Shown: piece by piece, positions 1 to 64,000 of the stretch | Numbering within the stretch: position 1 is the stretch's first letter | Layout of the letters: each line of letters starts with the position of its first letter | DNA from: Halichondria panicea | Taxonomy: Eukaryota > Porifera > Demospongiae > Suberitida > Halichondriidae | Direction: 5' to 3' | Assembly (NCBI RefSeq): GCF_963675165.1 | Contig: NC_087388.1 | Location: 4,965,047 to 5,029,046, forward strand | DNA: 64,000 nt | Position numbers and translations under genes: made by a program | The notes under the pieces: model-generated | The model's database searches: none | Told to the model about the DNA's origin: nothing | Seen by the model: the letters and a program-made list of their open reading frames with translations, nothing else

Positions 1-1014
1 AGTATATTTTCGGGGGCAGAGTAGAATCTTCAGAGGGCCTGGTAAGTCTATAGCTGTCAGCTCACTAACTATACTAACTGTTAATGTCACGTTTTGTTTT
101 ACTCATTATATATATACAGGGCCAATGTGGATTGTTGGACCTTATGCCTACTTCCAACACTTCGCTATTGATCCAAGGGTGAGTTCTTTGTACACTGATA
201 ATTTCGTGTAAGTATTGCATTGCATAATTATGATGAGCAACTATTGTTGCTCATCATGGAATAATATGCACTTCCACAGGGCATCTTGCCTAATCCGGAA
301 GAATTGGTTGCTATTGGCAGCATCACAGCGGCACAGCGCACTCTGATCCAAGAAGATAACAAGCGTTATGTGAAAAAAAGCGACAGTATGTTATACTTCT
401 AATTAATTTTATGATGGGCCACTGAAACTTGCATCATTTAATCACTGTGGATTTTCATGTATATCTCAATATTAATTATCTTGCTTCCATATGCCAGTGC
501 TGACGAACAGTGCTATACTAACTGCTATCGAGAATGAGAATGCGTGCAATCCAGTTCTTAGAACCTCAGCAGTAACTACTATCACCTTAGTTCAGAGGTA
601 AGAAATACATGTTCTTCTCTTAATGACATTCTGATGTGCATGCATGAGCTGTAATATTTCACTATACACAGAGAGAATCCTCAACGTCTTACACAACTGA
701 GGTACCGAAAAAGCCATCCCAGCTCCTCTGAATCCACATGTGAGGGTAATTATTGTATGTACATATATATATACTCAGTGCATATAATTATGACCAAATA
801 TTAACTTATAGGGATCGAGCTAACAGAAATTCATATTTGTCATGTGTCATTTGTGACTATGCTATATTTATTGGGACTTTAGCCAGATTAGTACAACTTT
901 GAGAGACACTTCCTTTAGTAGACAAGAACTGTCTTTTTTTGGAGACTATTAAATTTTACCGTGAAGTCATGTAATTATTAGTGATTTTAATCCTAACTTT
1001 CAGCTCTCCCGTGA
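1..1014 (+). CDS. Unidentified gene, 3' exons only
   Basis: I read six short exons that join in frame through consensus GT/AG sites: 1-41, 120-178, 280-385, 498-597, 672-745 and 1004-1014 (stop TGA at 1012). The protein reads through GPMWIVGPYAYFQHFAIDPR and then a hydrophilic stretch (NPEELVAIGSITAAQR, later TQLRYRKSHPSSSES). I do not recognise the family; no domain motif, membrane segment or cysteine framework is obvious. The gene begins upstream of the window. The last junction is the weakest: the fifth exon could instead run through to a TAA near 800. The first three junctions are well supported by coding character and site quality. Transcript evidence would settle the 3' end. Confidence 0.45.
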
Positions 1015-1530
1015 AACAATTGTGTTTTGGTGCTCAAGCAGAAGAAAAAAACAGTTACTTTGCCGATAATTATGTGTGTATAGCTATTATTATAATCCAA
1101 GTTGCTTTCCTTGATTTGTGCAAATTGTAAATAGCTGCATGTATGTATTAGTTTATGTACAGTGTAATACCATCCTATTTAAGGATGAACGGTTATCAAT
1201 TCTTGCATTACAGCTAAAGCACTGCGATTACCCACGAAAACTTAAGTCAAAATTGTCCCTGACATTCGATCAGAAACACCAGAAGAGTATCGAAAATCAG
1301 TTGAGCCAATTTTGTAGCAATGGTTAACAAATCGTAAAGCAAAGGAATTGTTAGGGCGACAAACTTGCAAACGTAATCTGTTTGTACATACATATAGGAA
1401 GTACATGGCTTAAAAAGTAATATATCGGGAACATTTGGGACTGCATGTGGATCTTATAGAACCAACTAGAATTAGCTATACAGATTTTTGCTATCGTGTC
1501 TGTCAAAATCACAAATTTCGTTAACATTCT

Positions 1531-1623
1531 TAGCCTCGATCCCAGGCCGAGTTTTCGCTTTTATAACGGTTAGGCGAACAACTATAGTTATAAAAGCGAA
1601 AACTCGGCCTGGGATCGAGGCTA
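1531..1623. repeat. Perfect 37-bp stem hairpin, TAGCCTCGAT-family mini-MITE
   Basis: The left arm 1531-1567 is the exact reverse complement of the right arm 1587-1623, with a 19-nt loop. Each outer end begins TAGCCTCGATCCCAGGCCG, the terminal motif of a family seen many times in this window (for example 43555-43603, 49993-50027, 53082-53307, 60248-60302). Perfect arms imply a recent insertion or recent folding-based copying. Confidence 0.85.
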
Positions 1624-2140
1624 TAACATTCTATGCTATTTGTGTGGCTTTCAAAAAAGTTATGGTGAAAATTAACTGCCGCAAGTGATTAATTTAGCTA
1701 TAAAAAATCCTCTGAAGATAAATCCGGGATCTCTTGTCTGCATGCATATATGCTGGGCGCGATAGCTCAACCGATTCCTCATGTGATTTTATCAAGCTAT
1801 AGTGGTGGTACATGTATAAGCCCAATGGTGCCTCGTAGCGTAGTAGCCATGCATAATGATATTCATAGCTGGCTTCCTTACCCTTTCCCCGTTTTATTTA
1901 AAACCAGAATAAATAAAAAAAACTTTATTCATAATTATAATCATCATGAACCTTACGTAGAAATGACTTGTAACTAGTGATAATTATCACAATCATCACT
2001 ATGTTATTCATTTGATTTCACAGTTTATACAACAGCATGTGGTTGCGACGTAAGGTTGGAGAAACGCCCCCTATGGTTTTAAGTGGAGTTGTGTACTGTT
2101 CCTAATGAACTCTTGCTGTTACCTAACACCCTTTCTTTTG

Positions 2141-2803
2141 TACTGCCCTTTGCAGCTCACTTGGAAGTTTGGAGCAAATAGTAAATTGCAAAAAACCACT
2201 TGAGATAAGTGTAACAGTTTACACAAGTAAACCACAATACTATAGAACAAGGGACAAAGTATAAATTTTGGAACAGAAGATTCAGATCTTTATGTGAATA
2301 TATAGTATATACCTTAGTACAGTTTTCAGCATAAACTACTATAGTTGGGTAACCATGAAAAACTAATCCTTATCAAGAGGAGTTAAGTGGCGTACTATAT
2401 CATTGTGGCAGAGAATTGGAGACTGGTTCAGCAGCAGGCTGTTTCTCAGTCAACATAGACGAACAGGCAGTTATGTCGTAATCAAGCTACTCCTACAGCC
2501 CAAACTTAGTACTTATAGATAGAGATTTGGCCAAGCTGTGGTTTAGCTGTAAACTGTTACACAGTGGTTTTTTGCATTTTACAGTAATACAACTTCACGT
2601 GAGCTTACGTGAGCTACAACAAATAGCGTGAAAAACTACAACAACAAAACATAAAGATCTGGTCTATTCCAAAATTTAAACTTGGTCCCTTAAGGGCTCT
2701 ATAGTAATGTGGTTTACTTATGTAAACTGTTACACTTATCTCAAGTGGTTTTTTGCAATTTACTATTTGCCCTAAACTTCCTAGTGAGCTGCAAAGGGCA
2801 GTA
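2141..2803. repeat. Foldback element with about 135-bp inverted arms
   Basis: The arm 2141-2276 matches the reverse complement of 2658-2803 at high identity; both contain the TACTGCCCTTTGCAGCTCAC end and the internal text TAAATTGCAAAAAACCACTT. The core between the arms has no coding potential. It is most simply a non-autonomous DNA transposon. Confidence 0.7.
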
Positions 2804-3260
2804 TCCCTGCAACACTGTTTATAGCCCTGAGATGGACTCTCAAGCGCATGCGCATGCGCAAAATCTGTCCATGCAGTTCCACGTGGCAAAGATTGCATCT
2901 TTGTGGTGAAACTAGATATTCGGGTGAAACAAGATACGGTGTCTTATAAGTTAGTGTTCTTGTTCCTGTACATTCTTTGTTGCGAGAAAAACAACAACAG
3001 GCAAAAGGTAAAAGAAATAGAATTAGAACTGAGAATGTTAGCTCCTAGCCTCATAGTCTACACACACGTACACACACACTAACTCATTCTCACATATCCT
3101 GTAATATACATCATACCTTATAGGTAAATGCATAGATAAAAAAATGCATTGTATGATTGTGGTTGACTACTAGCTTGTATTACACTACTCTTAACTATAT
3201 ATTATAATCGTATAAATACATGCACACATGTAATCAGAGTTATCTGACGTTGCCGAGACA

Positions 3261-5133
3261 ATGGTATTGGACCTGTTGCTTTTCCGAGCGGATCAGGGCG
3301 GAGACCCGGACAAGATTCGGGAGATACAACGAAAGAGGTTCAAGGACGTCAGTCACGTCGACAAGGTCATAGAATACGATGATCGATGGAGAAAACGTGA
3401 GTTGAACTTCATACATGATGGGCCAAGCTGGCTCTGATGACATCATGTCGTCTCGTGACATGTATCATAAAGCACTGCCAAATCTGTTACTAAAATTTAG
3501 TAGCCATTGTGAGTTAAATTTATCATTACAGTACTCTTGTCAGTCTTAGCATCACTCAGTACCTTGACAAGTATTAGCTATACACAGGGGAACGTGCATT
3601 CAAAAAAATCATTTGTCGATCTGCAAAGGGGAATTTCCCCACTCTGAAATCTAGCTAGCTATGGCCACAATTGAAGTGTCTATAGTAGCTAGTTGGATCC
3701 TTTATTAGCATTTGAACAACCATCACTGAGGTTCGGATTGTTCAATTATGTTTGAATGTAAATCAGACGTCGTGTTGGAGCAGTTTTGTCAAAAATGCAC
3801 GGCCTGACAGTGAGGAAAAAGCAGGCTGACCATGCCTTCTGAAAGTACTTTTGAAATGTTGGTCCATCCAATTGGCTCTTTGAAAATACTACAATTATAA
3901 TACTATGATCCTGCACCCTTTCCATACATGCCAGCTACCTCAGTGTTGCGTATGTTTCTCAGTGATGCTATAGCAACCCTCCACCCTCTTTAGACAGGCC
4001 ACTCATTATGTCTGTCTAACTTATATTATTTTTTGTGGAGGAACAGTTATGTTTTTAACTCTGTGTAAAATTGAGAAGTTATAATACCCTACGATTTAGC
4101 GACCAGAAGAAAATATTTTCTCCCGATTTAGTTATCTAGTTTTGAAGAACTTTTTCTTTTCTTGTAACTGTCAAGTTTGTTTGTAGCCGTTCACCCACCC
4201 TCACACACACACACCCTCCCCCCTCCCCCCCTCCCCACACACACATATAGTGAGATTTCAGATGGATAACTGCAACAAGCTCAAGAACATGTGCAGTAAA
4301 GAGATTGGTCGCAAGAAGAAGAACAAGGAACCTGATGGAGACACTGAGACACTGCCCGAGGACTTTAGCCAGAAACTGGACACCCTCACTGTAGAAGATC
4401 TCTCAGTAAGCTCAAATTTTATGCCAATTTACTTTGTTTCAGGGATGTGCCCACACTGGTCGGTTGTGGTTGTTACTAACCCCCTCATTGGCCTAGTTTG
4501 CATGTAAATCTGAGTCACGATACGAACAGAGAACTGGCTGGCATCAAACTTCCCCCTGTTCCCATCCTCAGGAATAAGTTGTGTTGAATCAAAGATCAAG
4601 GATTGAAAGTCTCCCCCTATATTCGAAAATTCTAGGGTGTTTGTGTCGTATATTCCAAGGTGTAGTTATGATGGAATGAGGAGTTGTTACTGTAGCTTAG
4701 CAACCATGAGCTTGCAAGGGAGTCATTATGGATGTCGGAATTAACTTCACAGTACATCGAGTGTAAACATTGCAAGTGTTTCTAGGTCTTCTGTCTACAT
4801 TCCGATGGTAACCGTGGTTTCTTTGATGCACTAATGCAGTGGTTTTTGTAGAATAACGAGCGCTTTTTGTGCCAAGTCTGGTTTTCATAGTCCATATATA
4901 GGACCTCGTTCCCAACTAGTGGTTCCAATAAATGTTCTAATTTTCCTAATGAAATCACCGCGGGTGATGCCTCGGTGTAGACGCCAAATCTTTACGGCAT
5001 TGAAGCTACGGTACTAGCAGACTACTATGAAGTACACACATGTACAGTGCAATTTATTACGTTTGCATGCAAAAGAGTGATAAATAAAGAAATGATAGAT
5101 AACATTGTTGTACAATCATGCCCCCCACACACA

Positions 5134-5174
<41 letters not shown>

Positions 5175-8100
5175 CCACACACACACATACAGCCCCTCAC
5201 TGTGCTACAAATTAAGCAGGTTCAAAAACTGATAGAGGAAAGAAACGAAAAAGCAAAAGAAGAGATCAAAGTTTGTGAGGAAGAGAGACATCGTTACCTT
5301 GTATTGATCGGCAATATAGTCCACCCCTCCGTTCCCGTTAGCAACGATGAGGTGTGTGTGTGTGTGTGTGTGTGTGCACATGCATGTAGGTGGCCTGGGT
5401 GTGGAGTAGACGGGATTGTAAAAAGCCTCATGTAAAGTTCTATAGCATGAGTCAACCTCTCTAGCTGTGTCATCAGTCCATCTTTTTATTGCAGACACTG
5501 TTGGTCTACCTAAGTACGACTAGCTACTACCGTAGAAACTGGATTATTAGCGCATGCGCTTTTAGGGTCAATAGCAGAGCTCTATACGCTTATATTCGAG
5601 AATGCGCCTATAATGCAGTCATTTTGAGCCCCACCCAGCAACCGGATGTCTCTGTGATGAGAGCTGACTCACAAGCTGGCTAGAAAGTGAGCAAGCAAGG
5701 CAAGCGGGCAACCCTAACTGGATCTATATCATACTATTATGTTCCAGTTCATTTTATAGGTCATTTACATCATTTAAATTCATATTATAAAAACATTCAT
5801 ATTGACCAGGAACTTGCCCGGAGAGTCCTTACAGATGGATATCACCAGCTATATAGCTATCATGCACTGTACAAGCTAACTAGCTCGTACATAGCTGAAT
5901 CAATTCTAAAATTCACTAATAACCTTCGCATAATTGGAAAAGCGCTTCAATTCGAGTATAAAAAGCCTGCAGTTGAGCATGCGCTTAAAATAAAGATACG
6001 CTTATAATCGAGTAAGCGCTAATAATCCAGTTTCTACGGTATAGAGACATGATGCCTCATTTAATCTCCTTCTCCATCTCCATTTGGAAAAATTATTTGT
6101 GATCCGTCCAAGTATGATTATTGTAGAACCTCATATTTATCCCCCCCCCTCCCTCTTCCCCCAGGACAACAATGGCATAGAGCGTCTGGTGGGAGACTGC
6201 ACCTCACGTAAGAAGTACTCGCACATCGACCTACTGCACATGATCAACGGAGTGGAGACTGAGAAAGCGACCATTGCTGCTGGCAACAGATGCTACTATC
6301 TCAAAGTATATCTTGTGGCGGGCGTGATTATTGTATCAAACGATTAGGAATGGTTGCTGGATTATGATTACTCGTATGTGTCCTATCTTTTTTTTGGCTG
6401 TCCACTGCGTTGATTTGCTTTTCCATACAGTACTTTTGAGTACACATGTCGTCGGTACATTTGTGTGTAGAAAAGGAGAAATGGTGCTTTCCCCTTGTAA
6501 TGGTTGTAGTACATTAATTTTATTAGCTTGTTGCCTCAGATAATAGTACTAGTTCCCTAGCTTGCATTGGTTTTGTGTGATAATAATTACGAAGTACGAT
6601 TAATTTTGCTATGAACTTATTACATTGATCGGCTTAGTTTTTTTAGAAAATGATCTCATTAGAAAAATGATTTTATATTATTCGTCACCATCTCACACAG
6701 GGAGCTGCTGTTTGGTTGGAGCAGGCTCTGATCCAGCTGGCTATGAGGGTGCTCCATCGTCATGGCTACTCGCCCATCTACACACCGTTCTTCATGAAGA
6801 AGGAGGTCATGCAGGAGGTGGCACAACTTTGCGACTTCGATGAGATGCTGTACAAGGTTAGTATAGGTATACAAGATTCAGGGGCCCAATCTTTGAAATG
6901 GTTGTGTGTACATGTTTGTACAGTCATGTATACATGTATGTGCACACCAGTGCTAGTAGCTTTATTGCCTGTCCCTAAGCTACAAGTTAGTGTGCTAAAT
7001 TTGGTGTTTCTGGAGCTAGCTAATCTTATACAAGCTTTGTACAAATGCATCCAATATTTATGTCGAAAGTGATGGGAAGCTATGGAACTGGCGGTACAAC
7101 CGTATCTACACATCTGTCTAAACTATGGCTACATAGTTTCTTGGAGATTTGTAGCTACGTGTACATGCAATGATTTCTATCGCTACCGCTGTTTCAGTAT
7201 CAGAAACTTGCGGTACAACTGTATCTGCACATCTGTCTACATACTTTCTTAAAGATTTGTAGGCTAGCCATGATTCCCATGGCGGCCAGACAAGCGAATA
7301 ATTTAATACGATAATTTATTGCTAGTCCTCGTTTATCAAGTGGCTTTCAGTATCGGAATTTGTATGGAATTTTAGAAGAATTTGGTGATTATATAGGATG
7401 TTATAGACTGATTATGGTATCTCCAAGTGCGTATGAAGAGAAGAGGGCATGCAACTTGCAATGTATACTGTGTATGCGTTATATTATTGATGAGTCAGCA
7501 GGATTTGCTATATTTAGCCAACCGCCCACTAGGTAATGAGGCGCTAGTCTATAGAGTATAAAGTGCATGTGCATGCAATAAATTCTTGTCTATATTTTTA
7601 GACATACACCCCCGTCCATTTGTAATACCATAGATTGTAGTTGCATGCCCTCTTTATACGCTCTTGATATCTCCATGTATAAACGTTACTGCAAGGGTGC
7701 ACACCCAATCTTTGAAATGGTTGTGTGTACATGTTTGTACAGTCATGTATACATGTATGTGCACACCAGTGCTAGTAGCTTTATTGCCTGTCCCTAAGCT
7801 ACAAGTTAGTGTGCTAAATTTGGTGTTTCTGGAGCTAGCTAATCTTATACAGTGTAATGCTTTGTACAAATGCATCCAGAGTTAATGTCGAAAGTGATGG
7901 GAAGCTATGGAACTGGCGGTTGTATACCGTATCTACACATCTGTCTAAACTATGGCTACATAGTTTCTTGGAGATTTGTAGCTACATGTACATGTAATGT
8001 GCTGCTGCTGTTTCAGTATGGAAACTTGCGGTACAACTATATCTGCACATCTGTCTAAACTATGCCTAACAACAAGAGTACATGCACTCCTGCTAACACA

Positions 8101-11100
8101 TAGTTTCTTGGAGATTTGTAGCCAATGATTTCTACCGCTACCGCTGTTTCAGTATCGGAAACTTGCGGTTCAACTGTATCTGTAAATCTGTCTACATAGT
8201 TTCTTGGAGATTTTGTAGGCTAGCCATGATTCCCATGGCAGCCAGACGAACTAATAATTTGTTTATTGCGAGTCCTCGTTTATCAGGTGGCTTTCAGTAT
8301 CGGAATTTGTATGGAATTTTAGAAGAATTTGGTGATTAGGGTGTTATAGAATATCATCTCCATGTAGACACGTTACTGCAAGGGTGCACAACTAATAGAC
8401 ACATTGTTTGAACTATGTCTAACACCAATGATTTCTATTTTTTATCTTGTGGCTTTTTGAGAATGTGTATATAATAAGATGATTAATGTTCACGAGTCCT
8501 TGGAATCTGGATTAAATCCTTGTGTAAAACAAGCAGGATTATAGACCTCCATAGTGGTACTTATACTTCCGTATATATAGCTGTCAGTAGGTGCATGGTT
8601 CAATAGCAACTGGACTACATACCTACATGTATTACTTGCAGTACTTGAAATAATTATATGAGGGGCTACCATAAAATTATAGCGGGTATATTTCAGGGGT
8701 ATAAATTTTCGCTGAAAGACCGTCGGAGAGGTTTTCATTGATTAATTTTCGCTTGAGTAGCAGCATGCATGCATAGATTTGTGGGTATAAAAATTAATGT
8801 CATGCTTAATCATGCAGTGAAAGCCGCTAATAATCACTCAAAATATATACCCGCTATACGGTAGTCCCCTATGTATATATAGGGGACTTTTTTAAGGAAC
8901 TGCAAGTGATACATGCAGGTGTATAGTGTAGTCGCTATTGGACCATCTATACATAAGCCAATATTAAATTCGTAGGTAATTGTAAGAACATGTTCAGTAC
9001 ATGGTTGGCAGGGAGAAGAAACTTAGCTACGGTGTACTGCTTTGTACAAATTCCTCTACAATTAATGTCAAAAGTGATGGGAAGTTATGGAACTTGCAGT
9101 ACAACCGTATCTACACATCTGTCTAAACTATGGCTACATAGTTTCTTGGAGATTTGTAGCTACGTGTACATGTAATGTGCTGCTGCTGTTTCAGTATGGA
9201 AACTTGCGGTACAACTATATCTGCACATCTATCTAAACTATGCCCAACACCAAGAGTACATGCACTCCTGCTAACACATAGTTTCTTGGAGATTTGTAGC
9301 CAATGATTTCTATCGCTACCGCTGTTTCAGTATCGGAAACTTGCGGTTCAACTGTATCTGCAAATCTGTCTACATAGTTTCTTGGAGATTTTGTAGGCTA
9401 GCCAATGATTCCTATCGCTGCCGCTGTTTGATCAGGTGGCTTTCAGTATGCATGTGCATGCTATGTAGAATTTTAAAAGAATTTGGTGATTAGGATGTTA
9501 TAGACTGATCATATAGTATCTCCATGTATATACACGTTTCTGCAATGGTGCACTATTAACATATTTAACTCTGTCTAACACATAGTTCTGGGTGATTTGT
9601 AGTCTATTCTTTTATCTGATGGCTTTTTGGGATGTGTATGTAGGTGATTGAAAAAAGCTGTTTCACGAGGCCTTTAATCTTGGTTGGAATCTGGATTTAA
9701 ATCCTCGTGTAAAACAAGCAATGAGAATTTAGTATACCTCCATAGTGGCACTTATACTTCCGTATATATAGCTGTCAGTAGGTCTTAGTATAAGTAGTCA
9801 GGTGCCTAGTTGACAGTAATTCCCAACAGAGATACTACAATGCCTCGTGACCATACAAGTTAGTAAACATGTAAGACACTATAATACTTCATACATTTAA
9901 TAACACAATGAAGCCACAATCACAAAATAAACTACTTGAGACTTAGTATAGGGGGAATTAAGCTTTTTTCTATAATGAATTTGAATTTGAAAGTGAATAA
10001 TCTCTCTATATATAGGGGTATGTCTGCAAGAGGTCACACAATTAATGTCTACTAAATAGCTAGCTGCTCTTTTCTGACTCTTGTAGCTAATAAAAAGCTA
10101 GGGCTTTAGTGCAGGACTATAACTCATAAGTTGAATAGAAACTTTTGTGCAAACAAGTGATGCTACAGCTTTCAATGTGAGTTCTAGTCAAACTAGCCAT
10201 AACTCGAGAAAGAAGCTTTAGTTTGTAATCTACGAATCAAAATCCAAGAGAACGTGGCTAGAAGCCTATATATAGAAACTGTTTTCGTCGCATTGCAGCA
10301 TTTACAGCCACAGTCACTGTCAGCTTTACTGTATCCCTCTTGCGGCTACGCCGCCTTGAGGCATAACAATGTTGAATGTATATGTCTCTAAGATTTTGTA
10401 CAAATCATTATCCCCTATACCTCTATACGTCCACCCCTCTTGCTCATCACGAAGCATAAATAATTAGTGATAGATATGGTCCTATAATTATGACACTTAT
10501 AATTATGTATAGGCCGCCAGCACGCAGAGAAAGCTGTGTAGTAAACCATGCACTGGTTAATCGATGCAGTAAACGCCACATGTGCATCATGTCACCGTGC
10601 CATGAGAAGGCAGCGTATAGTGGTGTATACTGTTTGGAACTCAATCAATCTCTCGTCATTAATCGATACTCGAAGAGACTATAATATAGTTTGCTTAATA
10701 TTATACTTTGTAATACTGTACTTTGTTCTGTTATTTATTTTTTATCTCACTCTTAATGGATTTCACTGTTGAACTAGGTTGAAACTACCTTGAAGCTACC
10801 TTGTTGCAACCACCTTGTTGCAACCTGGTTAAAACCGCCTGGCTACAACCTTGAAACAAGCTTGAAACAATTTCAAATCCATGGTTCTGGCAAGGTTACT
10901 GCAACCTTGCCACAACCTTGTAAGACTTGCTTGTTTCAACCTTGCCAAAAGGTAGTTATTTCTGTATGGGATATGTTATACACTGCATGTGTACAGGTTT
11001 AGTGTGCCCGTGTTTCGATATGTCTACCCCTCAAAAATGCATGTGTGGGGTGATGTACTCTATCTACATATTATCTGTCTAGACTACGCTGCTTCTCTTC

Positions 11101-14100
11101 TCGGAGATTTGTAACCACTTCCATCCGGTGGTTTTCAGTATGGAAATGTACAATAGGTAAATCTCTATAAAAGTAGCAAGAACTGGTATAGTTAAGTATA
11201 AACTAAGTCATTCAGGATGGCCAGTCAACAACGTAGTTCATCACCTTCACGACAGGAGCTTAGCTTTGATGATGCCCCCCAACCGAGTTTTAGACTAACA
11301 CTTCGTCAACCAAAGCACAAGAGTCTCTGGGAGCGCATGAAAGAAGCAGCCAAGTCTCTGTCGCCTGAACACTTTTTTAAATGGATTCAGGCGGAAAAAA
11401 AGAAGATTGACGCTAAAGTTGATCGAGGTGAACAACTCACTGATGAAGACGTTGCTTTTCTCAACAAGTCTCTTGAAACACAATTAAATGAGACTATCGA
11501 CAATTTCAAGGCGCAATTCATGGAAATTGCTAAGATAGAGAAGACTGATTCTCCAGAAGTAATAAAGATGAAAAGGGAAATTCAAGAAGGTTTGATAGCT
11601 TGGCTAGAGAATCTGTTTTTCTGGATTATTACAAAACTCAAAAAGATTTTTGAGATGATAAAGGAAGCGATAGAGTGGTGTTTCGAGCAAGTGAAAGTGT
11701 TTTTCAAGAAGCTGTATTCGTTTATTATTGAATAGAGTTGGTGCTCTATGTATATAGCAGAGCTGACTGAGACTGATAGCAAGAACAATTGAAGTACGTA
11801 TGTGTATTTTGTGATTGTGTTATTAAATGTATGAAGTATCATAGTGTCTTACATGTTTACTAACTTGTATGGTCACGAGGCATTGTAGTATCTCTGTTGG
11901 GAATTGCTATCAACTACACACCTGACTACTTATACTGAGCCACAGCAAGTCCAATATAGCAAGATTTAGTGTACTAGATAGTTTGTGTGCTAGGTCTGAC
12001 AAAATGAAGGTTCTCGTGCTTGTGGTCCTGACTACTCTCCTCATAGGAGTCACCAAGGCTGCTTCTTATAAAGTGAATCAAAAGAAAGTACTCGAAACTC
12101 TTCTTCTGAACAGACTCTCGAATGAAGCATTGAAACAAGATGAGCAGGAGACAGCCATGGCTCAGAATCACCAGGCTAGTAAGGCTCTATTGGATTTGAT
12201 GAAGATGCTCAACCTGGTGGATAAGAGTGCCACTCTGCAGTCGTATTGTGCTTGCTTCAGGTCACCGTGCCCTTGTGATAACGGCCCATTTCCATGGGGA
12301 CGCTGAACAATGTATAAGCGTCTCAGATGTCTCTGTTGTAGCAACTATATAATATGCTCATGCATTGCTTGATTGACATTTTGTGCACTAAAATATATAC
12401 ACTGTATAATTATTTGCTTCATTTCTAGGAATGTGATTTGGTAATTAAGGCCCTCGCACATTTTTGTAGCACTAACCGTCATGTGTACCAATACTGCATG
12501 TAGGGCGAACAGTATTTATGGAGAAATACCCACTACCGTATTACTAGAATATTTTGCAGGTGAAAAACCTTTGCGAATGAGCCAAATCATCAGAAAATTT
12601 GACCCTTTGCGATCTAACTATTGCGTTCTGGCAAGGATCATGTGTATTTACTAGTAATAATTTAGGTTTTGCGGATTTAATTGTTGCGAATTGATCAACC
12701 CTCGCAAAGTTCGCAAATGTTTGATGCTCGCAAAACATTTTAGCTATCTGCCAATCCATGTGCATTTGTTTTCAATTTGATTAAATTGAAAAAATGATGT
12801 GGTTCAAAGAGTATAGTGTCTACGAGTACCAGCGGGAGGGTCAGAGTTCACTACACCAAAGAATATATAGCGAAGGATATAAATAAAAAATGGTCTGCAA
12901 TATAATTAGAAATTGTCTCAAAGTGATCTAACAAGGGAGCTCAAACAATAATAAAGTTTGCTATGCGATAATCTGGTTTCTTATCATCAACTATACCGTA
13001 TTACTAGAATGTTTTGCGAGCATCAAACATTTGCGAACTTTGCGATGGTGATCAATTCGCAACAATAAATCCGCAAAACCTAATATTACTAGTAAATACA
13101 CTGGATCCTTGCCAGAACGCGATCGCAAATTGTCAACTTTTCTGCTGATTTGGCTCATTTGCAAAGGGTTTTCCCCCGCACAATATTCTAGTAATACGGT
13201 ATAATTTATAGTACGGTCCCACAAATAAATTTGCAATGTGTAGGATTGGCAGGGAGAACCACCAAAAAGCGTAACTCCAACTCGTTACAATGTCATTCAC
13301 ATGTACATTTTTCGATTTATAGTTACATTTTTGCTGGTAATTTTTACAAGCTATTTCGTGGTTTTTCCGACCAAACCAATGTTGGTTTGGTAGGGTGCCC
13401 TATACATATATACAGTGTAGAGTTTTAGTTTGGTTTGTAGTGTATACCAAAAACTGTATTGTAGCTTTATAGCATTGAATTTTGAGAAACATGACTCAAT
13501 TGTGTCTGTGTCTGTTCTTGTAGCCATTTGCCATCAAGTAGAACATGTTGCATCTTCAACTGATAATTAATAGAATTCTAAATTTGATAGCAGTAAACAC
13601 GATCATTAATTTTCTTGGAGAAATGTTCTGTGCATGTGTGGGAGAGAGAATTACTGAATAGATCACATTTCAAATGCAGGATCACTTATATCTTATATCT
13701 GTGGCACACTACTATACTGTTACTCTATCCAGTCCTTCATATAAAATGTTTGCATGCACATTATAGTCTGCACCATATCGTGTGTGTAGAGACTGTTAGA
13801 CTTATATCTTATATCTGTGGCACACTATACTGTTACTCTATCCAGTCCTTCATATAAAATGTTGCATGCACATTATAGTCTGCACCATATCGTGTGTGTA
13901 GAGACTGTTAGAGCTATCAGATACTTGATAGTGAATGTAAACAGTTCTTGGGGTTGTTTGTACCTACAAAAAGAATCTCGTTTTGGCCGTAAACCTATGA
14001 CATATGCTTTGGGTGATTCTAAGTGTGTTCTTCAAATGTTGCTAACATTATTGTAGAAATACTGCTGTACTTGGGTCCAGCTAGGAGTGTTTGTGCCTCC

Positions 14101-17100
14101 TGTTGGGCAAATTAAAGTATATTTGTGTTGAGTTTGACCTTCATAAAGTTATCATAACTTTTTTTCATGCTTCAAAGTTTCATATACCATTGGATTCCTT
14201 GCGCTTCTATCTATATTATGCTGTATAGAGCTGATAAGCTCCAACCAGTTAAAAGTTAGCATTTTCCATGTAGAAGTCCCAGGCATACTTGTCCATCACA
14301 TAAAGCATAAATGAAGCCATAATTGACCAAATCCGGGGTTGAACTCAACGCAAATAGACTTTAGTATTTTGTATTGCTTGCATGGTTGACTGTATTTGTG
14401 CAGTGTGATTGTTGTGTATAACATATAGTTTAACTGTTTAGTAATCCTTGAGTGCCATGTGTATGTGTGTGTGCATGTGTATGGGTCTATAGAAACATAT
14501 CAAAAATATTATGTCAAATTTGGTTTAATTTGACATGTCAGATAGGAATATTAACCGATTAGTCGCGGTTTACGCTTTGAACCCGCGGCTATCAATATTG
14601 ACACTTCAAAGCGTCAACCGCAGCAATAATCGTATAACTATTAACGTACACTTAATGGCTTGCTCTGCATGTGACCTGAGCTGGCTGGCATGTTTGGCTT
14701 AATGGAATCTAATTATCATTTCTTCCTAGTACTGCGTGATCCTAAATTGTGTGTTGTTCTTTCCTAGTATACTCAGTATTCAAGCCTAAAGCTGTGGCTA
14801 TTTATTATTTGTGCCTTAACCCTTTCTCAGCTGCCTTGAGGCGGCATTGCAACTGATAAACTTCGCTGTGCACGCTATAGGTAGATCTGTTAATAATTAT
14901 GCTGACACGAGGTAGGGTTCGATTAGAATTGTCGAAAGAATAGTGATAATAATTATAACTATAAGATGTTGGTAGTGCAACCTCAGAGAGGGTCCATGGA
15001 GAGCACAGCTATACAGTGAGAATATTGTAATGCTTGTGGGATCATTGAGCCAAAGGACAGTGAATGGGATCATAGCTAGCTACGTTTTCAGAAGTGCCAC
15101 AAAAGTATATGTGGGCCATGCATGTTCCTGGACCTTGTAAGTATCATTTGCTTGTAGCCTTGATAGCTTTAGTATAGGTTTACGTTTGGTATAGGCTAGT
15201 TGTCTTATGTGTAGGTGAAAAAAACATTTCCCGGGAAAAGAGCGTGTGCTTGATAGTACCTCGTGCCTTCATACAATATTGTTTGATTAGTTGGGGTGGT
15301 CAGTTGCTAGGTTACGATGGTGTCATAGCACATCTGGAGTCTGGGTTACTTACATGCACTCTACTTTGCAAGTCTTTCGTTTGCAATCAAAAGAATACAG
15401 TATGTGATAAGCTGTTTTGAAGTTCTTATCATCAATTGTAGTAGCTCAAATGTTTCTGAGAATGAAAGTGTTGCATCGTAATGTCTTTACCTGGCCATGA
15501 TCATTTCTTGGAGGTATTTTCTTGTACAGTCTCAGATATCAAATGTGTTTACATTATAGATCTCTTCTCACCCTTGACTGTCGTCGATACACGTGATTGT
15601 CTTGTAGTTTGAGTACCTGGTTGTGTATCTAACTGGTTAATACTCCTCTATAGTGAACACCACTTGCACATGCGCATAAAATGCCCTGCTATTAAACTTG
15701 TACATTTGTAAGAACTATGAATATAGTATCATTAGTGTACTGGCCCTGCCCACATAGTCTTGTAATTGGCATTCAGAGTAGTGCATACTGTCAGTGACGC
15801 CAAACTATTGAACCGTGACGTACCATGAGCTGCTGTTTACATGTTTTATAATGATATTCATAGCACAATTTGTACAAGTGGATGCAATTGTTGCCAATGG
15901 TCTTGTTCTGTAACATGAGAGTGACATGTGTGGGGCTCAATGTGTTTATAATTATCATTTCTTCCTTGTACTGATCCTAAATTGTTCTTTGCGTATTCAA
16001 GCGTATATAAAGCTACAGTTATTCTCTGTGCTTTAACAAATATTGATATCACGATGAAGACTCTTATGCTGCTCGTGTCGATGGTCCTGATAGGACTTGC
16101 AAGTGCTGCTCCTCATGAAGGACAGGAGACCAGAGAAGCAATGCTGAAGAAAGCCGTCTCAAGCTTGATTGAAAAAGCTGAGGATTATTTGCTGGAACAA
16201 TCAGCTGTAGAAGATGACAACGAAGCAATGTTGGAGAGATACGCAAGCTTGATTGAAAAAGCTAAGCATCGACAAGAATATCCGCTGGAAGAAACTGTAG
16301 AAGATGACAACAATGCAATGTTGGAGAGATATGCAAGCTTGATTGAAAAAGCTAAGCATCGACAAGAATATCCGCTGGAAGAAACTGTAGAAGATGACAA
16401 CGATGCAATGTTGGAGAGATGCACAAGCTTGATTGAAAAAGCTAAGCATCGACAAGAATATCCGCTGGAAGAAACTGTAGAAGATGACAACGATGCAATG
16501 TTGGAGAGATATGCAAGCTTGATTGAAAAAGCTAAGCATCGACAAGAATATCCGCTGGAAGAAACTGTAGAAGATGACAACGATGCAATGTTGGAGAGAT
16601 ACGCAAGCTTGACTGAAAAAGCTAAGCATCGACAAGAATATCCGCTGGAAGAAACTGTAGAAGATGACAACGATGCAATGTTGGAGAGATACGCAAGCTT
16701 GACTGAAAAAGCTATGCATCGACAAGAATATCCGCTGGAAGAAACTGTAGAAGATGACAACGATGCAATGTTGGAGAGATACGCAAGCTTGATTGAAAAA
16801 GCTAAGCATCGACAAGAATATCCGCTGGAAGAAACTATAGAAGAAGATAACGAAGCAATGTTAGGGAGACGTATCTCAAGCTTGTATCCGTTGGAAGAAG
16901 TGGGAGAACAAAAAGACAATAAAGAATCTGACCAGGATGCAAAAACAGTTGCTCTTATAAAGATGATTGAAAAACTAATGGACGCTAAACAGCTTGCAAA
17001 GGCCGAGGAGAGGTGCATGTGTTATGTGGCCCCCTGTCCTCGCGGCTGTCTCGACATGACCAACAAGAAGTGATTGAGATAGATTCCTGAAATGGCAGTT

Positions 17101-20100
17101 GAACTTTAATGAAACTTGTATTGTGTAGAGTTTTAGTTTGGTTTGTAGTGTATACCAAAAACTGTATTGTAGCTTCTTTATAGCATTGATTTTGTGAAGA
17201 AACGTGTCTGTTTTTGTAACCATGATCATTTCTTGACAAATCTCTTCAGTTCTTAGTGGGGAAGGGCCGGTTATTGTGTAAGTGTTCTCACATCTTCTTC
17301 TCAGCCTATAAATGTAATGTCTGTAACAGACAAATTGTGAAAAGATACTCCTAGTCAATCGGGGTTAGACGTTCAAAAAAATTCTAGCCATGTAAACTTA
17401 CGTTTAGGTGATCTAATTCAAGTATGACTGTTATACTAATTGCAATCAAACTATAATGTATACTTCATTTTTATGGAGTTAGTCGATCATTATAGTTGAA
17501 TTCATTATGTGTAGTGAAGTGGTGTGGAAATTGTCAGGCTCATGTGTGCTGTGTAGAAAACCAATGTGTTCAGTTTGAGAGTTAAAATACTACATACCGC
17601 CAGTTAGTTGCTCTTATATTGAAGGCTATAATTATGCATGGGTGCCTATAATTATACAGAAAACAATCAAGAAAACGTGGCTAGAAGCCTATAGAAGCGG
17701 TTAGTTTTCGTCGCATTGCAACAGTTTAGCAGTTACATGCAGGGAACAGACACACAGTCACAGCTTTATCGTATTCCTCGTGCGGCTACGCCTCGAGCAT
17801 AATAATCAGTTAGTCATGTAGTACTAGGAACTCTATTGTGCATGGTCATGCATGGGTATACACCATGTATATACTTTAATTCTTATCCTTGGTGTTAAAT
17901 CTGTGTAGGTAAGTGTGTCGTAAAGTGGTGTGGATTTTGTCAGGCTTGTGTGTGTGTGTTGTGCTAAGTGTTCAGTAAAACCAATGTGTGCAGTTGGTTA
18001 GGATCCTGTGCATACGATCAAGTGCATGCATAAGTAACGTAGTGAGGGTACTACAAGTGGCTGAGGGCTTCTAAATCACATGGACACCGACAAAACAGTG
18101 TCTAGATACCATATAGTGCTGCGTATGCGCAAACCTTGCCCTCAGGCTTACAATTACTTGACAATGGGATACTAGGTATACTAAGTCCCATAGTATACCT
18201 GCTCTGGAGCACTTTGAGAACCATGAGAATGCAGAGAACGCATTATTATCGCAACATAGTATACAGTAATATTATATGCATAGTCAGCATATTTAGTGAC
18301 ATTTACACAAAGTAATAACCCACTTTTCCCATGTACCTCCCATGTACTGTCCATGTAGATCTTATCAACTAGTGTCTAATAGTCATTATAATGACTAATG
18401 GCTTTATTAGTAGGAATGCATACAATTTGTTGGACTCTATACACTTGTAACAGTTACACGATGTGGACATAATTGTTATAGACACTGTTTAGGAAGTTTC
18501 TAGAATCCCTATAGTTGTAGTATATCCCAACGTAGTGAGGGCAGGTTTGATAGAACACTACTTTTAGCCAATCAGTTTGCAAGATTTGTGGCTAACACGA
18601 TCTTAAGTACAGTTAGAATGCAGTTTTCCGTGTGTCAGTCCGTCACTAATTGCTTAATGTGATAGAGTCCCTCACATTCCATATGGTTGGTTGGTCACAC
18701 ACTTACTTTATTAGTAGAAATGTGATCTGTAGAACTATCTACATGTAGTACTGTATAGATCAGAGGCCGCGGCTACTAAATGTTTCATTTTGCTGGAAGA
18801 GGAGGCTATACAATTCGAGAGTCCACTGTTCAAGAGCAGAGTTTATTAGCCCCAGCTAATTCAACAAACCTTTAGTTTGTCTTTTTACTCGAACTCTGCC
18901 ATGAGAACGTTTTTTGAAAGTACTAACAAACTACTATCGTAGAATATATAATTATGTGCACTATAGCTTTTCAGCTAACTAGCGTAAAGCTAATTTATAA
19001 GTTTATTTAAACTTTTTGCGAACAGATGGTGCTATAGCTTTCAAAATTAGCCATTACTTGAGAAAGAAGCTTTAGTTCGTAAATCCATGAAAAATCGCAA
19101 GAGAACATGGCTAGAAGCTTATACAAACTGTTAGTTATCGTCAGATTGCAACCATGCATTGAGCAGTTACTTCTGGAACAGACACACACACAGTCATAAC
19201 AGCTTTACCCTATTCCTTATGCGGCTATATGTCTCGAGGCATAACAATAGTTTGTGGCTTAGCTAGACTCGTTAGGCTACATGCTAGTCACATGAGACTA
19301 CCTGCTACTGACAATCACTGTGCTTGTACGACATCTACAGTGACTCCATCTACTAGTGATTCTGCCTCTTGTAAATGTTGATGTATCAAACAGTTTTAGA
19401 ATTGGTTGCTATATATCCTCTGTATACGACTACAACTCAAGATGAAGTGGTTGAGTGTCCTTGCTCTGTGTGCTGCTCTCTTCATTGCAGCCACACATGC
19501 CAGCCATCTCCAAGATGAAGAGGGAATGATGGATCGTGCTGCTGAAGAAAGACTCTTGCGAATTCTACTTAGCAACAAAATGGATGCTGAAAATGAAAAT
19601 GAAATCGATCTAGTTGACAAAGAAGCTGCTGTAAACAGAGGCACTGTCACAAGGAAACTCGGCACAGCTCAGAACAAAGCCAGCTCTCAGTACGCGTGCT
19701 CCTGCGGTTGCTGCGGTAGGAATTCTTGGCTACCTTGCAACTGTCAATGGTGGCAGAAGTGATGTACTCAAGTACTGTCAGGAATAAAAAGATCAACAAT
19801 TATAGTGTAAACAATTCATCAGTGATTTATCGTTAGTTGCATATAGCTATGTTATACAGGGATCTGTATTGCTACACTGTGTGTGTACACAGCTTGTGTT
19901 AAATAAGATCATCAATGTGCGTGCTCGTAGAATTAAAGTGCTGTGAAAAATGGTGCATGTGTTTTACAATACAATTATACTGTGTAAATGGGCTTGGAAA
20001 AGTGACTTTTCCGAGCCTTTTTGGTCACTTGTGAGGCTAGCCTCAATTCCAGGCCGCATTACAACACAGCCTGGTACTAAGAGTGCATAAGAAGAAAAGA

Positions 20101-23100
20101 GTGTCGAACTACTGATACTTCTACACAAACACTTGTGCACAAAGTAAACATGACTCGCATGTGATAAAGTATTGTAAATTTACTAGTGTAGGGAAGTATT
20201 ATAATATCTAGCTGTCTATTATATATAGGGAAGTATGTATATATTTATCTGCCATATTTTAAACATGCTAGTATAGTGTTACATTATAGATGGCCTCGTG
20301 ATGAAACTACCGGTGCACTAAAACAGGCTTCATGGGCACTAAGCAGCTAGGTTTCATGAATTGTAGAAAAGCAGGCTTCTGTAGTATAGGAAAGTATATA
20401 AATATCTGTCTATTAATAGAATAGGATGGGTAATAGTATAAAATGACTAAGTTTATAAGGTTGGCAGGCGTTATTGTAGCTCGTTCTGACAAAATGAAGG
20501 TTCTCGTGCTTGTGGTCCTGACTACTCTCCTCATAGGAGTCACCAAGGCTGCTTCTTATAAAGTGAATCAAAAGAAAGTGCTCGAAACTCTTCTTCTGAA
20601 CAGACTCTCGAATGAAGCATTGAAACAAGATGAGCAGGAGACGGTCATGGCTCAGAATCACCAGGCTAGTAAGGCTCTATTGAATTTGATGAAGATGCTC
20701 AACCTGGTGGATAAGAGTGCCACTTTGCAGTCGTATTGTGTTTGTGTCACGTCACCTTGCCCTTGTGATACCGGCGTCTTCCCCTCCTTCCCTAATGGTC
20801 GCTGAACAATGTGTGAAGGAGCTAGAAAACCAGGATTAACCATGTGTAGTTTAGTTTGTGATTTTGTTTCCATACTGTACATTATAATGTTTCCTACTTG
20901 GTGCAAATTACCGTCTTAGGCTGTAGATTGAATATTATACGTACGCTTGCTTTGTGACACTTTGTTATTAAATCCTCAGCAGCTACTAAATTGACCTTTT
21001 TGTACGATTTGTGGGAATTTATAATATCATGACATTGTAATGTAGCTGGTTTGTGCATAACACTGCTTTGCTAGACTATTATTTGCAATGAGAATAATCT
21101 TGCTATATCGTAACTACTGTAATGAAAGCACCGCGGGTGCTGATGCCTCGGTGGAGGTGCCAAAGCTACATAACATATAAAGCTACTAATAGCTAGCTAG
21201 CTTTTATACACACATTGATTCAAGTATAATTGTCATGACGAACAATTTTAATTTTGCTGCATGCAATCACAGGGAAACTCAAATAGTGGGTAATGATCGA
21301 CCATGATTGTTGTTAAAAACTCTTACTTGCACTTTATTGATCCTTGAGCAGCTGAAATAGTCTACACACACATGCGCACTGAGTCATAATTACCAGAAAT
21401 AGAGCCAATGAAAGATAGAGGCTATCAGGGGCATAGCCAGGATTTTGGAGAAGGGGGTATTATTATAATGAAAGAGGGCGCAAAGTGCGAAATTTGGTTG
21501 ACCGGAAGCCACACCCACCCCTAATTAATGACGTCATAATTACTTATCTGCCAAGTTGGGCGTGGCCGAATCTTTATTTTCATAGAGAAGCCTATTTACT
21601 AGCCACGAAAGAGAACTAGTTTATAGATTTAAGCCAGAATAGCTCACAGTGTAGAGACTGAATCGTTTTGTTTGCCTATTAGATATATTTCTCTGTGATT
21701 TGTACTTAACTCAGACTGGTTGGGGGTGCTCGAGCACCTCTTGCACCCCCCTGGCTATGGCATGTGATTTTTAAGCCTATACAATACGTTATTCTTAAGT
21801 CAACTGGCAATTAAGAGACGTGAACTTTTACTATACGTTGAAGATAGACGTTCCTTCCTTTATGGGCTCCTGCATGGTTGGCTCTATTTGATTGATTGAT
21901 TTTAGGATTCCCTGTTCATTCTGTGGGTTTTCTGGCTATGTTCATTTTAGTTTGTGTTAAAAGAATTGCGTCTGTCTATATAGATAACATCGATCTGTTA
22001 CCCGTTACTCCAACCCGATATTAGGTCATGTTACGTATCTAGGACACCACTATGTGATTTTATAATAAATATTATAATTATTCATCGCAATATCAATGTG
22101 CTCATATGTAACTGTAAATTGAGGGGGGGGGGGGGGTCTAAAGTTATTGCTGTGACTTGATGCTAGTGGTTCTGAAACCAAATGTTCCCTATTCCACTCC
22201 ATTCACCTTCGATATCGTATTGCTGTACCATCAACGTCCTTCCTATGTACTGCTGTTAGGCTACATGCTAGTCACATGAGACTACCTGCTAGTGACAATC
22301 ACATGTGCTTGTACGACATCTACTAGTGATTCTGCATCTTGTAATGTCGATGTATCATTTTTCTATAAAAGAAACAGTTTTAGAATTGGTTCCTATCCTC
22401 TGTAACGTCTACAACTACAACTCAAGATGAAGTGGTTGAGTGTCCTTGCTCTGTGTGCTGCTCTCTTCATTGTAGCCACAAATGCCAGCCAACTCCAAGA
22501 TGAAGAGGGAATGATGGATCGTGCTGCTGAAGAAAAACTCTTGCGAATTCTACTTGGCAACAAAGTGGATGCTGAAAACGAAATCGATCTAGCTGACGAA
22601 GAAGCTGCTGTAAACAGAGGTACTGTCACAAGGAAACTCGGCACAGTTCAGAACAAAGCCAGCTCTCAGTGCTTTTGTATTAGGCAACCTTGCCGCTGTT
22701 CCAGCTATCCCAGATTTAGAATTCGTAGATGGGAGAAGTGATGTACTTTATCATGAAGTACTGTCTCAGGAATAAGAAGATGGAACAATTATTAGCTATA
22801 TAGACATTATTGAGAACAATTCAGTTAATGTGCTTGTATATATATAGCATTAGAGTACTGTGAAAAATTTATGGTGTGTCTCAAATTATAGTTAAGGTTG
22901 TTATAGATAAAACAGTAAGAGAGATTGGTAAGAGAAATCAGAAACAAAAATGTTCGTGTGAAACACTCCGCGTTTGATCATGCAAGATAATCTAGCTCTA
23001 TAATGGTCAACTCAGCTACTATATCACCAAACTATCCCTTAATATGAAGTCGTGGGAGGTAACGGCCCATTGTGTGTTTACTAAAGGACTGTTATACTGC

Positions 23101-26100
23101 AAACGTTTATGAACGGTACAGCTTATCCATAGCATGAAGCCGTTCTATGTAGCACAGTCATATAGATACATAATACCAAGTCCAGCAATGTCCTTCCTAT
23201 GTACTGCTGTTAGACTACATGCTAGTTACATGAGACTACCTGATACTAACAATCACTATGCTTGTACAACATGTACAGTGATCTTGTAATGTTGTTGTAC
23301 CATATTTGAAACAGTTTTAGAATTGGTTTCTATCCTCCGTAACGTCTACGACTACAACTCAAGATGAATTGGTTGAGTGTCCTTGCTCTGTGTGCTGCTC
23401 TCTTTATTGCAGCCACACATGCCAGCTAGCTGCAAGATGTCGAGGGAATGATGGATCGTGCTACTGAAGAAAACTCTTGCGAATTTTACTTGACAACGAA
23501 GTGGATGCTGAAAACGAAATCGATCTAGCTGACGAAGAAGTTGCTGTGAACAAAGGCACTGTCGCAAGGAAACTTAGCACAGCTCAGAACAAGGCCTGCT
23601 CTCAGTGCTTTTGTATTAGGCAACCTTGCCGCTGTCCCAGCTTTCCCAGATTGCCTAGAATTCGTAGATTTAATTGGCGGAAGTGATGTACTTTATCATG
23701 AAGTACTGTCAGGAATAAGAAGATGGAACAATTATAGCTATAGAAATTGTTGAGAACAATTCAGTGATTTATTGTTAGGATATGTATTGCTACGCTGTAT
23801 GTGTGTACTATAAGCCACAGGCATGGCTAAAACTAGTCTATAGAAGGATTACATTTATAGTCAGCATGCTCATTACCTGTCTTGACTGCCGCTTTACATT
23901 GAAATTGTGAAATTGATCACTGGTCAATGTTGATCATGCTAAAAGTAAGCTCTAAATGGTCAACTCAGCTACTATATGTGACGGGCTCTGGGAAAACAGA
24001 CTAATTGGCTGGCGTAAGCTATAATTTATATACCAGATGATAGAGCAAAGTGTACACATACCTCGTTTCATGCCTGAGTTATGCGCGTTGGAAACTCGAA
24101 GTTGTAAAACAGCAGTATTGAGAAACGCCCACTCAAAGATTGCTAAATTGGGGAAAGTAAGGTAATGGTGGCTGCTTAGACAAAGCGCTTTGGTGGAAAG
24201 AGTTGGATTCAGGGCATCAGATTTTGCAGAGAGGTAGTAGTAGAAAGACTGTATATAAGGAAAAAAATGTATGAGATTATATACACTGTAGTCTATAAAT
24301 CTGGCTATTGCTCAATACCAATATCTGCTCCAATTGGTCTGTTTTCCCAGAGCCTGTCACATATCACCAAACAAGGAATAGCCCTTAATACGAAGTTTTG
24401 TATTAGGTCCCCTTGCCGCTGTTCCAGCTATCCCAGATTGCCTAGAATTCGTAGATTTCCTATGAGATTTTGGCAGAAATTATGTACTTTGTACTGTGAG
24501 GAATAAGAAGATGAAACAATTATAGCTATAGACAATATTATTAACAATTCAGTGATTTATTGTTATAGTTGTAGGGATCTTTATTGCTACACTCTGTGTA
24601 TGCACAGCTGGCATTAATTATAAGATCGTTGTAATTTATGTTTTCATCGAATTAGAGTCTCTGAAAATGGTGTGTCTCAAATTATAGTTAAGGGTTGTTA
24701 CTAGATAGAACAGTAATAGGGATCAAAAACAAAAATGTTCGCGTGAAACACTCTGTATTATAGGGCATGGCTAAAACTATAATTATTATTTTTATGGTCA
24801 GCATGCATGCTCATATTTCCTGTCTGACTGCCATACAATGTGCTGTACATTGAAATAGTGAAATTGATCACTATTCAGTGTTGATTATACTAAAAAGTAA
24901 AGAGAACCTAGCTCTAAATGGTCGACTCAGCTACTATCACCAAGCAAATAAAAATCCTATACAAGAAGTAATATGAAGTCGTGGGAGGTCACGGCCCGTG
25001 ATGTGTTTAAAAGTATACACTATATTACACTGCAAACGTTTATAAACAGTACAGCTTATCCATAGCATGAAGCCATTCTATGTAGCACTTAGATACATAA
25101 TAACCAAGTCTTTGCTGTTTTGGCTTCACAGCAGGGAAAGAGAAAGTTGACATACAGTAGTTCAAGTTAAAATTTGAAAAACAGAGCAAAGAAAACAGAC
25201 TTAGAGCTTGTCAGTGGTGTAAACTTACTTCTCTATATAGAGTAATAAATCCCAGTCCCTGAATGATCGCTAGTGGATAGGAGAGCTATAGAATATAACT
25301 ACAGAACAATCAACCAGAAAATATAACGCGGAGTGTTTCAACCGTTTACACAGGAAGGCATGGTCGTTTCCAATCCCCTTTCTTTTATATCTATATGTTG
25401 TCATGGTATAGTGCATGTATATTAGCATACTTTTTTTGGCAATTGCCAAGATACAAGAATAGCAAAAAGCTAATACTTACATTAATTATGAAAGCATACT
25501 AAGTACAGAAGGATCATTACCTGAGGCACGCGTGGGCGGCCACAGGTATAGTAGTCTGTTTGTTTGTTTGTGATAGCCTTTTCTACTCACCTGGATGGCA
25601 CAGCACTGTGTTTACAGCATGGATAACCTTCACACAACAAGATCTCGGTTTAAATAGTGGCAGATTTTGATGTTAAAGCTTCTTTGTCGAGCAAAAGCTA
25701 AGAAGCTTGAACTTGCACGTTGGCAGCTAGCTAGCTACACGTGGCCTTGACTATGTATTTGCAGCTGAAGTGATCTGTACCAGGAACAATTGAATAGGGT
25801 CAAAATAGAATTATAACTGGGTTGGTTATTGACTGACTCTGGATCGATCATATACTCGAACTCCAGCCTGGCAGGAGCCATACTTCTCTAAGTCTAAGAC
25901 TCCAGGCTTGTTTGCTGTGACCCCAGTCCACAGTGCATGTACCACTCAATGTGTCAGCATGCCTCCAGTCTGGTTTAGTTTTATTGCTCTTGAGTTGCTG
26001 TGCTAGTCATATACATGCTACGCATATGCACTGCATTATGGTTTCATGTCACCAGCCGAGGGTTTGCACTTTAGTGCTCTAGTAAGTATAGTTCTAAGTA

Positions 26101-29100
26101 TTCTAGTGGCTCAATTATGATGGTTGGTTCGGTATGTATATTGACGCTTATCCGATTTATCCTCAATGCTATAGGTATACCACATACCCTTCCTATGTAC
26201 TGCTGTTAGGCTACATGCTAGTCACATGAGACTGCATGCTAGTTACATGAGACTACATGCTAGTCACATGATACTACCTGCTACTGACAATCACTGTGCT
26301 TGTACGACATCTACAGTGACTCCATCTACTAGTGATTCTGCGTCTTGTAATGTCGATGGTATCATTTTTCTATAAAAGAAACAGTTTTAGAATTGATTTC
26401 TGTATCTTTAGTATATACATACGTCTACGACTATACAACTCAAGATGAAGTGGTTGAGTGTCCTTGCTCTGTGTGCTGCTCTCTTCATTGCAGCCACACA
26501 CTCCAACCAGCTCCAAGATGAAGAGGGAATGATGGATGAAGCAGATGAAGAAATGATTCTGCAGATACTTCTTGCCGACCAAGCCAATGCTGAAAATGAC
26601 GAGGAAATTGAACATGCTGATGAAGAAGCTGCTGCTGTATACAGAGGAGGAAGGATAAACTCAGCTCGTGATAAAGCCAATTCCGCTCAGAGCTGCACTT
26701 GCCACTGTCACGGTCCTACTACTATTACTCGTCGTCGTCGTTGGCAGAAGGCCAATGCCAAATCTCAGTGCGATAATTGCTGTCACACCACCACTACCAC
26801 TACAACTACCACTAGAACGACCCGCACTCGTTTCCGCTGGGTGGTTTGAGGCAGTACTGTCAGGATCAAAAGATTAACAATTAAAGACGTTGTATATACA
26901 AACAATTTAGTGAAGTACCTATTGTTAGTTGCAGTGATCTGTATATTGCTATACACTTGTATGATCACGAGAATGAATGTTCTCATATAATTGTATGATT
27001 GGGATAGCAATGAGTATATAATTTTACAGGTATATAATAGTTAGTCAGTTGGCTTGCAGTATAATTATAGTAACTGGTTTTGATGCAGTCTTGTAATTAT
27101 TCCATTCACCCTCAATACCTACTTCCTTATTTACTGCTGTTGGTTGTGTGCATAGGCTCAGTCAGCAACAGTCAACAATAGTTTGTAACCTAGCTAGAGT
27201 CACAATACAAGACATTAGCGCACACTGACAGCAGAGAATTTGATCAAAAAATCGGGACATCATACCGTATATATAGTGGATAATTTTTGTGGGTATAAAA
27301 AAGTGCTCAACTCAAAAATGGTGCTTTTCGTTGTTTGAGCTTCATTTCCTGTACTGCATTGCATGTGTTCTGATAAACCACAACACCAACTTTTTTGGAG
27401 GTCAGTTTGCATGCCCACGAAAATTACCTGCTGATACGGTACGTTACCATGCAGACTCAGTTCTGTTTTGATGCTTGTTTTGATGGCATGCTGATGAATC
27501 AATACTATAGCCCTGTATACATGAGACTACCTGTTACTGACATGTCACTGTGCTTGTACAACATCTACAGTGACTCCATACACCTGCATACTATATCATG
27601 GATGCCAAATTATGTAACAACATTTCCATAAATCATAATTAGGTACTTAATTTCAGTTTTGATCTGTGTACAACAACGTATACTATTTAGTATCAGTTTC
27701 CAACTCAAGGAGACAACTCAAGATGAAGTGGTTGAGTGTCCTTGCTCTGTGTGCTGCTCTCTTCATTGCAGCCACACATGCCAACCATATCCAAATGATC
27801 GATCATGCTGCTGAAGAAAAGATTCTGCAGATGCTTCTTGCCGACCAAAGGGATACTGAGGAACTTGAACAAGCTAATGAAGAAACTGCTGCTGTATACA
27901 AAGGAAGGTTAAGTGCAGCTCGTGACAAAGCTAACGTACAGTGCGTTTGCCACTGTATTAGTAAATGGAAGTGGAAGAAGGCCAGCAAAGCTCAGGGCAA
28001 TGCTAGAGCTCAGTGCTTTGGATGCTGTTCTGGTAGCGGCGGTTGGTTGATTTGATGTACCTTATCAAGTACTGTCGGGATCAAAAGATGAACAGTTAAA
28101 GATGTAGTTATAGACGTTGTATATTATATATACAATTTAGTGATGTACATAATTTATTGTTAGTTGCAGTGATCTGTATTATTGCTACAATGTATGGCTA
28201 GTACTAATCACAAGATCATGAAAATGCATAGAACTAGAGTATTGGATAGCATTGAGTACATACAGGTGATCATTGGGCTTGTAGTAAACTATAGTGACTC
28301 CGTTTGCAAGTGGCCAAATGTAAATATTCCATTCATTCAATATCATTCTATTTTCATAGTTTCCTATGCTTGTAACTTAGCTATGCCTCCTAGTTACACC
28401 TATGTTACGTGTATATAATGCATACCGCACCGAGTTTCAAATGCAGCATTCTTTCGATTGCAAATTTGTCAGCTTTTGCAAAAGAATTGCAGAGAGGGCA
28501 TGCATGCATGCACCTGCAATACAGTGTAATGTGCAATTGATTTAATACTTAGTGAATTTCAACAAGCGACGCATTTTTTAATCAGGAAAACGTGATGTGT
28601 CGTTGTTTAACCTGAGTGCATAGAGTTGCTCACTGAAAATGACCAACTCGCTAATCTATTAACTTACTCGCTACAAGGTATCAAGCTTAAAAATCACGGC
28701 ATTGTTTTACATTACCAGTTCTGTTCTGCTGACATCTTATCCTAATTATGATTAGTGTATACCTGCTACTACATAGAACTACCTGCTAGTGACACATCAC
28801 TTCGCTTGTACGACTTCTACAGTGACTCCATCTACACTTGCTATTGTGTTCACAAACACCATTAATTTTATAATTTATACTGTACGTTTGTATCAGTTTT
28901 CATCTGTCTCTACGATCAACGTTATCAGTTTCATCTCAAGAAGACAACTCAAGATGAAGTGGTTGAGTGTCCTTGCTCTGTGTGCTGCTCTCTTCATTGC
29001 AGCCACACACGCCAGCCATCTCCAAGATAAAGAGGGAATAATGGATCGTGCTGGCAAAGATAAAGCCTTGATGCGATTACTATCGAAGCTGCTCACTAAG

Positions 29101-32057
29101 AAATCTGTGGTTAGGCTTAATGAGCAAGCAAGGGATGTTGACGATGAGGAGACTGCCATAAACAAAGGCACTGTTGCAAAGAACCTCCGCCTCGAAGATG
29201 CTCAGAAAAGTGACCAAGCCAACTCCCAGTGGTGGTGGGTGCGACGTACTGGTTGCCACTGTGCCATTCCACCTTGCCGATGTGCTGGAAAGTGAATAGT
29301 ATAGTCATGCAGTAATAGCCTGCCAAACTGATAGTCTGTGTGTGCTAACTTGTTTACAATAATGATCATCAAGTGATGTAGTGTCATGTGTGTGCTACCT
29401 GTATCAGTGAAGTCCATGCATGTATCATGTTATTAAATTTTATTCTGCCGCTAATCCCAATAGCGAGTACACGTAATTAATTTGTTAATTAGATCCCAGT
29501 CTCTTCCGTAATACAAAACTGGAACACTAACTGTACCGTAGATCTAACTGTTTGCTCTATGCTTACGAGCTGTTTTTGAACCTGTCATAATAATTATTAT
29601 GGGCTTGTGGGCGTATTATTGAGGTAGGAAATACCTCTGCAATACAGTTCCTGCTCTGGCTGGGGGGGAGGGGGAGGGGGGGGGGGGCTGGAGTTGTACA
29701 GTTGTTGCTTCTATATAGGAATGTTATATTATTTGTCCATACCCACTCGACCCATACACAGTGTCACACACACACACATTCTACACGCAGGTGATCAGTA
29801 AGAGCAGTGAGGTCGCTGAAGACACTGCTGTGGAGGAAAAGTATCTTATAGCCACTAGCGAGCAGCCATTGTGTGCACTGCACAGGGACGAGTGGTTGGA
29901 CCCCAAGGAACTGCCACTAAAATATGTGGGTGTGTCCACGTGTTTCCGACAGGAAGTGGGGTCGCACGGACGAGATACTCGTGGGATATTCAGGGTTCAT
30001 CAATTTGAGAAGGTAATTCCAGTTGCATACGCATGTAGAGTTAACCATCCTTACCAGGTGTATGTGTTGTATGCGTATGTAGAGTTAGCCACTCCTTACC
30101 AGGTGTATGTGTTGTATGCGCATGTAGAGTTGACCATCCTTACCAGGTGTATGTGCTGTATGCGCATGTAGAGTTAGTCATTCCTTACCAGGTGTATGTG
30201 TTGTATGCGCATGTAGAGTTAACCATCCTTACCAGGTGTATGTGTTGTATGCGCATGTAGAGTTAGCCATCCTTACCAGATGTATACCTTCACCAAATTT
30301 TCTAGCCCAGCCAAGTTAGCTGCCCTCAATACAATTACAAATTGCGGTTTTTGGTTTGCATACTGGAGATTGCAGAATCTTTGCAACACATGAATAGAAG
30401 TGTGTAGCACTGTGGTTCCTTATATGGGAAATGCTCCTAGTAAAACAGACCACAGTGTGTACATAAAATCCATATAAGGAACGCGTAACGCTCTACGCTT
30501 TTACTGGTGTGTTGCAAAGATTCTGCAAACTCCAGTAAACAATAACAATGCTAATAATAATGGCAAGACACATATTGGTGCGACATACAGATTGTTAGCG
30601 GGGCTCTCAAGTTAAGTAATTTAGGTTGTAATAGCGTATGAGTGTGAGTGTGTGGGCTACAACATATCATTGTTGTAGAATGGTATAATTATATAACGGG
30701 TGTACTAGCTGTGCTCTCTGTGTTTTGATAGGTGGAGCAGTTCTGTCTGGCTAGTCCCCATGACGATGCCTCTTGGACACTGATGGACGAGATGATTGGG
30801 AATGCAGAGGAGTTCTATCAGATGCTCAAGATTCCATACAGAGTTGTCAACATTGTTTCTGGTAAATTATTGGGTTTAAGTTGATAGTGAAGTGTATTAT
30901 TTCACGTAATCGTTACTCTTTTTGTAATTTTGTGGCTATCTGGTCTTTGGTAAATTTATCCAAGAAACTGTGATACAGTAAGAGTTTAGTCTCCAATTAT
31001 TATCGATTAACGTTATGGCTGTTGCTGTTAGTTTGTTTTGTTGAAATAACAGCAAGCAAATTGTACCAATATTAGTCAGACAGCCCTCTATATACTAGGA
31101 CTTTAAGCTGTGATTGACCTTTCACCCTTGCAGGAGAGCTAAACAATGCAGCTGCTAAGAAGCTGGACTTGGAGGCGTGGTTTCCTGGCTCGGGGGCGTT
31201 CCGTGAGTTAGTCTCGTGCTCCAACTGCACTGACTACCAGTCGAGAAGGCTGCAGATCAGATACGGACAGACTAAGAAGATGAATGCTCAGGTGTGTGTG
31301 GGAGTGGAGTGGGAGTGGAGTGAAGTTGTTTTATTGGCCATAACCTTGATGGATCCAATTTCAGTGACTTTCTGGTAGTTTTATGTGAGCTTTTAGATAA
31401 GGTATCAATTATTTTCAGGCCCGATTTTGACAAAAGCGAGGGCTGTAAGTAAGTAAGCACAAAATTGGGTGAACATCGGTGAAATTGAAATTATGATACA
31501 CCCACCGTACACGTACCGTTTGATTATTATTGCTAACAGAGTGCAACACTCCCCCCCCCCCCCCCCCCACCCATTGCAGCCCGAGTATATTCACATGCTG
31601 AATGCAACCATGTGTGCCACTACCCGTGCCATCTGTGTTATCCTGGAGAACTATCAGACAGAGGAGGGGGTGCAGGTCCCTGAGGCACTCAAACCTTTCA
31701 TGCCCCCAGGTATGGATCGTGTACGTGCGTATGTTTTGTAGTACTTATGCTTTTGTAGGTCGAGGTCGGTTTTTTTTAAAGGGTAGGCGCATGGTCATAG
31801 TAGTTTGCAGTGGCTTTAGTACAGCTAAGCAGTTTTTGTATCTATTGTAAATTTGTGATTGTACTCGTTGTTTTGCTGGTCTAACAATAGCTTATTCTGT
31901 GTACTTTCAATAATCACCATTAATTATCACACTCATTTTTGTTGTTGTGTTTTTTTCTGCAGGACTAGAAGAGCTGATAAAGTTTGTGAAGCCAGCTCCT
32001 ATTGAGGAGGTGGCTAGCAAGAAGAAAGCAAAGGCTAGCGGTGCAGGAAAGAAATGA
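3261..32057 (+). CDS. SARS1: Cytosolic seryl-tRNA synthetase, 10 exons
   Basis: Charges tRNA-Ser (and tRNA-Sec) with serine in the cytosol. Exons: 3261-3396, 4251-4405, 5193-5351, 6165-6305, 6701-6856, 29791-30012, 30732-30861, 31134-31291, 31580-31709, 31963-32057; 1482 nt, 493 aa, in frame at every junction. The N-terminus [15 protein letters not shown], the coiled-coil tRNA-binding arm (exons 2-3) and the class II core all match the eukaryotic family. Motif 1 lies in exon 5 ([20 protein letters not shown]), motif 2 in exon 6 ([19 protein letters not shown]) and motif 3 in exon 9 ([20 protein letters not shown]). The C-terminal tail is lysine-rich and about 20 residues shorter than in vertebrates. 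A candidate AATAAA lies about 10 nt after the stop. Intron 5 (6857-29790, 22.9 kb) hosts a nest of other genes on the same strand; the other introns are 0.3-1.9 kb. Confidence 0.97.
5528..6041. mobile_element. MITE in SARS intron 3
   Basis: The two ends are inverted copies: TACCGTAGAAACTGGATTAT at 5528 and its reverse complement ending at 6041, followed inward on both sides by GCGC/CATGCGC text. About 514 bp. The 106-codon open frame inside it (5687-6007) has no coding character and is treated as chance. Confidence 0.8.
6880..9800. repeat. Repeated direct duplications at start of SARS intron 5
   Basis: A segment containing TTTGAAATGGTTGTGTGTAC occurs at about 6892 and again at about 7708. 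The text CATCTGTCTAAACTATGGCT/ACATAGTTTCTTGGAGATTT recurs at about 7110, 7940 and 9116. A further block (CTCCATAGTGG...CTGTCAGTAGGT) recurs at about 8546 and 9738. Together these describe two to three diverged direct copies of a unit of roughly 0.8-1.2 kb. A short MITE with GCGGGTATATT ends sits at about 8681-8868. No gene is supported; the small open frames here are copies of each other through repetition. Confidence 0.7.
10030..10380. repeat. Dispersed repeat family copy 1
   Basis: Contains AGCCATAACTCGAGAAAGAA, then GAACGTGGCTAGAAGCCTAT, and ends GAGGCATAACAATG. Related copies lie at about 17640-17815, 19010-19250, 39480-39835 and 46709-47310. It is non-coding and may be a non-autonomous element; the most complete copy (46709-47310) has short inverted ends. 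Confidence 0.6.
10765..10955. repeat. CAACCTTG-rich degenerate minisatellite
   Basis: Short degenerate units built on ACCTTGTTGCAACC and CAACCTTG repeat across this stretch in both orientations. The open frame reading through it is explained by the repetition. Confidence 0.5.
11166..11172 (+). promoter_or_regulatory. TATA box of the 172-aa gene
   Basis: TATAAAA lies 51 bp before the start codon at 11217, a spacing that leaves a very short 5' leader. The same CTATAAAAG string is found before two of the secreted-peptide genes. Confidence 0.6.
11217..11735 (+). CDS. Intronless 172-aa protein, amphipathic helical C-terminus, unknown
   Basis: I do not recognise this protein. It has no signal peptide. 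Residues 1-40 are Ser/Arg/Gln-rich and probably disordered. Residues about 40-110 are charged helix with many Lys and Glu ([18 protein letters not shown]). The last 50 residues alternate Lys with Trp, Phe, Ile and Leu ([20 protein letters not shown], then [17 protein letters not shown]) and would form strongly amphipathic or membrane-active helices. A TATA box sits 51 bp upstream and an ATTAAA lies at about 11822. It is the first of the genes nested in SARS intron 5, on the same strand, and lies between two inverted repeat arms. Function is unknown; membrane interaction is inferred only from the helix pattern. Confidence 0.7.
   Translation: MASQQRSSSPSRQELSFDDAPQPSFRLTLRQPKHKSLWERMKEAAKSLSPEHFFKWIQAEKKKIDAKVDRGEQLTDEDVAFLNKSLETQLNETIDNFKAQFMEIAKIEKTDSPEVIKMKREIQEGLIAWLENLFFWIITKLKKIFEMIKEAIEWCFEQVKVFFKKLYSFIIE
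12004..12306 (+). CDS. Secreted Cys-rich prepropeptide, MKVLVL type, copy A
   Basis: A 100-aa precursor. Start chosen at 12004 because it opens a clear signal peptide ([20 protein letters not shown]); the frame is open further upstream only by chance. Residues about 21-78 are a Lys/Glu/Gln-rich helical propeptide. The tail after SATLQ is [21 protein letters not shown] minus its first residue, holding the framework C-x-C-x3-P-C-x-C. The final Gly-Arg would, if processed as in animal neuropeptides and venoms, give a C-terminal Trp-amide. Its leader is almost identical to the gene at 20494 while the tail differs. Homology between the two loci starts about 8 nt before the ATG and stops about 10 nt after the stop. 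An AG directly upstream leaves room for a spliced 5' leader. Role unknown; a secreted defence or signalling peptide is inferred. Confidence 0.8.
   Translation: MKVLVLVVLTTLLIGVTKAASYKVNQKKVLETLLLNRLSNEALKQDEQETAMAQNHQASKALLDLMKMLNLVDKSATLQSYCACFRSPCPCDNGPFPWGR
12534..12745. mobile_element. MITE, ACCGTATTACTAGAAT type, copy 1
   Basis: Begins TACCGTATTACTAGAATATT and carries the same interior (TTTGCGA-rich, AATAATTTAGGTTTTGCGG) as the copy at 12993-13202 but in the opposite orientation. Its right end has decayed. Confidence 0.7.
12993..13202. mobile_element. MITE, ACCGTATTACTAGAAT type, copy 2
   Basis: A 210-bp element whose ends are exact inverted copies (ATACCGTATTACTAGAAT at 12993-13010 and its complement at 13185-13202). 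Confidence 0.85.
13415..14830 (+). other. Relic copies of the 16054 gene's flanks; no intact gene
   Basis: The stretch 13415-13530 matches the 3' flank of the 16054-17073 gene (17118-17222): both contain TTTTAGTTTGGTTTGTAGTG and ACCAAAAACTGTATTGTAGC. The stretch at about 14708-14825 matches that gene's promoter region (15945-16035), including TTATCATTTCTTCCT and GATCCTAAATTG, but the TATATAA element is not preserved. No precursor frame lies between or after them. Separately, 13683-13798 and 13801-13912 are a near-identical direct duplication of about 115 bp. I read this as the remains of at least one lost paralogue. Confidence 0.6.
14831..16003. other. Non-coding stretch before the repeat-propeptide gene
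   Basis: No gene supported. The final 60 bp form the promoter of the gene at 16054. Confidence 0.5.
16004..16010 (+). promoter_or_regulatory. TATA box of the repeat-propeptide gene
   Basis: TATATAA lies 50 bp before the start codon at 16054, consistent with a short leader and with an intronless gene using its own promoter inside the SARS intron. Confidence 0.6.
16054..17073 (+). CDS. Secreted prepropeptide with seven 30-aa acidic repeats and Cys-rich tail
   Basis: A 339-aa precursor. Start chosen at 16054, 50 bp after a TATA box and opening a signal peptide ([19 protein letters not shown]); an earlier in-frame ATG at 15982 lies upstream of the TATA box. After about 30 residues come seven perfect-length 30-aa units (16228-16857), each with the sequence features [12 protein letters not shown], then [10 protein letters not shown], then an EDDND acidic stretch, flanked by degenerate units. 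The tail is [20 protein letters not shown], with framework C-x-C-x3-P-C-x3-C. There are no dibasic sites between units, so release of repeat peptides is not obvious; the array more likely acts as an expanded acidic propeptide. Same plan as the neighbouring peptide genes but a distinct leader. I know of no named family. Confidence 0.8.
   Translation: MKTLMLLVSMVLIGLASAAPHEGQETREAMLKKAVSSLIEKAEDYLLEQSAVEDDNEAMLERYASLIEKAKHRQEYPLEETVEDDNNAMLERYASLIEKAKHRQEYPLEETVEDDNDAMLERCTSLIEKAKHRQEYPLEETVEDDNDAMLERYASLIEKAKHRQEYPLEETVEDDNDAMLERYASLTEKAKHRQEYPLEETVEDDNDAMLERYASLTEKAMHRQEYPLEETVEDDNDAMLERYASLIEKAKHRQEYPLEETIEEDNEAMLGRRISSLYPLEEVGEQKDNKESDQDAKTVALIKMIEKLMDAKQLAKAEERCMCYVAPCPRGCLDMTNKK
16228..16857 (+). 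repeat. 90-bp coding tandem repeat, 7 units
   Basis: Seven in-frame 90-bp units with only scattered substitutions between them (for example Ile/Thr in SLI/TEKA, and one AMHR for AKHR). Such homogeneity implies recent expansion or ongoing conversion. Long open frames on the opposite strand are by-products of the repeat. Confidence 0.95.
17074..19270. other. Non-coding stretch with dispersed repeat copies
   Basis: The first 150 bp are the 3' flank of the gene ending at 17073. Copies of the dispersed repeat containing AACGTGGCTAGAAGCCTAT lie at about 17660-17815 and, more diverged, 19010-19250. The block between them holds short duplications (GTGTTCAGT...ACCAATGTGTG at about 17565 and 17970) but no gene. 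Confidence 0.5.
19271..19441 (+). promoter_or_regulatory. Conserved MKWLSV-type promoter module, TATA segment missing
   Basis: About 170 bp shared with the upstream regions at 22258-22426, 23208-23363 and 26207-26444, and partly at 27520 and 28770. Landmarks are CTACATGCTAGTCACATGAG, GCTTGTACGACATCTACAGT and CAGTTTTAGAATTG just before CAACTCAAGATG. Compared with the 22427 and 26445 genes it lacks the short stretch with TTCTATAAAAG, so this copy has no TATA box at the usual place. Confidence 0.65.
19442..19762 (+). CDS. Secreted Cys-rich prepropeptide, MKWLSV type, 106 aa
   Basis: Start at 19442 opens the signal peptide [20 protein letters not shown] shared by all members of this type. It is followed by an acidic propeptide ([12 protein letters not shown], later [14 protein letters not shown]) and the linker [17 protein letters not shown]. 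The tail [20 protein letters not shown], then WQK, has seven cysteines and three tryptophans. It keeps a Pro-Cys-x-Cys ending but is richer in Cys than its neighbours. The conserved Gln just before the tail may become pyroglutamate after cleavage (inference). A GTACT/AGTAC mini-hairpin follows the stop and an AATAAA lies at about 19782. The promoter copy lacks the TATA segment. Confidence 0.8.
   Translation: MKWLSVLALCAALFIAATHASHLQDEEGMMDRAAEERLLRILLSNKMDAENENEIDLVDKEAAVNRGTVTRKLGTAQNKASSQYACSCGCCGRNSWLPCNCQWWQK
20494..20805 (+). CDS. Secreted Cys-rich prepropeptide, MKVLVL type, copy B
   Basis: A 103-aa precursor, paralogue of the gene at 12004. Signal peptide plus propeptide differ by only about five nucleotides in 240, while the tail ([20 protein letters not shown], then GR) has changed at many positions but kept C-x-C-x3-P-C-x-C and the terminal Gly-Arg. 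The start at 20494 matches copy A; homology begins about 8 nt upstream of it and ends soon after the stop, so the duplicated block is nearly just the coding region. The sequence directly upstream (TTATTGTAG) could be a splice acceptor, giving a shared upstream leader exon, but I could not identify one. Function unknown; the conserved leader with a changing tail resembles venom and antimicrobial peptide families. Confidence 0.8.
   Translation: MKVLVLVVLTTLLIGVTKAASYKVNQKKVLETLLLNRLSNEALKQDEQETVMAQNHQASKALLNLMKMLNLVDKSATLQSYCVCVTSPCPCDTGVFPSFPNGR
20906..22257. other. Non-coding stretch with two repeat elements
   Basis: A copy of the dispersed family starts at about 21120 with AATGAAAGCACCGCGGGTGC and runs to about 21410; it matches the left part of 46709-47310. 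A second element, about 21428-21765, has inverted ends with CATAGCCAGG at the left and CCTGGCTATG at the right. A G-run lies at about 22122-22138. No gene. Confidence 0.55.
22258..22426 (+). promoter_or_regulatory. MKWLSV-type promoter module with TATA box
   Basis: Contains the shared upstream landmarks and TATAAAA at 22364-22370, about 57 bp before the start codon. The same arrangement occurs before the 26445 gene (TATAAAA at about 26371). Confidence 0.65.
22427..22741 (+). CDS. Secreted Cys-rich prepropeptide, MKWLSV type, 104 aa
   Basis: Signal peptide as in the 19442 gene with Val for Ala in one place (LFIVATNA), an acidic propeptide ([16 protein letters not shown]) and the linker [11 protein letters not shown]. 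The tail [20 protein letters not shown], then WEK, shows C-x-C-x3-P-C-x-C followed by a strongly cationic Arg/aromatic end, the composition expected of a membrane-active antimicrobial peptide kept silent by an acidic propeptide (inference). The shared promoter has a TATA box. GTACTT at 22743 and AAGTAC at 22756 form a small hairpin just after the stop. The segment downstream (about 22900-23190) is a partial transposable element that also follows the next two gene copies. Confidence 0.82.
   Translation: MKWLSVLALCAALFIVATNASQLQDEEGMMDRAAEEKLLRILLGNKVDAENEIDLADEEAAVNRGTVTRKLGTVQNKASSQCFCIRQPCRCSSYPRFRIRRWEK
23364..23686 (+). pseudogene. Broken MKWLSV-type peptide gene
   Basis: A paralogue of the 22427 gene with the same promoter module and leader, but the codon after the signal peptide's HAS is TAG (23427-23429), and one A is lost in the GAAAAACTC run at about 23468, shifting the frame. 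The downstream half is still open ([16 protein letters not shown]) and ends in an intact-looking tail, [20 protein letters not shown] then RFNWRK, with an extra Cys in ACSQ. Two independent lesions indicate a pseudogene. Its promoter also lacks the TATAAAA segment (23300-23320). Confidence 0.85.
23978..24360. mobile_element. 383-bp MITE with ATAT target duplication
   Basis: The left end GTGACGGGCTCTGGGAAAAC and the right end (reverse complement GTGACAGGCTCTGGGAAAAC) match at about 29 of 31 positions. ATAT flanks both sides (23974-23977, 24361-24364). The related repeat at 22995-23030 shows the uninterrupted site (CAGCTACTATATCACCAAAC), so this is a documented insertion. Confidence 0.9.
24396..24506 (+). 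pseudogene. Orphan tail fragment of a MKWLSV-type gene
   Basis: Only the Cys-rich tail survives: [20 protein letters not shown], then FPMRFWQK. It is joined upstream directly to transposable-element sequence (CCCTTAATACGAAG), with no leader or propeptide. The old stop codon has changed so the frame runs on to 24506. The 3' flank still matches the family. This is a recombination relic. Confidence 0.8.
24690..25400. mobile_element. Non-autonomous element, family of 35175-35940
   Basis: Its interior matches 35175-35940 in reverse orientation, including CATAGCATGAAGCC and TCGCTAGTGGATAGGAGAGC, and it ends with the degenerate terminal text CGTTTCCAATCCCCTTTCTT (from about 25369). Partial copies follow the peptide genes at about 22900-23190 and 23850-24395, so the duplicated unit appears to have been gene plus element. 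Confidence 0.7.
25401..26206. other. Non-coding; nothing recognised
   Basis: No coding region, no clear repeat ends. It precedes the promoter module of the 26445 gene, in which the CTACATGCTAGTCACATGAG element is repeated three times (26211-26278). Confidence 0.4.
26445..26849 (+). CDS. Secreted Cys-rich prepropeptide with two Cys clusters and Thr tail, 134 aa
   Basis: MKWLSV-type signal peptide, very acidic propeptide ([13 protein letters not shown], later [15 protein letters not shown]), then a two-part tail. The first part is [20 protein letters not shown] and the second is QCDNCCH followed by a run of nine Thr and [11 protein letters not shown]. The Cys pattern C-x-C-H-C, basic spacer, Q-C-x2-C-C is shared with the 27723 gene, defining a sub-group. 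The Thr run is encoded by ACC/ACT/ACA triplets and may be a replication-slippage expansion. The KAN/KSQ junction may be a second cleavage site (inference). A TATA box lies at 26371 in the shared promoter module. The most cationic and longest MKWLSV-type member. Confidence 0.8.
   Translation: MKWLSVLALCAALFIAATHSNQLQDEEGMMDEADEEMILQILLADQANAENDEEIEHADEEAAAVYRGGRINSARDKANSAQSCTCHCHGPTTITRRRRWQKANAKSQCDNCCHTTTTTTTTTRTTRTRFRWVV
27723..28055 (+). CDS. Secreted Cys-rich prepropeptide with two Cys clusters, 110 aa
   Basis: MKWLSV-type signal peptide ending THA, a shorter acidic propeptide (missing the DEEGMM segment), then [18 protein letters not shown], a short spacer and [14 protein letters not shown]. 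This is the same two-cluster framework as the 26445 gene, with a Trp/Lys-rich middle in place of the Arg run and a Gly-rich hydrophobic end in place of the Thr run. Upstream, only part of the shared promoter module is kept (GAGACTACCTGTTACTGACA at about 27522). The GTACCTTATCAAGTACTGTC 3' element follows the stop. An intact, plausible functional member. Confidence 0.8.
   Translation: MKWLSVLALCAALFIAATHANHIQMIDHAAEEKILQMLLADQRDTEELEQANEETAAVYKGRLSAARDKANVQCVCHCISKWKWKKASKAQGNARAQCFGCCSGSGGWLI
28954..29295 (+). CDS. Secreted Cys-rich prepropeptide, MKWLSV type, 113 aa
   Basis: Signal peptide identical to the 19442 gene; the propeptide is more basic and rewritten in the middle ([20 protein letters not shown]) but returns to the family text in [16 protein letters not shown]. 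The tail [20 protein letters not shown], then K, keeps C-x-C-x3-P-C-x-C after an unusual triple Trp. The Gly-Lys end is a possible amidation signal. The promoter is partly conserved (CGACTTCTACAGTGACTCCA at about 28811). It is the last nested gene, about 500 bp before SARS exon 6. The GTACTT 3' element is not evident here. Confidence 0.8.
   Translation: MKWLSVLALCAALFIAATHASHLQDKEGIMDRAGKDKALMRLLSKLLTKKSVVRLNEQARDVDDEETAINKGTVAKNLRLEDAQKSDQANSQWWWVRRTGCHCAIPPCRCAGK
30020..30275 (+). repeat. Minisatellite of about 44 bp, about 6 units
   Basis: Lies in SARS intron 6 starting within 10 bp of the exon 6 donor. Units contain GTATGTGTTGTATGCGCATG and CCTTACCAG. Because it abuts the splice donor it could affect splicing if length-variable (inference). 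Confidence 0.9.
30361..30537. mobile_element. 177-bp MITE in SARS intron 6
   Basis: Inverted ends: TACTGGAGATTGCAGAATCT at 30361 and the complement of TACTGGAGTTTGCAGAATCT ending at 30537, continuing inward with TTGCAACACA. Confidence 0.85.
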
Positions 32058-32496
32058 ACAATATAGAATAAACTGAACTAAATCAATCGAACAGAACGTT
32101 AGCCAGAGAATCCATTGATGTGAATATCTAAATTTTTATACAAGTCAGCATAATAACTGTTGTTTGTGATGATTGAGGCGATAGCTTATTTAACCGCGGC
32201 TAAAAATCAAATCAAATGAATTTCCAATTGCCACGGACTGGAGCAATAACCTACTAAGACTCGCAGCTAGCTATTCAGCATATTCATTGACCCAAATTAA
32301 TCGCAGGTATTCTCAGCTAATGATATTCATTGACCCAAATTAACCTGGAAATTTGCAGCTATCATTGACGGCCTCCTCCTACGCTGCTCCAACGGTACTA
32401 TATTACGCTCACCGGTTCGACATTAATTCATTAGTGATTTTAGACTAGACTGGAGCAATAACTTACTAAGGCTCTATAGATCTAGGTTACCATTCG

Positions 32497-35400
32497 ATGT
32501 ATGCAATGCATCAAACACGAATTCGAAGAGCAGCTGGATTCATTCTCTTCATTTGGTTTTGCCTGCAAGAACCAACTCCCTGCAGAGGTCAAGACTACCA
32601 GCTCATTTCAACCAGACTACAAGGAAATAACATTAACGTTCTGCAGCTCAGTTGCAGAGTTGTAATCGGTAGTGCTAGCCTCCAAGATGCTATGTTTTGG
32701 TTGAACTCCACAGTGACTGACCGTGAGCTGGATAATATTGCTGAGCTTCAACCTATGAGGATATCTGATAGCTTGAGTATTCGGATCAATAAAAATTACG
32801 AAGGCCGTTATTTATGTGGGCCCAATGAGAACACAGTGAGTACAGGAGTCCTGATAGTAGGTGAGTATAAATTATAATTATGCTATGGCACCTCCATAGA
32901 ACGGACACCATTGAGGAACAGCCTTTTGGCCGTTATAATTATATAAAGAGGTGGTCTTCTTTGGGAGTTTCAATTGCCAGCTATGTATGCGTCATTTCTT
33001 GTTGCAAATGAATCTTGGGGCTTTGCTAACTGCTCATGGCAAGCTTTGAAAAGGCTGTAGGGAGCTAGATTTTCACGATTGTGCAATCCCAGCAATAATT
33101 TTCTGTTCTGGAAGGCTATTATTAATTGCTAAAGCTGGTCGGAGGACTAGAAAGCTGCTCGTTACACGGAGTAGAGAGGTGGTCACTCCTGAAAGGTTGC
33201 TTTACATTGAAGTCATTGTAGTTTCAATCCGGACCTGAGCTTTTGGCCGTTATAAGCATGTACGTGGTTGCTCTTCGTAGGTGGTCATTAATGGAGGTTC
33301 CACTGTATAATTATAATAGTCATTATAGGTCTATACGCGCGTATACACCAAGTGAAATGTAACTTGATTTTGATTTTCCGGGTCACTTATTAATTTAATT
33401 ATGGTCCACTAATAATAATGTATGCATGTGTGGGTGAGTATAATAAGTATGTAGTTCAATAGGCATGCAATGCTTTCACAGTTTGTGTTCATACCGAAAA
33501 TCAAGCTTTTACACTTTTGTTCCATGTGCGATTTTCGTTCTCACTGAGCTTGCCTTAGGACACCCGATTAAGTGTAACAGCTTCAAAGTATATACACACT
33601 GGTTCACTGCATGCATGTCTTTCTCTGTTGTGATGCAGCATATCCCGATCCCACGTCGATAGTAATCCCTCCAGCAGAGCCAGAGAAAGTTGTTGCTGGT
33701 AACACTGCAACGTTAAACCCACTGGTGTGTCCTGGGAAATTAATTCAACAGTACTTCATTGACTGGAAAAGAAATGGAACTTCAGAAACCATCGCAAAAA
33801 TCCAAGGTCCTCGGCCAAATCCGTCAATTTTTAATCCTGACCCGAGGTACTCAGTGGATAGAGACATTTTTTCACTGACAATTCAATCGGTATCGTTTCA
33901 AGACCGAGGTGTGTACTTGGGAGTTGTGGGTGTGGCTGATCCGGAAGGGCAGGAAATGGAGGACACACGGACAGCGAGACAAGGCGTGACACTGGAGGTG
34001 TACGGTAAAAAAATTATGAGCTGAGAATTTTCAGTTTGGTGAACTTATTAGCATCATCACACAATATAGAGAAAAAATATCCTTTACAATTTATAAGTGC
34101 ACTTCCTCTATAAAAGTCCCTTTAGTCTGGATGCCAAATCTATTGTGTTTCCTTCTCAAATACAGTACCACCAGCTTTCATTGAGTCACCACAAGATCAG
34201 ATTATCTCTTTGATGACTGATAGCGCAGTCACATTTTCATGCATTGTCGAGGGCTACCCTAAACCAACAATAACCTGGCAACACAACGATGAAGATGTCT
34301 CGACTAGTGACAAGTATATATTATACGAGGTGTCTACAAGCTCATTTGAAACTGAATTGTTTGTGGTAAATAGCACTTTAATGTTACTTAACCCTGACAA
34401 CTTGGCCAGTGGAACTGTCAAGTGTATTGCAGTTGTTTTAATGGACAGGGAATCACTAGTGGGCAGTGCAAAAGCTGACTTATCTGTACTTGGTAAGTTC
34501 TTTGAGCAATTAATATTGACCACAGCGTGGTAAACTTTAAAGGGTTGCTGATTGTATAGCCAGATGTCTTCCAATGATCGCTTTAAGTTAATGATTGTGC
34601 ATTAATGTAATTATTATGACCGTCCTATGTTTTATGTTTCACACAATATTCATAATCTCTGCAGGGCTAGTTAAAGATGTGACTCCATTCATTTCTATCG
34701 TTCAGTCGGATCGTGTTGTCTACACGGTGGAGCTCTATAAGCAGATACCAGCTGAGGTCCAGTTCTATTTACAGTACACAGAGGGACAGTCTGGCATGAT
34801 AACGTACAACACAACTATTCTGAATCGCTTCAGCCAGGCAACCACTATTCGATTTGAAGACACGGTAAACTATCGACAGTTTCGAATCGCTGTAGCTCTT
34901 GTGTCTGGGTTAACAATAGGACCTCTCAAAGGAAGTGAAATCATTTATGGTATGCAGACACGCTATTTTGTGCCAAAGTTATGCAGTAAACAGGTGTTTT
35001 AGTTGGGGAGCTACCATACAGCGGGAAATGTTTGTGAGGTGCTATTTTAGGGAAGACGGTTAACGTGAAAATTAAAACCTCCCACAGACCGGTACTTCAC
35101 ATGCAAAGCTATTGGTGGGTGCGGTTTTCTGGCATTGATTAAACGCGAATATTAGAACTCACGAAAACTTCTGCCAGAGATACAAAAGAAAGGGGATTGG
35201 AAACGACCGCCCACGCCCTATGTAAAAGGACTGACATCCGGTGAAGCACTCCGTGTAATTATTGCGCTCGCAAATAATTACATGGAAAAGTTTTATATCC
35301 CTGGTTTCTAGCTCTCCTATCCACTAGAGATCACTCAGGGCCTGGGAGATACTTGAGAGAAGTAAGCTTATACCACTGACAAGCTCTAAGTCCTTTGTCT

Positions 35401-36442
35401 TTACTCTGTTTCCAATTTTTTTGAGTTTAGCTTGAATTACTCTATGTCAACTTTTCTCTGTCCCTCCTGTGAAGTCAAAACAGCAAAGGACATTGCTTGA
35501 CTTGGTTATTATGTATCTAAGTGCTACATAGAATGGCTTCATGCTATAAATAAGCTGTACTGTTCATAAACGTTTGCAGTATAGTCCTTCAAACTGCTTT
35601 AGTATACTTTTAGACACGCCACGGGCCTGTCCCTCCTACGACTTCATAGTAAAGGCTATTTCTTCTTGCATAGCATTTATTTGTCTAGTAATAGTGGCTG
35701 CATGGCTTAGTCGACTTTTTAGAGCTAAATTCTCTTTACTTTTTAGAAAAATCAACATTAAAAATGATCAATTTCACTGTTTCTATGTACAGCACATTGT
35801 AGAGCAGTCAAGACTGGTAATGAGCATGCTGACTATAAATATAATCCTTTGTAGTTTTAGCCACGCCCTATAACGCGGAATGCTTCACGCAAAAATTTCG
35901 TAAAAATTTCGTTTCCAATCCCCTTTCTTTTGTATCTCTGCTTCTGCTGAGGGCTCTCAATAGCGAAAATGTGCACCTTCGAAAATTTCCGCTATACGGC
36001 TACAGTAGCTTAATGTGTAACAAGTGCATGTATATCTTGCTATTATTATGCTTTTCATTATCCAAACTCCACAGATATCTCTAAGCCTTCCGAGTTAAAT
36101 TTTCTCCTCGTGATGTACTTGGTGCCAGCTGTAGCAATTATACTCGGTCTGATAATCGCTTCTGTAGTGGTGTGTGCAGTATTTTGTCGAGGACCGTGCT
36201 CTTTGTGTTGCCTGAGATACCTGCCACCTTCCGCAGCAAGGAGTGCAATTGAAGACTACAAAAAACATAGAATCAATTGTGGCTGCTGCTCCAAACAAAA
36301 TACTGCAATTGAAATGCGTGCTGGAGGTCCACCACTAATGGAAATGCGTGCTGGAGGTCCACCACCTCAACCGAGCATTTTCTGTCTGCAATTTCACTTC
36401 AAAGATAATGAAGAAGATATAGCTTTTTTTGAAAGGGTTTAA
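32497..36442 (+). CDS. Single-pass immunoglobulin-like cell-surface receptor, 569 aa
   Basis: Exons 32497-32860, 33639-34004, 34166-34492, 34665-34949 and 36075-36442. All introns are phase 1, the pattern of Ig-domain exon shuffling. A signal peptide (GFILFIWFCLQ) leads into domain 1 (LSCRVV to YLCGP). Domain 2 has a core Cys in LVCPGK but VYLGVVG where the second Cys should be. Domain 3 is a standard I-set-like Ig (VTFSCIVEGYPKPTITWQ to TVKCIAV). Domain 4 is beta-rich without a Cys pair, possibly FN3-like. A transmembrane helix (LVPAVAIILGLIIASVVVCA) precedes a Cys-rich juxtamembrane stretch and a tail with a direct repeat of MRAGGPP. No kinase or ITIM-type motif is visible. Likely adhesion or recognition; ligand unknown. 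Intron 4 contains a nested transposon. Confidence 0.85.
35020..36000. mobile_element. Nested pair of MITEs in Ig-receptor intron 4
   Basis: The inner element, 35175-35940, has perfect 32-bp inverted ends starting CAGAGATACAAAAGAAAGGG and a 7-bp direct repeat CTTCTGC on both flanks. It sits inside an older element whose ends (GCGGGAAATGTTTGTGAGGT near 35029 and its diverged complement near 35985) belong to the ACCGTATAGCG family also seen at 56451-56688. Confidence 0.85.
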
Positions 36443-38700
36443 GTTGTGTTGTTTTTTAAGTTTCTTAGTTACTGTATGTAAATGTTGTTTGTTAAATTAT
36501 TTGTAGCTTTTAAATTATACAGTAGACTCTCGTTAATCTGTGCAGCTTGGCCAGAATAGCGAGGTGGCTGCAGCTCAGGAAATAGCCGCGGCTTAAAAAC
36601 GAATTTATCTCGAATCTAATGACTACATGTACTTGTTGGCTTCAAGAGTTAGAAAGAGCTGCTAAAGAAGCTAGCTATTTTATGCACTTGTCAAAGTAAT
36701 GCCCCACCTCCCCCCTACCGGGGGTATGTTGGGGATTAGACTTGAATTTGCTCCCCTACCTAGGGGACTTAGACAGATGCATGAATTGGGTCAAAGGTCA
36801 ATTAAAGATCACATGATATCTGCCCACACTCTTCCTTCCAACACGTATACAGTGACAGCAAAATTAATCCTGAAGCAATCTCTGCCTTGACTTCACTAGC
36901 TCTATAGGAGTAAGCTTATAGCTGTCAATGTAAGAACATATTTATATAGTGATTCTGTACTTGTTATCTTCTCGCTACAGTGAAACCATGAAGAAATAGC
37001 TATAGTGTGATACAATGCAGGTCTAATCCCCACATAACCCCCATGTTGCACCAGGGGATTAGACCAAATAAACATGCCCAAAGGTAGGGGTATTAGATCA
37101 TGTGATTGGTCTAATCCCCACCTATCCCCGGTAGGGGGGGATGGGGCCAGAGGAGGTTGGTCACGATTGTTAATTAATCTTCTAATTTTCTTTGTAACCT
37201 CTAATTCCTACAGTAAATGCACAGAAGCCATTGAAGGAACCCCAACCTACCCAACCCGCTGAGTCAGCACTTTTATCTTATTTTGGCATTCTTGAGCGTT
37301 TATCTGTCTTGTATTACGTCTCCTGTTAGTCTATGAGTCGTAGTAGTCTTAATTAAACTATCTTTGCTACACCTGCTATATTAAAACAGAAGTCAAAGAA
37401 ACAAGGAAAGTGCAGCAACAACTGGAACTTTGTGACTAATCTTAGTTTCTGCCTTATTACTTCGAGAGAGTAGTGTACCAATAGATGTATTTATTTCTTA
37501 AAAGTTCTTAGAAGTTACTGAAAGTAATTATTGAAGCAATCTGAAAGCCTCTGTTGAAAAGAAACAAGAAAGATTGGAGAGAATTCCAGGGACAACAATG
37601 CAAAACTATTAAATTGCAAGAACTAATTCAATTTGCACACGAAACAAGACAATAGTAATCTACTGTATTATTTAGAAGCTATCAACAGAGTTGTATCATA
37701 GATTTATAGTTGTATGGCCTTAAATCTACATCACACTAAAAACGAATTATTTAGACCAAATGAAATTGACAGAAGAGTTGCTTTTAAAGATCAAGAAACA
37801 GATACAAGCGTAAGGTGGACATTGATGAGAGTTCTGAAACATGATACAATATATACTGTACGAAAGAAAAGATAGCATGGTTACTTTAAATCCAAAAGAA
37901 CTCTCTGAAGCAGGAGACATCATACTATTATAGGGACATCATAAAGATATACATTACAGAAACATTATAAACTTCATAATAGATATTAAATTGTTACAAT
38001 GTTAACTCCTGAGTCCTGAGTGTCCATTTCATACTTTTTTAAAAGAGAATAGACCAAGCGGTTCAGCAGATATGCTAACTTTAAGATCATTTCCGGTATT
38101 AACAACAAATTTCATAAGTCCCGCCCAAGTACATTAAAATGCGGTAAATTTTTGTACGAATTTTTCCCTGACTAGTGTTCTTCAAAACGCTGTATCTCTG
38201 CATTCGCTTGACCAAATCCAGTGCAGTAAAGTTTTTCCTAGAGTGTTCAAAAGAGATAGTAATACATAGGAGTTAGAAATAGCAAAAATAAAAATTGGTC
38301 TGACATCGCTACTTCGAGTATGACAGTTTTAAGACAGAAGAGGCTCTCATCTACGTCTAGGATGGTCCTATAGCGGGGTTGTCTTTGCAAGTAGCAGTTT
38401 GAGGCACCATACACTTCCCCAGATCCAAGGTAAGACATCCTGACCATACAACCGTCATAGAGGTAGATGAGAGCCTCTTTTGGCTTCAGACTAGTGTGAA
38501 AGCCTTCTGGAACAACGCAATAGAGAGCTAAGCTGATGTACAAAGATTGAAAATAGATGAGAGAAAGAAAAAAGGGGATTCCCCATATTCTGGAGAATAA
38601 ACTAACGCATGCGCACTATCACCATGCAATAGGTACCAGGCCGTATTTTAATCTGCCTGGAATCGAGGCTAGACTATGCTACGCTAGTGTGATTGAACTG
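36443..38700. other. Intergenic; repeats, no gene supported
   Basis: Contains text shared with 48655-48780 (GCTTGGCCAGAATAGCGAGG at about 36546), an element with inverted ends at 36701-37147 (GCCCCACCTCCCCCCTACCG at the left), and a hairpin made by GAAGAGGCTCTCATCTAC (about 38337) and its complement (about 38463). A minus-strand open frame across 38247-38543 has no recognisable match and no partner exons. The stretch 37263-38180 shows nothing. Confidence 0.55.
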
Positions 38701-38702
38701 CA

Positions 38703-39444
38703 GACACACCCCTATTCCTGGATGTAGATCTAATGCGCATGCGCGCTCAATACCAATCCATTTTGAAGAAAATCAGAATCACCTTTGTTGAGGTCCAGGT
38801 AAGCCACAAACCAACCTTTTCTGATAATTACATTATTTTCAATTTGTATTATTCGTTACTGTGTTTAATCAACTGCTAACACCTATTCTGTCAATTTGAA
38901 TTCATAATTATTGAAAATTATTAACCTCTCTAATACTTGTGAGCGAAAGCAAAAACATGGCGAGAGGCATTAGCACAGCGCCAGCTTGAACACTAGTTTT
39001 ACTCATGATTTATGAACACAATTAAACACTCAATTACCAAGGCCCACAAAAACATTTGCAACTAGTGTTCAAGCTGGCGCTGTGCTAATGCCTCTCGCCA
39101 TGTTTTTGCTTTCGCTAGAGTGTTATATTAGTATTAAAGTTATATAAAGTCACTGAGAAGAAAAGACTTATTTACATGCATCTATTGTTGTATTATGTGG
39201 CTTACCAGGACCTCAAGAAAGAAGAAAATTGATTCTTCCAGGATCTGTAGTTCAGTGTATATAATATCTAAGACCTGTGTACATGCATATTGTTATCTAT
39301 ATTGTTATATGGTAGTGTTTTGTGGCTTACCAGGCCCTCAAGACAAAGATGATTCTGCCAGGAGGATCTTGGATATTATTTTCTCACACATGGGAATGAG
39401 CGCGCATGCGCATTACATCCACAGGAATAATTAAAGGGTGTGTC
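38703..39444. mobile_element. 742-bp MITE with a 57-bp perfect hairpin core
   Basis: Outer inverted ends begin GACACACCC and include GGATGTA, then AATGCGCATGCGCGCTCA. Further inward, TGGCTTACC-AGG-CCTCAA text is inverted (38805-38820 against 39197-39345). At the centre, 38942-38998 and 39060-39116 are exact reverse complements (57 bp, loop 61 nt). No coding potential. Confidence 0.85.
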
Positions 39445-39479
39445 CAAAGAGATCAATTTCACAAATGGCTACTGCTAGC

Positions 39480-39835
39480 TAGCTGTTTTAACATATATTT
39501 TCTGAGTATTGTAGCTAACAAAAAGCTAGCGCTTTAGTGCAAGGCTAACTCATATGTTGAATAGAAAGTTTGTGCGGACAGATGATGCTATGAAAGATTC
39601 TGAAGAGACTGCAACAGCCTTCAATGTGAGTCAAACTAGCCATAACTCGAGAAAGAAGCTTTAGTTTGCTAATCCACGAATCAAAATCCAAGAAAACGTG
39701 GCTAGAAGCCTATAGAAGCTGTTAGTTTTCGTTACATTGCAACCGTTGAGCAGTTATAGCTGGAATACACACACACACACAGTCAGCTTTACCATATCCC
39801 TCGTGCGGCTACGCCTCGAGGCATAATAATGTAAA
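39480..39835. repeat. Dispersed repeat family copy
   Basis: Contains AGCCATAACTCGAGAAAGAA, AACGTGGCTAGAAGCCTATA and the end CGAGGCATAATAATG, like the copies at 10030-10380 and 17660-17815. Confidence 0.65.
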
Positions 39836-40003
39836 AATTGCTAGGATTGGCCAGGGGAACACCAAAAAAAGCGTAGAAACCAGAGCATAACTCCAATCTG
39901 TTACGTCATTCATGTGTACCTTGAGTTAAACATAATCATGAGAACAGTTCAGAGGAGGACAAAAACTATAATTTTTCTAATAATTATTATAGCTGGTTCA
40001 TAA

Positions 40004-49396
<9,393 letters not shown>

Positions 49397-50703
49397 CGTT
49401 TGAGAGCACTGAAAGTTTGCAGAAAGTGTCTGTTCTTGTCAAGTCCTCTTATTACAATAATAGCCTCTCCTTGCCTCTAGCTCTCCAGTCGACCAGCATA
49501 ATTATGTGCCAGGCCGCACTTCATTAGGAGGCCATGCCTGATGCGGTGAAGGAGGCTGACCGCTTGACGACCTTGTGTGCACATGGATAACATTAATTAT
49601 GCCAAAAACCAGTGACACTGTATGATGAGTCAGTGTAAGAATAGAGATCTAGTGGACTGCATACCATAATTATTGAATGTATGCTTGGTTAATTAACAAC
49701 CATGCGCATGCATGCAAGTCACCGTTTAATAATATATATCGCATAGCGGGTTATAATTATTTCGAGAGTATAGACTATAAACTTTTGCAGAATGACGGAG
49801 ATGTTTTTTTCGTGGATTTAATATTCAAAGAATAGCATTCTGCAGCATGCATGCATGCATGTGTGCGATAATGAGTATAAATGTTCGCGGTACATGCATG
49901 GTTAATCAGCGAAAACCGCGAACATTTATGCCCTAAGAGTACATATAGAGGCCTATACACGCTATAATTTATACGGTATATCTAACCTTAAATCCAGGCC
50001 GATTTAAATAGGCCTGGAATCGAGGCTACACTGTCAGTATAGGGATTATCATGACACGCCTGCGCCTGCATGTCCTGCATGCTTTTCAGGTCGATCGTGG
50101 AGGTGTACTGAAATAACATTCGAAATAAAATTCACAGTTCGAGAGGCTCCAGTGTGCGTGGTGTCACGCCAAGATTCTAAAGAACGTGAACTCATATCTA
50201 GTTTCTAACTCTATTCTAGAACAAACTATCATGCGTGCGCTGTAGGGTAGATTAGTTTTATAGGTGTCATGTTTTACTATTAATGCATGGAAATGCATGG
50301 GTGACTGTATAATTATGCAGTCATCAAAGACAATGATATAATACATGATAGCGCATGCGCGGTTATTACAGCCGACACTGGAATTGAGGCTACTTATTTG
50401 TGTAAGACTCAGTCTCATAAATCAGCTGCACCTCACGGAGAGGAACTAATAATTACTGTACAAGCCTGACAAAGATACATATAAAATGCATGCCTGATGT
50501 AACCCACAATCTGCGACACTCAATTATATGCGACATTTCTGAATCAATATTTTGCCCCTTATATAGCACCATAATTATTGTTTTGTGTGCAACATAGTCT
50601 CTTGCAGAATGTTTAAGTGTCGCTTTAAATCGAGGTATTAAGGTATACATGGAGCGTGGACCATGAATTAACTCACGTCTCCTTGAGCTGATTCATGAGA
50701 CTA
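49397..50703. other. Intergenic with short palindromic elements
   Basis: Holds the promoter side of the protease gene, TAGCCTCGAT-type mini-elements at about 49515 and 49993-50027, a GCGAACATTTATG inverted pair at about 49880-49930, and a GCGCATGCGC palindrome at about 50352. No gene seen. Confidence 0.5.
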
Positions 50704-50741
50704 TATAACACATTCACTGTTAAAAGTTCCCTTTCTCTTTT
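50704..50741 (+). repeat. Left terminal inverted repeat
   Basis: Begins TATAACACATTCACTGTTAA and ends CTTTCTCTTTT. One mismatch to the right end (C for T after AGTTCC). Confidence 0.9.
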
Positions 50742-50959
50742 GCAGGATCAGAATAGAATTCACTGTATTATTAGTTAAGTGAAACAAAAATTGTTTGATT
50801 TTTTGTCTATTTGTAAATCTTATCTGCATTGTTATGTTATTGTTGTATTCCATGGTTGTGTTAACTTGTTTTTATTGACTCTGTTTAGCATACTAGATTT
50901 GGAGAAGCTAACAGAGATATATTTTGTATCACGATAAACAGAATGAAATATACACAACA

Positions 50960-53900
50960 TTAGGTGTTACTTTGCTTTAGCTCTTGGTATACACTCTTTA
51001 AATGTTCTATTGTCTTTTTACGTAGATGACCGGTGGACGTCAACTGGAAATCGTACAAGAGTATTGAGGATTTCGTGACTGAATCTTCCCACTCAATTCG
51101 CTTCCTCTTGTTTTCTGGATCCTGTCTTCTTGCCACTTTCCATTTGCTGTTGTACTTCCCTTCCATCCAGACAACTCCTACCTCTGAATCTGAGATCGAT
51201 CGAAGTTGAGCAATCCATGGCTCGATGTTACTGCTTGGACAGCTTCTGACTGCCAGCAACTGATCAATCTTGAGACCTGCTAAATCCTGCACCTCCCTAA
51301 CGTCTGTCCGTGATTGCTTTCGGTAGGCCCCAGTGTACACCTGTATGACATTGAATTTGAAGGTAGATACCATGTGAACAAAGCAACCTAAATTTAGGAA
51401 GCCTACTCAGTGACCTAAATTTAGGGATGGTATAATTTGTGTGTGTGCATGCACACATTGACCTAAATTTAGGGAATTGTGTGTATATACTTATACATTA
51501 CGTATATACCTAAGTTGAAGAATTATGCAAAGTGACCTAAATTTAGGTTATTATAAATTTAGGGAAAGTGCAATAGGTGTGCTGAACTGTCGTATAATTA
51601 TTGCTTACATTGCACTCTTCATTCTCTGCAGCAAATAGAGCTTGAAGCTGGGTATTCTGAGGCGCATCACAGCTCATATCTGCTGATCCTGAGGCTGGGA
51701 GTTGGGCCAGTTGACGAACTGTGTAATAATTATTAGAATATAAGTGATATACGTAATGTAAAGTATATTATGGTGTTACGTATATAATTCTGATTGAAAT
51801 GAGAGTTTGCTCACCTTCTTGGAGATGTAGCAAGGGCCAGGGGGTAATTCCAAATTCATCATCAGAGTAGACAGCGTCCATATCAAATTGCTCCCACCAA
51901 ATACGAGCATCATCAGAGATCCAAGAATAAAACTTTGGAATATCTATGTGTAGACGTGGCAGGTCTATCTTGTTGTCAGACAGGTGAACTCTATTTGGAA
52001 TGCCACATGGAATCTCCTGCACAGTAAACATTTTGCATGTAAAGTTAAAAAAGTGTAATTTGATCTATACGAATGCATGAGCTTAATTTATAGCCATAAG
52101 AGGTGTAGGTCGATAAATACATTGTCCATTTTTGTTACAGTAAAATGCACGAATCAGCGAAAATTTAACCCTCAAAAATGTTACGCTATATAGTGCAAAA
52201 TCCAAATTTTTATGAACATAATAGGCACATTAATTTTTTAAAGAATTCAAGAATCGAATGGGTGTATTATCAGGGCCTAGAGAGCTGTAGAATATACTTA
52301 TGGTTCGAACTTCAGCGTCTGTAAAAAACTGCTATTAATTATTATAACAACTGCATACACCCTAACACAAAGTGTGTTGCCATACATAATGTAGTATGCA
52401 TGTGCTTGTACGGTATTTATTATGATCACTGACAAAAAAACGTTATTACATGCGGACTTGCCAGAAGTAGTTTCACTGCTACATCAGCATTGCACCAAGC
52501 ATCACTGCTCCAATGCCGAAAATACATCACAGCTTTCCCATCTTCTAAAAAGAATTTGAAGCAATGTGGAAGAGAGTGACCATTTAGTCCGTCAATACAA
52601 GGTTCCAGCCACGACCTCACATCAGAAATAGTATTGAGTACCTCAACCGTTGGGGTAGGTGTGCTTGACTGTGTAATCTGCTTTTGGAGATCTGTACAAT
52701 TATACATGCAACAATAATTATGTAATGTCACAATCAATTCAAAACCAACCTTAATAAATTTATAATTTATAGGAAGTATAATTATAGCTATAATTATAAT
52801 TGACCACCATGCATAATACCTACATACTACATGTATAATTATGAATGCATAATTATTACCTGGTAAAGATTCAGCTCCTTTTAGAGTGAGCTGCTTAGAT
52901 ATCCTTGAGAAAAGCTGGTCAATGTCCTCATGAGTATGACCAACAGGTAGGAAGTTTACCCGCACCTATTATAGCACAATGTATACAGTGTCATATGCAT
53001 GCATGGGCAACCATGCATTGACAATGTGTGCATGAATGATTATAATTATAGTCATTAGGGCAGGGCAGTGCATGCAGTTGCTAGCCTCGAGACCAGCCGT
53101 TCGTTATCTGAAAGAACGCCTGGTCAAGTTCTAATGTACAACTTGTCTAGCTGAGTCAGCGTTTTATAGCATCATAATGATATTCATGGGTAATACACCT
53201 TGTGCGGGCAATTACCGGTCCAAGAAATTCCTGGACCATAGAACGAGTGCTACATTGGAACTTGACCAGGCGTTCTTTCAGATAACGAACGGCTGGTCTC
53301 GAGGCTATGCAGTTGCTATGTAATAATTACTATAATGATACCTTAGTGAATATCTTTCGTTCTACCAACAATGCGCAAAACCCCAGGAAGAACTTGTTTT
53401 TGTTTTCTTTTGCTGTATTGTCCAGTTGGATGTTGAGAACTGGTGGGAGATGATCTAGAGCAATCAAGGATTTGAGCAGCACATGAATCGTAACGTTGCA
53501 GTCATGAGGGAATTGCAGCATGTCAATGTAGACGTGAGCTAACTTTCCATGAGGTGCCCGGGTGTGTACTAGCACTCCAGTGACGTGTGTTCTGAGAGGA
53601 AGCAATCCCTGCACAGACTTTGGGATCTTTGCGAGGCGAGGAAGATTGGTCTTGTGCTGATCCATGCCATCAATGATGATGGTAACACTGTGTTGTGGAT
53701 TTGTTCTAGATTTTTCCCGATGACCATAATACTTCCGCCTTTCTTGCCTGTCACCATAATAATAATAGCAAGATGGAATAAAATTCGTATGCATATAATT
53801 GTGAGTCCTATGCACCCATGCATAATTACGTTTTGGATGTATAATTATGCACATGGGACGAGTAATTTAGGTACATTTACTTGCTGTCTGACTAAAGGCA

Positions 53901-55361
53901 AAGAATTAATTGCGTGGAAATGTAATGTGTACTCGAATACAAGGTAAAGGCTTGCAGAGTCACTTACTGAACAATCTGTAGATGTTGATCATACTCCTCC
54001 TTAAATCCACACCTCCATCCACTCTTCATTCTTTCCTGGTCAAACTTAGTGCAAATATCACACTTGCTGAAAGCGCTTTGCTGTAAATTGGATAATTATA
54101 TGGTTATGGTTATATAATAATAGTATAATAGAATACTTACACTGGGAATGAGCACCTTCGAAAAATCTTCTTTCCAAAAGCGATAAAAGGTAGAAACTTT
54201 CACAACAGCATCTTCTGGGATTCCTCCAGCCATGAGCTCCCTCTTCATCCTGACGTACACATCGTACTTAGTGAGGAAATGAGGAAGGTGTACACGATCG
54301 ATGTTAGGCATCTGATCTCCAATGAGATTAAAGTATTGCCTCATCCAAGTCTTGGCTTCAGACGTTTTTGAGGCCTCGGCTCTCACGTGGGGTTTTCTAG
54401 TGGCTTTGTGAATGCCATTTGAGAATTGTTCGGTTACTGTTTTGAATCTCTTGTTTGAAATTCCAAGAATATTCAAGAAGGCGTTCTTGCATACATGCTT
54501 TCCTTCGAGCATCATCGTAAGCTTGCTTGAGCTCGATGATTGTCTGCTTGACGAGGGAATAAATATCAATGAGGTATCAAACAGAAACTGTTTCTGGTCA
54601 GCTCTTCTCTTTTTGTTAAAGATACCTCTAACTTTCTGTACTTCCTGCTGAGTAAATGCAGCAATACACACCCTTCCACAACATTGAAACCGATGAGAGC
54701 TTACAGGAGATTCACTCTCATATTCCAAAGGATCTTCTGTCCTTCGCTTCTTGACAGGTGTTGAATTCAAAGGAGCTTCAAATTGGGGATCAAAATCCAT
54801 GAGTTCGAGTAGTTCGGAGTCAGCATCACAGTTAGTGAAGCTGGAGGACACAAACAACTCTTGGCTGCTGTCTACAACAGGAGATAAGAGCAGAGAGTTT
54901 TGCGTGTTGGTAGTCATGCTTGTCTCTGGAGACACAATAAGAAGGGAGTCTTGCGCTATGCTTGTTTCGAGTTCTGGTGACACAAAAAGGAGGGAGTCTT
55001 GCGCTATGCTTGTTTCGAGTTCTGGAGACACAATGAGGAGAGAGTCTTGCGCTATGCTTGTTTCGAGCTCTGGAGACACAATAAGGAGAGAGTCCTGCGC
55101 TATGCTTGTTTCGAGTTCTAGTTCTGGAGACACAATGAGGAGAGAGTCTTGCACTATGCTTGTTTCGAGTTCTGGAGACACAATGAGGAGAGAGTCTTGC
55201 TTGTTGTTAGCTATGCTAGCAGGAGTGCATGCACCCCTGATGCTAGTTTGTGAGTCTTGCTTACTGCTTGTCCCTGGTGACACAATAAGGAGAGAGTCTT
55301 GGCTATAACTGCCATCATAGAGAGGACATGAATCATTCATCATTGCATGCATGCAAGCCAC
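50960..55361 (-). CDS. Transposase-like protein with DUF7869-type core, 926 aa
   Basis: Eight exons, 5' to 3': 55361-54141, 54080-53968, 53747-53342, 52965-52860, 52691-52450, 52016-51815, 51718-51609, 51340-50960. All junctions keep frame. Residues about 15-130 are tandem copies of QDSLLIVSPELETSIA (6-7 units), probably disordered. Next come a Cys-containing block (CGRVCIAAF), GKHVCKNAFLNILGISNKRF, and CDIC (about 414-417). The core carries IDGMDQHKTNLP (about 470-481), LDNTAKENKN (about 553-562) and GHTHEDIDQLFSRIS (about 589-603). These motifs match a large group of uncharacterised animal proteins I know as DUF7869, and their spaced acidic residues are compatible with an RNase H-like nuclease (inference). 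The last 230 residues are unassigned. Position inside TIRs supports a transposase role. Several near-start Met codons leave the exact start open (55361, 55352, 55343 or 55340). Confidence 0.8.
51387..51547. repeat. Left subterminal cluster of CCTAAATTTAGG palindromes
   Basis: Exact copies at 51387-51398, 51414-51425, 51462-51473 and 51536-51547, plus a partial TAAATTTAGGG just after. All lie in the last intron of the transposase-like gene, about 0.7-0.85 kb inside the left end. Confidence 0.9.
53082..53307. mobile_element. MITE with 50-bp perfect TIRs, TAGCCTCGA type
   Basis: 53082-53131 is the exact reverse complement of 53258-53307. Begins TAGCCTCGAGACCAGCCG. It lies in intron 3 of the transposase-like gene. 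Confidence 0.9.
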
Positions 55362-55533
55362 AAATCATGCGCACTGAACTATCACACCTGCGGGTTCACG
55401 CATGGCTACTTTATTGCGCATGCGCCGATGGACTAGCACTATTCAGCTGCATTTAAAACTGCACTGCACTGCGCTGCACTTAGTAGTACGTGCTTAGCTA
55501 CTGTAGCTCCCTAGTTTACAGCATAGGTGAAGA
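55362..55533. promoter_or_regulatory. 172-bp bidirectional promoter of the transposon
   Basis: Separates the two divergent start codons. It contains TGCGCATGCGCC at 55415-55426, a close match to the metazoan NRF-1 consensus, and no obvious TATA box. An unstable CTGCACTGCACTGCGCTGCA stretch lies at about 55460-55480. A shared promoter would co-express the two proteins. Confidence 0.65.
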
Positions 55534-58500
55534 ATGCCTGCAACCAAGAGGTGGCACTTTGAGTTTCTCGTGGGTGGAGTCAGTGGTATCACTGTGTACA
55601 AGAATGGTGCAAGGATTAAGAGCTACAAACTCCCAAATCGCCCAGTCTTGGAAAGTGTATATTCAATAGGTACTCCTTCTACTAGAAAGACTTGTGATAA
55701 GGTTAAAGAATACCTAGATCAAGCCATTGAGGTAAGCTATAATGTATAACAATGTTGTAATTTTAGTAATAAGCACCACAGATATAATCCTGGTTTTTAT
55801 TGGTCATACAGGTCACATTTAAATGCAAGACTACTGTGCTCCTGAATCGGAAGGAGTTTGAATGGAATAAATCAGCATTTTGTCGACTGTTGAGGCTGTC
55901 TCCTGGGGCGAGAGCAGTCGACTTCATTCAAGTCTTCAACCAACTGACAAAGGTATCATAATAATGTGTCTTGCCCATTTCTGCGTGATTGCTAAGGTGT
56001 ACAACAGTTGATACAGTCCCTGTTTTCACATAGGAATAATGGGGGGGGGGGGTCATATAGATCCTTGTGATAGGGAAAATGTAATAATTGATGTACAATA
56101 CGTTTTTCATGTACATCACTTGAAGATCAGACCCTCTCAACAAAATCTCTGACTACAAAGCCCGAGTTTAAGCAGCAAAATTTTAGCCCAATCCAGTGCC
56201 TTCCTGATGAGTTCAAGCTGGAAATGTTATCAAAGGTATACAAGCGCTTGAGAAGATTTTCTATAGACAAAATAATATTGTTACGTATAAAGAAGCACAT
56301 GCAGAGGTATAATATTATAGGAGCCTGACAGCGTAATCTATTTATATCTGCATTGAAGTTGTTATGAATTAACAGTAACAGTTTTTTAGATCATGTTTGC
56401 CTGCAATCTGATTGGCTATAGAGGAAGTGTTCTATCCAACTTAGTATACTTACCGTATAGCGCGAAATTTTCGAGGCACTTATATTTCGTGGATTGGCCT
56501 CTAAAAACCATTTCGTTGCACAATGTTCGCGGAATGACTGCTTACGGGAAGCCACGCCTTTAAATATTTGCACGATAGCAGGTAATTCTAATTAAAGAAC
56601 AATTTTCGTGGACTTAATTTTCGTATAGAATTCTAACCCACGAAATCCGCGAAAATTAAGCCCCTCGAACATTTCGCGCTATACGGTATTTACTTCACTT
56701 ATGTAGCAAAGATTAGATAAGAATAGTGCATGATTGACTAAATTGAGAATCATGGTTGCTATAATTATTATGCATGATCTATAATCAGGGCTAGTAGAAC
56801 CCTCTCTACACGTTCGGGATACTACAACCATGCAGCTCTAAATGTTAATTATTAATTTTCCAGGTTTCAAGCAGTGAGCTAAGCCTTGCTGAATTAAAGG
56901 AAGAAGCTACCAGCTACAGATCAAGAAAGTCTCTGCAAAGGGCTTTTTGCAAGTAAATTAACAATCACATGCATGCATTTGTATAGACACTGTTTAGGAA
57001 GTTTCTAGAAGCCCAAAGGGCTGGTAATTGTAGTATCCCGAACGCGGTGAGGGTTCTACTAGCCCTGACTCGTGAGGACTTCTAAATCATGTGGAAACTT
57101 CCTTTTTTTGATCTAAAGTGTATTATTTCTATAATCACATTTTTTAAGTTAAGTATAATTCCATCCCAGGATAACTACTTCCAGTACGTGGTGCGAGGCA
57201 AAACGTAGATTTCCTGCCTTCACTACCCCAGAGCGTCTGAGGACATTCCACCAGATATGTTTAACCAAAACAATACCGGCGTCTTTTCGTTCATATTGTG
57301 AGGCAGCTCTAAAAGCAGAAAAATCAGGCAGCACAGACACTGTTGTCCCCTCGGCTGATATATATAAGTTCAGGCACTGCAAGGCTTATGTGGTCGAAGG
57401 GGATGCAGCAAACATGTGCTGCCAAGATGTTAGGGATGTCTACCCTACATTCATGGGCTCAAATCTCTTCCTGGCTGACATACCCGTGGTATAATTATGT
57501 GCATGCATGCACGTACAGCTATAACACATGTATATGTTATAGCTACGTATATAAACACTCCTGATATTATACTTACATGTTGTTCAACTTCGTGCAGGCG
57601 TGGACAACAGAACAAATTCAAAGCCTTGTGTACACCACAAAACAGCTGAATACAATACCCGAGAAAACTGTGAGCACATTTAATGTTGCATTGATTAGCA
57701 CCAGTCTCTCAAAAATTGAAGAACTGAAGAATTGTTTGTTGAAGTGCTACGAACACGTCAGTGTGTGCTACTGGCAGACAGCGTGCACAGGTAAACTATG
57801 TTCAATAATAATTCATCGACATTATACATTTAACAACTTGTGTCACACGGTGTGTGCAAATCCATCGGTTTTTCGCCTCTGCTATAATTATACACTCAAA
57901 ATAACAACGCTATAAATATTTCGCATGACTGTATATAATATTTATCGTGTAACAACTGTATAATAGCGTGAACTTTTTCGAGGTGCTTAATTTTTCCTGA
58001 TTTCGTGGGTTAGCAATACTACTAATTATCTGCTATAACTCGCAAAGATTTAAGGTGTGGCTTCTGGTAAGCACGAACATTGTGCAACGAATTGCTTTTA
58101 GAGGCCTTTACAAAATATATAAGCACCTCGAACATTTCGCACTATTATGTACACATGCAGCCTATTATATCGTACATAACTATAAGCATAATAATTATTA
58201 TACAGCCCATAATCATTATTGTTATAGGTGGCTTAGATTCCACTCATCCACTGGGATTTATCCCATCAATTGGTTGTGTGGTAGTGGGACACTACTCACT
58301 CAGTGGAAAGCTGGAGGAGGACCACTTTAACTTCGTTGAGGAAGGGCGGTCCAATTTCTTCCCCTGTATTGATCAATCCACTGCTAAGATTCCGATTTGT
58401 GTGCTGACAGGCATTATAAAGAAGCTGTCTTTTGAAGGGAGCACTGTTATTGATGCCACAAGTGAATCTGGTAATTATTATAGGATGACAGTGCATGCAT

Positions 58501-59013
58501 GCATGATTACTATTATTTTTATGTTTTAGATACCCAGCATGATTGTGATGTACAAACAACTATGGACCACCTGCCATGATAGTCAGATAGTTTCGGCCTT
58601 GTTGGGCCTCGTCAGCATAGTGTAGTTGTATATATGTAATGAGTACATGTAATAAGATTACATGCATAATATTATATACATGCACATACATGTAATTATC
58701 ATGTGTATAATAGTGCATGGGAATGTATCCATGCATGCACATGTACACAAGTAGAGTTCATGTATGCATGCAGTTTACCTAAATTTAGGTATTATTATAA
58801 TGCAACTGTCTCTAAATTTAGGTACAACGTACAAAGTTAATGGTACATGTAAACCTAAATTTAGGTAGAATTGCATAACACATCGTTTCATGCATGCATG
58901 CAGGTAACTGTGCAATCGCCTCACTACAAGCAGGAAGAGATGTGGTGGTACTCAAGGCATTGGCCCAAGCAGCACTTGCAAGAAGCCAGCTTGCAGAACT
59001 GTCAACAACATAG
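55534..59013 (+). CDS. Transposon accessory protein, degenerate DNA-methyltransferase-like, 465 aa
   Basis: Exons 55534-55731, 55812-55952, 56131-56235, 56864-56952, 57170-57488, 57598-57790, 58228-58470 and 58904-59013, in frame throughout. The first 170 residues (RWHFEFLVGGVSGITVYKNG onward) are unrecognised. The second half has the order of a beta-class N6-adenine/N4-cytosine methyltransferase: VVEGDA (about 252-257), FLADIP (278-283, where DPPY would stand), a middle region, then VIDATSESGNCAIASLQAGR (422-441) resembling the SAM-binding VLDPFxGSG block, and a closing ALARSQL helix. The catalytic DPPY is absent, so it is probably a non-catalytic SAM-fold or DNA-binding derivative. This is a fold-level guess from motif order. 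It is divergent from the transposase-like gene across 172 bp, and possibly helps transposition. Confidence 0.72.
56451..56688. mobile_element. MITE, ACCGTATAGCGCGAAATTTT type
   Basis: Ends TACCGTATAGCGCGAAATTT (56451) and its complement ending at 56688, inside intron 3 of the accessory gene. A decayed relative spans about 57960-58145 in a later intron (AGCGTGAACTTTTTCGAGGT and CACCTCGAACATTTCGC). Confidence 0.8.
58778..58865. repeat. Right subterminal cluster of CCTAAATTTAGG palindromes
   Basis: Exact copies at 58778-58789 and 58854-58865 and an 11/12 match at 58811-58822, in the last intron of the accessory gene, about 0.42-0.5 kb inside the right end. Confidence 0.9.
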
Positions 59014-59244
59014 CTAGCTATGGACTAGACTATACTATACTGTTTCAAGCGTTCCGTTAACTTCTATGTTACTTTGTATATGCGGAGTATACGACTCGAT
59101 CTTCATCTTATTGAATGTTCATCTGGTTAAGCAAGTCAATGGGTATCAATAGAAAATAATTGGTGTTCTCTAATCTTTGAGAAATTAACAGGGATATTAA
59201 ACTAAAAAAAATGATTATGAACAAAAAACATAGCATATTAAAAT

Positions 59245-59282
59245 AAAAGAGAAAAGGAACTTTTAACAGTGAATGTGTTATA
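59245..59282 (-). repeat. Right terminal inverted repeat
   Basis: Reverse complement of the left end apart from one base; followed by TATAGAG. Confidence 0.9.
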
Positions 59283-61053
59283 TATAGAGTTGATATTCAC
59301 TTCTGCAAAAATGACCGAGACCCTTGGAATATAGGATGCTTTAATGAATGCATGTGCATGGCATTGTAGGTAGCTGACATATTATAAATTAAACAATGAT
59401 TAGATCTAGCATAAAGATGTTTTATCACCACAATAATGATTATTTATTGCTGCATAAGACTTTAGAGTGTCATGATAATTATTAACGATGTCTTGTACAT
59501 GTCAGTCGCATGTGTGCTGCATGTGTTAGTTTATGTTGTCTTGTTGGGAATAATAATCGGATTTTTTATGAGGTTAATAAAGAATAGAGTAATGGATAAA
59601 AAGAATATTGATCATGGCCTATACAGGTTATACCAATTCAGTAATTCACTTTGGCACAAGTAAAATTATATAGCCTCGATTCCAAGCGCTTTGGCGGGCC
59701 TTTAAACATCAGGCATGTCCATGTCAGACAAGAGTTCATACGTCGTAGAGTTTAGAATAACTTTACTCTCGACATGCATGCCTGAACTCTGCAAACAAAT
59801 TCATTTCCCTATATAATTTATAGCTTATGTTTCTGGTTTGAAAATCACGTTTAAATTACCCTTGAGAGAGGGAGGTATCACTATTCAAGTGACATTATTT
59901 TCTGTAAATCTGCATTTCCTGTATTATTAAAACCAACCACACCACCATGCAACATGAACACACTGCTCATACACACTATAATTTATACACACATGCATAT
60001 ATAGTTGATGCACATACACACACGTAACATGTTGATAGGTTCATCCACAAGATGTTATACCGTATATATATTGAACACTTAATTCTATAGTATACGTATT
60101 AACTTTAATTTTACTTCAATCTGTATATATATATGCAAGTGCTATAGTATATAATTATACTGATATGTCTATTGTCTTGTCAATGTGATCATTTGGCCCG
60201 CAGTTCATGCATAGAGTTCATGCATTATTAATGCATGGGTTGTGATAGCCTCGATTCCAGGTCGCAGGGAAAAACTGTTGAAGGGGCTGGAGTCGAGGCT
60301 AGGGTTGTGATTATAGAGTGGAGCCAGCTATTAACACTTGTCTGCTCCTATTAACACTTGCATATGCTCTGAGTCTGAGGAGTACACAGTTGATCATGAT
60401 CACCACCTCATTCTGACCAATTATCAAGAGACTACACAGTTGCATAACAGCTTATCATAAATCTCATGCATGAGCTCATGCATGCATGCAGGCTATAGTA
60501 TACAATGTCAACACAAACATCTTTCTTGTGCAGCTTACACAACATTAATACCCACACATGCATGAGCTCATAACAATATATATGCACTGCATGCTACTAT
60601 ATATAGGCATAGGCACATTTTGCATGGGGTGAGAATTATACTCTGGCATATAACGGCACCTTTATATCATGATCACGAGAGAATTTTATTGTACATTTAA
60701 TATTCAATATCGATAATTATTCATAACAATGAATCATGGTATAAATGAAGAGTTCGTCCTCGTCAAAAATTTAGAACGGGAAACTTGTTGGAGTGGTTTC
60801 TATATTGATATACTAGGATAATAATCTCCTGGATTAGGAGAATGTGCATGCATGAGTATAATAGTGCCGCAAAGTGTTTGCACACACGCATTGTATAGAA
60901 ACGTAAGACATTAGCGAGATATGTAGTTATGCAAAACTTAATGAAATGATCTTTACCATAAATCGACATCAATATCGGGGCCTTTAACAATAATTATAAA
61001 ACAATTATAGTTAAGAACATGTGCATTATAAGAAACAATTGTTTAGTCAGGCA
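59283..61053. other. Intergenic; short repeats only
   Basis: AT-rich with ATGCATGCAT-type runs and two TAGCCTCGAT mini-elements (about 59671, and 60248-60302 with a 14-bp TAGCCTCGATTCCA end and its complement). A 63-codon hydrophobic frame at 59472 has no supporting context. Confidence 0.5.
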
Positions 61054-64000
61054 TCATTTGCTTGCTAGAAACATTCTATAAAGTTCTTCTTTCTCTTTGT
61101 CTTTAAAAACGGGTGCAATCTCAACTTGCACAACTTCTGCAAACCCTTCCGACATGGCTGGCTCACAAAATTTGGACTTGTACATATTAAAAACCATATC
61201 ATTGACCTTAACATAGCCAGTGCTCTTCTGTGTAATCTCTCGATATCGATTGTTATGCTTGGCATGAGATGCGGTGGTCATGAATTGAAAACACCTAACA
61301 GGTACACTGAATTTCTGGGCACAGTCGATATACCGTTTTCTTGATTCCACGTCTGGGCTCGTGTTGTCAATGGCAACGCTCCTACCAGCTGCCAATAATT
61401 TGTTACATTCTCCAACACATTTTTGCCAAGATCCGATCTTGTCTCTATTGACATGCGCATAGCCTTTAGTTGAAAGGTGGTTCGTGTAAAATGTTGATTT
61501 CCCTGAAGCCGGACATCCAACAAATATAATCACTTCTTGAGAGTCCGAGTGCATCTTCGCAGAGGGTGGAGTCAATATGGGCGTGGTCTTGGTGTAATCA
61601 AAAGCGGATGGGATGAATTCGCCCCATGAGAATTTTTGGGTTTTCGGTTGACCGAGGAAGTATTCATCCGGTGTCGAAAAGTTAAGATCGAAGTTGGCAG
61701 CAAATTGTCGGTCACCACAAGAGAAATCCTTCTTTGTTCCTAAAGAGAGTGTGTGAGTGTTTGTATGTGGTACAGTATACAAAGCCGTATAAAGTGTTTC
61801 AATTTTTGACCACAGAAGCATCAAAAGTCAGCCTTTGGCGGTCGTTAGTGGGTGGTGGTGTTACTAGTGGCAGGGTAGATATCGGTACGCGTTTACGAAC
61901 GAAATGCATACCGATATCTATATTGCATAGTTGTACGTAAGGAGAAGTGCTGCTCGGCACATGTTATACATGCAACGATCGAGGTGGATATGGATGTGGG
62001 GAGGGAGGAGGCGTATGCAAACTTATGTGCACAACATACAAATAATTAAGTGCATCAATTTCCTAGTATACATAATTATTGCATTATTATACAGGAGAGC
62101 TGCTCAGCACATACAACCACACAGCCATCAGCTACTATACCTGGTTTCCAATTGGCCTCTCTCCCTGCTGCATCACCGACGAAGCAGCTCACACTCTTGT
62201 CCACCACATACCCTCCATTCTCTTTCTCTACCAGATAGTTCCAGCCCCCGGGGGCAGGCTTGCGATACACGTCTCTAGCAGTAGCAGCGATCACCAGTAT
62301 AGGTAGCTCTAGCTTGGCTGCAATGGATTCCATTTTTTGCTTGAATTCTGATTTTGTCGGTTTCCCTTTTGAGATGCCAAGTTGATTTGTGAAAATAACG
62401 ATTCTGAAACCTTCCCCGTGAAGTGAATGTAGTTTGGGGTAGACCTTGGGGAAAAGTTTCCAGTCAGTAGGTCCAGTAGCAAACCTGAATGGGTAAAACG
62501 GAGATGTTTGACCTTTGGAAATTTACAACCTGTATACAATAGAGACTGTGCATGTGATAACAACAGATACAGCATTATCAAAAGGGTACTCAGATACAGC
62601 ACAAAAGGGTACACAATGCAAAGATTTACTATATGAATACCATGCTGTATCAGACATGCATGTCAACACAGAAATGAGAAACCTATTACATATACTAACC
62701 TTTTTCCCGAGGCTGTCTGAATTAGAGTACCATCGAGATCAAAGCATGCCAGTTTACTACAATGCACTGCGTTCCCATACTGTAGGATCAACATGGTGTC
62801 CACCTCCTCCCAAGAGCAACTCATCTCAACACTACCACTTGACGTAGATCCACCAGAGAAAAAGGCATCTAATGACGATTGCTTTGGTTTATCGATTGAA
62901 GATTCTTCATTCATTACAGAAGATTTATTCTCGCTGGTTGCTTTTGAAGCAAGTAATTCTTTTGATTTCTCACTGGTTGCTTTTGAAGCAAGTAATTCTT
63001 TTGATTTCTCACTGGTTGCTTTTGATGCTAGTCTAGTAGAGGTCCTAGTAGAGGTCCTAGTAGAGGTCCTAGTAGCCAATGGTGGTTTAGTGGGTTTAGA
63101 TACTTTAAGCTTCTTGGAGGAAGTGGTATCTTCTCCATTAATGCTTTGTGAGTGTGCACGCTTTCGTGATGTGCTCGATGATAAGTCACTTTCATTAGGA
63201 GATTTCTCTCGTCCCAAATCGACATCTCTATCATCAGAGCTCTGAAGTTTCTCCAGTGCATCTTCTGGAATTTTCTTTCCAAAATGAATGTGATATTTGT
63301 ATTTTCCTTCGAGTAGTTCAATGCTGGCCATTGGTCCGAGGAGAATAGTGCTGCTCTTACTCAGAGAAGTGCCTGCAGCTACTGAGGGGTTGGCCCCAAG
63401 CTGTCTCACTAGTAGCTCTTGTTTGGGGTAGTCGGCGGTTACTTCAACCTGCATGGAGAGACGATAATTATATAGGCTCTTAAGGTCTACGCAAGCCTCG
63501 ATATAATTATTTCGAAGGTACACATGTATAAATGGTGTCTGATGTCAACAGTGAAAATGAAGCACATGGTCAAAGCTCCAATCAATGTGACAGACACAGT
63601 ATTTTAGTTGCGACATGTACATAGGTTCAACACTTACACTGAGGGGGGCGCGAAAAGGGGTGGGGTTGCTCACTCAAAGTAATGACAATTTTCATACCAT
63701 AATGAAAGTGCCAGAAATTTGTGAGACTATGTGTACGAGACTATATGTACATAAAAACAAATGAATTTATATGATGCTATAATTATGGGGCTGAAAATTC
63801 AAATTTTAGAGTGGCGTTGTAATTACATGAATTATGGTAGTTTGTTTACACGATCGACTGGACGGACCTGACTCCTGGATAGTTTACTGTCTGTGACGAG
63901 TGTAAGTGGCCCTCTGCCCAGTACCAAGGAAACGCCGTCCGCTAGGACAATGGTGGGACAAGCCTTGTCTGCAGGAAGGAGCTGACAGAACTGCTCCAAC
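61054..64000 (-). CDS. PNKP: Polynucleotide 5'-kinase/3'-phosphatase, 5' end outside window
   Basis: Repairs DNA strand-break ends in the nucleus by phosphorylating 5'-OH and removing 3'-phosphate. Exons, 5' to 3': beyond 64000-63868, 63448-62700, 62484-62141, 61739-61054 (stop). An FHA domain ([20 protein letters not shown], then [10 protein letters not shown]) is followed by an expanded Ser/Lys/Arg linker with three TRTS units and three ASKATSE units. The HAD-type phosphatase follows, with DLDGT (nucleophile Asp), [14 protein letters not shown] and [12 protein letters not shown]. The P-loop kinase has [12 protein letters not shown], then [26 protein letters not shown] and HNNRYREIT. The C-terminus [11 protein letters not shown] is complete. 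The linker, which in the human enzyme binds XRCC1, is longer here than usual. Only the start of the FHA domain is missing. Confidence 0.96.

Follow-up and report, generated by a model that had tools for sequence, protein, structure and literature searches.

Near-identical leader DNA in a nested array of secreted-type peptide genes within a seryl-tRNA synthetase intron of the sponge Halichondria panicea

The window, a stretch of 64,000 nucleotides from Halichondria panicea (C12:4965047-5029046, where C12 is contig NC_087388.1, and C1 and C13 are other contigs of the assembly), contains the gene for cytosolic seryl-tRNA synthetase (SerRS), as identified by a PDB match to its joined exons (E 4.8e-181). 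Coordinates without a contig name are those of the window, and peptide genes are named by their first base. This was the only cytosolic SerRS gene found, and a 58-residue query from exon 6 returned one genome match, so that SerRS is seemingly single copy. Introns 1-4 measure 853, 812, 813 and 396 bp, versus 22,933 bp for intron 5; the three gaps between exon matches that follow measure 0.72, 0.26 and 0.29 kb. Intron 5 holds one gene for a 172-residue protein together with eight prepropeptide genes assigned to families A, B and C, all on the plus strand (Table 1). All nine open reading frames run uninterrupted from ATG to stop, which bears out an earlier sequence-only reading that had placed nine intact host-strand genes in a single 22.9-kb intron. 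Each of the eight peptide ORFs occupies a single exon, making this a nested array of secreted-type genes in the intron of an unrelated gene. The 5' part of the intron (6885-9783, within its first ~3 kb) is a decayed repeat present in several copies, beginning just past exon 5. Elsewhere in the window, exons resembling immunoglobulin domains by eye lie immediately 3' of SerRS (from 32497 on, plus strand), a eukaryotic LSU rRNA fragment occupies 33468-33561 on the minus strand (54.5 bits versus a gathering score of 50), and a perfect CA repeat of 165 units spans 41067-41397.

Table 1 Features of SerRS intron 5 and its flanking exons, in window coordinates.
Feature	Coordinates	Strand	Remarks
SerRS exon 5	6702..6856	+	tblastn and PDB match; donor GTTAGT at 6857
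SerRS intron 5, host of the array	6857..29789	+	22,933 bp; GT at 6857, AG ending at 29789
172-residue protein	11217..11735	+	lacks a hydrophobic leader; outside the peptide plan; database matches and a C1 paralogue
Family A prepropeptide	12004..12306	+	21-residue tail
Family C prepropeptide	16054..17073	+	30-residue repeats in pro-region (16205-16869); 19-residue tail
Gene 19442, near-identical leader tract (-10 to +63)	19432..19504	+	tract shared by all five intact B genes
Family B prepropeptide	19442..19762	+	
Family A prepropeptide, copy 2	20494..20805	+	
Family B prepropeptide	22427..22741	+	
Broken family B copy	23364..23687	+	stop codon at leader end; reading frame not kept; 3' limit approximate
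Leaderless family B tail fragment	24396..24486	+	limits approximate
Family B prepropeptide, recombinant	26445..26849	+	breakpoint about 26533-26538
Family B prepropeptide, two cores	27723..28055	+	
Family B prepropeptide	28954..29295	+	21-residue tail
SerRS exon 6	29790..30012	+	3' limit approximate; protein single copy in genome

A genome-wide census extended this inventory. The broken B copy, the B tail fragment, a ninth peptide gene outside SerRS and a family D on C13 had not been listed in the earlier reading. Family B amounts to five intact genes, one broken copy and one tail fragment; protein queries gave seven matches at E<=0.001 (on six copies) and leader-DNA queries six copies, all within intron 5. 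Family A consists of two genes, both again in intron 5 (E<=0.1). Gene 16054 of family C carries 7.4 copies of a 90-bp (30-residue) repeat in its pro-region, and a relative, P0045, whose tail differs by one residue, is 171 residues long versus 339. The ninth peptide gene is a second member of family C at C12:4951562-4952107, outside both intron and window and 16 kb 5' of the SerRS ATG, and matches an NCBI entry for an uncharacterized protein of H. panicea (LOC135345298). Two decayed copies of SerRS exon 2 lie on each side of it (four in C12:4946420-4954932, one of them with exon 1). When DNA from intron 1 and exon 2 was used as the query, eight of 54 genome matches were the SerRS gene and its decayed copies, while the other 46 were short and fell on a simple-repeat stretch. 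Family D, found with a C relative as query, comprises two open copies (at 4872025 and 4876407 of C13) and three with stops; beside these genes lies a pair of ORFs that by eye resemble NACHT and LRR domains (NLR-type; C13:4880181-4882847). The proposal of an array inside the SerRS intron thus stands for eight peptide genes, and the upstream C gene and family D place further members elsewhere.

Signals for independent expression were assessed against random intron positions. Strict TATA boxes occur 20-150 bp 5' of five of the nine ORFs (background 15.6% of 2000 random positions; binomial 0.007), in agreement with the earlier view that several of the genes possess their own, and poly(A) hexamers occur within 300 bp 3' of five of nine (background 24.7%; binomial 0.046). 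Each signal is missing from the remaining four, and both enrichments are weak because the paralogues are not independent. These boxes also bear on whether the peptide ORFs could instead depend on the SerRS promoter and serve as alternative 3' exons in transcripts of that gene. The location of all the ORFs on the host strand of one intron would suit such an arrangement; the boxes themselves do not, nor do the C gene lying 5' of SerRS and the presence of family D on a different contig, and we regard it as very unlikely.

The 172-residue protein stands apart. By eye it has no hydrophobic leader, and a leader-plus-cysteine scan of 30 kb around its C1 paralogue (62% identity, dN 0.24, dS 0.67) detected no peptide genes. 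Database searches returned ten matches at 52-98% identity (E<=0.1, its own protein included), and its sequence indicates a conserved protein of uncharacterised function that shares intron 5. An inverted repeat with 126-bp arms, 95% alike, flanks the ORF (9784-9909 and 11814-11939), its right arm stopping 65 bp 5' of gene 12004. A transposon carrying the 172-residue ORF between these repeats was considered and rejected: the arms have no other copy in the genome, and hence reveal no element family.

The peptides share a common layout, with signal peptides judged from hydrophobicity and by eye. A hydrophobic leader is followed by an acidic pro-region and a cysteine-rich tail, so that the prepropeptide plan previously described for this locus holds for the peptides and does not extend to the 172-residue protein. 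Family B was summarised from 26 proteins (P0001-P0026) out of 34 matches, the last eight having been left aside as short or broken (six), a relative of 28954 (one), or long with a different N-terminus (one). The pro-region is net negative in 26/26 and the tail net positive in 24/26 (not basic in the other two); a glutamine directly precedes the core in 24 of these proteins. A second core follows after a spacer (11 residues in one example) in 10/26, and the pattern CxC...PCxC is likewise found in 10/26. Tails of A and C have a common CxCxxxPCP core, and that of family D has two cysteines. Column entropy across 23 aligned B proteins rises from 0.15 bits in the signal to 1.01 in the pro-region and 1.37 in the tail. 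Pfam gave no match above curated cut-offs for the 172-residue protein and seven of the eight peptides; scores above cut-off for the eighth (16054) came from the unrelated models Tricorn_C1, Death_MADD and DNase_NucA_NucB, and were judged an effect of its repeats. A search of PDB with three tails found no relatives for two of them and, for the third, three chains of arginine methyltransferases with E no better than 0.34. The absence of a described family, suggested earlier from the leaders, accordingly extends to searches of open-licence literature, Pfam and PDB. In the main text of one account of the H. panicea immune repertoire, a term search showed "antimicrobial peptide", "defensin" and "effector" to be absent (PMC8242945).

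The families also appear to be related to one another. Profile comparison links A and B at 94% over most of their length and A and C at 91% over 27 columns of the signal part, and joins B and C at only 30%. The leaders of A, B and C, earlier taken as three separate kinds, therefore probably belong to one superfamily, with the direct B-C link remaining weak. Family D is a probable fourth member on this sequence evidence, its profile scores (72% with C, 41% with A) being weak in both cases.

A database search gave 34 matches for B and 11 for A and C combined (both at E<=1, own window proteins counted). Since relatives exist in other assemblies, the A, B, C and 172-residue ORFs can be taken as real genes on grounds of conservation; for the last, the excess of dS over dN against its C1 paralogue also speaks against a chance ORF. 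It might be supposed that misassembly produced the array, or that its members are dead relics, given the repeats and decayed SerRS pieces of the region, the broken B copy and the fragment. We find this highly improbable: the eight peptide ORFs are open, clusters that include window peptides 12004, 22427, 26445 and 27723 are reported for a contig of 26,112 bases, and members of A, B and C are reported for another of 1,656,667 bases. The latter is given for ten B clusters (P0002, P0008, P0010, P0011, P0016, P0021, P0023, P0024, P0029 and P0033, of which P0029 and P0033 look broken), one A cluster (P0038) and one C cluster (P0045). Ten B clusters there, set against five intact genes here, suggest that individuals or species differ in copy number.

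We then compared the DNA of the five intact B genes. From -10 to +63 relative to the ATG, identity is 93-99% in 10/10 pairs; in the same pairs, identity from -160 to -11 ranges from 44 to 90%, and from +64 to +160 it ranges from 54 to 93%. Synonymous sites in the leader are also near-identical, with signal-codon dS of 0-0.07 in 10/10 pairs, while in the pro-region dS is 0.31-1.65 in nine pairs, the close pair 19442/22427 being the exception at 0.05. For six distant pairs the leader effect is significant (Fisher p from 0.009 to 5e-6, calculated from rounded counts and with pairs that share sequences). Family A behaves similarly, with dS of 0.06 across leader and pro-region versus 0.75 in the tail (p 0.0003). 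Here similarity ends 15 bp 5' of the ATG, and within the ORF conservation extends over the first 282 bases. In families C (p 0.056) and D (p 0.063, all differences in leader versus flanks) the effect has the same direction and falls short of significance.

Two processes could account for this pattern: leader-centred exchange between copies, by recombination or gene conversion, or selection acting on the nucleotides themselves, whether for codon choice, for mRNA structure or as a regulatory element. A block conserved over -10 to +63 in all ten B pairs is what a fixed constraint would give. The extent of similarity nevertheless varies with the pair, reaching about +90 and far upstream between 26445 and 19442, and continuing through the pro-region between 19442 and 22427, and the family A block runs well beyond the leader. 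Gene 26445 is, moreover, a mosaic. It resembles 19442 from upstream to about +90 and 27723 thereafter, with informative sites divided 32 to 8 in favour of 19442 on the left and 25 to 74 in favour of 27723 on the right, a partition matched by 0/200,000 permutations. This gene was chosen after 60 ordered triples had been scanned; 11 of them gave 0/4000, and some of those other than its own may reflect uncertain tail alignment. From this pattern we conclude that 26445 arose by recombination, with the junction immediately 3' of the leader. The broken B copy matches 28954 at 90 of 100 bases in the leader, with 51% identity before and 56% after, again contrary to a constraint on function, though its death may have been recent. 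Taken together, these data make leader-centred recombination or gene conversion, in our judgement, clearly likelier than selection on nucleotides, which we consider unlikely.

The tails present a different question, that of what drives their diversity. Positive selection as the cause is unsupported in family A, in which tail dN/dS is about 0.26, and rapid adaptive tail change is for this reason not demonstrated. In family B, homogenisation of the leader confounds tail divergence as a measure of adaptive change. Among A proteins, P0039-P0041 have common leader residues at positions 5, 7, 26 and 27 that neither window gene shares, whereas FRS and VTS/ITS tails are present in the one group as well as the other. 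Because the leader residues separate the groups and the tail variants do not, A leaders seem to have been homogenised within each group, and the tails seem older than the groups.

The explanation we favour, and hold to be reasonably probable, is that the locus encodes secreted, disulfide-rich defence peptides, some with two cores, from genes with their own promoters, which lie mostly in SerRS intron 5 and have spread by duplication and leader-centred recombination. Each gene would be transcribed from its own promoter, and the leader would direct the product into the secretory pathway, with the acidic pro-region offsetting the mostly basic, cysteine-rich tail. Cleavage beside the conserved glutamine would then free a short disulfide-bonded peptide from each precursor, or two from some, and these might act in chemical or antimicrobial defence. 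Duplication, together with leader-centred recombination or gene conversion, would place new tails behind a standard leader. SerRS may tolerate the array if splicing outcompetes the poly(A) signals within it; with hexamers within 300 bp of five ORFs, splicing must prevail for SerRS to be made. A defence or venom-like role is consistent with the precursor plan, the diversity of tails and the copy number, and is proposed because of them. Internal signals, or structural or adhesive products, are an alternative to which we give a minor share of belief: neuropeptide-like precursors can likewise be described as a leader plus acidic spacer with short, repeated cores, and the family A tails look constrained, but the B tails differ strongly among paralogues and copy number appears to vary between assemblies. 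As a more speculative and rather improbable extension, an essential, single-copy gene might offer in its intron a protected workshop, in which leader DNA acts as an anchor for recombination and new cores are joined behind it in single-exon genes. The array would be held in place because exchanges that leave it and damage SerRS are purged, and the decayed exon copies would be scars of such events.

Nested arrays of secreted-protein genes are already known. In Drosophila, ng1-4 and Sgs4 lie within an intron of dunce, and matching signal-peptide sequences, it has been suggested, can trigger rearrangements (PMC10835880). As described there, several related small secreted-protein genes occupy an intron of an unrelated enzyme gene, as at the sponge locus, but they encode glue proteins rather than cysteine-rich peptides and their host is a phosphodiesterase gene; the likeness drawn here is one of arrangement. 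The sponge locus adds a natural case in which splicing of an essential gene must bridge nine ORFs arrayed on the same strand. Secreted defence peptides with variable gene content have a counterpart, by description only, in the CRP-I antimicrobial-type peptide genes of Mytilus, for which large presence/absence variation between individuals is reported (PMC10138031).

Ribosomal sponge peptides are only beginning to be recognised, and in this widespread model species the locus would supply a genomic home to a new group of disulfide peptides of secreted type. The asteropsins and stryphnines are sponge-encoded knottins with signal, intermediate and mature regions, and most asteropsins carry an N-terminal pyroglutamate (PMC13418204); by analogy, a cut before the conserved glutamine would give the same terminus here. 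Unlike the six-cysteine pattern C-x6-C ... CC ... C ... C given in that report, the first two cysteines are spaced by one residue in 25/26 B tails and by two in the other. Halichondamide A comes from Halichondria bowerbanki, a member of the same genus, and is likewise a short disulfide peptide, having two disulfides and ordinary amino acids; a ribosomal sponge precursor was proposed and, in that account, not identified (PMC11382151). Its undecapeptide core is CC-x5-CC, a spacing seen by eye in 0/26 B tails, and a pattern search for it in this genome gave one match with three mismatches, at chance level, so that we rejected it as a product encoded here.

A parallel in precursor plan is offered by the conotoxins, to which Pfam indicated no homology. 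Conotoxin superfamilies combine a conserved signal, a less conserved pro-region and a diverse cysteine-rich mature part, with dS climbing from the signal exon to the mature exon in a gradient tied to their separation (PMC3862624). The entropy profile of family B follows the same course, from a conserved leader to a diverse cysteine-rich end. By contrast with the separate exons described there, all eight sponge peptides are encoded in one uninterrupted ORF. Separate exons therefore cannot be the general cause of a conotoxin-type gradient, because the same synonymous rise occurs here inside single exons. In their predicted form, these peptide genes resemble the cone-snail toxin pattern of a near-frozen leader and diverging peptide ends, contained in one exon, and the locus is well suited to direct testing of leader-centred gene conversion.
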